Shown here: one piece after another, positions 1 through 64,000 of the stretch
How positions within the stretch are numbered: position 1 is the stretch's first letter
How the letters are laid out: each line of letters opens with the position of its first letter
Assembly: GCA_949317995.1 (NCBI GenBank)
Contig: OX439037.1
Location: 22,999,182-23,063,181 of the forward strand
DNA length: 64,000 bases
Source: Acholoe squamosa
Lineage: Eukaryota; Annelida; Polychaeta; Phyllodocida; Polynoidae
Reading direction: 5' to 3'
Made by a program: the position numbers and the translations under genes
Notes under the pieces: generated by a model
Seen by the model: the letters and a program-made list of their open reading frames with translations, nothing else
Database searches by the model: none
Told to the model about the DNA's origin: nothing

Positions 1-2800
1 AACCTCTCAGCTGGTCTGGGCAAACACCTGGTGGGCGTCTCCCCCAGTGTTGAACCATTATAAGTGTACACAGGAGAAATTTACCAACGGCTGGTGGGTT
101 AGAGCAAACCAGATGTAGGCAATTATTGCAGGTCTAGATCTCCCAATAACATTAATATCACATGAATGAGTATTCATCTACACGTTTATGGCACATGATA
201 CATGAGGAAAAACTAGATCTAATTTCCAGATAGAAATTTCTTGAATTTCATCAACTTTGCTGCCATGACGGCATGACTGTTTTACTGTTATGGTTGAGAG
301 TTAATGAAATGAAAAGTTTAAGTCACTGAAAGTGAAGGAGCTTCAGTCTGAGGTAAGGGATTTGTTAGAATTTTACATGTATACATGTAATATAGTACAT
401 GGAGATACTTGTATACAACTTGCAAGAGCCAACCCCAAAACCCATCTCAGCTGCACCTGCATAAAATCCACAGAGCCAGACGCGTTGAGTGAAGTTGATG
501 GAAGCCTCAGGTACCCCACATTAGCCCTACCATCGTCCCATCACCTGTAATTGGAAACAGGTAGGAGGGGTATACACCCTAGATGCTGATTGTGTAGCAC
601 ACGTGCCACTTTGACCACACCTACACAGGAGCCGCCTGCACTGAGGGCAGCCTAGTGAAACGCTTCACAACCCCAGTTTAGCCCTCAAGGGCTCTTGTGT
701 ACAGGAGGGGCTAAATGGACCCCATCTGAGCGCTGTTACAAGCTAACTGATCCCTGCTGGCCTTGCACTAGAAATGGATCAGTGAAAAATGTAGGGAGTT
801 GGAGGGCCCAAAATGTCATGGTGGGTTTGGATTTGTTCAGAATTTTGTATGTCAAAGTTGATTCTGTCTTTTGCCTTACACCTGGAAAATTGATAATGTA
901 CAACATTCTACATATTGTAGAAAACCGGAAAAAAAATGGACCGGGTACGTCAAAAAGGTATTTTACATGAACCCTGACATAGGGGAGCGTTTTTCATTTT
1001 AACCAGCTTCTCAGGTGACCTGTACGTGTGACTTTACAGGGGTAGACCTATATCATTACATACAGGGTACGCACAGGTGGGACAACTAACTCTCTATAAT
1101 CCAGACAACAAGAATGTAGCCTATATACAGCAAATGCACATACCATGGACGGTAGGAGAATCACTGTCAGACATATAATTATACCTAGATGCATTTGTAA
1201 AATCCCCTGAATTAGAATACAATTGAAGTCTGACTTTTACCAGCCATTACAGAATTACAGCAGAGCTGAATATGTTTTCATTATTAACTACATATTCAAG
1301 TAGGCAAATCAAGCTATAATGGACTTAGGGTGGATGCACCCTACATCTCAGGCCCAGGGGCTTTAGGTACATCTTATACACATATCTATAATCAAATCGG
1401 TCTTAGATACTCCTTCGCTATACATGATCTATGTTAAGAGAAGGTTCCTATTTCAAGGTTAGATCATGTAGTTTTGGAGCATGTAGTTTACAGATTCACG
1501 CTGAGTATGGGGCCAAGTGTAGTATTTGGCCAGGGGCAATGCTGATCGTGCTTCGGGTAGTAACTACATAATACATAGCATTAGTTATGGCATAATGCCT
1601 GAGAATTCTTTACATTGCTCTTCTAGCCTTGTGGCCTGAGCAAATACGCACATATTTCCCTAAAGATTTCTCCAAGTTCATGATGTTAACAAAAAGTCGG
1701 GTTTGGCCCCAGCTTAATGGAATTGCATGGGCAGAGTTTTAGAAATGCAACGGGAATATAATGTGCATGGTTATCTCCTCTATTTCTCGTGAGTGCAATC
1801 TACAGTTGATACTCGTTGCGTGCCTTTCGAGATCTTGCATTGGTTTAAGAGATTCTTTCATTAGTTACTTTGCCCAGGCTAACCTGTGGGTTCTGTGCAA
1901 TCCTTTGGATTGGAAATAGACATCACCCTGATTAAATTCTCAAAATACCAGAGTGTCAAAGAGGGGGGAAGGACAAAAAAGGAGATTGGAAGAAAATGAT
2001 AAAAGGGTTGCCTGCTATAGTGCATGTATGTGGGGTTTTAGACCATTTTACTCTGCACACACACTACTCTCAATTCTGGGCACACTTTGATTAAAACGCC
2101 CCCACCCAACACCAGCTCCCCACCCGTTAAACCTGATCCTCTGTCACTGTTCTAATTGATCAATAGCCCCTGGGAGGAATGAGAGGGGCATTCCATGGGT
2201 GACCTCATGGCCGTCTGGTTGTCAAAGTGTCCAAGGGTGATTTAAATCCAGAATTAAATTTGCCTGTAGGTACCGGTACTTATTTTTTTAGTCCTTGTAG
2301 TTAGTGGGGATAAGGAAAAGCCCTAGATCAGCTATGGTAGCATTGACTTTGAATATCAAAACTACCATCTAATGTAGCCTTGCGAGTTTCATCAGGGTGT
2401 GTCAGGGTCGTTGGTCCAAGACACCATAGGGTATTTTCCTTCAATTTTGGCTGTGTGCCTTCAATCAAATGTTACCTTGTCTCCAGATTTAACGCCATAG
2501 GTCCACACAGTTTGATTTTCCTTTTTCCTCCGGTTAGTCATTTTAATGCTATTTTGTTTGCCAGGTTTTTATTGCCCTGGATTGTAAAGGGAAATATCGC
2601 TTTTTATGAATGCAAACAGTAGATAAGAAAGAACACAGTAGTGTGGCCCAGGGCCGGAGGCTGAGACAGGACCGTGGGTATACCCTGGAGCTTCTGTGAC
2701 CTCTGCTATGACCTTGATGCTAGAATGGGTCACATTGACTGTCAGCCTCACCAGCTTGCACTGCCACCCATCCCTCCACCAGGGCAGCCTCGTGTGTATC
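1..2800. other. Unique-looking non-coding stretch
   Basis: No gene, transposon terminus or tandem array was recognised. Two overlapping-range TACATGTA palindromes lie at 374-389. The open frames here are short and without recognisable domains. Confidence 0.5.
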
Positions 2801-3012
2801 ATACACCCTGAACGGTCGCGTAATGTTTTAATGCATTATGTCAATTTATTACTGTGAATGCAGCCTTGGTGAGTACTTTAAATACCAGGGCTGCATTCAT
2901 AAACAATGTAACATGATGCAAACTTAGGGAGTGGGAATACTCCCGTCGGGTTTTTTTAATGATGTATGAATGCAGCCCCTGACAAAAAGGGCTACATGTA
3001 TGCATCATAAGG
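2801..3012. repeat. Palindromic TTAA-type repeat, copy 1 (diverged)
   Basis: Contains GAATGCAGCC and its complement GGCTGCATTC around a short loop near 2855-2900, plus AATGATGTATGAATGCAGCC and ATGCATCAT near the right end. These are the hallmark words of a family found about 16 times in this window. Termini are decayed. Confidence 0.5.
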
Positions 3013-3139
3013 ACATATGGACAAGGAGCTTTTAACTACTATGTGTATCTCTTAGTGAGTTAAACAGCCGGCGGATATTGCCATCTCTTCATATAGGGGT
3101 ATTGTCACCTGGCCAGACTGCAGTACGAGAAACCTAGTT

Positions 3140-3208
3140 GTCTATGAATGCCTGCCTCTAATATCACGATGAATGTCTATGAATGCCTGCCTCTAATATC
3201 ACGATGAA
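3140..3208. repeat. Perfect tandem duplication, 35-bp period
   Basis: The segment beginning GTCTATGAATGCC at 3140 recurs at 3175 with no differences over about 34 bp. This implies a recent local duplication. Confidence 0.85.
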
Positions 3209-3750
3209 TACCCTTTTAATAAGGTACACCTTTATGTACTCACGTGCAGGGAGTCATGGAGATAGGAAGATTGGCCCCTTTCTCTGTAGAAATCAACCAT
3301 GGTTCTATTCAGGTATTGGATTTATTGATATGGTTAGAAAGAGATATGTGTGTAGGCCCCTCATATGACCTATACACATTTCATAATCTATAGACCTTTG
3401 CAAAAGGGGATTTTATTGCCTTCATGATAACTGTCCCTCATGTAGAAGTGCTGGGCACTAAGTAGGGCATTAACAATATGACTGGCAGCTGGTGGCAGGT
3501 GTGGTGGATGGCTATATAATGGTGGTTCACTGTCAGGGCCAAACTTTTTGGTATTCAATAAATGATGAAAGTGATGAGCATCACTCAGGTTGTGGATGTG
3601 TAAATAGGGGTATTGTTTATTTGATATTTCTTTTTTCACTGTTTCTTTTCGGGCCCATTTTCACCTTTCCTCATCCATTTTACATACTGTAATTATTGAA
3701 ATACGTAGCACCTAAAAATAATTTTGATGTTCCTGCCACCACGCCTTCTT
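3209..3750. other. No recognised feature
   Basis: Short chance open frames lie on both strands. Nothing else is seen before the poly-G run. Confidence 0.5.
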
Positions 3751-3763
3751 GGGGGGGGGGGGG
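3751..3763. repeat. Poly-G run of 13
   Basis: Thirteen consecutive G residues, followed by TGGATGGGGG. Such a run is prone to length change and assembly error. Confidence 0.9.
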
Positions 3764-3800
3764 TGGATGGGGGCTAACCTGTGTCATATATCGATTATAA

Positions 3801-3950
3801 AAATGGTCATGTCCCCATGTCAAATTTAAGAAATGGTCATGTCACCATGTCGATTTTAAGAAATTATTCATGTCACCATGTCAATTTTAAGAGATTATTC
3901 ATGTTCCATGTCACTAAACCTAAAATAGCCCATGTCGCCATGTTGATTTA
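3801..3950. repeat. Minisatellite, about 30-bp unit, 4-5 copies
   Basis: The core words GTCATGTCACCATGTC and ATTTTAAG recur from units starting near 3801, 3831, 3861 and 3892, with a degenerate fifth unit to about 3950. Units are 30-31 bp and become more diverged rightward. Confidence 0.8.
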
Positions 3951-4802
3951 GTGGTCCACACTCATCTTCAGTATTCTGCTCTCTAGCCTAGATTAGCACC
4001 AGGGCATCATCGTCTGCACTTGCCAGATCACAAGGTACTCGACCCTGATTCTGGATTCTCCTCCCCTTCTTGATCAGAGATTTCAGTGAGTCCATCACTT
4101 GGCCTCACTTGGTGTAACTTACAGCATGTCGTGATCGCAGGGAGCCGTTACCTCGTTAGTGAAGTAACTGATGACGTATCCCCCACAGGAAACCGTTAGT
4201 GACGTAAGAGACGTCTCCCAGAATGCCTTCAGGCAGGCCCTGAGGCGCCCCTCAGTGGCCATTGCTTGAACATCAAGAGCCATCCAGAACAGACTTGTCT
4301 CTATTCTATGCAGCCTTGTGCCATGAACTGCTAGCATAGCAGTGACTGAATCATATAATATACCCTTATATGCTCATAGTTCACCCTCATTTCGTCAGTG
4401 ATGAATGGCAGAGGTAATTTTCTAGCACACGTTTATTTCAGTTTCCAAAATAGGACAACTTAGTCTCTAGTGTATATCAACCGGGGGAGCTTCCTTGGTA
4501 GTACTGCATAAAGAAGCTTCATACAACAGTCCTGGGTAATAGTCTATAGACAATGCGAAAAAAGGGCTACCATAGTGATTTATTGGAGACAATATTAAAT
4601 AACTTAAGACCTTTCTTGTACATATTAAATTATTAATGCATAAAGTCGTTTGTCAGAAAGAGGACCTATAGGGGAGTGGCTAGGGGGTAAAGTGCTTGCT
4701 GTTTCATTTCCTCGCTGAAGCATCGTGTCGAAAAGTTTTGAGTCTAAAGAAATGTACAGTTTGACATTGACAATATTCTGTCACGAACAATTATGATAGA
4801 AT

Positions 4803-4810
<8 letters not shown>
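3951..4810. other. No recognised feature
   Basis: Nothing beyond short open frames was seen up to the AT microsatellite. Confidence 0.5.

Positions 4811-4878
<68 letters not shown>
4811..4878. repeat. (AT)34 microsatellite
   Basis: An uninterrupted AT dinucleotide run of 68 bp. It can form cruciforms and is likely polymorphic. Confidence 0.95.
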
Positions 4879-4881
<3 letters not shown>

Positions 4882-5148
4882 ATTGAATCATATATATATG
4901 TGCATCCACCTATGGCTGGATGCCGTTGGATATAATCGAGTTGTGGTAAACTAATATGAAATGAGTAGTATTGGGTGAAACTGATCTAGCCGTGGGAATC
5001 GTGCTCCTCTTCCAGGGTATCTCAGTCTCATCCTGGCCCATGATGGCCTGCTCCCCCACTGGGATACACCAATATCATCACCAAGGTACAGGTGTACATG
5101 GGGATGAGAGGAGGAGCTGATAACACGACCAGGTTAGCTTGCTATGCC

Positions 5149-5150
<2 letters not shown>

Positions 5151-5230
<80 letters not shown>
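5151..5230. repeat. (AT)40 microsatellite
   Basis: An uninterrupted 80-bp AT run, 272 bp after the first. A run of alternating Tyr-Ile codons in an overlapping open frame comes only from this repeat and is not a gene. Confidence 0.95.
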
Positions 5231-5234
<4 letters not shown>

Positions 5235-5711
5235 TATATGTCCCATATACTTTGGAACTTATACAACGAACCATTTTGATAAGCTCAATAGTTTCTCGAT
5301 AGTATATACTGGAAATATTTGTTTATAAAATGTATTTGGGGAGAGGTGAAGACTATGTGCACACGAGGAAATGACAAAAATGTAGAGTGCCGAATGCATG
5401 ACTATCCTTTAGTATCATGATGGTGCTAGGTTTCCTTGAGGGGAACACAGTAGCTTAGATTATACTGACTCTGCATGCCTCCATGAAATAAGGCAGGATC
5501 TCTGTGCCAGCTTCTCCTCCTGTGTTTTAGTGTGTTTTTACCTGGCTAGAGTCTCCTTTTACACACCTTGATCCCTGTGGTACCAGAGTCTGTGTACAGC
5601 ATAGGGGAATGTCTGAACACCAGATACTCAGACAGACAGGCTTGTTTGGGACATATAACACTGTTACCTTAACTACAGGACACTTGATCCTGATAGGGAG
5701 GGCTTTGATAT
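5231..5711. other. No recognised feature
   Basis: Nothing supported was seen. Confidence 0.45.
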
Positions 5712-5908
5712 AATATTATGTGATGACTATTTGTTGCATTATGCATAAATGCAGTCTTGGTGAGTCAACTCACCGCCCTGTACATTCATATTTGATGTCG
5801 GACCCATATGGGGTTGGTACATTCATGTACTACTTAAGGGTCATCATAATGCACCAATGTAATGCTGGCGAGTATTCTGGCATCATGCGGCCCTCGAAGG
5901 GTTATTAA
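5712..5908. repeat. Palindromic TTAA-type repeat, copy 2
   Basis: Contains TGCATTATGCATAAATGCAG, then GGTGAGTCAACTCACC forming a perfect inner palindrome, and ends GCGGCCCTCGAAGGGTTATT. The right end fits the family terminus, AAGGGTTA. Confidence 0.65.
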
Positions 5909-7493
5909 CTAAAGCTGCAATGAAGAAAACTAAGGTTAAGGTAGGCTACTAAGGGGATAAGGGGGTAGGTCTGTCTGTGTAGATCGTGCATGTATTTCAG
6001 GAATTCTTTTCTGTCTTTTTACTGTAAGATGATGCATGAAAAAAGAAAGGATACATGCAATGAGTGTTAAAAAGAGAGAAATCTATTAGCTTTAGAGAAT
6101 GTTGCAGCTGCACAAAACACGTGCATTAGTTTTTAGGGTGAAAGGTCGACAGTATTACATGTATAAGAAGCGTTAATACTGATCAGGTTACGCTGACGTT
6201 ACATTGTGGCCACATAAAACAAATAATTTGTAAGTTGTATGCTTCTTTTGTTGTACGGATTGAATGTGGCTGGATCATGTTTCAATATTTGTTGCCCATA
6301 CATACTAGGCTCATTGTAACAGCTAAAGAGTACTGAAAAAAAGGAACGGTTGATATACATGTATTCAGTGTCAGGGTTCCCATGGGATTTTTCTCCCTCT
6401 TGCGTGGTATGGGCTGTATATTTTACATATAGGGTGTAAAGCATAGATACTTCGTAACGACAATCAAGAGTAAATCGTACATGCCAGCGAACTTAGGGTT
6501 AAACAGTGTACAAAATTTAGTCCAACGAGAATTATAAGCTATTCACCATTGTATTCTGCGAATGATTAAGCTTTTACTTTTATCTTGGATACATAAGTCT
6601 AAATGATAAACCTTGCTCTTGCATTTGCCAGATACACGTTAGTGCGAGCATAGCCATTACAACGTACTTGTATCCAGGTGTTAGAGTTTTTGTTGTTTTA
6701 TCGTTCTCTTATACTTCAGTTTATCTTTTCTCTGCCAAGAAATGAGTGACCCAGCACGAGCAGCTCATAGTGGGGAGTCACTCATATACAAGTCTTCCTT
6801 GGGAAAAAAAGAAATGGAGACTGTTGAGATGGCATAAAAAGTGAGAAGGATGGAGCAGAAGGAAACTCGGGTTGTGATAGGCAGTTGAGGTATGAACAGG
6901 TGCAGCTGCAGGGTAAACCTATAGATGGGTAGGTGTATGGGGCCGGGCAGATACATCCCAAGGCCTCTCATACTATCATAATTTATATGCAAAGTGAAGT
7001 CCAGGTTGGGCAAGGGCTTAGAGGATAAAGGCAATATTCTGCCATTTAAGCTATAGGATGAGAAGTAAAATGGAATTTATAGATCATGATGAAGAAGGTG
7101 CCATGTATATTATGTGTGTTAAGCAAAAACTGACATCTATTACTAGAAGGCGAGGGGTAGAAAGGAAATAAGGTTGACAAATCACCACTTAGAGACAGAG
7201 TGACGCACCAGGGAGGGATTCAGGCTCATGTTCTGCTGTACATAGCTGGAGAGAAAAAAAGAACAGGTTCAAATAGAGGCTTACAGCATACCTGTCAGGG
7301 CTGATTCAGCCGTTGGAATGTAGCTGTGTAGTCGTACTTACACACGCCCAGGGTCACCTCTATTTACCTGGTTAGGAACAAAATGTCCCAAAAGAAAGGG
7401 AATATAATACAATGAGGTACCTGTTGTATTGGTATTAGGTTGGTCCCCAGACCTGAGCCAGTTAACCATGTCCATGCCAACTTGCATTCAAAA
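5909..7493. other. No recognised feature
   Basis: No repeat termini or coding signal were recognised. Single TACATGTA words occur near 6155 and 6355. Confidence 0.45.

Positions 7494-7524
<31 letters not shown>
7494..7524. repeat. (GTT)10 microsatellite
   Basis: About ten GTT units in an uninterrupted run. Confidence 0.9.
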
Positions 7525-7525
<1 letters not shown>

Positions 7526-9587
7526 TCCCATGTAAAAAGTCACCAGCTTCTATTCAATTGTATTATTGTTCACCATCCAAATTAAAAAGAGCACGATTAT
7601 TCATTCTTTTGACCATCAATAATTAAGCGATCATCACAGCTGAAATGACGAGGGCGTTGAAGTGTAGTAGGTGCCCATCTCTTTTATTAACTGAACAATT
7701 AAATGGGGTGGCACTCACGCGCCAGACTGGGTGATATCTTTTTGGTAAAATATAAATAACCAATGATCCACCATAATACTGCCATAAATGGGTTGGCTAC
7801 CTGCCATAATGTCTGAATGAGAGAACTATGGTTAGGGTCGATGTAAATAGACCTATATCTGGATCCCTTTTATGGCTGCCTCATCCCCTCAGCCACACAC
7901 CTGGCCACCATAGTACTACACCTGGGTGCTAAAGGTGTACCTGGCCATGGGGTATATAGACTTAGCCTTATAAAGGTGGGCTGAGCCTGACACAGACTAA
8001 ACCCTTAAGCCTTGACCTCCTCCACAGGGGGTGTTTATCCCTTTCAGGAGATATTCGATGGGCACTTAATATAGGGTATGGTACTTTTAGATCGACCAAG
8101 GCCCCCTGCATTGTAAGTTCCAATAGACTTTCACCTACACCACCCCTGTTACGGACTGATGGGGACATACAAAAGGTATCGTTGTACCAAGGAACTAGAC
8201 CCACATGGGTTTACTTCTGTGGTTCTACATATGGTGAGGTTGCCATTGCATCCTGCAGCATTTTACTCATGATTAAGATATCAATATCTGAAATATGAGA
8301 TTGTATAGAGAATTGTCATCACCAGTTGTAAATGAATTTGGAATTAAGACTTCGCTTTCAACCCTGTGGATACCAACTTAATATGCCTTCTCCATTATTA
8401 TACACGTCCTAACAGTAATTATGATGGCACATTAAAGAACCTGACAGCTCAGTCTCAATAAATATATGACATGTACATAGACTAGAGAACGGGTCTTAGT
8501 ACCCCCTGTACTACGCCCCCTCTTCATAGATCGTGCATTTTCCCCAAAGTATTATTCTGACTTCGGATGACGTCTAGAGAATAGAGCCCCAATAGCCTAG
8601 CTACTACTAAGGTTGGTAGTAAGGTGTTACTCCAGCATCGTGTTGATATTCTGTGGGTGGTCACATAGTTTAAGCACTGCCCCAGGCCAATCAGGCAGCT
8701 GGCCTAAAGAAGTGTGGCGAAACGGCATCCACTATGTAATTTTCAAGGCATTATCTTCTCGACTCTGATTATCTTAGTGTACATTTACACACTCCTGAAT
8801 TTGTCCGGCTTTACAACAACAAGATGTTCTCACCGTTCAGAATAATGCGAGAGAAATAACAATTGATATGCAAGGGAAATGGCAAATTTACATGGGAAGC
8901 ATTTTAGAACTTGCCTTGTGTTGTCAACATTGCCAGGAGCAAGAAAAGAGTTTTTTTTTATACAGAAACCTTACAAGAGGTCCCTACAGCCCCATAGGCA
9001 TATCCCATCCTAGTGCCCCCCGCCGACTTTAAACCATCTACCTGGTTACACCCCCTCCCCTTCCCCTGTGTCCTGCCCTTAAACCATTCATAGATGACCC
9101 TATCCCTCCATTGTTGAGTTGTAGACAATGGTAGCTGGTGTTTTATATAAGTGACAAGGGGATGACTGCAGCGCATGCGCATTGAGTATCTGGGTTTGAC
9201 CTGTAGGTCATATGGTATTCAAAATCTGAGCTCGGGTTTGACACCTCACAGAGAGCAGGTCGTGGTTTATTCATGCAGAGGCGACAGAGACTGGCCATGC
9301 TTCTTTTTTCTCCCATCCATTATGGTCACGTTACTATGGCACAAGACACTGGCACCTCTCCTGTTCCTAGTAGGGTCCAGTAATACCCATTGGACACCGT
9401 TTTTTTAAATAGAGCCCTTTAAAATTGTTTACTTAACACATATGGTTAAAAGATACAATAGATTCCTGGCACAACTGCCATCCCTATTGTGAACTTTAAT
9501 TTCACTGGTGGCAGCTGCCGTGTCTGTCAGGAAGAGGTGAATTAAATACATCCCCAGGTGATGAAGTTGCCACTTTCCCAGGTAACT
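7525..9587. other. No recognised feature
   Basis: Several CACCTG/AGGTGT words lie near 7880-7960. No coding or mobile-element signal was recognised. Confidence 0.45.
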
Positions 9588-9641
9588 ATGACATCATTAT
9601 GACGTCATGGCCATGTCAAGAGATATGACCTTGCCAGGTCA
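9588..9641. promoter_or_regulatory. CRE palindrome plus everted nuclear-receptor half-sites
   Basis: TGACGTCA, the full cAMP-response-element palindrome, lies at 9600-9607, just after a TGACATCA variant. TGACCT at 9626 and AGGTCA at 9636 form an everted repeat with a 4-bp spacer. The density is suggestive of an enhancer, but function is inferred from motifs only. Confidence 0.35.
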
Positions 9642-9644
9642 AGG

Positions 9645-10586
9645 GAAGCAGCTGCTGAACCGATACTAACATGCTTGCTATGCTTCAATAATTAGATGTG
9701 TTTAACAGCGGAGTTGTTACTGTTAGGTATGACATCCGTATTCCTGTTAACCAATCCCATAGAAAAGAGTAATATGGGAATTTCTGACACTGTACACCAT
9801 ACCAAACAAAATGTGTATGTAGGTGTATTAGATGTGTCCTCAACGCTGGCAGCCCTCCGATGCCTTGCCCTATGCACACGTCGATAGAGGGATGGGAGCA
9901 AGGTGGATGTGTGTACCCCCACATACAGAGAATATGCATAGGGTATACCTCTGGTAAGGGCGAGGAATGCCTGGCCTCATCCGCCCTTTACCATACACTC
10001 CCGGGCTTCCCTAGCCTACTTAAAAGGGTCTACTTCTCATCTCTCCTATCCCCTCAGGATGTGTGTGGTGCACATATGCGCGGGCACGGACACATTCCTC
10101 TGAAATTGTGTAATGTCGTTCTCGCCATGAATATGACCTTAGCTGTCGAAATGGCGTTAAACATCTATTACTCACTCACTCACCATACACTCCATCCATG
10201 TCAGATACCAAACTGATCTTCCATTAAAAGGAAATAGAAATACCATTGCTATCTTAGTTTGGAAACGAAGAAAATGAATACAACATGTACTAAACAAAGT
10301 GCTGAAATGATGGGTAATTATTTGTGGTTTCTTATGTTATGGAAAATCTGTGGAGGTCTAGATTTTTAATATCAAGTTCTTTCTAAGGTCTTCGACTAGT
10401 ACTAAAAATATTTTAGTCGTGTATGAAAGGCACAGTTTGTCGAAGCGATATTGTCATGGTTACATTATTATTGATGCTACTATGACCATGAGGCATGGCT
10501 CTTTTGACTGTATCGGTGCATTGCCAATGCTGACTATGTGTACACTACCAGTATATAGACTTCAGTACATTGTAATCTGGGATTGT
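9645..10586. other. No recognised feature before RS1
   Basis: Open frames on both strands, up to 118 codons, show no recognisable domain. Nothing else is supported. Confidence 0.45.
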
Positions 10587-10622
10587 AATGTTCTCTCTTT
10601 TTTTCTCTTTTGTAGGTAAGTA
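10587..10622 (+). promoter_or_regulatory. Recursive splice site RS1 (3'ss abutting 5'ss)
   Basis: An almost uninterrupted pyrimidine tract from 10590 to 10611 ends in TGTAG at 10615, followed immediately by GTAAGTA at 10616. A branch-point-like TGTAATG lies about 28 nt before the AG. The junction is therefore a full 3' splice site fused to a consensus 5' splice site with no exon between. In known recursive splicing the upstream exon joins at the AG and the regenerated GTAAGT is then used as donor for the next step. Of the three sites this one has the longest pyrimidine tract. Confidence 0.78.
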
Positions 10623-10658
10623 ATCCTTCAGAGTTACTCATGCGTAAAGCGGGTTGTG
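10616..10658 (+). other. Putative RS-exon 1 (43 nt)
   Basis: A donor-like GTGAGT at 10659 follows the RS1 acceptor and would close a 43-nt exon. A second donor, GTAAGT, begins four bases further on at 10663 and would give 47 nt. Neither length is a multiple of three. Frame 1 is open, frame 2 has TAA at its first codon and frame 3 has TAA at its second codon. Short cryptic RS-exons of this kind define recursive sites in flies and vertebrates and are normally skipped in mature mRNA. Inclusion would shift frame or stop translation. Confidence 0.6.
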
Positions 10659-10668
10659 GTGAGTAAGT

Positions 10669-11111
10669 CTACACATGCATCAGGGTTTTTCCTGATAACA
10701 ATGAGCATGGTGATTTAACTACTTTATTACCGCAGTCACTGAGATGTAAAGACATAGATTTTGGTCTGAGTATATATAATCTATTCTGAGTAATCGTGCT
10801 TTGAAACACCTAATATATTATTGTGCCTCTTAAATGGTTAAATAAGTAAACCCTCTCGCTGTATACCATTGCCCCTGGAAGTGATCTGTACCATGAGAAG
10901 TCAGGTGCTATACTTTGAAGCTCTCTAAGATAACAGAGCAGCTCCTAGAGCAGCTCACACAGAGCTGACCGGGTCATATCAATCAGTCCCGAGCTACTCG
11001 TCCCTGAGACACTGACCACCCCTCATTCTGCCTACTTCCCATTTCTCCCTCTCCAGCCCCAGTCTCATGGGAGCCCATTGAAAACATAGGCACCCCTCTT
11101 CACATTCTCAC
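10669..11111. other. No recognised feature after RS1
   Basis: AT-rich sequence grading into C-rich sequence near 11000. Nothing is supported. Confidence 0.45.
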
Positions 11112-11325
11112 TTTACCCTCCAAGGGCCACGTGCTGTCTCAAGGTTCATTGTTTTGGTTGTCATGGTGGTCCTATGCAATTTTGGTGATTCTGCTTGTAA
11201 GCACTGCATTGGTGCACAATACTGACCCGTCGGTACCTCTCGGCCCGGTAGTGTAGACTTGCCAGCGCTGCATTAATGCATCATGATGACAAATGAGCAT
11301 GAGCGTAATTCAGCCCTCAAAGATT
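11112..11325. repeat. Palindromic TTAA-type repeat, copy 3
   Basis: Left end TTTACCCTCCAAGGGC, inner AAGCACTGCATTGGTGCA and GCGCTGCATTAATGCATCAT, right end CAGCCCTCAAAG. Order and spacing match the family. Confidence 0.6.
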
Positions 11326-11519
11326 TGGCCATCCCCATCCTATAGCATGACCTAAAATTCCTCTAAGATAGAATAAATCTACCACAGTGATGGCCCCCAT
11401 CCGTCATGGACAGGGTCATCCATAGGTCGGATCTCCACAATCGTCCTCTAAACTCAATATCCCTTTTTATGCAGATTAAAATAATTTCCATTTTTGCCTT
11501 TTGTAAGACTGTAAGATGA

Positions 11520-11720
11520 AGGGTAATACTGGTGCCGCGCCCTCGCCGATTGATGTAGCGTCCCTGGCACGCCAACTACGTGACGGTCACGCCTACCAAG
11601 CCTTTCCGCTAGGTGGCGTCGTGTGTTATTTCCGGTTCCTGTTGGGCATGCACAGAGACAGATTGGCGTCAGGTCGGCGACGGGCCAATCTGTGCACAGG
11701 GCCGGTCTATGGTGGTCCAG
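11520..11720. promoter_or_regulatory. CpG-rich island-like patch
   Basis: Roughly 18 CpG dinucleotides occur in about 200 bp, against sparse CpG in the surrounding DNA. It holds a CTCF-like motif and an inverted repeat, ACAGATTGGC at 11658 and GCCAATCTGT at 11684. A plus-strand open frame of 73 codons covers it but shows no known domain. It could be an unmethylated regulatory element, an old transposon fragment, or an unrecognised exon. Confidence 0.4.
11606..11620 (+). promoter_or_regulatory. CTCF-like motif, forward
   Basis: CCGCTAGGTGGCGTC fits the core CTCF pattern of CC, variable three, then AGGTGGC. CTCF and its core motif are conserved in bilaterians. Binding here is inference. Confidence 0.45.
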
Positions 11721-11839
11721 GCTTGGAGGATGAATGAAGTGGTGGGACACAGGTCTCAATGGACCTAATCCCTGGACCTAGATATTGGCAGAGGGACTCC
11801 CCAGGCCCCACCCTGGGGTTTCCAGGTCAAATCAGGGCC

Positions 11840-12383
11840 TTAAGGTGGCTGGCGGGGATTGTTAGTTCAGCATTTGGACACCAGGGGTCTCATTACATTG
11901 TTATTATGGATAAACGAAATGTGCAAAATACAGGAAGGCTTGGCAAGGATTTGAACCCAGGACCTTCTGTGAGTAATGCAGAGACATTACACATGAGCCA
12001 TGGGGGCTGCTGTATATGACCACCTAGAAATCATTAGATGTCACTATTCTAACAATATTCTTACACTCATCATTTCAATCACCCAAAACATTAGAAAGAT
12101 GCATGGGACCCTATGTCAATATTGTATCTACTGAAAAGATATGCTGAAATTCTAAGTCCTGAAGGAGTTATACAAAAAAATAATTACTTTTGGATATGAA
12201 TCTGGGGATTTATGTGACAAATCACTATATGATCCTATATAGGGTTGAATCTTCTCTATCTCAAAAATAGGCATGGGACCCCCCTACTATTTTTGCACAT
12301 ATGAAAAGTACAAATCATGGGATTCTGGTGTGAATATGGCGAAAATTTAATTACTTTTAGTTTATCCCCGCTAGCCACCTTAA
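11840..12383. mobile_element. TTAA-flanked non-autonomous DNA transposon
   Basis: TTAA at 11840-11843 is followed by GGTGGCTGGCGGGGAT, and the complement ATCCCCGCTAGCCACC precedes TTAA at 12380-12383. The TIR is about 16 bp with one mismatch, and the body is 536 bp. TTAA target duplication is typical of piggyBac and Kolobok superfamilies; the termini look more like Kolobok, but this is not certain. There is no transposase. The body carries a tRNA-like module on the minus strand. Confidence 0.8.
11938..12009 (-). repeat. tRNA-derived module (SINE-like), antisense
   Basis: Read on the minus strand, TGGCTCATGTG resembles a Pol III A box, and about 40 nt later GGGTTCAAATCC is a perfect B box. 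Spacing fits a tRNA-derived promoter. It lies wholly within the TTAA element. Not a functional tRNA: no intact cloverleaf was evident by eye. Confidence 0.6.
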
Positions 12384-14162
12384 CAATGGCTTTCTGCCAC
12401 CGGTTTGCTAGTGGCCTGTCAAGGTGTGCGTGCTTTGGTGATTACTGAAACCCACCTGGCTGGACAGCAGTCTCAAAGCATTTCGTCACTCTGTTTTGTT
12501 CAGTGTGGGCAGTCTTACATTTTGGCACTTGAGCAGTTTGTCCCAATGAAGCCATTCCTGCATTGTGCCACAATGTACCAGCCTCCTCTCACATTCCGTC
12601 ATTCATTTAGCCATATATCACGGGATTGGTTCTCTAATAATTCCCTGGCCTTGCCCCACCCTCACCCTACACTTCCAATTAAACATAACAAAGTAGCACA
12701 GCGAACATTTGCGCACTCCCATTCTAGAAAGGAAAATGAAGAGGGAATATAAATGTATTGCTAAAGAAAATGCCCGTGTTTGCTGGCGTTGCACTGTACT
12801 TTCCCTATTCCCTATACATTGTAATATGGCTATAGGCTGATTTGCACAGTGTTCATGACTATAGTCTGTTGATGTGGAATATGCCAGCACTACAATGTAA
12901 GGCAGTAGTAATACTCAATATTACCTTCATTATTACACAATCGGACCTCGACATACACAGTTACTATGTACAGTAAGAATTTGATCAAGTTGTTTGACAA
13001 AGGAAGCCAAGCCCTCATTTTGATACTATTACCCAATATTGCCCATTGGCAATAGCATGAGGTCGGCTGGGCTCATATGTATTCATTCACGAACGATTAC
13101 TGTGTTATTCAATGTCCATATATCATGTGCCCAAATAAAAGACCTGTCAGAGACCGATCAATCATGGAAAACACTTAACTATTGCAACAGTATCTAAAAG
13201 TAAGGATATTCTGCTTGATTTCATATCAAACCAGAGATGAAATCCTAAAGCATGGCAGGAGACAAACTAAGATTTTTCTGCAATAACCCTGCCAGAGACC
13301 AGCCAATAATCATTGTACAGTAATATGAGTGCTTTTTTGTAGGTCAGACTACGTTGTTTCTGTCCTCCTGAAAGCCCCTGTAGTAAGTGTGGTTAATGAT
13401 TGAAGAGTGTAGAGTGCGCCCTACATGACCAGCTTTTGGTCTATGTGCCCCACTCAAACCCTAACCCCAAAAGGGAGTGGTGTAGAGAGGAGTGGGTGGG
13501 GTCCACCTGAGGTAGATGTACGAGGTGGTGGCACATTGTGGATTAAGTAGGATTATTGGATCGTTCCCCAGGATTTGCACACGCTGTAACACCCTGCACC
13601 CACAACTTCCAGTTGATGGGTGACCCTGTGGTAGCTCTTAGCTCTCACATGCGTCTTAATGGTTGTGACTAACTTATGGGGTCATATAGCCATGCTGAGA
13701 TTACATGTTAATGTTGATTGACTCGTGCACTTTGCTACAATGGCCAGGGTTCGTAAATGAATTGGTAGTGACTCTTTGCTGCATTAGGCTACACTATGTT
13801 AAATCATGTGGATTATCAAAAATTGACTGTAAAGTGCCATGAATCCGGATCTCCATGAAAGCTGGCCTCAATTGCAATTCAGTCAAACAAGCCTTCTAGT
13901 GTGAATAGATACACACTGCCTTATCTGCAGGATGCCCAGAAGGTAACTTCCAAAACCAGATTACTTCCCCCCTGCCAGACCTAAGATCTCCCTGAGTTCG
14001 CCAACCTCTATCCAGGGGTGGTCTAGTGGCTGACTTCTGTGGTGATATGTCAACCATATCTAATCTCTCTGGTGTGCCTTGTCCACGCCCACACCCTTTA
14101 TCTACAACCGCCGTATACCTTTGGTGTACTCTGACTTCTACTAGTCCTTGTTATCGTATGTC
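12384..14162. other. No recognised feature
   Basis: No terminus, tandem array or coding signal was recognised. Confidence 0.45.
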
Positions 14163-14380
14163 TGACCTCTAGTCCCACCACAAGGTCAGCCCAAGGTCAG
14201 GTCAATGTCACATCAAGCTGCCATCACAGACATAGTGATCCAGTCCTGGCACAAGGTAAGTTGGGTTTGACAGGCCGACCTTATAGGTCATAAGGTCATC
14301 ATATATAGAGGTCAAAGGGTCATGTGGATGCTGGCTACATGTTCACGGCTCTGACATTGATTACCGACTGGAGGTGACCT
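14163..14380. promoter_or_regulatory. Nuclear-receptor half-site cluster with DR5 and DR2 geometry
   Basis: Nine AGGTCA-type half-sites occur in 218 bp. AGGTCA at 14183 and 14194 form a direct repeat with a 5-bp spacer. Those at 14285 and 14293, and those at 14309 and 14317 (GGGTCA), form direct repeats with 2-bp spacers. Another lies at 14199, overlapping the DR5 by one base, and TGACCT occurs at 14163 and 14375. DR5 and DR2 are the classical RAR:RXR spacings. Chance expectation is about 0.1 site per 218 bp, so the cluster stands out, though a decayed tandem repeat could mimic it. Confidence 0.5.
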
Positions 14381-14778
14381 TGAGATTGACATGAACCCGT
14401 GATGATAACTCCCCAACTTGGCAAAACTACCACCTATAGTGAAGTAGAAGAGGTAATCGCCACACTGACTTATAGCAACTTAGTTGCTGCAGGAGTTGAA
14501 TGATGTAGCCAGGTGCTCATGAATATTCAACATACCGGGTATCTGCTTTTGCTGTCATTTTGATGTTTCAAATATAGTAAATAAGAAGTATGAATCTGTA
14601 TCTCGGTCAGAAATCACATGGCACCTGCATTTTGCCAGATATTTCTGATGCCCTTCGGCTTATACTATGGAAATAAAGGTGTAGTGAAATTTACACTCTT
14701 GCAAAGTAGAGTGAGATCAAAGTATGTGATAGCATGTAGGTGTGTTACGCAGCAGTCACCATCCTCATCACCTTTAAC
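14381..14778. other. No recognised feature
   Basis: Nothing supported was seen. Confidence 0.45.
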
Positions 14779-15002
14779 TTAACCCTCTCAGGATGGCACG
14801 GTGTATTTATGCTTAAATCAATATGTGCCTTTGTCGTCATGATGCATGGATGCAGATCTGGTGGGTGCTCGTCAGGGCTACTACATTCATGCCTACTGTC
14901 CAAGTCATCAAGCCAACCCTTCTGCATCTGCACACCACCACATTTGGGCATTATGAGGATAAATTTAAGTTCACCTGCCCATCATACGGTCCTTAAAGGG
15001 TT
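14779..15002. repeat. Palindromic TTAA-type repeat, copy 4
   Basis: Left TTAACCCTCTCAGGATGGCA, inner ATGATGCATGGATGCAG, right CATACGGTCCTTAAAGGGTT. This copy best shows that the family begins TTAACCCT and ends AAGGGTT, a piggyBac-like terminus. A 170-codon open frame runs through it but is not considered coding. Confidence 0.7.
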
Positions 15003-15488
15003 CCAACTTAACTCTACGTGTGGCTCGTGGAGTGCCAAAGGTCCCCATAACTCTCATGTACATCCTCTGTACAAGTCGGCTCATCATCCACTAACACGCA
15101 CACTGACATGTTTGGCCACAGACACGCCTCCCGCCTGGGGCCTGCTTCAGACCTTTGTACCTGTTAATGAATGGTCATTAGGACCTGGAGAAGGCTGCAG
15201 GGTGCAGGCACATCAAAACAGAACATCCCCACCCACGACTGTTTCACCTTAAATCCCAACTGTGTTGTCTCTGTTTATTGTAAGCTAGAGAAATCAGAAT
15301 AGATCTAAAGCTTGAAGCGTCACTTAGAGCTGTGCTGGTACACAGGTGATTTAAGAAAGATCTGAAGTGATATCAATTTATTATGTGATGTCTGACATTG
15401 TATACATACATACACGTCCTTCCTCTAGTCCAACGTTTCACGAGTTTATCCAGTGAAGATTGAATAATTCCACAATGTCCTTTGGTCA
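15003..15488. other. No recognised feature
   Basis: Nothing supported was seen beyond the tail of the chance open frame. Confidence 0.45.
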
Positions 15489-15595
15489 ATATGATGCATG
15501 AATACTGAAGCACAAGGCAAAGTCTACTCTCCAGGGCAGCAGCACTTGTGCATCATGCACAAAAGCATTAACTTTGTGCATCATTACAACAAAGG
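15489..15595. repeat. Palindromic TTAA-type repeat, fragment (copy 5)
   Basis: ATATGATGCATGAATACTG, GCAGCACTTGTGCATCATGC and TTTGTGCATCATTAC match the inner words of the family. Both ends are missing. Confidence 0.45.
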
Positions 15596-15699
15596 AACAT
15601 GAAACTGGAGACATTATACTGGGCTGATATGTTGTATATCTGTGATACTATATCAGGTGTTGAGTGTGGCTTCCACCTGAAGGGTATACATAGGACAGA

Positions 15700-15720
15700 G
15701 GGGGATGGGGTGGGGTGGGG
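15700..15720 (+). other. Canonical G-quadruplex motif
   Basis: Four runs of at least four G separated by one or two bases (G5, AT, G4, T, G4, T, G4). It is on the presumed transcribed sense strand, so it could fold in DNA or in nascent RNA. Confidence 0.7.
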
Positions 15721-16275
15721 TGACAGGTACATATAGCTACAGAATACAAGTGCATGAATACAAGTGCATACAAGGGCAACTTCAAAGAATCCCCAAATAC
15801 ATCTGACAGAGGGTCATATACTAGAAGGAGTGGATAGAGTGCCAAAGTATGGAGGTGATTACTAAAACTGAAAGAAGGCTTGGTATGACATAGACACATC
15901 CCTTTGATGCAGAAATACTGGTGGGGTTGCAGAGTGGATAATGGTTAATTAATGTAGCTTTAGTGTGACATCATAGCATGGAGACTGATGTGATTTTCTA
16001 TGTATGAGTCTCAGGGCAAAAACCTAGCTGATAACGTTTCATTGCCCACTAAAACTGTAATACCCTAAGTTGTGGTGACAAGAGTGAAAGTCACAGATTG
16101 CTTCAGAAACATGGCTGTGAACCTGCTGGGCTGGAATCTGGATTTAAATTATTCCTCTTAGCGTTTGGTGCACACAAATGATTCTTAGATACTTACACCG
16201 AGTAATTGGACAAAATCGACCCATTATATAAATGGCTTCACTATGTTTAACTCCCATCCCATGACCTCCCTAATG
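15721..16275. other. No recognised feature
   Basis: Nothing supported was seen. Confidence 0.45.
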
Positions 16276-16342
16276 GTATTGTAATAACTATGGTCCGACA
16301 ATAAACACAACAAGTATATACGGTATCAAGAGTATAGTGTTC

Positions 16343-16348
16343 TTTATT
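16343..16348 (-). terminator. LTR polyadenylation signal AATAAA
   Basis: Minus-strand AATAAA inside the solo LTR, downstream of its TATA box. It is antisense to the presumed host gene and so is not expected to end host transcripts. Confidence 0.7.
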
Positions 16349-16535
16349 CAAGGACCACAACCCATTCCACCCTGTGGGTTTAGGCACTCGCTCTGTTCTT
16401 CACTAGTTATCTGTTGCTGATGCCCGCTACTCCCTTCTCCTGATTCCGAGTCCCCGACTCCTTGATTCGCTCAGCGCTCTCGTCTGCTCGTGGTCTAAGA
16501 CACAGGTCAAAGACGACCGACCCACTCAAACCACT

Positions 16536-16546
16536 GCTTATATAGT
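16536..16546 (-). promoter_or_regulatory. LTR TATA box
   Basis: ACTATATAAGC on the minus strand, placed where an LTR core promoter should be. It could drive antisense transcription toward lower coordinates. Confidence 0.65.
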
Positions 16547-16620
16547 CCCTCCCGGCTGGGTGACATCATCCAGACGCTCCCCTATTGATCCTCAACCTTA
16601 TGATGTCACAACTCGCAAGC

Positions 16621-16634
16621 GCGCCCTCTCGTGG
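16621..16634 (-). promoter_or_regulatory. CTCF-like motif in the LTR, reverse
   Basis: The complement, CCACGAGAGGGCGC, is a very good match to the CTCF core. It lies in the U3 part of the solo LTR. Transposon-borne CTCF motifs are known in mammals; here this is inference. Confidence 0.45.
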
Positions 16635-16724
16635 AGACCCTAGGATCATTCCGCTTTCCGACCTCCCTTCCGCTTCCTACGAGCCACGCCCCCCACCCCC
16701 CTAGGAAGTTCCGTAATTATTACA

Positions 16725-17066
16725 GTATGTCACTTCCCTCATCCTGACCCCTGCTGTAGACAAGCCTTCATTGGTGCCGATCAGCCACCAATATGCCGTC
16801 CTAGCAGGCAATCACACCTGCCACCATACGTCCTAATATGACCACCTTGCCCTGCCCTCAATGCCCCTCCTCCCCTACTAACGCCCCCTACTGGCAATGA
16901 GCTGCACCTCATCTGCACAGGTTACTTCCGGTTCCGGTAATAGGGCAATGACGGCTTGTCCCATGAAGGCTGACATCTTGTTCTCTTGGGATGTCGCTGA
17001 TTCCCCAAAACAGGTTTCACCCTCCCTCCATCTACTATACTGGTGACTAGAAACCAAGTATAATAC
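16725..17066. other. Unique DNA between two elements, with a CTCF-like motif
   Basis: C-rich sequence. The complement of 16881-16896 reads TGCCAGTAGGGGGCGT, a strong CTCF-like match in reverse orientation. Nothing else was recognised. Confidence 0.4.
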
Positions 17067-17479
17067 ACCCGGGGGAGGTACTCACTATATGATGCTATCT
17101 CCCCACTGCCAAACTATCGACCCCCTGAATCTAGGCAAAATGACCGCTCCTCGACTCCTGTAGTAATCCACCGCCCCTAATTTAAGGGCATTTGAAGTCA
17201 CCACCCCTTAATTTCAAGGCATTTGAAGGGACTATACCTGAAATTTTTAGAGATAAGGACCCTTATTTGTACAGTAATAAGAAGATATTTACCACCCCCT
17301 ATTTTTGAGGGGGCACACAGAGGTATTGCCCTCCCTTTTTTGAAGTGCATACAGAGTTACCGCCCCCTATTTTTTAGGTGCACACAGTTACCGCCCCCTG
17401 CATTTTCGTCTGACCGCCTCCGCTTCTGGGGCCCGTTTGGCAGTCGGTAGCCTATTCTGAACTGAGTAGCCCCCCCGGG
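17067..17479. mobile_element. Non-autonomous DNA element with CCCGGGGG termini
   Basis: Left end ACCCGGGGGAGGTACTCA and right end TGAGTAGCCCCCCCGGG are imperfect inverted repeats. ATAATAC flanks the 413-bp element on both sides (17060-17066 and 17480-17486), a plausible 7-bp target duplication. The body has about eight irregular ACCGCCCCCT-like motifs, often followed by T-rich sequence and CACACAG. The superfamily is unknown to me. Confidence 0.7.
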
Positions 17480-17486
17480 ATAATAC

Positions 17487-18105
17487 ATGTCTTAAGTATT
17501 CTGGCGCTGCCATTGACAATGCAATCGATATGATCTAACCCCATTACTATCCTATGGGTATGCCACTGAAGGCAATGTCAGTTGTCAATGTGGGGAAGGT
17601 TTGGGGGAGAATTCATTATGGTGTTATGAGTGTGGGCGCTTGGTAACGTGATGGTCTAGTGTACATGGATAATACAGGGTTACCATGGAGATTAGGAGGA
17701 TCATCTCTCCATTGGCAGCAGGAGATAAGGTTGTATCTGCCAATGGGAAGCTGCTATCAGAGCCAAGCCTCTGATTTAATTGCTTCCAACAGAAGTGGTC
17801 ATGTGAATAGCTTTTGGCTGAATTACAACATGGCCATGATAAGGTTACCAGGATCATTGTTTGGGAAGTGGTGATGTAAGGGGATCGGGCTGGGTGACCA
17901 GGCTGAATAGACATCACTTCTTCCACAATCATCATCAGATACTAATGACATTACATAAGGGAATAACTCGGTTCTCCCTGGTTCATTTAGCCATTAATGA
18001 CTTGCATGTATGCCTAGCGTATTGTAATTGGCACTCGTGCTATAGTCAGTAGTGTTTTTGGAAATTGATGCCTTTTTCATTCATGCAATTCATCGCAATT
18101 TCGTG
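17487..18105. other. No recognised feature
   Basis: Nothing supported was seen. Confidence 0.45.
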
Positions 18106-18204
18106 CAGGTAGTTCCTCAATTTTTTATTTATTTTTTATTTTTTTTTGACATTGACATGCTGAGGTGCGGAGGTTCATCTTTTGTCCTCCAGGTAGTTCC
18201 TCAA
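18106..18204 (-). mobile_element. Retroposed insert with poly(A) tail and 15-bp target duplication
   Basis: CAGGTAGTTCCTCAA occurs perfectly at 18106-18120 and 18190-18204. The 69 bp between starts with a T-rich run of about 28 bp, which is an A-rich tail on the minus strand, then about 41 bp of non-repetitive sequence. A long perfect duplication plus an A-tail is the signature of LINE-type target-primed reverse transcription. The source RNA was not recognised. Confidence 0.8.
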
Positions 18205-18914
18205 ATGGATTCACTCCTACAATATTGCATGCGTATTTGAAAAGTCGCAGTTTGTGCTATCATCATCAACCTACAGACAGACAAGGTATGGGTTTACAAC
18301 CGCCAAACCCATGTTTATATACTTTACGACCAGAGGCTGTACCTTTCTGGTGGAGACAGCACGCCAGCAATTGCCAAACAATTTTATTTATGGGACTATA
18401 AACACAGCTGCATATGCTTGTATACATGGGTTGGAGTTGTGGAACACAAAAAAAAGCAATTAGAAATAAGTTTTCTGCTCAAGAATAGCTCAGGCATATT
18501 ATGTTTTAGTTTTATGTGGGTTAGCATCACAAATGAGAAATCTATATTCTGATAGTGACCATTGAGTATTGTGTGGTATTTATATCAACACGCCTACAGA
18601 AAGCCATTGGGTTTCTCTTAATGGGTGATAGAGAGGACAAAACACACACAATTACGTTCTTTATGGTTATTGATAATAGGCCCCCTCTTGAAAATACTGC
18701 AAAGAATTGGTTTCCAATAACGGACTCCGCCTACTAGAAGCTAGTACTTCACATATAATATTCCGTTTCTCATTCACAAAGCTCACATAGATAGCTGTAG
18801 TAATACCAATTGTGCAGTAACCATTCTGTTTCCATGAAAAGTTCATCTAGTAATGCAGTGCATACAGTGAGCAGTGATAGCCTGATGAGAGCCCGGCTTA
18901 CCAGCATTCATTCT
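18205..18914. other. No recognised feature
   Basis: Nothing supported was seen. Confidence 0.45.
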
Positions 18915-19138
18915 AAAGACCCTGAGAGTGCCCTCCAATGGCCGCATGATGCCTCCAGGTTCATGTTTCTAGGTCTTCATGATGCACTGTCAATGGTGCA
19001 TTATGCAGACCCTCTCAGGAGTAACCTCCCCCCAGTCAGAGTGATGCAGGCTGGCGATTTGGCTTGACAACGCAGCATGATCATAACGAGAAGTGTGCAT
19101 ACAGTAATGCATTATATTGTGCGGTCCTTGCTGGGTTG
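18915..19138. repeat. Palindromic TTAA-type repeat, copy 6
   Basis: Contains GGCCGCATGATGCCTCCAGG, TTCATGATGCACTGTCAATG and TGGTGCATTATGCAGACCCT, and ends GCGGTCCTTGCTGGGTT. Diverged at the left end. Confidence 0.6.
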
Positions 19139-19580
19139 TATAGGGATACTTAGAGTACGAGGCAGTGATCCTGTCCATTGCCGCCCCGCCACAGCCAATC
19201 AAATGTTTTATGACAGTCTCTAAATAAATCACATGGCATCATAGGCAGTTGCCCAGCAGGACCCCAGGGCCACTCAGAGTAGCTCGGGTCTCATCCCCCC
19301 ATTGGAAGCTAGATTTACTGAGACAACTCTCACAGCCTGCAAGAAGGCACAGAAAAAGGGACAGACAAGAGGGTGGGAGATATTTCATTTTCAAAACTGT
19401 CCGCCTTTATCCTTGTTAGAAGCTCATCTTCCCGTCTTGTCTCGCGTCCAACTCCGATCAAGCAAAGGCCTCAAAACCGGTAAAGACTTGGAACGTCGTT
19501 TCCAGTGATTGTCCAACAGTGTTTCCTGCCTTCAAATTCACAATGTGCCAAGGGGCTCTTCATATAAAAGGTGTGACTAG

Positions 19581-19845
19581 CCCTTCAAACACCGCATAAT
19601 GTCCAGCACTATGATGTCATTTGGTTGTCAGGAGGAATGAATGCTGCCCTGGTGAGTCTAAACCATGGCTGCATTCATGCATCATGGTAACCTTATAGGT
19701 TTTAGAGACATTCCCAAAGGGTCGGCATGATGCATCAAAACAGTGCATGCAAGTAGGGCGCCGCAAGTAGGCGCACCAGCACTGCATTGTTGCATCATGG
19801 CAACAAATGAACAGGAAGCTTGAGATATCCTGCAAACCCTAAAAG
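19581..19845. repeat. Palindromic TTAA-type repeat, copy 7
   Basis: Left CTAGCCCTTCAAACACCGCA, inner GCTGCATTCATGCATCATGG and CAGCACTGCATTGTTGCATC. This is a fairly complete copy without an intact TTAA. Confidence 0.65.
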
Positions 19846-20092
19846 GACTAGAGCCACGGGAGAATTGTTACGAGGTAGCAAGGCTTGGGAGATGATGTTA
19901 CCGCAGGTTTTCAGGCACCAATCGGGAGTTCCCTAAGTAGATTTGAGCGGCACTCTGGTGTTGGAGATGGGGAAGCTGTCTGTGGTGAAGCACGAGGTGG
20001 GGTGGAGCTCTATTGGAATGGAGGCTACAGGCTGGGGGCAGTACCGATATAGGGGTAGAGCAGGCTGGTTACAGTTCCATTGAGAAGGCAGC

Positions 20093-20252
20093 TTAACCCG
20101 TTTAAGGACCGCATTGTACCCAGAGGTGCTTGTTCTTGTTGTGTTTTCACGGTGCATCAATGTATTGCCGGTGAGTACACGCGCCAGCACTTCATTAGCA
20201 CTTGGCCCATCAGCACTCACCCCAGTATCTATACGACCTCTGATTAAAGGTT
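20093..20252. repeat. Palindromic TTAA-type repeat, copy 8
   Basis: TTAACCCGTTTAAGGACCGC at the left, inner GGTGCATCAATGTATTGCCG, right end CTCTGATTAAAGGTTT. Confidence 0.65.
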
Positions 20253-21650
20253 TCAAATAGTTCTTTTCCTTACTGTTAATCTATTGAAAATACTGTCATT
20301 CTACTCGTATACTCCTTCTATAAGAAATGACCTTAACCGATGTCTCAATCAGCCTCAGGGCATAGCATGGTGGCTAATATGGTCCTCAATTTACATTGTA
20401 CAAAGTTGGAGGCGGACAAGATGGCGGCCAATTTCCTATTGACTAGTTACAGCTGCACAGGACACCAGGACGCTATGATCAAACAGTGACCACCACCTGT
20501 CTCTGACCTAACCCTGTAATGATCTCACCCATTACTGTCCCCTTCCCCAACCAGCAAACTGCATTGTGGCTTCCAAAGTGGCTTCCTCCATGGCAGCTGG
20601 GGCTTGATTGAGTCACACCGAGTGGTACCGTACATAGGCGAGCCCTGCCGAGCCCCAATGGACACGGGAGGTGTGGGGGCGGTGTGTCAAGGGTCAGATT
20701 GAATATTTGATGGTAGTGTTCCTGGTAGTAAGGTGAAATGGGCCCGGCACTGTTAGTAGGGTCCCAGGAGATATAAGAAGCTGTCTGGTCTTGTCTGATC
20801 ACACAGGGACAGCTGTCAGAGCCTGTAGGGAGAGATTAGAACAGCCAGGCCGATAACACCACTGTATTGGGTTGGGATGGCATGGCATACTACCACTTTC
20901 CATAGTTTTACTTATCAATGCAAAGAGCAATCTGTGGTATGTAATTCTGGAATCAATCGGGAGATCATCTTGGAATTCAACCCTAGGCGCGGCCTAGGTT
21001 TCGATTTTTGAAGTATCATTTTGAGGGTTAGAATACTGTTGAAAAAATGGAGGCAAAGCAAACAAAATTGATCAAGTATCAGGAATATTAGGGTTCTTGA
21101 TGCGACAGATCTACATGCCCAATATGTAATCAGAAAACAAGTTGGATATTGATCAATGCTGTAGGGCCTAAATGAAGCAGACTCTCCTAGACCAGAGACG
21201 CACATGTATACTAAACCCTGTGGTAGTCTGTCAAATATCGCAGGATAGATAGGTTTCAGTACAGGAATTCTGATATCAAGCACCACCGGAACCAATGGAG
21301 ACAGGAAGGGAGATGGAGGAGTAATATTTCTACCCATCATGCCTCTATACCCACAGGAGCATAATTCTGATAGGGGATGTCTCTAGGCCACTAGACTCTC
21401 ACCATACGCCAAACACTTACACACCACACCATAGCGGTGATTTCAAATATGTCCAACACAGATATTGAGGATCTATATGGCAAAGAGTCTGAATCTGTAG
21501 GTAGAAGCTTTCCTTGATATGTCAGGCATGTCCCTGAATTATTGCCAACTGACTTATACTGTATTTTTAAAATAATGAGATGACACCAAAGGTACTTCCT
21601 CCTGTTTCATGGACAGTTATCGGTCCCACTAAGGGTTAAATATAAATTGG
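20253..21650. other. Mostly unrecognised sequence, with one YY1-like motif
   Basis: CAAGATGGCGGC at 20417-20428 is a strong YY1-type motif. Open frames up to 141 codons lack recognisable domains. Nothing else was seen. Confidence 0.4.
20417..20428 (+). promoter_or_regulatory. YY1-like motif
   Basis: CAAGATGGCGGC fits the extended YY1 consensus found near many metazoan promoters. No promoter context is evident. Confidence 0.3.
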
Positions 21651-21895
21651 TTGTTTACGCCTCCAGAGCTCTGTGGAGGCGGCAAGTCTCTGGTTCCAGC
21701 CACTGTACAGCCAAGGCCACCAGTGTACCTGATAGCGCCAGCACCTCCAGGGACACCAGAGAGTCTCATAGATGACTCAAAAAAGGTCAACAACTATGAC
21801 ACAGTCATGAAAAAATCTTTTTCCCATTCGTTTCTATGGTTAAGGAGTTAGCGCCAGCACCTCCAGGGACACCAGTGTACCTGATAGCACCAGTA
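21651..21895 (+). repeat. Proline-rich-coding duplication with hairpin
   Basis: A perfect hairpin, CGCCTCCA and TGGAGGCG around 8 nt, lies at 21658-21681. The 25-bp word starting GCGCCAGCACCTCCAGGGAC occurs at 21735 and again at 21851, separated by about 92 bp. Around them CCAGTGTACCTGATAG also repeats, so the parts resemble a 36-bp tandem unit coding APAPPGTPVYLI that was split by an insertion. A 66-codon open frame covers the first unit. This could be a minisatellite or a relic of a proline-rich exon. Confidence 0.5.
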
Positions 21896-22215
21896 CCCCA
21901 TGGGTCATTATCAACCTAACAGTAAGAGGAGAAGCCCAGAGAAGTCACATTTCACGTCTTTTTATGCATTGATGAGAACTAGGCGCAGATTTCTCATATT
22001 TTATGTGAGTTTTTTGTCCCTCCCACGCAGATCATGTTCCCTAGTGTTGGCAGGTTCTTCATCAAATTCACCTCCTTGCTCAAATTTTCTGAGCTACCAT
22101 ATAACACCAAATTCATGACGAAACCTATAGAAAAAAGCCCCCCCCCCGTTCTTAATTCGAACGATCACAGAATAAAAACTCCTACCCAGTTTCCTACGAC
22201 CTAAGGTGGACTATA
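21896..22215. other. No recognised feature
   Basis: Nothing supported was seen before the MITE. Confidence 0.45.
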
Positions 22216-22467
22216 TATCGTCGCCTTAGTGCAAGAAGGTTGTAACTGACATTTTGGCAAAAATGAGTTTTCTTCTGTTTTAACATCTATTGACACTTAT
22301 CTAGCTACCATGAAAGTATTGAAGCTCTTTCTATGATATGTGTGCCTACAAGCCCCATTGCAATATACTTTAATCACTTGGTGCTATAATAAGTGGAACA
22401 CTTCTTTTGCCTCTCATGTAAAACTTGGACAATGCAGTTACAACCTTCTTGCACTAAGGCGACGATA
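22216..22467. mobile_element. MITE with perfect 31-bp terminal inverted repeats, TA-flanked
   Basis: The left arm 22218-22248, starting TCGTCGCCTTAGTGCAAGAA, is the exact complement of the right arm 22435-22465. TA stands on both sides. The 248-bp body has no coding capacity. TA duplication suggests mobilisation by a Tc1/mariner-type transposase. Confidence 0.85.
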
Positions 22468-22669
22468 TGTCTGCTTCAGAAACCTTTTTTTATATGCGGA
22501 ATTCCAAAGGGTTTTATATCTAAAAGGTTGAACAAGAAAATCCAATGTTTGTGAATCATTGGATCACACCCTTCCACTCCATAGCCCACATCCAGTGGTA
22601 CCAGATCAGAGCCCTTCCCAAGGACCTTCCCACTCAAACGGCTCAGCACATATCCCACACTGTTCCCCT

Positions 22670-24177
22670 CCCGGACCAGAAGGCAGTATCTACTTCTCCT
22701 ATCAGTAGCTACTGAGAATATGCTGATCAACAACTGCATTTTGCAGTAGGTACTGCTGAAATACTTCCAAAACAGCTGACTCTACACTGCATTTTCAGTA
22801 CAGACTCAGTAGTGTACTGACTATCAACTGAGTATGCACTGCATTTTCAGGCTAGAATCAGTAGTCTACTGACTCTCAACTGAATCATAATAGATACCAA
22901 AAATGTCACACTCTGTGCAGCAGCATAGATGCAGTAGTCTACTGACTATCTACTGGTATCGCTCTGTCCATTCATCAATTATTTATTGGGCTACTGACCT
23001 GATGATTCTGAGACAGTCCATAGTGTGAAGTTCATTATGATTGTGAACAGTAATCAAAAGATTCAGTTATGAAATTCTGAAACTATCCAGTGTTTGTTAA
23101 GAAAAGCATAATACCTTTGCATATGATTATGTTATTGAGTGCCAGTAATGGATACACATGATGTTGGGGTGTGTGAAAGCGAGGAATTAGTCACTGACTT
23201 TATGTAGGGCATAAATGTACTGAATCATCAAGTATTATTTTGGTCACCATCATGCCACTTTTTTTCCCCTACATAGTATACATGTATCATTGATAATTAC
23301 AAAGCTGCTGTCTTATCACCTTAACATCAATAATATGCAAGGCATTCTACTATAGTATTACTTGATCAGACATGCCTACTCTTACCTTCTTCTATGATAG
23401 AAGTTACCTAGTACTACTGAATCAATATTGCCTCCCTCCTATAAACATGGATGTTGGGGTGTATACATAGTATACATGTACATTTATCATTGATAATTAC
23501 AAAGCTCAATAAAGTGCAAGGGATTCTACTATAGCAGCACTTTATCAGACAGGTCTACTCATACACTCTTGCTATGATAGAAGTTACCCAGTACTACTGA
23601 ATCAATACTGCCCCCCCTATATGAGTTGCATGCACTACTAGGGAGTAATGGCAACTCCACATAGCTGATGGGGTGGTGGCTCAGCGGGCTAATGCATTGG
23701 TACAGTAATCAGAAGATCATAAGTTCAAATCCAGCAAGGACCACCTAGAAAGGCATTGGTAGTGACAGTACTAAAACAGCGTCTGCTTCTTTTATGCTTC
23801 TACCTGCCCCCAGCAGTAGTTTTCAGTATGATCTACTGCTCACCTACTGCTATAGCAGCAGTCATGCAGTAGTGCTGATTGAACACTGCCCCAACCCCAT
23901 ATACGGTCATGCAGCATTAAATAAGTAGATACTGTTTAAATGCTGCCATCTCATTTACATAATTGGGACAACTGATTCAATACTGCTTGCATGCTGCTAA
24001 TACTACTGTTCTGCTACTGAACCACCGCTGCCATGTTCTGTGTCCTGAGCAGTAGAATGCCAGTAGATGCTGATATGGTACTGTTTCTGATGCTGCTTTC
24101 ACACTGAATCACTACTGTCACACCACACTGTTTTTCTACTGTTTAAATACTGATTTTCTACTGCATTTTGGTCCGGG
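22670..24177. mobile_element. CCCGGACC-ended DNA transposon, copy A (1508 bp)
   Basis: It starts CCCGGACCAGAAGGCAGTA and ends TACTGCATTTTGGTCCGGG, an imperfect inverted repeat. Both sub-terminal regions are crowded with CAGTAG/CTACTG words, like transposase-binding arrays. CT flanks both ends, a possible 2-bp duplication. It contains an internal diverged duplication of about 290 bp (units starting at 23161 and 23451) and a tRNA-like module. No transposase frame is present. Copy B lies 4.6 kb downstream in the same orientation. Confidence 0.8.
23672..23745 (+). repeat. tRNA-like module in copy A
   Basis: GGTGGT at the start pairs with ACCACC at the end. TGGCTCAGCGGG is an A box and AAGTTCAAATCC a near-perfect B box. 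At 74 nt it has the size of a tRNA, but the anticodon and T arms pair poorly. It is identical to the copy-B module over all 74 nt. Confidence 0.65.
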
Positions 24178-24230
24178 CTCTTCTCCTCATCCACTAACCC
24201 GAGATCCTGGTCCTTCTAGGATTCATTCAC

Positions 24231-24280
24231 AGCATTTACATAGCATTTTACATAGCATTTTCATAGCATTTTGCATAACA
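24231..24280. repeat. Short tandem repeat, about 14-bp unit
   Basis: AGCATTTTACAT-like units recur about four times. It lies just outside the right end of copy A. Confidence 0.7.
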
Positions 24281-27230
24281 TGCCTTTGACTATCGTTATA
24301 CTCCCTAAGCCTAAATCCTAACTTTAAAATTCAACTCATTACATTGCTTTTTACATAATGCATATGTATTGTTGAAGGACAAATGCTATTTTGCGTATAA
24401 TATAAGGAAAAACTGAACCTAGCCTAAAGAAGATGTTTCAGCTCAATGAAAAGGCCTGGCCATAAAGGTGAGGCCAGGTCAGGTTAAGAGACGTATGTGA
24501 TGTCAAGGTCAGATTTCCAGAATAGTGAGTTATCAGGGGACAATGTAAATAATACTTTCAGGTGCATGACCTTGTTGGGCATGCTGACATACCAAGGTCT
24601 GGCTCTGTTGCCAATGTAAGTCAGAAATGCAGAAATCTTACTCCATGATTTTGAAGCAAACCTTGTTTCTTTGGACATCTGCAAAGAAGAAGAGTCATAC
24701 CATGAGTGAATTCTCACTCTCAGATATGATCCTTTGGGAGTTATAACCTGCCATCATCTTCAGATGGGATCCTGCATGTCAGCTCACACGTGTTGAGTTA
24801 CCTGGTTAGCAGATGGGTAGGTAGAGACTAAAGTAATAGGGTGAGCTGCAGGGTATGGGTGATCTATCCTAGCCACAACCACCAAGGTAGCTCCTATTAC
24901 TGTGGGTACACATTCAGACCTGTACATCATCACAAAGTCACAGGTGGTGGTCAGTCTGTAGACTCACTTTATATTATCACCTGGGGGAACACTCACTGTG
25001 TCCAGATTAGTAGACTCAGATTAGCTAATCCTTTCCAATGTATAGACTTTAGTGATATCCACTGAGTATGTATGCGTGTGGTCAGAGGCAAACTAGAAGT
25101 AGAGAAAACAGAATTAGTAAAAGATTTCAAACTACATGTAGAGGAGACTTGGTTTACTGCCACACCAGGGGTATGGGATAAAATAGTGCTATCTATAAAA
25201 CATTATAATTTTGCAATAGACTGAACACATATAAAAAAAAACAGGAGCCTGTTTTCTAAGAGAGTACTGACCAGTCATGGATTGGCACATGCCCTCTTGA
25301 ATATTAACATTCCAGGTAAAAGGTGAACCCTCGAGAACAGGAACGCCTAAAGTTGCTAAGGCTATGTATACACATACCTGAATTATCTTGGAGTTCCTTA
25401 TTTGATGGCTCCCCAAGAACAGCTCATGGCTACCTCCCACTTCATCTGTATGATGCAGTTGAAATTTTATATGGCTTGGAAAACAGAACATTATGTAAAC
25501 GCCTTCAGTAATTTCGCTGAGTAAGCACAATGTAAAACATGAGACACCAATGAGGAAATGAGGGGTACAACATGATCAGATTTTGATACATAGCCACATA
25601 GAATGACCACTTGACGCTGCCTGCAATACACACAGGTCTGTGCCTATTTTACTTACCCCGTACTGTAATTCCATTGAGATGGAATCTGGATTATCTTGTA
25701 TCATCTCAGGTTATGGATTTTTCTCCTGCATTACCCCAAACGCTGCCATCTTCAATTCACCGAGAATTCCATGTGGATGTCCCTTCAATTTGAGGCTTCT
25801 AAATATACCAGTGGCTTCAAAGGTCGCTGTCAGACTGGTTTATACGCTGACCGTATTAATGCCTGTCTCATGTAAAGCTGTCAGGTCTCAGGGGCCTTCA
25901 TGCACCACCCCACCTCTACAAACACCATCCATGAATTGTGTAAGCCTTTGGGGAATTCCAGTTTATTTACTGCTGTAGCCATAGTGAACATAAAATAAAT
26001 TGTTAAAAAATGTGATGGGGCACAGAACAGTCTTTCAGAAAAAAAGTGAAGAGAATATAGCTGAGTTCTTGTGGCAACCTAAAAGAATACATACCCTGCA
26101 AAACCCTCATGGGACTGCAGCTAGTCTAGAGACTGTTTAACTGCTGATAGTTTATTGATATACATTTCTGGGTCCACCCATCCCCGTCTCACACCCTAAG
26201 ATAGAGAGCATGGGGCTATCAGTGTAGGTGTGTCTTATCAGTCTCACCTGGTCATGTAGACAGCAGGTGAGACAGTGATGGGCCTGCTCCTACACCTGTA
26301 ATCTGGTGTATGGAGGTATGTATACTTACCACCCCAACCCCTGGTCATAGCTTAGTGTACCCAACCCAGGAGGGCGCCCCTACCTGCCCAGACATCTACC
26401 CAGGGCAAGACCAGGCTGTAAACTCAGGGAAACATGGGGGCTATACGGCACATGGCTATTGTATTATTGACCAATGGGAGGCACCCCTGGCATAAACTGC
26501 AGAGTCGGGGGCTGAAGGTGTTAGTCATAGTGGAGTCGGGGTCTAATGGCGGCCCCCAGCTGATAATGGCTATGTGAGCTATATAGGATTTCTTGTGATA
26601 TTTATGGAAATGGGAGGTTGTGCAGAAGGCAGATTCAGTGGAATGAAGCCATTTCTCCAGAGCTCTAGCTGAGAGGAAATTGATATCATATGAATATGTT
26701 GCAGGCGTTGAATTGCTCTCACATGTAGATGCATATAATACGGTGTGCAAAGAATGATAGTAAAAATGTAATATTAAATACTCACCCATTGCAGTCAGTA
26801 AAACTCTGTAATCACCTAACGACCTTGTAAAAGGGATTCATTGATTTCTTTTCTGTTAGTTGAGTCCTAGGCATTAACAATGAACAATTTAGTTGATGTT
26901 TTATATGAAAAGAACCATTGTAGCATTAATGATAATGAGCATGACCCTTAGTAGTCCGACTAGGTTTTGTCCAAAAAGGACGTTGCCCCATGCTCATAGT
27001 TTACCTAACTGTATGTGGAATGGTGTCAGTTATAGCACCCATAAACAACACTAATGTCAATTACTCTACCTCACCCAAACATAAACTGCTCAGGTATTAC
27101 GAACACTAAACAGTCTGTCCAGGAATAGTAGCATTTATTAACATACTGAGTTCCTCACAGCTCATTGGACCAGCTTTGCCAGCTTGGAAATGTCTTTTCA
27201 AAACAGAAACTTTGAAAATGGCTATATGAA
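24281..27230. other. No recognised feature
   Basis: A foldback around GGCCTGGCC and GGCCAGGTC lies near 24450-24480. Open frames up to 121 codons show no domain. Nothing else is supported. Confidence 0.45.
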
Positions 27231-27244
27231 TGAATCATATAAAT

Positions 27245-27269
27245 GGCTATATGAATGCATCATATAGCC
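27245..27269. repeat. Perfect hairpin, 10-bp arms
   Basis: GGCTATATGA and TCATATAGCC flank a 5-nt loop. The first arm, with its context, is duplicated just upstream near 27220. Confidence 0.75.
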
Positions 27270-28779
27270 GTCATAAAACTAATGAAAATATCAGCATACA
27301 CGCTCTTAGTCTTTAAGAAATTCACATAGATGCGGACAGTGTATAGAATGAGGCATGGCCGTACATCTCTTTCAGCCCCTAACACCGTCACAGACATGCA
27401 AACACTTTGGGTGGGAATGGCTCATCCTGGAGGTCTGTGGGCGATCATAGAGCGTCCTCCAGTACCTACAAGGTGGTAGTGTGTTTGTATACTCAGTGAG
27501 GCCATGTTACTGGTGGTGAGGTGCTGTGTGTGGATAAGAAGGTGATATGTGAGGTGTTTCTGGTACTGGAGGCTACCTTACAGGGCTAGGGGTGATGTGA
27601 TATGACTGAGCTATGGCTTACCTGTTACTTTCCAGAATTAGTTAGACTTAACTCTTGACCATCTAGTGGTTAAGCAATTGTAAATTAAGATCTGCCCTCT
27701 TATCAATATCTGGATGGCTTGTCTTGATTATGCCTATTAATTACTCCAATGCAAGTCGAAAAAATGATCACTCTACAGTCAGTCATCCTATTAAATGTAT
27801 TATGTAAATATAAATTTGTACATGTTATTGGTGTAGCACCCCACATATCATTGAATTAGGTATAGGTATTTAATATAATGGTTCCAAACATCATCTAAAG
27901 AATTTAAGGTATTTTTATAATGAAGGTATATATTCACATGATGTAGTGATTAGCCTTGGCCCTACCAGGATCAAAGCCCTGAGTAATGGCAACTAGAGTA
28001 CCAGCTAGATCTCATTCTACGATACCCCTCATCTATCATCCACCCAGACCGTATGGACACTGCTATCTTGCCCATGTAGTGTCTACATGATTAGTGTGCT
28101 TGGTCATGTATGTTTGGACATGATTTATGTGATTCTGTCGATATATGGTACACACCCATGGCTGGTTTTATTCGAGGTATTTTGGTAAACGCTTGATCAA
28201 TGGATGTTTAACCTAATATGGGTAACTAGATGCCAAAGTAAACCTTTTGAATGAGCCTTTGCCCTTTTTCATAATACCCCTCTAAGAATGCAGCGAAAAC
28301 AATTAACATAAAATCTATCCAATATTCATGACTCATTTTAATACGAGTTTGATAAATCGGCAAAATAGTGGAGAATCAACAGGGCTATTCGCAGTATTAA
28401 ATGTGGGTACATGCTGTTTTTTCACAGTTGTAGGGGTATGGAGTCACACAAGATTCAGTGTAAGATAAGTGATTATATTCGTGATTTATTTGATGGGGTA
28501 CAGATCATACAGGCTTTAATTATAGGCATGTTATGAATATGCAAACATCTTGTCATAATGATGATATAATGTTGTCTGGATAGTGTCTGTTGGAAGACGT
28601 ATGGCTAGGGCTGTAACATTATCTTGATTTATGACTGATCTACTGTATATGTATGTATGTGATTGAGGCAATGGGATTGAGATATCAGTCTGAAGTCACA
28701 CATTTATTGGCAGAATATGGTTAATGTTGGCAGCCAATCTGTTGACTGGAACAGTGGCAGCATGAATGTGAATAACCAT
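27270..28779. other. No recognised feature
   Basis: AT-rich sequence with no repeat termini or coding signal. Confidence 0.45.
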
Positions 28780-30008
28780 CCCGGACCAGAAGGCAGTATC
28801 TGCTTCTCCTATCAGTAGCTACTGAGAATATGCTGATCAACAACTGCATTTTGTAGTAGGCACTGCTGAAATACTTCTGAAACAGCTGACTCTACACTGC
28901 ATTTTCAGCATAGACTCAGTAGTGTACTGACTATCAACTGAACATGCACTGCATTTTCAGGCTAGAATCAGTAGTCTACTGACTCTCAACTGAATGTTAA
29001 TAGATACCAAAATTGTCACACTCTGTGCAGCAGCATAGATGCAGTAGTCTACTGACCATCTACTGGAATCACTCTGTTCATTCATGGATTGTTTACTGGG
29101 CTACTGACCTGATGCTTCTGAGACAGTCCAGTGTAAATGTCAGTATGGTTGTGAACAGTAATCAAAAGATTCAGTAATGAAATTCTGAAACTATTCAGTG
29201 TTTGTGAAGAAAAGCATACTTATACCTTTGTATATTATTATGTTATTGAGTGCCAGTAGGGGGCCTAATGGATAAACATGGATGTTGGGGTGTATACATA
29301 GTATACATGTACATGTATCATTGATAATTACAAAGCTCAATAAAGTGCAAGGGATTCTACTATAGCAGCACTTTATCAGACAGGTCTACTCATACACTCT
29401 TGCTATGATAGAAGTTACCCAGTACTACTGAATCAATACTGCCCCCCCTATATGAGTTGCATGCACTACTAGGGAGTAATGGCAACTCCACATAGCTGAT
29501 GGGGTGGTGGCTCAGCGGGCTAATGCATTGGTACAGTAATCAGAAGATCATAAGTTCAAATCCAGCAAGGACCACCTAGAAAGGCATTGGTAGTGACAGT
29601 ACTAAAACAGCGTCTGCTTCTTTTATGCTTCTACCTGCCCCCAGCAGTAGTCTTCAGTATGGTCTACTGCTCACCTATTGCTATAGCAGCAGTCATGCAG
29701 TAGTGCTGATTGAACACTGCCCCAACCCCATATATGGTCATGCAGCATTAAATAAGTAGATACTGTTCAAATGCTGCCATCTAATTTACTTAATTGGGAC
29801 AACTGATTCAATACTGCTTGCATGCTGCTAATACTACTGCTCTACTACTGAACCACTGCTGCAATTTCTGTGGTACTGAGCAGTAGAATGCCAGTAGATG
29901 CTGATACAATACTGTTTCTAATGCTGCTTTCACACTGAATCGCTACTGTCACACCACACTGTTTCTCAGCTGCTTTAGTACTGCTTTTCTACTGTATTTT
30001 GGTCCGGG
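28780..30008. mobile_element. CCCGGACC-ended DNA transposon, copy B (1229 bp)
   Basis: Same termini and internal order as copy A, and closely similar by eye. It lacks the internal duplication, so it shows the simpler ancestral structure. AT flanks both ends, again a possible 2-bp duplication. It holds the identical tRNA-like module. No transposase frame. Confidence 0.8.
29503..29576 (+). repeat. tRNA-like module in copy B
   Basis: Identical over 74 nt to the module of copy A, with A box, B box and a closing 6-bp acceptor-like stem. Flanking sequence is also highly similar, so identity may reflect element youth rather than selection. Confidence 0.65.
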
Positions 30009-31418
30009 ATACACCGGTACATATTTAATGCTTTATTTACAGTGGTCAGTTATAGCTGATGAGAAAGAAAGATTGGGAAACCAGTGTATGAAAATAGTGC
30101 AGATTGACCCAGAGACTGCTCAGCTGAAAGTAGATAGTTATACATTGTAATAGAAGTATAAGTAAACTGTTTGTGTGGCCTGTACCTACTGGGTCTATAA
30201 CATGATACAAATAGTCCAACCCCATACCCTGCCTAGGCATATCTTAGTGCACTTCTACCACTGCCTCCCTGGTACCAAAGCGCCATGGGGTTGCATCGGG
30301 TAATCCAATAGATCAGCAGTATATTTTACTATTTATGATCACCAAGCACCAGCCAGCACCACTGGTTCCAGTAGGGAGTCCTACAGGAGCCTGCTATGAC
30401 GGATGGGTACTGACGGTAGCTAGGGGCACCAGTGGGTCAGATTAAGGGTTGGTGGGTAGGAACAGGGAGGAGAGGTTCCAATGGCTCTGAAATGTGAAAG
30501 TGGTGGTTGTAGTTCTACATACTCTTCATAGACTTCCTTGAAATGTCCATCCAATCTAGTAAATAGATTTGCCATTGACAATGTCATATTTTCTATGCCC
30601 TGATACGTAGTATGTGTCAGTGGCATACGGATATAATCAAATTAGTCGAAATCTTCTGTGAGGAATGCCTGTGATTTATTTTCAGTTTTATGAATAGGCA
30701 TTGTATAAATCACAAAACCTAACCACGTCCAGCCTTGAAGTAGTAGCACTATTTACGTGTGTGGCGCTCCATGGTTTAATTGAGCTGCTCAACGAGCATA
30801 TAGGGACCAGCTCCAGCCGTGACTAGCTCCCTACCAGACGTTACCTGCACAGGTGGGGGTTGCAGGTACCCCAGCGACGTGAACTTTTTAGCAAATACCA
30901 GAGGTTAGGACACAGTGGGCTGTGGGGGAACCCCCACGCCCCACCCTGGAGGCCCCCTGGAGGGATGACCCAATCTCTGTCTGGGAGACACGTGCTGCTC
31001 ATGTAGCTGTACCCTAGCATGCAGCTGGACTCTATTGCTGCCTTATTGGGAGCCTGATACCACTTACTTCACTCCTTGGTGGTGTGAATGAAGGAAAGAC
31101 AGAGGTTACCTGGGGAGGGGGGGTGGCTGTGTGAATACAACGAAGAAACAAATCACCTGGAGGCCATTGACTCAGACTGCTTTGTGATGTTACTCTTGTT
31201 GACTGCACTCTAATGAACATTGCTCTTTTTGACTACCTATCCTTTCAGGTTCTTATTAGTCAATTATATGTTGTACTAGAAAGTAGAGTAGACCACCCTA
31301 GACTCGACCCATGTTTGGTACCTAGAGTCAACGAAACAATTTGAAGTAGAAATAATATATGAATTCATACAATTTACCTTAATATCCTTTTGGTTCTTGT
31401 ATAAAACATTGACATTGT
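30009..31418. other. No recognised feature before RS2
   Basis: TTTCAGGTTCTT near 31250 is a 3' splice-site-like sequence without a donor. Nothing else is supported. Confidence 0.45.
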
Positions 31419-31452
31419 ACTTAATGATATTCCTTTTGCTTTCAGGTAAGTA
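31419..31452 (+). promoter_or_regulatory. Recursive splice site RS2
   Basis: CTTAAT, a good branch-point match with its A about 21 nt before the AG, precedes a pyrimidine-rich stretch ending TTTCAG at 31445. GTAAGTA follows directly at 31446. The junction matches the textbook ratchet-point consensus of pyrimidines, CAG, then GTAAGTA. It lies 20,830 bp downstream of RS1. Confidence 0.8.
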
Positions 31453-31487
31453 TACTGCTGATGACTCTCGGTTGTTGGTGAATGGTG
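31446..31487 (+). other. Putative RS-exon 2 (42 nt)
   Basis: A consensus donor GTAAGT starts at 31488 and closes a 42-nt exon, the only one of the three divisible by three. Frame 1 reaches TGA at codon 12, frame 2 begins with TAA, and frame 3 is open throughout. It shares no obvious sequence with the other two RS-exons beyond the shared first seven bases, so it is not a duplicate of them. Confidence 0.62.
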
Positions 31488-31499
31488 GTAAGTCAGTAT

Positions 31500-33186
31500 C
31501 TCAAGTATGGAGTTAATTGTAGGCTCCTTTTCAATAAGGATATTGTTATGTTGATGCTAAATCGCCAATAAGAATAGCATACATGTATACGTTGAAAGTC
31601 TTAATTATGGTGGAATACAGCTTATTTAGATAGATATCGTAACGATTGATCTAACTGTATTTTACACAGGAACCCCAACTGTTAAGATTACCCACAGTTT
31701 AAGACATGAGAGACATCCATTTGTGAAGTCTGTTGTAATCCAAGCACACATGATATTGATTAATGCCTGTTGGAACTCCTTCCTCCCTCCCTACTACACA
31801 TTGATGGGACAAGGCACGAGGTGGGAATAAGAAACTGGATGTCTCAGTGGGCTTTATCCCAGCCTCCAGTCCCTTCTAACAATCACACCCATTAAGAAAT
31901 ATCAATTTTGGCCTAGCATCAGGATTGCTGATTTAAAACAAGGCCCCTTTCTCCCTAAGGGGGTATTTATCATCAGTAGGGGACAGTGTAAAGGGAGCAG
32001 GGACAGGCGGATTCATTTGGACAATCGATTTGGTCACGCTAATCCGCCATGCTTCACACTGTCGGCTATGTTGATTGCTGTTTCTCAGCACAGAGAAACT
32101 GAGTCTTAAATGGGATTATGATATTGATCTTCTTAAGAATTATTTTCTATGCCTATATTAAATGATTCGTAATGGTGTAGAATAGTTATGTCTATTATGT
32201 TTGAAAGCCAATATGAGAGTAGTCACATTAGGCTAAACCTCTCCAATTTCCAATTTCCCCTGATATTTATATTCTTAAATGATGACGTTAGATGCAATTA
32301 ATTTTCAAACAAAGTAGTATGATGCCACTTCAATCAGGAGGTATTCAGTGAACATTTATTTGGAGGCTCTTAGAAAGGTGAAATTAATAGGACCAAGTCT
32401 GTCTGGTTTATAGTATTGGCTTTAAACCAGCTGTACATGATTATATGCTTTATGAGACAGGTACATCTGCTTATACTGCGAAATATTGCGTTTTTTTTAG
32501 TCTAAATAAATGTCTTTCACACTTGTTCTTATAGTGTTTGCCATCAGTTGCCACGTTTCTCTCGCGATATCCATTCTCAAGCAGTCTTCTGGCAGATACC
32601 ACTCACATACACGTTTAACACTGCATTCCATTCTTTAGAAGCGTTGGCATCGTGAATAATGCATATGATGGGCCCCACGATATGGACAGATATATTGTGG
32701 ACAGCAGACATGTTATGTGACACAGCTATTCTATATGCCCTCCTAGAGGAACAGGGCAATCTGAATACAACAGGGTCTTGTATTAAATGGTGGATCCAGG
32801 TATTCTTACTAGTAAGGTCGGGCGGGGGGGGGGGTGAGGGGAGCATGTAGTTTGAGATCTTTCCTCAGTGACTTTTGTACCAAGTGTAATACAATGCAGT
32901 AGAAATTGCAATTTCACCCAAAACAGTGGCTCCCATGATCACTCCAAATCCTCCAGTGGTCTATTGAGCATTGTTTGTGACCGAACTTGGTTGCTGTGGT
33001 CCTTAATCTGTCGGCTTGAGTGTGGCCGTGTAATTGGAAGCGTTCAGCTTTAACACGGCTTACGTATGGTGCCAGACAATGGTGAAAGTGTTAATTACCT
33101 ACCTGACAAGTGGTTTGTATTGTACTGACAAGTAGGCATTTCCACCAGCTTATCTCTGTGGGTGGTTGGTGTACAGGACACCAAGT
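31500..33186. other. No recognised feature after RS2
   Basis: An 11-G run at 32824-32834 is the only notable element. Confidence 0.45.
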
Positions 33187-33252
33187 GGGGGCTGGGATTG
33201 TAGGGGGTTAGAGATGTGGGGTGGTTTGGTGGGGAGGGGGGCAGAGTGGGGG
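33187..33252 (+). other. G-rich tract with quadruplex potential
   Basis: Seven or more runs of three to six G occur in 66 bp on the plus strand. Loops are longer than in the 15.7-kb motif, so the fold is less certain. Confidence 0.5.
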
Positions 33253-36200
33253 AAATTACTTGTGGTGGATTTTGGCGTCACATCATGGACGTGTCATCAG
33301 AGGTTTTCAAATGATTGCGATTTGAAACCCATTAAAAGCAAAAATGACAAGGGCCAAGGTTTGTTTTACTGTGGCCTGGAATTAAAGCTCTGATCCCACT
33401 GAGCGATATGATTATGGCTTTTTGTCACTTAAAATTGCAGACATTCTATAATGGACATGTTTAGTTAGAAAAAGGGAAACCAGTATTTAATGGGCAATAG
33501 TTTGGGACTTTCTTGGAGTTTGATAAATAGAGGACATTATTCATGCTGTTTGGCAGATAGGTGTATCAGTTTGAGGACTTTGGGGGACTTGCATAAGTTC
33601 TTCTTTTTTGTGGATTTAGGTTTTGAATAAATTCATGTTTAAGTTACAAGCCAGAGAGCCAGCCGAATGTATTGCCTGGTTGCCAGCTCCTTCAGAATGG
33701 ATTCAAGACATGCTTGACATGTTGGAAAGGTTGTAGTGACTTTGGACGTCAATGCAGTACTTGTTATGGGTTGTTAGTCTCTTGTGGTGACATGCACAAG
33801 TGCTTCAAGCTTGAAGGATGGGGAGAGCGGGAGGAGGGGGGTATGCAGTGAGGGCTATTTTTGGTAATTTAGTCAGACTGTGAATTCGAAGGCACACGAG
33901 GAATATAATAAATGAGGGAATACAGACCATGATTATATGTAATGTGGGTTGTGGGACATGAGGCATTACTAGGGAGGACACAAGATATGAAAAAGCAATG
34001 AGAAAGGCTCATTGAAGGTGAATAAGTTCCCTCATTCAAATGCATGTCAGCTATTGTACTGCCTGGCTGTTATGAGAAAGGTAACACTGCTACATTAATG
34101 TACTAACACATGACATACAATACACGCGGATGGAAGATATACTAGAGGTTGGACTAGAGCTTAGCAAGATTACACATGAATTTGTGTGTTGTCAAACTCG
34201 TATATACATAGAAGAAAAATGTCCCAACATGAGGGGGGTCGGTAGCCTGTGGTAGGTTTTACATTGAGCGTGCTGGCAGGGCCAGGTGAGGCTGCAGATA
34301 GGGCATGGAGAGGTTAGGGGGTGCAGTACATCGGTGCCTGGATAGGTGAGCATTTGTTTTTACCCCTACTCTATGAATTATTAAGTGCAATGCAATTTTT
34401 CACATTGTCCTGTGATGCATGGATGGTTCGCCCATTGGCAGGTCGATATGTGGGGTTGGCTGATGTGGCTCTATTAGTGAGTTCATGGTGATGTCAAGGG
34501 TAGGTAGGTCTAATTATATGGTAAGTTCTTAAAAAGCCCCATGCTTGTTTGTTAGCAACATAAAAATAAGGGCAGTCAGAGAGGCATAATATAGTCAAGT
34601 CAGATTAGTTTAAAAAGTAAGGAGCAGGCTTGTATGTTAGCTAGGACTGTCATGATATGTAAGATAATTGAAATAAATCGGGCATAAGAATGAAAAGGAG
34701 TGAAATTATTAAGGAGCAGCAAAAGAGAGAGGTGCAGAATATGGAGGGAACAGGAGTGGTTTGGGAGGTCCTGGGGTCGTAGTAAGATAACAAAAGAGCA
34801 GAAACATAATGACAAAGATTGGGGTTATGGACAAAGGTGGCACACAACCCTTCAATAGCTGACACAGAACTGACGTGTGCTGGTCTGACACAGTTACACG
34901 CTAAGATATTTCACATGTTAAGCTGGACGCTGCCATGGCGACAGGCGTGTCGGGGGTTATTACGTGGGGATAGAGAAGAAAGTGATGGATCGACATGGCC
35001 AGGGTTAGGGCGGCTTACATGGAGAATGGGGCCTAACTGACCGAGAGTGCAGTCTCCCCCAACCCCCTTCTATACTGTCCCTCACGCCCATAGGTCTGCC
35101 AGCCAGCTTGTCCCCGTCAAAAAAGGACCAATCACCATATCAGAAGCACTCAGCTCACTAAGCCCACAAATATGGCCTGGCACTGGACCACTAGCAATAT
35201 CTCAGAGACAGCATTCTCTAAATGTATAGTGATGTACTGCCCCTGATAACACGACATAAAGGCACTGATTCAGTCGATGGAATACACAAAAAGATCTTGC
35301 ACCCCCTATATAGTTGACTCGATCTCAGGAGTTCTGCCAAGACTTATGCGTCATTTTGCGACATTGTTTCATCATTATCCAACATCACTGTGGGAACAAA
35401 AATAAAGAGGTCAAGTACTCATTCTGAACTTCAGTCTTGTGAGGATCCACCATATGGCGTAGCCTTAATATATCGATAATAATGCAACATGTATGTACAC
35501 AAAGTTAACTTTAATGCACATTATCAGAACACTGTATACCAGTAGATTGTTTTAATGTTATATAGAACAATAAAAAGTATATACCGTGCATGCAGTATTC
35601 AGTAGTAAATATCCTTAGTCATGATGATCTAATACATATGCAGAAAAAAAGTTCTATTGTGTGGGATCCTCATGTAGACAAAACCATGAATCTACATGTA
35701 GAATGTCACTGTGTTCCTTGTACATCTTCTGCCTTTATTTGATGTAATACTATACTTACTGCATGTAAACATGCACATGGACAGGCAGAGACTCAGTTAT
35801 GCAAAGTTCTACATGTACATTCCTTCAAATGTAGACAAGTATTTTAAACATCAATGCTAAAACTTGTCTTCTTTCTAGGTCTTTTTATAGCATGTTAGAA
35901 AAAGAAATATGTTATGATGTTCAGAAACAACTTTAGCAAGTAGATTATCAATAGCGTTTTTTCCTCAAAAGCTGACTGACTGCAAAGAAATCAGTAGACT
36001 GCAGGGATCTTACCACTGAACTCCCTGTATACTGTCAGGTGTATGTCAGAAGTGGCCGCATTACAGTTAAATATAGTCTAGTTCGCTATATGATAACGAT
36101 CCGTCATCCATTACACCTTAGTGCCGTCAGCAACAGAAGCAGAGCTAGTTATTGAGCTCTCCCCTTTATGTCACTCTCTCACATCGACTGTATCCAGGAT

Positions 36201-36497
36201 GAATGAGGGCTCTCAGCACTTCAAAAATACAAGCACAGCTGGTTTTCTTTTGCTGTCGAGTTTAATACAAAAAGAAAGGGATAAAAAGTGGAAAATTAAA
36301 AGGCATTGGTGAAGGAGGAAAAGGGTAATATATTTTATCTCTATTTGATGTTTATCATATTTTAGGCATTGCTGATGTGGCTGCCATTTTAGCTTTGGGA
36401 AGATAAATGGGCGTTTCCAGAAAAGGTTGGAAGTGGAGTGGTCCCGTGTGAAGAGTCTTGGCGTGATCAGAGAGTTACTGCTGATAAAAGAAGGACT
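33253..36497. other. No recognised feature
   Basis: Purine-rich on the plus strand around 34600-34800, which produces overlapping minus-strand open frames of 60-71 codons with no domain. TACATGTA words occur at 35693 and 35812. Confidence 0.45.
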
Positions 36498-36980
36498 ATC
36501 AGTATAGATAAGGGTTCCCTTATTTTTCACCCGTGTAAATGTAGTACCCTACAGGTAACGATTTAAATCAGTATAGATAAGGATTCCCTTATTTTTCACC
36601 CGTGTAAATGTAGTACCCTACAGGTAACGATTTAAATCAGTATAGATAAGGATTCCCTTATTTTTCACCCGTGTAAATGTAGTACCCTACAGGTAACGAT
36701 TTAAATCAGTATAGATAAGGATTCCCTTATTTTTCACCCGTGTAAAAGTAGTACCCTACAGGTAACGATTTAAATCAGTATAGATAAGGATTCCCTTATT
36801 TTTCACCCGTGTAAATGTAGTACCCTACAGGTAACGATTTAAATCAGTATAGATAAGGATTCCCTTATTTTTCACCCGTGTAAATGTAGTACCCTACAGG
36901 TAACGATTGAAATCAGTATAGATAAGGATTCCCTTATTTTTCACCCGTGTAAATGTAGTACCCTACAGGTAACGATTTAA
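36498..36980. repeat. Minisatellite, exactly 7 x 69 bp
   Basis: GTAGTACCCTACAGGTAACG recurs at strict 69-bp steps from 36541 to 36955, with only single-base variants (36541 and 36955 units included; the 36748 unit is preceded by GTGTAAAA). 483 bp equals seven full units. Near-identity implies recent expansion or homogenisation. Confidence 0.95.
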
Positions 36981-37091
36981 CTCTGTTATGTCATGCACGT
37001 TCATACTAAATATTGATGATTCAGCAATCAATAGATCAGTCAACCACAGGACTTCTGATCAAAACATCAGGCCACTGGCATTCATGAAGCA

Positions 37092-37498
37092 TAGCCCTTT
37101 TAGGGCCAAATGGTGATTCCCAGTGGTGGATTCAGGGGGAGGGGTGCAGGGGCGCCCCCCCCTTTTTGCCCAGTACTTAAGAGTTTAACTACATATTTTG
37201 AACCCCCAAAATTTGCCCATAAGTAGGGGGTGCGCCCCAACCTTTTCGGCCGCGGCCCCTCCTTTTCCAAATCCTGGATCCGTCACTGAATTCCCAGCTT
37301 CCTTTTTTTGTCATGATGCCCCAATGCATTGCTGGTGAATTCACTATCAAGCAGCACATTGATGCATCATGCCGACTCTTTTGCTGTGTATTAACACTTC
37401 AGGTTTGGCACGATGTATGAATGCAGTCATGGCGAAATTCACGATGGCAAAATGCAATGTGCCCTGCATTAACGCAATATGCAGTACCCAAAGGGTTA
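37092..37498. repeat. Palindromic TTAA-type repeat, copy 9, interrupted
   Basis: Left AGCCCTTTTAGGGCCAAATG, inner TGATGCCCCAATGCATTGCT and ACATTGATGCATCATGCCGA, right GCAGTACCCAAAGGGTTA. A hAT-like MITE splits its left part. Confidence 0.7.
37121..37288. mobile_element. hAT-like MITE, 168 bp
   Basis: It starts CAGTGGTGGATTCAGGGGG and ends ATCCTGGATCCGTCACTG, imperfect inverted repeats with the CAGTG start usual for hAT. Flanks TGATTCCC and GAATTCCC suggest an imperfect 8-bp duplication. It lies inside copy 9 of the palindromic repeat and is therefore younger. Confidence 0.75.
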
Positions 37499-38336
37499 GG
37501 GGCCGAGGACCAATGCCCACAGATAAAGGAACTGCCTTTTTTACCAATGATAAACTGATAAAAAAGAGTAATGAAAGTCCATTAATCTGGACCATTAACC
37601 TTTTAGTATAATCCATGCCTGGGGACGGGTTTGTCGGTATTGGTCCTTCCCAGCCAGGGTCATGGCTGTGGATTTGTTTTATTGAGATGCCATAAATTAC
37701 ATTACCCCTGGCAAACACTGACTTGAAGAGATCAGAAATGCAGTATAAATCGCATTTGCTTGTTTTTTTCTAAGGGAAGGAGGGGAGCTTTGTAAAATGT
37801 ACTGGTTTATATTGTATTTCAGTGTCATTGATTAATGCAAATATGCATAGATACACAGTTTTTGCAGATATTTGTTTTTATTAGATTTCAACATTGTGAT
37901 ACAAAATTAGTGTAGAACCCTAACATACAAGAGCATCTACATTCTAGTCATGACGAAATATGACGTATATATAATAATCCGTTGGCATTAATGACATTAA
38001 GCCAAATGGATGATATGAATTCTATGAAATGTCCTTCCATATCAAATTGACAGCGGCTTTTTTTACCCCTGACACGTGCAGCTCGGTCACACTGTCAGTG
38101 CTGTCAATTGACCTTGTGACAGTATGCCTACATCCTCATCTCCTAATGGACTACATGGGACCCAAAATACAGCCTTTTTTGCACAGGCGTGTGCCAGTGT
38201 GTGGTACGGTTATATAGATTTAAATTACATGTACTGCATTGTCCCCCCTGTGAATATGATACCCTTTCATACTTCAGCCGCTCCACCTGTCTGTCTCATT
38301 TCACCTATTGTTATCATTCATACAATTCTTTAATAA
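37499..38336. other. No recognised feature
   Basis: Nothing supported was seen. Confidence 0.45.
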
Positions 38337-38529
38337 CTCTTTATGGGCTGCATGATACCTCCAGGTTTAGGGATATTTTAAGTGATAATACACCAATGCA
38401 CTCTGCTGTGGAGGACTCACTGGCGCCGCTCTGATGCATTATTTTGACCTTTTGTGGGAGTGCAGGATATCAATTCCATAGGGTCTGCATAATTCACGAA
38501 TGCAGCCTGTGATGGCCTTTACAGGGTTA
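38337..38529. repeat. Palindromic TTAA-type repeat, copy 10
   Basis: Left AACTCTTTATGGGCTGCATG, inner AATACACCAATGCACTCTGC, right GATGGCCTTTACAGGGTTA. Confidence 0.6.
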
Positions 38530-41500
38530 TCTTGAGTATGAGCTCCACACCTCAGTGTTAAAGCTGTACCTGTGTATAAATCAGTTTGGTTGGCACAGTA
38601 TAGTGAATAGATTCAATTATCAGATCCTTGGTGTTGGACGAAAATTGTTGCATCGATCCCTCCAGACATTTGCGTCCTCAAATAATACTATTGGAGGAGT
38701 GTTGTTGTCTTAATTTGAGAATGTCAAAGGTGATCTCTTCTAGTTTTGCACAATACTACATGTATCAGATGTACACATATCTCACTTTGGAAACACCAGG
38801 TAAAAATAATCTAAGGTGTAGTGTGCGTTTGAATTACATGTGGATGAAAACAGGTGTTTAGGTGTTCATTTTGTTCAGTGTATTCGAGAGATATTGAAAA
38901 TGCCATTCATAAGTAAAGGATAAATTCAAACTGAGTCTGATTGGAAATAAAATCAAGTTTTTAATGTGTTCGCTGTAGGGCGACTAGGATTTGGAAAAAG
39001 GAATAGGGGGCAGCCTCAAAGGAAGATGTTGGTGAAATATGCTTACCTTTTCGGCTACTTTTCGGTTCAGAATTAGCAAAGAAGCTATAGGACAAATGGA
39101 ATTGTGTCCCTTTAAGAGCATTATCAAAACTCTACTCTCCACTATGCAATTCATAAATAAAAAAAAGTGTCCTATGTTTTCATGTTTTATTTAAATTCAA
39201 ATAAACCATTTCATTTCAAGAATTCAATACATAGGGCTTTATGTGCAATCTCACAGTACCAGTCACTCAGTTTCCGAATATATCTACTGTAGCTTACAGC
39301 CAGAATCTAACCTCTATATCTCAAGACCCTGTCTTCATGGCAATTGAATTCATGGCATCATGTACGACAATAGCCCCTGAGTCCTACCCTCATGCCTTTA
39401 TCACTGACAGGATAAAGGGTTAGGCATGGAATGCACCCATCCAGCCATGTCCCAGTAAGTTGTAATCTCAGAAGCCAAGCAGCCATCTGCAATTCCCGAC
39501 AGGCTTTGTGGGCGATTGCCATGACAACCGTCCATTGCCTGATGAAACGATATCACATCCCTCTCCAGGGACCCTTTACTTACAAATAGTCAACATTAAT
39601 CTGACTGGTTACTGTGAATTAGTAGGTACTAAAATAAGGCAGAATACTGAAGATGGCTTCCCGTGGATTCACGATGGACAACAGAGAAGGCATAGAGTTG
39701 TCCTTGTCCTCTATTCCTTATCTAGCTGGTAATTATCAGAGGGTACATGCAGGTTACTAGACTTTACGGGGATAAAAGATCTTCCTACTTTCTTGAATTT
39801 CCCTTCTTCCATTCACATCTGACGTATGGCGCTTTTTATAGTCACATATATAGACCCTTTCAAAAAAGCATAGACTTCAAATAAAATATGATCATATGAT
39901 ATATACAGCTATCCTATTTAGTCGCCTTGAATTATATCCATCTACCATTTACTGGAAAACGAATGAAGCCGAAAAGGGCAAATAGCATCACTGGTGATAC
40001 ATTGGCTGATCCCCCAGGAGTTTACAATTCATCACACTTCAAGTTGCAACTTGCTTGTTAGATGACCACAAGAAATTGCCCACAGGAATGCTTGGGGATC
40101 TTTAATGCTTGGCAACGAAGGTGAACGCTAAGAAGTCAGACTAATGTGCTCACTCTTTAACCCCTATAGGGCAACATAATACTTTGATGCCATACACTTA
40201 TACCTTTTAATGGAATGGTGCTGCTGCTACTTTCAATATAAGTTCCATGTATCATTATGCTGATCCTACGGATCCATTTGCCTGTAACAAAGGGGCAACA
40301 ATGGATATATTTCACTAATGACAGACCCTTCAATCAATGTCCTAGCCCTGTCTTAAGTCATCATGCAGTCCCTGGAGAGCTAATTAACGATGCCCAGGAG
40401 GAGTGGAGCTGTCTGGAAGGAAGTTTTCCCCCTCACATACCTCTGATCAGTGCTGCTGACCCTCGTCCGTTATGCTTGGGTGTCTGAATTAGTACTCACT
40501 ACTACTGTCAAAGAGAAAAGGCAATGGTATATAGAGTCAATGTCATTGAAGCTACTCATATTACCATGTTACCTTTGTTATTGATCAATCGAAATATTTG
40601 AATTGTGTGTATTTTTACCTGCTGTATCGAGCAAAGGCCTATTCAATATAGATCCTGAATAGGAGTTTTAAAAAAGCTCTCACAGTATATATACAACTGA
40701 CATTATCATAGGACCGCACGCTCCATGGGTCTGGTTTCTGAATTCCACCCTTTGTCAAATCAGGTAGCGATTTAGAAGTGAGCCTGTGGCTGTATTTACA
40801 AGCCTGGATTTATAGCACCTACTGAATACAGCCTAACATACCGTGGATGCTTAGTGTGGGAAGTGCTCATAGCTATCCAACAATGTAAATAAATATATGG
40901 GGATACAATTATGGGCCAAATAGTATAGGTGCTATTTGGACTGAATTGCCTGATATATTTGGGTATTTCTCTTAATACCCCCTTTCCCATATTGTATAGA
41001 TCATGGAACGGCTATGATGGGCCACAATCTTTAGCAGCCAGCACAAGTAAATTAGAATAGAGAGTTTTGCTTAAAAATAAATCCAATACAGAAATCGCCC
41101 ATACAATGATTTATATAAAGGTTCATATGCCGGGTCCATATGTCAATTACGATATTTTGAAGAAAAAACGTGAATAAGTATAATTTGCCTGGATCTAAAA
41201 GATTTAAAGATATCTCCAATGCATTTCATGAAATCATTTTAACATCATTATAATAACACTAGCACTATTAGACTTTTGAAGCAGCTTCTGTAGGGGGAGG
41301 CATAATGACAGTTAGTTGTGAAGATGGATCACCAGTTGTTGATGAGGCTGAATGTGCTGCCATCCACATTGTTGAAATGAAACATCTTAGGCCATATCCC
41401 AAACCTGCATCAACGTGTCATTATGTCCTATAACATCAGCGGGCTGTCCCCAAGTAGGCCTGACAAATGTGACCCGGTAAGCCCACTCTATTCATCAAGA

Positions 41501-42300
41501 TGTTGATGACTGGTAATGTCAGAGTCATTGCTATAATTTTATTGTCATGGAAGGATAAATGGACTTGCCTTTAAGATGGCTGATCAATTTGAGGCAAAAG
41601 TGGAAATTCTTCTAGATCCTTAGATCCGTCACTTGAATCTGAAATCCTGGTTTACTAACCTAAATGTATTATCTAGAGATAACCATGATAATATTCTTAT
41701 ATCCCTTTTTTCTGTATGAGCTTGTACATCAATACTATGAAGCAGCATCTCTGACTGTGAAAGTCTGGGCATGGGTCTGTCTCTTTTGTCTGAATGATAT
41801 ATGAAACGTGTTTTACCGGTACCATTATTACCGGTATCTTCATTCATTGTCATCAGGATTAATTGGTTCACCAATAATCAGTGTCTCTATTGCCTGAAGT
41901 GTGGGAATGTTACATCAATTTCCATATGGGTTAATTGGTTTAGCAAGGAGTAGTGTTAGTTGTGACTGCCTCTGCTGAATTCATGCTACCAATTTGGGTT
42001 TCAACCTTTTTAGGGTGTCGGTGTAGAAATGTTTACAAATTTGTACCTTGTACCACAACTATTGGCTAGATTTCTTAGATATCGATAAATCACTGACTCC
42101 ATATACAAAAACGAGGTCGGTGTTCCTGCCACAAAAGCCTCTCTCCCATCAGTCGCTGACACCACACCTCAGGGGCCCTACCTCCCTCTTTACCAGCTTA
42201 CCTACAAGCTGCCTACAACATGGCACATGTCTCATTCCTCACCCAAAGAGGGGTTATTTAGTCATTTAAGGGTTGAATAAGTGTTTTGATACATTATAGT
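38530..42300. other. No recognised feature
   Basis: A possible fragment of the palindromic family (GGCATCATG ... ATAAAGGGTTAGG) lies at 39350-39425. Otherwise nothing is supported. Confidence 0.45.
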
Positions 42301-42475
42301 CTTAAAGGTACCTCTGGTAAGAGAAGTGCATTCCTGAATCATGCCAGTCGTGTGGAACTGATACACTCCTGAGGAAGGGGTTGGCATGATGCACCAATTA
42401 TGTGCTGGCGAGTAGAATAGCCAGCACTGCAAAGAGACAGATATATTGAAGTTTGAGGTATATAGCCCTTAGATG
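42301..42475. repeat. Palindromic TTAA-type repeat, copy 11
   Basis: GGCATGATGCACCAATTATG, GTGCTGGCGAGTAGAATAGC and CCAGCACTGCA match the family core. Ends are decayed. Confidence 0.55.
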
Positions 42476-44362
42476 GCTTATATGGGGACGTTAGGTGGGG
42501 ATTGAGAAGCAGGGGCAGCGGAAGGGCCCCTGATGGTAAAAGAAACCGGAAGTAGCTTTTTTCTCCACTGAGAGACAGAATAGAGGTGCTGTACCCTCGC
42601 TCAATATCCCCCTCAGCGATACGGCTAAAAACAGAAAACCGACCCCAGGCTTAAAAACACCTTAGGAGGAAACGATGGGTACTAGCCTAGGCGAACGTAG
42701 GATAACACTATCTGATTTCTTACTTCCCATAAAGCTCCCTCGGGTCAATAAGATTGACTAAGTTTGAGATAGCCCAGGTAGTGAGTGTCATTTTAAATGC
42801 TAAGGTAGGTCTATGTTGTGTGTACATACAGTTGTAACACAGGAGAAAAAAGAGAAATATCTGCCAAGGTTTCAACACTGATAGATTCCATGGATTCTCT
42901 CACACTTTACTTGCCAAGGCATATTTGTCTTTTCTTAGATAATTGAGCATCACTCCCATCCGGCCACTAGTTCTACACCACTACCTGTCTACCAGTTTAG
43001 ACATCTTCTTCCCCATCTTCACATCCCCACCTCCATTCAGAAATGTCCCCCTTTCTTCACCACTTTCACACCCTAAAGACCAACCTGGATACCTCCCCTG
43101 TCACCCTGGGTGTTACTGCTGATACCATAGACTGACGTTCACTGTTTGAAGTCCAACACCTCCCTTGAACACTGTTGACATCAAGATCGATAAGCCGTAA
43201 GGCGTGAAAAGCTGCCACAACAGCCCCTTGGTGCAGGAGTCAATCCTATGGCCTTCTTGCCGATTACTAGGGATCGGTAGGCCTTGGGCATAATTACAAC
43301 AGAACCATAACCCTGGATATTAAATCGCAAGCTGATATTTTAATCCATTTTGCTTTGCTTTGTGATGTATTTACATATGCCATGGCATAAGGCCAGCATT
43401 AAAATACCAGTGGATGAGGTGATGTGGCAATTAAGTGTAAACAATATAATAACATATACTGGTGGTCGATATATAGAGCTACTATGAGCTATCTTGACCT
43501 GGTATGTAGTCTTAGCGGAATGTTCACTATAAAATAAGATGGAGGATAGAGAAAAGCATAGAATGAACACAGGGCGAATGTAAATGTGAATAAACCAGGC
43601 AAAGGGAACCAAGCTGATCAGGCTACCTGTGAATATCCATTTTGCCTTGTTCATTCACAAAAACTTAAATGTGGAAGGAGAGGGAGAAAGCTATTTGATA
43701 AATTAGACCAGAAGGGCGCATCATTTAAAAACTAGATTATAGCCCCCCCCCTTGTAACTGACGGTGATTAACATACAGATATGCTGAGGTTTCAAGATAA
43801 TTCCTCATCCTTATATATATACGGCCCCTACTAGTATACTATCTATATGGCCTTAGCGTGTTCCTTGGTGGCCCGACCCCTGCTGAAGCTGATACCTTGC
43901 AAGATAAGGACTGATAACAGCGAGCTGATGGGTACCACATATTACGTAATGCACCCTGAAAAGTCGACACTGAATGAAATGATTTTTCTCATTGGTCAAT
44001 AATGTATCCCGCTAAGTCGGAATAGATAGATTGACAGGAAGGGTCGACATGTTTACAGAAAACATGCTACTGTAGCATGTACAGCATGTGAGGCAGGTTG
44101 GCAGGGCCTTCCACAGGTGGTCCAGGTCAGAGCAGCCAGGTTCATGTATGGACAGCTGTGGCCACTTGGACACAGGCCTTTGGCTCCTACCAACCAAGGC
44201 AATGGTCCATCCACGTCTAGAAAGAAACTGGACGTATCATTCATACCCTATGAATACTCGATCACTACATCATTGCAGATTAGTAGCTCGGTTAGAAACC
44301 TCCTCATTCTTTTAAGAGTATACTTCATAGTGAATATTAATATTGTAAGCATAAAGGACAGG
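42476..44362. other. No recognised feature
   Basis: A pyrimidine-rich patch lies at 42960-43090, and a CATGCTACTGTAGCATG palindrome near 44063. Nothing else is supported. Confidence 0.45.
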
Positions 44363-45251
44363 TACACTGCAAAAATGGTGATTAGATTTTAAACATGTTT
44401 AGGTCTAAACACGTTTAAAACCTAAACATATAGGTCAGTTAGGTGTATCATCGACTACACATTTAGGAAATAAACACTTTTATTCTAACTACATAAACAT
44501 TTACGCTAAACATGTTTAGATGTTTAGAGTTGAAACAGTTGAATAATAGACCTGTGTTTAGATTTAAACATCAATATGTTTAGATAGTTGGATGTTGAAT
44601 CCACACCAGGTAGCAGCACTACCTTTGAATGGACTATCTGCACACAGTTATAATCAATTGTTGTGACAAATGTCCCAAAATCCCATGTTTATCATGGTTT
44701 CATTTCATAGAATGTCATGTGAATAGAAAGGGCAATAGAAAATTGACTAGATTCACCTTATACCACCACCATTAGCATAAAATAATCAATAAGCTCCATG
44801 ACTGACACCTATTTGATGTTATTCTGGAATGGATAAGGCAATTTCCTTCCTGCCAAGCTGTTGTACTTTCTCAAGTCTCTCATTCTGATGCAGTGTGTAA
44901 TACATGTACATGTATATATAGCTGTGGCTGACATCTTTGGAGACTTTGACAAGTAAATACCTGCTGATGTACCCCCCCAGTAAATGAGAAAACAAACAAA
45001 ATATATCTCTTTTTTTTTAATGCATACATGTCTGCAAACCATAACTCTCCATCAAATCATTTAAACACCTAAACACAAAAATTCATAGATATCTAAACAC
45101 AAAGTTTTAACCTAAACACCTACATTTCTAAACACTTGAGCTAAGCACATTGTTTGGCTAAACATGTTTAGGAAATTAATGTGATTACAAAAACGTTGCA
45201 CGAATATGTTTAGAATTGTGTTTAGGATCTAAACACCATTTTTGCAGTGTA
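44363..45251. mobile_element. TA-flanked DNA element with TAAACA/TGTTTA arrays
   Basis: CACTGCAAAAATGGTG at the left and CACCATTTTTGCAGTG at the right are perfect 16-bp inverted repeats, flanked by TA. The outer 200 bp on each side contain over twenty TAAACA/TGTTTA words, some as AAACATGTTTA palindromes. The centre (44580-45050) lacks them. These look like repeated transposase-binding sites of an 885-bp non-autonomous element. Superfamily unknown. Confidence 0.8.
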
Positions 45252-46852
45252 TGTAATAACTTTGTCGATTAAATGGTTTTATGTAGTTGTTCACCTTATC
45301 AGGAGTTTTTCACCAGGGAGCTCTGGATGCAGGATAAGACCCCCTGTGTTTTGTGTACTCTCCCATGTTAAAGTGGCTCTATGTATATGGGTATGTGCAA
45401 AGAGTGGAAGGTTAAGTAGCTGCAGCACTGATGAACTGTGTGCCTTTGAATGGTGTTGTTTCCCTAACATGTAACGTAGCTAAGAAGAAATATAGAACTT
45501 GTGCAAACCTTAATTTTCCTGCTGACATTCTTTGTTTGCTATGAACCATCACGTGTTAACATTGTGAAACAGCTTTAGTTAGGAGGTGGAAGGAAAGGAG
45601 CTTTCTATCACAGATTCTTTGAATTAAACTGAACATACATTAAGGCAAATTCAGGTCTATGTAGGTTAGTGTGTTCTATAGTCTCCTGGTATTTTGAGAA
45701 AAAACTTTCTGTAGCCTGATACAGCATATCAATCAATAATGAATTGAGCTAGCCAAAATGAATAAACTAGACTAAAGGTAGAACTGGACGGCTGAGGGGA
45801 GGCGATTTGAGATTTTTCATATTGCTTGTCACAAAAGCAGCTGTGTGCCTTTAGCTACTTCCATTATAGAACCACTTCTCAGTCCGATACTCTAGTGCTT
45901 TAACTCAGCAGGGATCCATCCCCAAACCACCTTACCATGAATCCCAGCCATTCACTGCGCTGCTACTCTAAGTTTAACATAAGCAGTGTTGAAGTGACAT
46001 AAGCCATGGCCTTTTCACCTGTAAAACTCTTTAGCTACAACTAACTGTTTGGTGAGGTATCCTGATAGTTTGGAATTTCCCTCTTCCCTTTGAGCAGTGT
46101 GTAGGCGGTGGGAGGTCTCAAAGTCAGTGAATAGGTGAAGACAAAATATACCTCAGCTCATAGCTACACAAAGACCATACGTTAAATTCCAATAGGGGGA
46201 AAAAGGGGAAGACAGCCTTCCTGAATAACCTCATAACATCAGATGGATCCATGGAGAACATATTCAGGCATTGAGACCACCCCAGGGGGATACAGAGAAT
46301 ACACAGAAGTTTCAGACGTTTTCATAGTGAATAGTGTCTTTTAGAGACTCTGACTAGGGTGTTCTATGTACAAGCCGCAAACATTTTTCTAATTAGGTTT
46401 GCACTGTGGGGAGCCAACCGTGAGGCCTCCAGTCGGTGTTGTAGATGTGTATTTGCATGTGCTTACCTGTCTCTCACCTGCAAAGGTGGGCCTTTCAAGA
46501 TGTGAAAGGCCTGCGCTAGGTGATGTGCCCTGTTGACCTCTGATTGTTCCCAGACCTACCCCCTACCTTAGTAGTATTGTCTAACATAGGGTAGACTGGT
46601 GAGTCATGATTTACCGTTAGATCAAGTCAAAGGGCTGGTGCTGCCGTGAGAAGCTTTTTTATGCATTTAAAGTGGATTACTACAGTGTTAACCAAAAAAG
46701 GAATGCTTTTCATTCATTTGATCAGCGGGTTCTACCATAGCTTGAATTTAAAAGAAAATCGAAATACCAACTAACATTGTTGAATTAAATGGACTGGGGT
46801 TGATTCTTGTTCATTTTGTTCATAAAGGAGTTCACGTACCATAAGGTCTTTT
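45252..46852. other. No recognised feature
   Basis: Nothing supported was seen. Confidence 0.45.
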
Positions 46853-46883
46853 TAGCCGAGAGGCATACATGCCTCCTCGGCTA
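46853..46883. repeat. Short inverted repeat (hairpin)
   Basis: TAGCCGAG pairs with CTCGGCTA, and inside it AGGCAT pairs with ATGCCT, with an almost continuous stem. The function is unknown. Confidence 0.75.
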
Positions 46884-47148
46884 CATTATAACTCCCACCA
46901 CACTACCCCAGGTGTTCCATGGTCGTCGTCACAAAAACGATTGTTTTTTTTCTGTACTATAGATCAGCTACTAAAATCCATGGATTGGACTGATACTGGT
47001 CCGTTTGGCAAGTCTTTTATTAATAGTAATACTACCAAGTAGATTCTTGTCCTCACATTAAACTAGTACTGGACCTGGCAAGTCTAGTGTTATCACACCT
47101 CCTAGCGTGCATGCAATGTCCCCTTTAATTCCCTTAACAGTTTGGTGC

Positions 47149-47283
47149 AGATCTAGGCGCCTCCAAATACCTGTAGTGAATTGTTATTGTCCCAGGTCGT
47201 TCTGGGGCGGGCTGATAGCTTCTACACCAGATCTAGGCGCCTCCAAGTACCTGTAGTGAATCGTTTGTCCCAAGTCGTTCTGT
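47149..47283. repeat. Tandem duplication, 80-bp period
   Basis: AGATCTAGGCGCCTCCAA at 47149 recurs at 47229, followed by CCTGTAGTGAAT and GTCGTTCTG in both units. Two imperfect copies. Confidence 0.85.
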
Positions 47284-48512
47284 TCATTGATGTACTTATT
47301 AACTATGGACTATTTGTCAGCAATTAGTTAATAGAAAAACATTTATCACAATTAACCGATCGGCTATTACACCTTTGGTGTACTTTTAACTCACAATACA
47401 CATAGTTATATCAAAAATTAGGCAAAAATAGACCTGTAATCAATCTCTTAAATACAAATCTCGCCATGCGTGATCTCGTAACTTGAATTTCATCCTTTAC
47501 CTGCGTGGTAATACATTCCTTGTGAAAGTGGTAGGTTCTTAGTGTACTGTTCTTTCATATAAAGGTAGTGTTCAATTACAGTATGTGACCAGTCAAGCCA
47601 AAACACCCCTCTGCAGGGAAATTCATTATTAAAGTTCATTAAAGATCTTTAAAATGAGACATCATTGGGTTAAATATTCCTAGTAGTTATGTCAGAACCC
47701 CTCCTTGAACATAGGTCGTTCTTCACATCTGAAATCGATGATTAGGCTCTAAATACATTATAAACCATTATAATGTCTAAAAACACAATAAATCAGCCTT
47801 TTTCATAAAAAATTCATAATAATATGGTGCTTTTTATCACAGATTTTGATCTAGAAGGAATTTTCATTTCTGTTTTCAATTTTGGGTTTCTGGTGAATAT
47901 CCCCAAAAACTGGCATAAAAATCTGCAAATTTCAATTATTGGAATGGTTGTAGTACACTGTACATGTAGAACCACCTGACAGTGACATAACACATGCATC
48001 TCATATCCCAGGGACTGACTTGATTAACTGGTACATGATCTAGACTTTGGGAAGACACAGGTATGACCACTATCAGCTATGTCTAACTGATACAGGTAGT
48101 AGACCACCTCCCTTTTGCTATTGTTTAAATCTCTTTGTATTCTGACTCCGAAATATTCCCTGAAACTATGAACCCTCCTTATCCAACTCCTGGATTGGCC
48201 ACTGAATTGCACAGTGAATGGCAATATTCTTATTCAGAGTATCAAACTTCTCACACAGGATATTCAATCTTATTCTACTTAGGCCTGAGCGGCGTGACAG
48301 ATAATTTTTGGATGACCACATAGAACACAACCAGTGGTACCAACACGTGCCTACTCACACACGTGTGACAGGTGCAGATGGCACATGCACCTGCCCCTGA
48401 CCGGTCAGTGGAAGTGCCCTTCTTTCTGTCACAGTATCAGACATGCTAGCATGGCACGCATGGACCTCTGGTGACCTGAGTCTTGGTGATGCTAGTAGCC
48501 AGGACAGGTAAG
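47284..48512. other. No recognised feature
   Basis: AT-rich. Nothing supported was seen. Confidence 0.45.
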
Positions 48513-48745
48513 ACGAGTTCTCGTGGTAGATGGAATAGGGATGGAAACTGTTAGTCCTGGTAATAGATGGAATAGGGATGGAAATTGTGAACAGAGTACT
48601 GGTGATAGATGGAATAGGGATGGAAACTGTTAATCCTGGTAATAGATGGAATAGGGATGGAAATTGTGAACAGAGTACTGGTGATAGATGGAATAGGGAT
48701 GGAAACTGTGAGCAGAGTCCTCATGGTAGGTTGAATAAGAATGGC
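48513..48745. repeat. Minisatellite with alternating 37/42-bp units
   Basis: TAGATGGAATAGGGATGGAA starts at 48527, 48564, 48606, 48643 and 48685, with a degenerate unit at 48727. Spacing alternates 37, 42, 37, 42, so the real unit is a 79-bp dimer, duplicated after its two halves diverged. Confidence 0.9.
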
Positions 48746-49187
48746 GGCTCATGACTACTTCTGGAGACAATATTGATATCACAGATTCCATGAGTCTGAG
48801 CACGCGGTGGCCATTTGTAATCATTATGATGACATGTTGGCTGATGAAAGAAAACTGCCCCATTCTGTCAAAATACATTTTTCAAAATCATAATTAATTT
48901 TCATGATTTGCTTTCTGAATCTGGATGGCTTTTTCAGCCAGGGATGTTGCTCTTAAATACAGTTTAATATAATTGTCGTGGCCCTTGTTTGACGTAGGAT
49001 TCTATCCTGTTTGATTTGTAATTTTGAGCTTTAACATGAATCTTTACCATAATGTGTAGGACCTCATATACAGCAAACAAGAAGATTGGCGACTTTCCAA
49101 TATAATCCATGATCCAAACCAAGAAACAATATTTCGTCTGAAAATGCAAATACTATTGAACAGGCCCCTGGAATCAAAATCTACAAA
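48746..49187. other. No recognised feature
   Basis: Nothing supported was seen. Confidence 0.45.
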
Positions 49188-49444
49188 TTAACCCTTTATG
49201 GTTGCATGATGCCTAGAGATTGGTGTTCCTTTATTGCCCTGATGCACCAATGCAGTTCTGCTGGGGGTCCTCGCCAGCACTGCATTGGTGCATCAAACTG
49301 ACCCTTCAGGAGTGTATCAGCCCCCAGAGGGTCGCCATGATACATAGACAAAGCTCTGCAGCGTACCGGTAATTCGCCAGGGTTATATTCATGTATCATA
49401 ACGACCATGGAGAATTTTGCATTAAAGGTTTTATGCGGCCCTGG
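49188..49444. repeat. Palindromic TTAA-type repeat, copy 12
   Basis: TTAACCCTTTATGGTTGCAT at the left, inner CTGATGCACCAATGCAG and its complement-like GCACTGCATTGGTGCATC form a foldback. It ends near TTATGCGGCCCTGG. This is one of the most complete copies. Confidence 0.7.
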
Positions 49445-51837
49445 AACCAGAAGGCACACATTAAAGATGTGTTCACACCTGGAGTGGTTTGATAGCGTGT
49501 GTGGTTGACTATGGCATGAGTCATACAGGAGGGTGGGAGGTGTGCATAGTAAATGGGGGTGTGGTTGGAGGGGGAACTGACCACTTAAATACCTGGTCAT
49601 CCAGGTGTATTCTGGACGCCAGACTCCACTCCTAAATACCTGGGTCTTGTGAGGGTAGTACTATAAGTGTGTGGTCTGGTCAGCCCTGGGGTTATGGGTC
49701 ACCCATCCATGGCACGCCTACCATATGTGTAGTGTTTCTAAAAGGACATTGAGGTGTGTGGGGCTTAATAAAAAAATGGGGGGGGGGGGTGTTCTTGTAA
49801 CAATGCCAGCAGCTTCTTCGCCTGACAGTATATACAAATACACAGGTATCAAATTCTAACAGGATCTTCCCAGTTGAGCATCATACCGATTCAGCAATGG
49901 TGTTCTAACTCTTCAGGTATTCCTAATCAGGTGAATGGGTAATGAATGTCCCCTTATACAAAGTGTATAGGGCTTAGTATGAACGTCCTGTGGGTCCACC
50001 ATTTTGAGTTTTGCTGGTTGAGGTAAACCCCACTGATAAGACATACCATGATGGGTACCTTGTCCCTGGGTAACACCCACTGTCAGGGACATGCTGGTCC
50101 CATGTTATCAATTCTTTGCATGTCGCCAGAACAAGCTCCAGACCTGCTTCCAGCCAATAGTCTCAAACAAGACTAATTGATCAAATTTTGTGTTTCTGAC
50201 AAACTGATGGAGGAACACATTATCCTGAGATTCCTAACTAATTTCATTACGTCCTTGGCATAAGCTTTGATAATACATTTGTTAAAGATTACAAAGGAAT
50301 GCAGTATAAGGCAACTCTTTTAAAAAGTCCTTAGAATGGAAACTTTACAGTGAAAAGCTCAGTCTAGGAGATAGGAAGATCCTAGACATATTTACATACA
50401 TAAGTGGCACCTGAATACATTCAATGTATTTTACGGTGACAAAGGTAGGGCTGTGATCTGTGGAGTAAGGTAGGGCTCAGTCAGTGGTGAGGGGAGGACT
50501 GACGTGGGGTACTAATGATAGACGCTGAGACGCATGACTGTCAGGTTGTGAAAACAACCAGAGCCCTAACCTTAGGACTTATCACCTCGCCCATCTATCT
50601 ACTCTTTCCGGTTCACTCCCAGTATACCCTCCGGAAGGCAGGTAAAAAATATATGTTGGCAGAAAAAAACCCACAACATTTCCCCCCCCCCTTGTCGAGT
50701 TATTTTCTTCCCACCCCACCATCACCTTTCTGGTATCATGCACCCAGTCCTTCTCCTCTCCTACACTTGGCCCCTCATTTGTAGCCAATGACCTGTGAAT
50801 GTTGAATCAGCATGTCCCTGTTTCTGCTCTGTTTGTCTCAGTATTTTCAGGGAGATGGAGAGCACTGACAAGTATTCATTGCTCTATTAAGAGGGAATAC
50901 TCTTACATTATGCCCTTTATGGTCAGAGAGAATTGAATCAACAATTACGGTAAGACCCGGTACCTCCAGCCCAGATTGTCGTGGCAATTATTTTATTTTA
51001 AATTAGTTCTGTCTGAGGATTTGATAAACATTGTCGTGTCTACTTGCTTTGGAGGTTACACTTTATGATTTCCTAAAGTTTAAGTTATAGACTCAATTGT
51101 AGACTGCGTTGGGCATTGCAGAAGGGCTTTCAATACACATATCAGAAGAAAGACTGATAATGCGGACTTAACAATGCCATACCTTTTTTTGTACAAAAGA
51201 AGTGGGTGTGAAGAAAATGAGCCTTATTAAGATCAAACAGACCACAGCGGAGATAAGTTGTTACACGTACAATTTATTTTGTTAATCTTGTGTGTTTTTA
51301 TTAGTGTGTTATCGACCCCATGTCTAATGCCTATTTCAGGAGATGTGTTAAAATAAGTCCTTTGGAGGTATGATTTAATACTAGGATATATTTTGAATTA
51401 CCACCCATATATATAGAGGTGTGTGTTTCAATAAAAAAAACACTATGGCTGTGTCCAAAGGCTTGGCGCCTGTCATTGCCTGCAATAGGACAGCATTGCG
51501 TGCCCCAGGCTGTCAAGGCCAGTGTTAAAGCTGGCGGAAATGATGGTTACCCCCTGGGGAAAAGACTGCATGATCGCGTTATGAGATCTATATGGAACAG
51601 GATACTTTGTAAATAGTGGACTAGTTGAGCCTAAGCACATTTAAAGTGCTTTAGAGTTATCAGTGAGCAGCTAAACTGAAAGGATGCGCCATGTAGGATA
51701 GTACAGATCATCTTTCCTGCTAGGCTGTTCGTGTTTTGTCTTCCTTTTCAATATGAGTCACTGCCTCTGAATGTGCTTTGGAATGTGTGTAGGGGTTTCT
51801 TTTAGTTAAACATTTAAGGATTGCATTATTCCCATTT
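49445..51837. other. No recognised feature
   Basis: Poly-G at 49781 and poly-C at 50686 are the only low-complexity runs. No coding signal was recognised. Confidence 0.45.
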
Positions 51838-51975
51838 GTCGTCATGACAATCATGTATTCATGTCTCATACCGACCCTTCAGAGGTATGGCATCCACAAT
51901 ATTCTTTAATAAGCACTACGCTTGTGCATCACGAGACCAAAGGTACTTGTATACAAGCATTATGTGACCCTGAAA
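51838..51975. repeat. Palindromic TTAA-type repeat, fragment (copy 13)
   Basis: GTCGTCATGACAATCATG, ATACCGACCCTTCAGAGG and TTGTGCATCACGAGACC match inner words of the family. Ends are absent. Confidence 0.45.
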
Positions 51976-53065
51976 GGTGTCATCACTGATGAGTACTGGA
52001 GCATGAGAATTAAGTCGTTTCTGTTGTAATTTGGGTAACAATGATAATGGAGTGTGAACACACAATGAATCCGATGAACCTATTTGTAAGCGGATCTTCG
52101 TGTGTTAAAGTATAAATACAAACCTAATTAAAAAGAGATCCAACCCAGTTTAACTATGATAGGGTTAGTCAACATTAAGACAATTTTAATTGACAAATAT
52201 ACTTAAGTTTATTTTAAATACATAGGTTGTTATCGAGTTGATCGTAAACATAGCCTCGCTGTATATATGTTGGTTAAGGATTTAAGCAGCCGATCATCAG
52301 GGGAAATCAATTGGTAAAACAGAATTGTTCCTTCCACGCCTTGCCAATTTCCTATCTTATCTATGTACCAAATATCAGATGCACTGGAATTACATAACAA
52401 TAACATTGTAAGATACAGTGAATGGATGTGTACTGTGGGGACTTTTTGTCAACATGAACCTGTGAAGTAGATATACAATATTGACACCATATAAAGATTC
52501 CAGGTACAGGACCAAGTCAGGGGAACCACCTGCAGGCTTGACAGGACCCACAGTCTCATGTTCACAAGTTGTATTTTTCCCCAGACTAATCCATAGCCAC
52601 ATTCAGCTCTGACCTTATTCAAACATTGCCCAGGGTGAAAGTAGGAAAAGGGTTCTTGCCTCTTCTCCACGTAGAAGGTGGCTGATGAATGCGGTCTTTG
52701 TAACATGTGTCAATGAAGTAGACATAGAGGAAACAATAAATTGTATACCTAGAGGAAGGAAAACTTTGGAACTTTGGTAAAGTTAATGTAAACAGCCCCT
52801 TATGTGTGTACCTTTGTTGGAGGAAAGAGAATCATGACTTGTTGATATTCACTTGAGTTCAAAAAATGCTTTTAATGGTCATTCACACATTGTAAACATC
52901 TGACAAGAAATGTTAGTGCTCTGGATTCATATTTCATTTTTGATATATCCTTCCTCCATGATGCACATTATTTATCAATAACACATGTTGTAAATATGAG
53001 AACAGTTGTACAGATCTTGGTTATCATGTATTCATGTATAACCCTTAAATGATTATAGATATTTT
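51976..53065. other. No recognised feature before RS3
   Basis: AT-rich. Nothing supported was seen. Confidence 0.45.
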
Positions 53066-53102
53066 TACTTAATACATGTATCTTTATTCTTTCAGGTAAG
53101 TA
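53066..53102 (+). promoter_or_regulatory. Recursive splice site RS3
   Basis: ACTTAAT, an excellent branch-point match, lies about 24 nt before a YAG. The tract TCTTTATTCTTTCAG ends at 53095, and GTAAGTA starts at 53096. It is 21,650 bp downstream of RS2 and on the same strand, so the three sites form a near-regular ladder. Confidence 0.8.
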
Positions 53103-53135
53103 CTAATTTGCTGCTTGTCGTGCGCCAAGGTCCGG
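53096..53135 (+). other. Putative RS-exon 3 (40 nt)
   Basis: A donor GTGAGT at 53136 would close a 40-nt exon. Frame 1 is open, frame 2 starts with TAA and frame 3 meets TAA at its third codon. The length would shift the frame if included. The exon is GC-rich relative to the surrounding DNA. Confidence 0.58.
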
Positions 53136-53525
53136 GTGAGTTCTGAAAGGGGTTGAAATCTCCCTTAGCTTCTTTCTCATCTCTAGATCTGAGGAATTTG
53201 ATTACCAGTCTCCAATCTGGATAATAGCTATGTTACATACTTCTTTTATATTGTTATCACTTGTGGGCAACAGTGAATGAGGTTTATACTGGTTTTGCTT
53301 AACTAAAATGGCAAAACCTTGCCTGTGAGGGCCAGACTAATTAAGCCTGGCTTTACACTAACAGTAAAGGTCGGTTTCCTAGAGTCTCACACACTGTCGC
53401 TTCCTGACTAGACTGCATAGCAGACATTGCATTGTCACATAGGGATCTGAATGCCTGGGACCCTGTATATAGGGACTGACGAGACTTCAGAGAAAAGGGC
53501 CTGTGTTAAAAAGAGAAAAGGTACA

Positions 53526-53541
53526 GACGCCCCCTAGTGTC
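53526..53541 (-). promoter_or_regulatory. CTCF-like motif, reverse
   Basis: The complement reads GACACTAGGGGGCGTC, close to the CTCF core. It lies 430 bp downstream of RS3. Confidence 0.4.
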
Positions 53542-54134
53542 ATTGGTCAGGTGTGAAACATGACCTTTGTCTGACCTTGAGCTTGTTCTCTGCTGCGTCC
53601 ATGGCATCCTACCAATAGCTAGTGTTCACTTCGGAGTACATTATTTGTCCTCAATATTTGAAGAAAAAAAGTTACACGTGGTTTTGCTGCATAGCATTCC
53701 TGACATGCCCTATTGTGTACGATTCCTCTGCTACAGAGGATCTGGGAAATACTACACCTTAGGTTTCACGGAATCCATATTCAGGTGATCATATAATTAT
53801 GAAGTATGAAGAGAATTGTAAGACTCAAGATGTCACCAGAGAATATTCTGTACGCCTCTTATTTTACCCCTTGCTCCAGCCCTCTCTGGCGTCAATCCAT
53901 TAGAACAAGATTACAATTTCTATAATACATTATAAAGGACCATACACACTGTGTGTCTTGTTTAAAGAATAAACATTGTACAGGCCTAGTCTGGGAGTTG
54001 GTTTACATGTGTAAGGAAAGTCCCTGGTCAGCAAGGAACCTTAGGATATCCTCCAACGCAGAGTACACTACTTTATCAGTGAAAAGGTGCACACTAAACA
54101 GGCCACCCCAAGGTGAGGAGATATTAGAGGTTAG

Positions 54135-54380
54135 CCCTTAAAGGCTGACTGATGACTTCAGGCTCATCTTCTTTATTAACCATGATGCACCAATGCAGTG
54201 CTGACAGTTTTGAAGGTCACTAGTCCATATACTTGAAGGCGCTGCAGTGATGTATCATGCCGATCCTCACAGTATATGGGTCATCACAATGCCTGGATGC
54301 AGCCCTCATTACTAAATGATGCATCATGGAGATCAGAAGGACCAGTACTTTCAGTCACTATGTGGTCCTTAGAGGGTTAA
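54135..54380. repeat. Palindromic TTAA-type repeat, copy 14
   Basis: Left TTAGCCCTTAAAGGCTGACT, inner CATGATGCACCAATGCAGTG and GGCGCTGCAGTGATGTATCA, right TGGTCCTTAGAGGGTTAA. The right TTAA is intact. Confidence 0.7.
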
Positions 54381-54428
54381 CGACCTTGTCTACCTGACTC
54401 ACCTGATGGTCTCAGGTATCAGCCCTAC

Positions 54429-54443
54429 AGCGCCCCCTGTGCA
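54429..54443 (-). promoter_or_regulatory. CTCF-like motif, reverse
   Basis: The complement reads TGCACAGGGGGCGCT, which fits the CTCF core. It lies in the 140-bp gap between two palindromic repeats. Confidence 0.4.
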
Positions 54444-54522
54444 CAGACAATGGAGCCATCCTCCTGGCAGCTACCTGCCCTACCTGTGCACACAACAGGC
54501 GGCAACTGGCAGGGGTCATTAG

Positions 54523-54760
54523 GACCCTTTTAGGGTACATTGTCCACTGTGCCCATTGGTCTTCATGATGTACAAATGATGGCTGTCCTGGTCTGTCCTC
54601 TATGTGTTTATAAATGCATCATTTCAGCCAATATATATACCAGTGTTAATACTCTAGAAGGTTTGGCTTGGTACTACGATATTACCAGTAGACTCACCTG
54701 GATTGCATGGGGCATCATGATGACCATTAACATAAGTGATTATGCAGTATTTAAAGGGTT
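54523..54760. repeat. Palindromic TTAA-type repeat, copy 15
   Basis: Left GACCCTTTTAGGGTACATTG, inner TCATGATGTACAAATG, right GATTATGCAGTATTTAAAGG. Adjacent to copy 14. Confidence 0.6.
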
Positions 54761-56280
54761 ACACGGCACAGGTCATCTCGGGGGTCACGAGTACTGAAAC
54801 CCCCTGCAAATATACCCTGCATTTCAAGCTCCCCTCAACACCCCCTTTAACCGCACAAACTCCAGGTCTTCCACTTGCACTTGGTCCACAAACTAAACCC
54901 TAGTTAGCTGAGTATGCCCATATCCCTCCCACCTCACTATAGCCCCTGAACCCTGACCTGCACCCCCAGGCTTGGACCATCCTAGATGGTGTCAAAGAGG
55001 GTATGACAACATGCCCCTGTTTTATGAACTCCTATCATCACAGTGACAATCGAACAGACTTCGAATATTGGCTCTTTAGTCAATATTATGCTAACTTCCT
55101 GAAATAATGTTTCCGTTACAAATAGGAAAAGAAAAATCCTGATATCCTTGTCGGATGTTCAAATGATGCTATGATAATCAATATAAATGTTGTGTGTGTT
55201 TTCTTTTGTGAGTTTGATTATCATAATGCGATAACTTCATTCGTATAGATAGTAGGAACCTCCGAAGACTACAAAGTAGCCTTATAAACGCCAGATTCTC
55301 TATACTACTTTGATACCTAAGATTAAACTCTATGATAAAGGCTAGAAAGTACAATAAGCCTCCTTCATGAAGGGCCTTAAGCAACACCTTCCTTGATGAC
55401 AAAGGAATTGGTCTGTGGTTTATGTGAACAGTCAGTTCATGGGAGTCAGTACCCCCAGGGGTAAGGTGGGTTCAGGTAGACTTGTGAGGGAGGGGGCTAA
55501 AGAGGGGAGCGATGGGGCATTGACCAAGGCGATAGGGTCTTAAGATGTACTATATATTTCATACACAACTATTGGATTCTGACTAGTACTAGTACGTAGG
55601 TGAGGCAAATTACCCTCCCTCCCCCTAGACGTGTCAAGTATCGGGCATGCCCATCGGCCTTGGAAGACATCTTGAAATAGCAACAAATGGCCCTTTGTTG
55701 TAATTTAAAGACTTTAGATTATAGAGAAGAGGAGAGAAGCAAGGTAGCTGCCTCAAGTATCACTGCTATCAGTTGTTAAGATAACGTTATGATTACAGGG
55801 CTATTGGTCAGAAAGGTAGCTCCTGTGTAGGTATAGCATAATGCTCTGTGCCATTTCTGATACATGCGAAAGATCTTTATATTCAAACCAAAATAGGCAG
55901 ACCAGCTCTGATCCCTGAATTGATGTCCTCTTTTATCTCACAAGACTGAAACCTACACCCTCATTATTATAACTGAAGGATATTGATATGAAAATGGATC
56001 TGTCCAAAATAGAAAACAAAAACTAAACAAAAACAGGACTTTGATTCACAATGTAAGGGTTACCTTTGAGACAAGAATCTGAGTAATATATTCAGTGACC
56101 CCAATCGTCACAGTCCCACGGCTTTATGTGAGGTTGAGTGTCTTTTTGGAGAAGTAGACTGCTGAAGGTCGACTCAAGGTTAGCTCAGGTGGGGGAGAAG
56201 GTAAACTGATGAGGTCCACGACAGCTGTGACAATGGACTTACAACGAGTACCTAGGTCTACCCTACTAACCACCTCCAGC
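54761..56280. other. No recognised feature
   Basis: C-rich at 54790-54980, then AT-rich. Nothing supported was seen. Confidence 0.45.
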
Positions 56281-56463
56281 CCTTACTCTTTGAGGGCTAC
56301 ATGGTGACTTAAATTCAATGTTCCATTATCGTCGATGTTGTATTGATGGCGACTCTACCAGCACTGCATTTCAGCAAAATGATGACCTTTCAGGAAGGTG
56401 GCTTCGTTAATGCATCGTGTTTGATAAATGGGGCATTATACGTACTCTAGTCCTTGAATGGTT
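56281..56463. repeat. Palindromic TTAA-type repeat, copy 16
   Basis: Left CTCTTTGAGGGCTACATGG, inner ACCAGCACTGCATTTCAGC and GTTAATGCATCGTG, right CTAGTCCTTGAATGGTT. Confidence 0.55.
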
Positions 56464-59308
56464 CAGACGGAGAGCCCCAAATGCCTCAATGTGGTGGACA
56501 AAATGTACTATGGTGGCTACTCCATACATGCTTATCACACATACCATAACCCTAAGCCTAAGGGCCACTTTCTCAAATTAGATTGGGTTGGGAATTGACT
56601 GTTGATCCCTAGGTTTTAAGATCAGGAGCAGCTTATCCTTAATCAATGAGGGATCTCCAGGTGATGAGGCAGACTGGGGTTACAGCTGAACTTAAGGGCT
56701 ATTTGTTAGCAGCCCCTGTAAATCCACGTCGTAGGATTACATAGGTTTGCACAAGGTGGTTGTGGGAGGTTCACAGTAGAAGTGGGATTTGTCCAGCTTT
56801 ATAAGTACACCAGTAAGACTGGCCTTTACCATGGTTGGCCTGAAGCTGAATACATAGAGGGGAATCTTTAAATGCTAAATGAAGCCCCCTATTGATGGGC
56901 GTTTCTGATATGGCGTAGGAGGGATGGGCAGGAGGAGGCTACACCGACTTAAACAAGATATCTTCTCCATTGTATAGAACCACAGAAATGAGACGTATGT
57001 TGAGGATGGGTGGGATGAATTTACGATGCTACTTTCAAGTACTCAGAAGGGAGCTTAAGGTAACATATCACATGGGAATCTAGAGTTAAGTGAGGACACC
57101 GATGATGAAAAATGGCACCAGTGAGTGATGCAGTGTATTTAATGTTTTGATGAATATGTCTTACTCGGCATGTGCAACTAGTGTGGCTCCCATAGCATGG
57201 ACATGTCTTTTTAGTCATGTGGGATAACACACGGCAGAAGAACACCTAGATGTGATTGTGAATGAACACACCACCCTGTGGTGTCAGGCACAAGTACATA
57301 GCACTGAGGTCACACACACAAGGGCCAGGCCTTGGTTGGACAGCAAAGGTGCACGTTTGCTCATCTTACTCCCAAGGTGTACCTCCCAACGCCCTTTTCT
57401 CATTTCGTCCCACTCCCAGGCGTGATCCGACTGGCCTTTATTTGTACAGTGGGAGAGAGTAGTATTTGTTGTCCTCTACTCAAGCATTGCTGCTTCATGA
57501 TCAGCAAAGCCAAGGCTTTGGTGACCCACCTTTCTATGTCCTCAGTATGATAATGTGGTTTGACTTTGGGGAAGAGAGGGTTTTGTCAATGGTTAGAGCT
57601 ACCTGTGGGTGGAGTGTATAACATAGGGTGATGATTCATCAGCACATGGATATGTACCTCCCCCGTGTAGTAATTGGTATTCGGCCATTTTGAGAAGGGA
57701 AATGCCTTAAGTCACCTTACATTTCAATGCTGTGTAAATCAAATCAGATTTTGAAAATTTTGAATTGAATGTCAATAAACATGGAATAGAGTGGACAAAC
57801 AGGATACAGTAAGTCTTCAGGATTTATCAGGATTTCCTGATTTCTGAAATTTTTAAATGACATTTATTTTCCTTATAACAGTGGTAAGGAGGGCTATTTG
57901 GAAAAATAGAAGGCTTTTATATCAAGTAAACGTGTGGCTTCCTGACGTTTGCCCATGCCTGACTTACATCCCTGAGGATAACATGTTGACACGACCTTCT
58001 CTTTAATAGTCTGTCCTTGGCAGGATTCAGGCTTTCAACCCTTCATCAGCTTCCCAATAATGAGTTGCTTGACTCACACCCACACACCTTATTAAATACT
58101 ATTTTATTCCACCAGAATCCCTCTAATACCGGTAATTTGCTTCACGCCTAGATGCACCCAGATCGCTTCAGTCTGTCATTCCCCTTCCCTTGTGTGGAGT
58201 TTGTGTGTGTGTCTGTGCGTTTTTTTTTCGTCCCATGATCATGAACAGGCTTGTGCCAGTTCAAGTAAGAAGAGGTAATCAACATAAAAAGGCTAGCATT
58301 TACACTATTGAATAAATATTTCATTGTAATAGTGAGCACCTTTTCCCCCAGTTGTGCGTCTGTGGGCAAAGATAAACGCATACACTATGGGTGCCAAAAT
58401 AATAGTAGTTGACTAGGATTCCTACATTTATAGCACACAGCGGGCTTTTCATGCGAGGAATTTGGGTTATATAGAAAAGGCCATTATGTGCTTTGCAAAA
58501 TGAATCTGAAGAAAAAATCTTGAATAATGGTCCATTGGCTGCACTAAAATGGCTGGCATGAAAATGGCTAAGGACTAGTCCAGGTCCCTCTTTGCTCCAT
58601 GAATAACCACCACCTGTCGTGCACAAACGCACCAATTTATCAGTCACAATTTCAGCACTTGACATAATTTCCCACCTAGGACCCCAACAAATTCCTGTGT
58701 GCCTGGCCCAAGACAGCCTCAGAATTCACTGGTTTATTAAATTGCAGTCTCGAGACAGCAATTTGCATGATTCAATATGGAATGAGCCTTTCCCCTGGGT
58801 TCCAAAATGTCAGAAATCGAGTATAGATTCTGACTACTCTCTCCCTCCCCTCCCACCGTTGTCTGCTCGCCCAGACAACTATAGTTGGGTTCTGACCACT
58901 CATTTTGGCCGCTGGGACTAACGTATATATAGACTTTGAATAGGAGGTTATACCCCCCTTTTTCCAGTCTGCCCTAGAGGGACCATGCCCAAGCGGAACC
59001 TTGACATGGTCAGTCAAGCATAACTCCTATCACTACCACATGGTAAATATGGTATAATTTATTGAATATTGTGGACATCAATTACAAGAGCTATGCTGTC
59101 ACTATCTTTCTAGATGAGACTGACATTGCGAGCCAGATGCCAATTGAACAAAGATAGTTTCCATTTCTAAGGTGTCACTTAGATGGAAGTCATTGCCTGT
59201 ATCACCAACCCTTGAAGCTACTCCCTTGATCCCAGTAGGAAACTAGTGGCATCAGGCTCAGGGTAGATCCCACCTGTGGTGGTCATCAGGAAGCACTCCC
59301 TGTCCCTC
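56464..59308. other. No recognised feature
   Basis: Open frames up to 114 codons lack recognisable domains. Nothing else is supported. Confidence 0.45.
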
Positions 59309-60246
59309 CAGGTGGGCAATCTCAGCTACACTAGACTAACTCCTCTTCTGGAGAGGTTTCCCATTTGTGTATCTCTTCACCACTGTTCTCCACCAGCTGT
59401 GCTCCCTACCATGTGGTCATTCAGTGCATCATCTCACTCCCACTTCATGATTAACATACTTTATGGTACCTATGTTTTTTATGAACAAATCTTGCATTAA
59501 GTAGTGGAACCTCCAATGAATATCTTATTATTCACTTCAACAGCTGATCTCCCCCTTCTTTACCCTGTTGACCGGATTGAACCTTGACAAGTCTAGGTAC
59601 ACACCTGTTTAATACATTCACCCCCCCCCCCATTCCTCCAGGTACACTCTAATCTCTGACAAATGTACATACCTCCAGGTGAATACCCACTGAGTAGGGA
59701 CTGGAGAGAGTCATTTTTGGATACCAGGTGCACTACCTGTCCATCCTAAGACTAATTGCCCGAATACCAGTAGGTAATTAATCCCAACACTCCAGGGGTG
59801 ATGTAGTAGATTACCCAGGTGTCCTCCCATAAGGTGCATCAGTCAACTGTCTGAAAGGTGTGAGGGATCATCTAGTGGGGTGTTGCAGAGTGATGGGCCT
59901 TGTTTTGTGAACATAAAAGTCTACCTTAGGTAACTTATGGTTACACGTCCCGTATATCACGACCATTTTTGTGTGAAAAAAAATCCAGATCTCCTCTGTT
60001 TATAAGGGCAAAATTAAATAAATGATTAAATTAGAAGAAAATAGTAGCCGTTCTACCTATTAGTTGCTAGGTCTTCCCAATAATGTCCAAGGACAGTAGA
60101 GGTTTATATGTGCCAGGTGGCTGTCGATCTTTAGCTTAGCCTTGTCTGATCAATCTGATCATACAAGGTTCTCACTGTCAATGATTGGTCAGATGGGTGT
60201 GTCAGATGGGTGTGCCATGTCCCACCTGAGTTACACCTGCCAGGTG
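59309..60246. promoter_or_regulatory. Cluster of CAGGTG/CACCTG E-boxes
   Basis: Eight exact sites lie at 59309, 59676, 59725, 59816, 60114, 60223, 60234 and 60241, against about 0.5 expected in 940 bp. This E-box is bound by Snail, ZEB and E-protein type factors in animals. The word is generally common in the window, so part of the excess may be compositional. Confidence 0.4.
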
Positions 60247-60411
60247 TGATCACAAACTGAACAATTTAAGGACCACCTTGATCAATCTGGGTCTGGATGT
60301 AAAGGTACGGTGGCTGCACGCTATCATGCATTAGATGTGCTGAGAAAAGGGTTGAACGGTTGATATTGGTACCAGCTCACGGAATATGACGTCCCTGGTC
60401 ACTTTAAACCT

Positions 60412-60634
60412 TTAACCCATTGAGGGCTAGCATCGACTATAGTCGACACCATGGTAGGACTAGCATTGACTATAGTCGACACCATGGCAGGCCTAGCGTC
60501 AACTATAGTCGATGCCAGTTATATAGGATTAGTATAGGAATTGAAAATAGGCTCGTCCTCTAGGAACTATACTTTTTTCAGAGGCCGTCCCCATGGCCAG
60601 GGCAACAACTTTTGCTCTGCCCTTAAAGGGTTAA
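60412..60634. mobile_element. TTAA-flanked MITE with GACTATAGTC tandem array
   Basis: TTAA at 60412-60415 is followed by CCCATTGAGGGCTAGC, and CTCTGCCCTTAAAGGG precedes TTAA at 60631-60634. The 215-bp body starts with three tandem units (60425-60456, 60457-60489, 60490-60518) centred on the perfect palindrome GACTATAGTC or a one-base variant. Termini resemble those of the larger palindromic family, so it may be a related subfamily. Confidence 0.75.
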
Positions 60635-63600
60635 GGGGCACATTGATGCATCTATAGTCTCCTGTGCATTTGTTTTTAGGATGCACTTATGTAGTTCTGG
60701 TAAACCTGCTCTCCAGGAATGCATCGATAGTACATATAAATAGCACTATAATATATACACGCCAAGGCCACCTTCATCTGTCATGATGTTGGTGCTCTCT
60801 TAAATGAGCTGCTCTCATGTACGGGGTATAGCCCCCCCCCACCCAACCTGTAATCACCAAGGACAGGACTAGTTCATCAGGGGTGGGTCCATGAGGAGAA
60901 AATGATATAAACAAGAACAATGTATATATAAATCCTTACCCTTCAGATACCTGTCATGGAGATGAGGTTTTCGACCTTGCTTTCAGAATGCTCTGCATGG
61001 CAGTAACTATAGATTGTCTCACAAGGAGAAATCTCAAGAAGTCCATATTAAGTAGCAATATCAAAGTAAAAAAAAAGAAGGAACAAAGACAACTTTATAC
61101 TTCTACTAGTAAGCGAACACCAAGTCTTTCCAATATGACATTGGACGTATTGGCAATATGCTCGAGCCATACCCTGGGCCTGGGTAAACGCTCGTCCTTC
61201 ATAGGTACTGAATGTATATAATTATATATGCGTGTATAACAGGCATTGCTCAATCCCCACTTTGCCTTCCATTTCCACGAGGATTACTGCTATATCTATA
61301 CCAGGGCCAGACATCTGCTCATCCTGACAAATATCTGCAGGGAGAGTGAGGCTATGCCTACATTAGCCATGAAAATGAAATTTTGTATAAATATTTTTTT
61401 TTATGGTTATCCTGGTCATTGCGCCGTCTGATGACTAGGGGTCGGGATAAGGCCTGGAGATTCAGTGAAAGTCAAAGCTTTTACTGCAGGTATACTTCAT
61501 CTGGACCAGAAGTTACCATGGCTAGGTATAGAGTCTGTGGTATGCAAATAAGATTATGTATATTATAATACAAACAGTTCAGCATACTTCCACATAATTG
61601 GCATATGCAATCATGCTTCCATAACTTCCATTGATGAGGTAGTGATCCACTCTATATAAAATATATGGGTTACATACATATATCAGTCCCTGTTCAGCTC
61701 ATGGTAAAATGTCATTATGTTGATTGATATTACCAGTGATGCCTTATTGATTTGCCACTATGTATACTAAGTTTTAAACGAGGTGTAATTGGGACTGTTG
61801 ATAGATCATCTCCTATCTCTGACATCGCTAAAACTGCAATATTAGGTAATTTTCACGCATGGTATAAATCAATTAACGACATTTCAATATAAATTTGAAA
61901 GCCATCTTCTTTGTGCAGAATAAAATGAGGTAATTTGTTTATTTTCCGACTAAAGTGGTTTGTAGATTTCCAAAGTGGATACCATCCTTCAAAAGAAGAA
62001 CATTCCAATTTGTGGAGCTATTAGATATATAAAAAGAATGACGTTTCAGTACACTGCCAGAGCAGCCATGACTCTGATGTTACCATTACAACACGTCTTC
62101 TTAAAACTTAAACATTTTGTTTTCCTCTAAAGTGGAGTCGTTGCTACTCTAACGATGCTTCAGGCTTTGATGGACTTTGTTGGTGTAAGCCACTCTCCAT
62201 ACATAATCCATCCCTCCTGGATCCTCTTCCTGCCTTGACCAGTTAAGGCGATTCAGAATAAAAAATTGATGATTCGCAGCCTAGATGGTATTAAGGCCCG
62301 GATGGCTGCTTGCAGGAAATGGCCAGAGGGATTGGCCTCTTTTACTCAATATAGGGATTAGACTAGAGGGGTAGGAAGATATGGGTTGATTAGACTGGAA
62401 AGATGGGTGGTAATGGATTAGGGTATTGTTTTGAGACTGAGGGGGTTGGTGGGAGAGATCATGTGCGGTTATTGACAAATTGCAATGCATGGAAGTCAGG
62501 GCATGGGAGGATCGCATCAAGGCACTGCTGTATGCAGTAGAGATAGGGTAGGGGCTCTAGAGGGAAGATAAAGGGTTTGGTATATGTGAAGAAGGGTCTA
62601 ACAGGGTCAGGGAACTGGGTAGGACAGGGAGGAAATTGGGGACAAGAACTGGTAGTGTAGGACACAAGGAAGGGTGGTGAAAGGGGTATAGGATTGTTTT
62701 GGGGTAACTCAGGGAAATAAATGATATGTATAACATAAATAGATATAATGTCGATGGCAGCTATATTGGGCTATCTTGTTCGGAGCAGCCTACCTTCCCA
62801 CCCTGCCACCAGCAGGAGAACCCCCGGGGATTACTTATCAGATTCAAACTAGCCGCAAATCAGAGACTGCTTGTTCCAAGTCCGTTATCATTGCCTCAGC
62901 TGGTAGGCAGTGGGGGCTGAAGGCAAGGCACCAATTGTCGTTATAGTAGTCGGCTCTATCCTATGTAGCTGCATACGCAAGTCTGGGGCACGGATTGTGA
63001 TTGCCCCAGGCGCCGATTGGCTATTGTCAGTCACGTGGGGGCACCCCCTTAACGCCTCCTGGTCAGCGTCTGGTGCACACGGGTCTAAGGGGGAATCTGT
63101 AGAACTATCTACTTGGAACGCCTCAGGACAAGATTTATTGTTTGGGGGCACCCTAGGATGTTCACTCAATATTGTATGATATCTTAGGATCTAATATGAT
63201 AGACTTTGACCAGGGGATGGTCAGGTTGATAATGCTGTCGTTGCAATTCAGATGTGTATGGCGTGAATGTATGTAGAGTGACAACAGCAGTGCATTTAAG
63301 ATATTTTATTATGATTTATTAACACTGCAGCAAAGAGCCCAAGAATGAATAAAACTGCCTTGTCCAAAGATATTATTTTTTTTGCCAAATTCTTTACCTT
63401 CTAGCAGGAATTTCTTAATCATGTGTCAATTTACCACGAAATAAGTCATTAAAGTCTTTAAATATCCCACTTTTTGTCAACCAAGGAGTGACATCTCTGA
63501 ACTCATTCGGCATTGCCTTTGTGTATACATACACGTTTTCATGGCCTATTACATGTTCACGGATGCTGCAGCCCACCACTGGGACTCCCACACATAATGG

Positions 63601-64000
63601 CCAAGGACTAGAAGAAACCCTAACTAATAGCATTACATGCCGTATGGATTCCTTCACAGTATGGGCCATATTTGCCCAGTATCAGGTTCTATGGACAGAA
63701 CTGATTCTGCTGCACTAAATGTTGGCTTGCTATGAGCAAATAGACTCAACCAAACTAGCCAACATGCTTGTTTGATCCTCCCATATCCTATTACGTTATT
63801 GTTAGTCATTTATTGTTCTATTTACATATTTTTTTGTTCACAAACGTGATCAAATCCCCTAATGGGACCTTTCTACGGATACTGGAGGAATGAGCTGGGA
63901 GTAGAAACCTGTGGTTACATGGAAATGTATGAAAGATAGATTGGTAGATTCGGAGATGTGTATCTTCTATCTACATAAATTTGTAGCTTATCTGGTGGAG
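60635..64000. other. No recognised feature
   Basis: Plus-strand purine richness at 62280-62720 creates minus-strand open frames with no domain. No repeat termini or splice junctions of note. Confidence 0.45.

Follow-up and report, generated by a model that had tools for sequence, protein, structure and literature searches.

Putative recursive splice sites with short RS-exons in the first intron of an NHS-family gene of Acholoe squamosa

Can a very long intron of an invertebrate outside the flies be removed stepwise, by recursive splicing, and are the steps of equal length? The question is raised by a stretch of 64,000 nucleotides from Acholoe squamosa (the window), in which a preliminary description had noticed three junctions on the plus strand, at 10616, 31446, and 53096, where a 3' splice site is directly followed by a 5' splice site (YAG/GTAAGTA). 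A 2018 paper in NSMB by Joseph et al. is said to have described cryptic RS-exons at intronic ratchet points of Drosophila. We consider it very probable (roughly 0.88) that the three window sites are members of a group of five recursive splice sites with short RS-exons, located in intron 1 of a gene of the NHS/GUK-holder family.

The three positions were confirmed, as were the gaps of 20,830 and 21,650 between them. Scored with a generic splice-site matrix, not trained on Acholoe squamosa, the junctions reach 24.2, 20.1, and 20.0 bits, respectively, and the runners-up in the window reach 13.9 bits on the minus strand (without a donor GT) and 13.0 bits on the plus strand. In order-3 Markov simulations, sites scoring no lower than the weakest of the three turn up at a rate of 0.025 per 64 kb, equal to 1 in 40 simulations, which places the junctions far above chance. 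All three GTAAGTA words on the plus strand of the window follow YAG, i.e., stand in the recursive context, and none of the six on the minus strand does; the claim that the minus strand holds no comparable site is upheld. Site 2 of the five consists of a pyrimidine tract with 3' splice site (TTTTGTAG; 10587..10615, plus strand; acceptor 14.6 bits, closest upstream AG at -52), a 43-nt RS-exon at 10616..10658 whose first bases, GTAAGTA, are the recursive 5' splice site and which brings both a stop in the host frame and a frameshift, and a second 5' splice site, GTG/GTGAGT (10659..10664, 9.5 bits), that closes the RS-exon. At site 3 (31418..31445, plus strand), a branch-like word with its A at 31424 precedes the pyrimidine tract and the 3' splice site CTTTCAG; the RS-exon (31446..31487, 42 nt) is open and in frame with the host, and the second 5' splice site is GTG/GTAAGT (31488..31493, 9.8 bits). 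The native junction of this site, CAGGTAAGTAT, pairs at 11 of 11 positions with the 5' end of U1. Site 4 (53068..53095, plus strand) is built alike, with the branch-like A at 53072 and CTTTCAG, followed by a 40-nt RS-exon (53096..53135) that is frame-shifting and has a stop in the host frame, and by the donor CGG/GTGAGT (53136..53141, 10.7 bits). A branch-point-like word had been reported for all three window sites; it is present at 31446 (-22) and 53096 (-24), but no strict yUnAy word was found within 60 nt 5' of 10616. The second strong donors, at +43, +42, and +40 of the window sites, are absent from the preliminary description.

According to a gene model built by homology, the whole window, 1..64000, is part of intron 1, on the plus strand, of an NHS-family gene. 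The intron spans positions 22945899-23103389 of contig C3 (window -53282 to 104208) and has 157,491 nt. Exon 1 (MPFAK...), in a CpG-rich stretch, joins in frame to exon 2 across the intron; both flanking coding exons lie on the plus strand, as do the five recursive sites. The Pfam NHS domain (PF15273) is matched on the exon after exon 2 (E 6.8e-7, 28.1 bits, cut-off 27) and, under the cut-off, on exon 2 (E 0.017); the Pfam search did not find it on host-gene pieces of 1512 and 48 residues. The large exon of the gene has 30 homologues, 2 of which are named NHS-like, and an unnamed protein (P0001) shows 66% identity over the query; the named homologues come from molluscs and one nemertean. Judged by this homology, the host of the recursive sites is an NHS/GUK-holder-family gene. 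No coding exon was indicated in the window by a Pfam match in any of the three plus-strand frames (domain-less exons would escape such a search). About 70% of the minus-strand frames, with 59-64 kb left out, gave one Pfam match, far under the cut-off (E 0.16), and a scan for structured RNA and tRNA gave nothing at threshold. A Hirudin match on host-gene pieces (E 0.12, 13.2 bits, cut-off 25) was taken as chance. Minus-strand transcription of the locus was considered and rejected, the host exons being on the plus strand. The proposal that the window lies within one plus-strand intron of more than 64 kb in a non-fly invertebrate gene is borne out at sequence level by the flanking coding exons.

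The ladder of three is real within the window, but its number is set by the window edges, and the intron holds five sites. Site 1 lies upstream of the window, at window position -1836 (plus strand, RS-exon of 43 nt), and site 5 downstream, at 81404 (plus strand, in-frame RS-exon of 42 nt, second donor 8.4 bits). They are the five top plus-strand scores in the intron, all at 19.4 bits or more; the minus strand has no site as strong, and neither does any of 60 simulated introns. Juxtaposed 3' and 5' splice sites of the form (Y)nNYAG/GTAAGT within an intron, which characterize a ratchet point, are present at all five, and shortly downstream of each stands the second 5' splice site of an exon-defined RS-exon. 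Every RS-exon opens with GTAAGTA, and the second donors, each of at least 8.4 bits, lie at +43, +43, +42, +40, and +42 of sites 1-5. Among control acceptors of at least 9 bits in the same intron, a donor of at least 8.4 bits at +38..+45 occurs in 2 of 93 on the plus strand and 2 of 100 on the minus strand. Sites 1 and 5 serve as a test outside the window, within the same genome (1.48 Gb): both match the RS-exon length learnt in the window, with a chance of ~8e-6 (the 8.4-bit cut being site 5's own score). In the host frame, the RS-exons of sites 1, 2, and 4 bring a stop or a frameshift, and those of sites 3 and 5 (42 nt) are open and in frame.

Genome-wide, the bare motif is not enriched by itself (48 loci vs 67 for the reversed control). 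Together with a second donor, in a pattern that itself limits the RS-exon length to 27-57 nt, it occurs 85 times vs 7 for the reversed control, both counted before repeat filtering. Removal by hand of 23 satellite-like loci and 4 of one repeat family left 58; the control's 7 were not filtered. All 16 neighbour pairs of these 58 that lie less than 200 kb apart are on the same strand (0.45 such pairs expected), and below 400 kb there are 17 same-strand pairs and 1 opposite. With a stricter repeat filter (32 of 62 kept), the numbers below 400 kb are 8 and 1. Among the seven bare-motif loci listed, only two, both in the NHS-family intron, have a strong donor at +40..+43; the remaining five have none there, their best donor being one of 8.5 bits at +25. 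Splice-junction-like repeats do occur in this genome, namely a satellite on contig C2 and other contigs and one dispersed family.

Might these sites be splice-like words arising by chance or composition in long non-coding DNA? Pyrimidine-AG/GT words are common, the bare motif does not exceed its control, and five of the seven listed loci lack the donor at +40..+43. However, neither the other strand nor the simulated introns produced a site of 19.4 bits or more, the second donor accompanies all five sites, and the two outside the window follow the same length rule, so that an origin by chance is extremely improbable. It is equally improbable that the sites are copies of a repeat, mobile or tandem, bearing a splice-like junction. 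The satellite and the dispersed family speak for such copies, but the five neighbourhoods (600 nt per side) have 14-40 nt in common at the site, off-site matches are few and weak (12-33 nt, E 0.25 to 0.88), and none of 11 direct-repeat families or of the 25 listed of 46 inverted pairs lies over a window site. Ordinary alternative (cassette) exons of 40-43 nt that open with GTAAGTA by coincidence would account for the strong acceptor and donor flanking each RS-exon, for the 42-nt RS-exons at sites 3 and 5, which are open and keep the frame of exons 1 and 2, and for RS-exon donors that score above the rebuilt recursive donors. There is, however, no reason for ordinary exons to begin with the exact GTAAGTA in five of five cases, and three of the five would introduce a stop into the host frame or shift it; cassette exons are very unlikely.

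The preliminary description had also proposed an evenly spaced ladder, its evenness maintained by selection on step length. The two window gaps differ by 4%, and random gap pairs are equally alike ~2% of the time. Evenness exceeds that of 97% of random placements for the four inner gaps (CV 0.27) and that of 99.3% for the last five segments (CV 0.24), both subsets being picked after the data had been seen. However, the six segments of the whole intron measure 51.4, 12.5, 20.8, 21.7, 28.3, and 22.8 kb (CV 0.46), an evenness that 6% of random placements reach; the distances between other same-strand neighbour sites in the genome, counted up to 200 kb, run from 8 to 174 kb. The division into nearly equal steps does not hold for segments of 12.5-51.4 kb, and step-length selection is very unlikely. 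As a novelty it is unsupported as well, since "bite-sized" non-random spacing has been published for flies (PMC6110457).

For the five recursive sites with RS-exons, the likeliest mechanism would be stepwise removal of the intron via exon definition. It is proposed that at each transcribed site the strong acceptor and the donor ~42 nt 3' of it are recognized jointly as a tiny exon. Joining of the upstream exon to the RS-exon would then rebuild a donor (exon 1 end plus GTAAGTA), which would remove the RS-exon together with the following segment, and the cycle would repeat site by site until exon 2. The sequence itself shows the paired sites with their second donors and strand, the bounds and phase of the intron and, through homology, the host gene; transcription, site use, the order of the steps, and RS-exon skipping are inferred.

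Enrichment of the motif outside flies is not new as such: it was computed in PMC2773006 for large introns of sea urchin, honey bee, beetle, and mosquito. The motif class and the sense-strand location in large introns outside flies are shared with that work. As far as its accessible part goes, it counts motifs, whereas the present analysis specifies the host gene, the exact intron, the second donors, and the reading frames. The density is 3.2 per 100 kb in this hand-picked intron; under a different scoring, fly has 2.2, and urchin, bee, and beetle have 0.5-0.8. With the Drosophila ratchet points of, e.g., kuz, Bx, and Ubx (PMC8605326), the sites share the tandem acceptor/donor in a long intron, the strong pyrimidine tract, a short RS-exon (~50 nt in fly) bounded by a second donor downstream, and RS-exons that are mostly out of frame; unlike there, the RS-exons have 40-43 nt, and the rebuilt donors score under the RS-exon donors. 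The segments are 12-51 kb long, compared with an average of 9.1 kb in fly (PMC6110457). In vertebrates, where the exon junction complex is also involved, the downstream donor likewise defines the RS-exon, and competition between the rebuilt and the RS-exon donor sets the outcome; in human, ~10 intronic sites are listed as efficient, compared with five in one intron here (PMC6224609 and, for the RS-exons, PMC8605326). A bee exon is stated in PMC8553928 not to be a recursive substrate. A literature search, short on subscription papers, found no paper on recursive splicing in molluscs. The present data offer a sharply defined, testable putative recursive intron in an invertebrate outside the groups for which enrichment is reported in PMC2773006 (flies, mosquito, bee, beetle, and sea urchin). 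They suggest that a fly-like RS-exon design is present in this invertebrate, and that searching DNA alone for the two-donor pattern can reveal such introns.

In PMC8605326, it is stated as general for insects and mammals, although not as defining, that the recursive donor outcompetes the RS-exon donor, which results in RS-exon skipping. In the NHS-family intron, this ranking is reversed. Exon 1 ends in TCC (its last bases being ACAGTCC). By the matrix, the rebuilt donor TCC/GTAAGTA reaches 4.3 bits and the RS-exon donors 8.4 to 10.7 bits; the U1 duplex energies are -7.1 to -7.6 kcal/mol and -9.1 to -11.5 kcal/mol, respectively. On either measure, the rebuilt donor is the weaker at all five sites. 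When TCC is replaced by the native YAG, the recursive donor is the stronger at all five (matrix). The rebuilt donors thus rest on the intronic GTAAGTA and fall below the RS-exon donors because exon 1 ends in TCC, and some RS-exon inclusion, leaky or regulated, is therefore predicted. If included, sites 3 and 5 would each add 14 residues in frame, and sites 1, 2, and 4 would bring a stop or frameshift. A further, doubtful possibility is that recursion proceeds against donor competition, with RS-exons 1, 2, and 4 acting as regulated poison exons and RS-exons 3 and 5 as in-frame 14-residue cassettes, together setting the amount and kind of NHS protein, and with GTAAGTA co-adapted to an exon end unable to pair with U1. 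The weak end of exon 1 is a natural experiment on whether skipping of the RS-exons depends on nothing but donor strength. Position +7 of the donor is an A at all five recursive sites and in exon 1's own donor, and in 11 of 32 sites of a genome-wide subset.

The window is located, according to the gene model predicted from sequence, within intron 1, which is 157,491 nt long, of a gene of the NHS/GUK-holder family, probably lophotrochozoan, as supported by the in-frame exons that flank it and by the Pfam and homologue matches. Exon 1 is open (MPFAKNSIEP..., ATG at C3:22945628, within a CpG-rich stretch) and ends ...ACAGTCC/GTAAGTAA; exon 2, the first downstream + strand coding exon recognised, occupies C3:23103390-23103655. 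The two join in frame, in phase 1, as ...AVTVPVGDLTSF..., which supports, at the sequence level, the + strand intron of more than 64 kb proposed in the preliminary description. Exon 2 matches Pfam NHS (PF15273) weakly (E 0.017, below the cut-off), and the exon following it does so above the cut-off (E 6.8e-7). The 1512-residue exon gave no Pfam match; among its 30 homologues, the top one (66% identical) is a protein without a name, the few named ones are NHS-like (Mactra, Dreissena), and uncharacterised or hypothetical ones occur in Mya, Dreissena, and Lineus. Further upstream on the + strand, SUPT3H exon pieces (C3:22888890 to about 22933118), joined by hand, match the SPT3 homolog (E 4e-65). 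A small non-coding or Pfam-less exon may lie inside intron 1. Within the window, a single CpG-richer stretch was listed, 16201-16801 (C3:23015382-23015982; observed/expected 0.80, G+C 0.50), where the host gene may have an alternative start.

Recursive splicing is a known mechanism, of which this intron is probably a further case. The window contains three acceptor–donor junctions on the + strand, exactly at the positions described previously (10616, 31446, and 53096), and none on the minus strand, again as claimed; the branch-point word, attributed to all three, was found in strict form at two, but not in the 60 nt upstream of 10616. With a generic acceptor+donor matrix, the junctions score 24.2, 20.1, and 20.0 bits, the best other window sites 13.9 (minus strand, without GT) and 13.0 bits (+), and 40 simulated 64-kb sequences yielded one site at least as strong as the weakest junction (mean 0.025). 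An exon-like pair scan revealed a feature absent from the preliminary description, a strong second donor close behind each junction, closing an RS-exon, the short stretch that begins at the recursive GTAAGTA. These + strand donors are GTG/GTGAGT at 10659 (RS-exon of 43 nt), GTG/GTAAGT at 31488 (42 nt), and CGG/GTGAGT at 53136 (40 nt). The window + strand has 22 donors of at least 9.4 bits, and the chance that all three junctions have one at +30 to +60 is 1.5e-6; such a donor follows 1/59 (+) and 1/76 (minus) of the other window acceptors of at least 8 bits. The same anatomy, a cryptic RS-exon of ~50 nt closed by a downstream donor, is described for fly intronic ratchet points in passages of PMC8605326.

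Two further sites lie beyond the window. Site 1 (window -1836) was found by motif search and has a donor at +43; site 5 (81404), in the 40 kb read downstream, has AAG/GTAGGA (8.4 bits) at +42. Both fit the 40-43 nt rule derived inside the window (chance ~8e-6, the donor cut-off being site 5's own score). On the intron + strand, no other site scores as high as these five (19.5-23.7 bits, the next 13.6), and the opposite strand reaches 15.9 bits, both over the intron minus 142 nt. A donor at +38 to +45 follows 2/93 (+) and 2/100 (minus) of the other intron acceptors of at least 9 bits. If five RS-exon lengths are taken at random from the 54 genome-wide values that exclude these sites, a spread of at most 3 nt has a 0.5% chance. 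The neighbourhoods of the five sites have little in common outside the sites themselves. A point against the rule is that no strong donor was found at +40 to +43 in 5 of the 7 bare-motif loci inspected, all 5 outside this intron.

Genome-wide, the motif followed by a second donor GTRAGT, with an exon length of 27-57 nt, gave 37+48 matches vs 4+3 in the reversed control. Setting aside 23 satellite-like rows and 4 of one repeat family left 58, 4 of them from the five-site set; these are not all independent, since some (e.g., a pair on C9) show sequence kinship. Neighbours within 200 kb are on the same strand in 16/16 cases (13/13 without the five-site set), and within 400 kb in 17/18. The median RS-exon is 43 nt, within a pattern spanning 27-57 nt, and 17/58 are multiples of three. 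The plain motif without a second donor is not enriched genome-wide (48 vs 67 in the reversed control); thus, candidate sites seem to be set apart from noise by their second donor.

From this anatomy, together with fly and mammal literature, we infer that each short RS-exon would be recognised by exon definition, and that recursion would proceed stepwise: the upstream exon would join the RS-exon, the donor would be rebuilt from the exon 1 end and the recursive GTAAGTA, and the next step would follow. Exon 1 ends in TCC, which under the generic matrix leaves the rebuilt donors at 4.3 bits, compared with 8.4-10.7 bits for the RS-exon donors; the corresponding energies of pairing with U1 are -7.1 to -7.6 and -9.1 to -11.5 kcal/mol. 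In insects and mammals, the recursive site generally has the stronger donor, as stated in passages of PMC8605326, whereas in this intron the rebuilt donor scores below that of the RS-exon. Either the GTAAGTA core is enough, or splicing starts from a different upstream exon, or the RS-exons are partially included. If included, those of sites 1, 2, and 4 would shift the frame or bear a stop, and those of sites 3 and 5 are in frame and open.

The even spacing proposed earlier does not extend to the whole intron. The six segments (51,446, 12,452, 20,830, 21,650, 28,308, and 22,805 nt) have a coefficient of variation of 0.46, and 6% of random placements are equally even; the near-equal gaps in the window result from where its edges fell. 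Subsets picked post hoc are more even: 0.27 for the four inner gaps (3% of random placements) and 0.24 for the last five segments (0.7%). Selection on step length, suggested as a novelty, would be nothing new in kind, since non-random, intermediate 'bite-sized' segments are already reported for flies (part of PMC6110457). Beyond flies, computed enrichment is likewise on record in sea urchin, bee, beetle, and mosquito (part of PMC2773006). No report of recursive splicing in molluscs, or in Nance-Horan or GUK-holder genes, was found in the literature searched, which covered few subscription papers.

Other splice-like sequences were observed. A CAG/GTGAGTAT junction at C3:22847940 (+; window -151241; 21.3 bits), with a weak second donor at each of +40 and +44, follows a CpG-rich stretch (C3:22845182-22846782) at a distance of ~1 kb, with the first SUPT3H coding exon found 41 kb on, and is perhaps a recursive site in a SUPT3H 5' intron. 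C15:34447420-34551169 (minus strand) holds four same-strand candidate sites with gaps of 19.4, 54.3, and 30.0 kb, whose RS-exons (41-44 nt) look similar by eye, as if mutual copies. A satellite-like repeat of CTACAGGTAAGTAGG words, which are tandem acceptor/donor-like words, occurs at C2:10.943-10.956 Mb and also on C6, C10, C13, C14, and C17; it provides 23/85 rows of the motif and second donor search and most of the matches listed (about 100 of 388+1429) in another genome-wide pattern search. At C8:58967820-58973905 (+), TCTTTTAGGTAAGTA recurs six times at ~1.2 kb spacing, as a tandem repeat with the motif. Within the window, direct repeats at 22666-23740 and 28776-29571 (91-100% identity, ~6 kb between) may mark the two ends of a non-autonomous element, with no Pfam domain between them (three + and three minus frames, to about 29 kb), and 36498-36980 is a 69-nt tandem repeat of seven copies, 98% alike.
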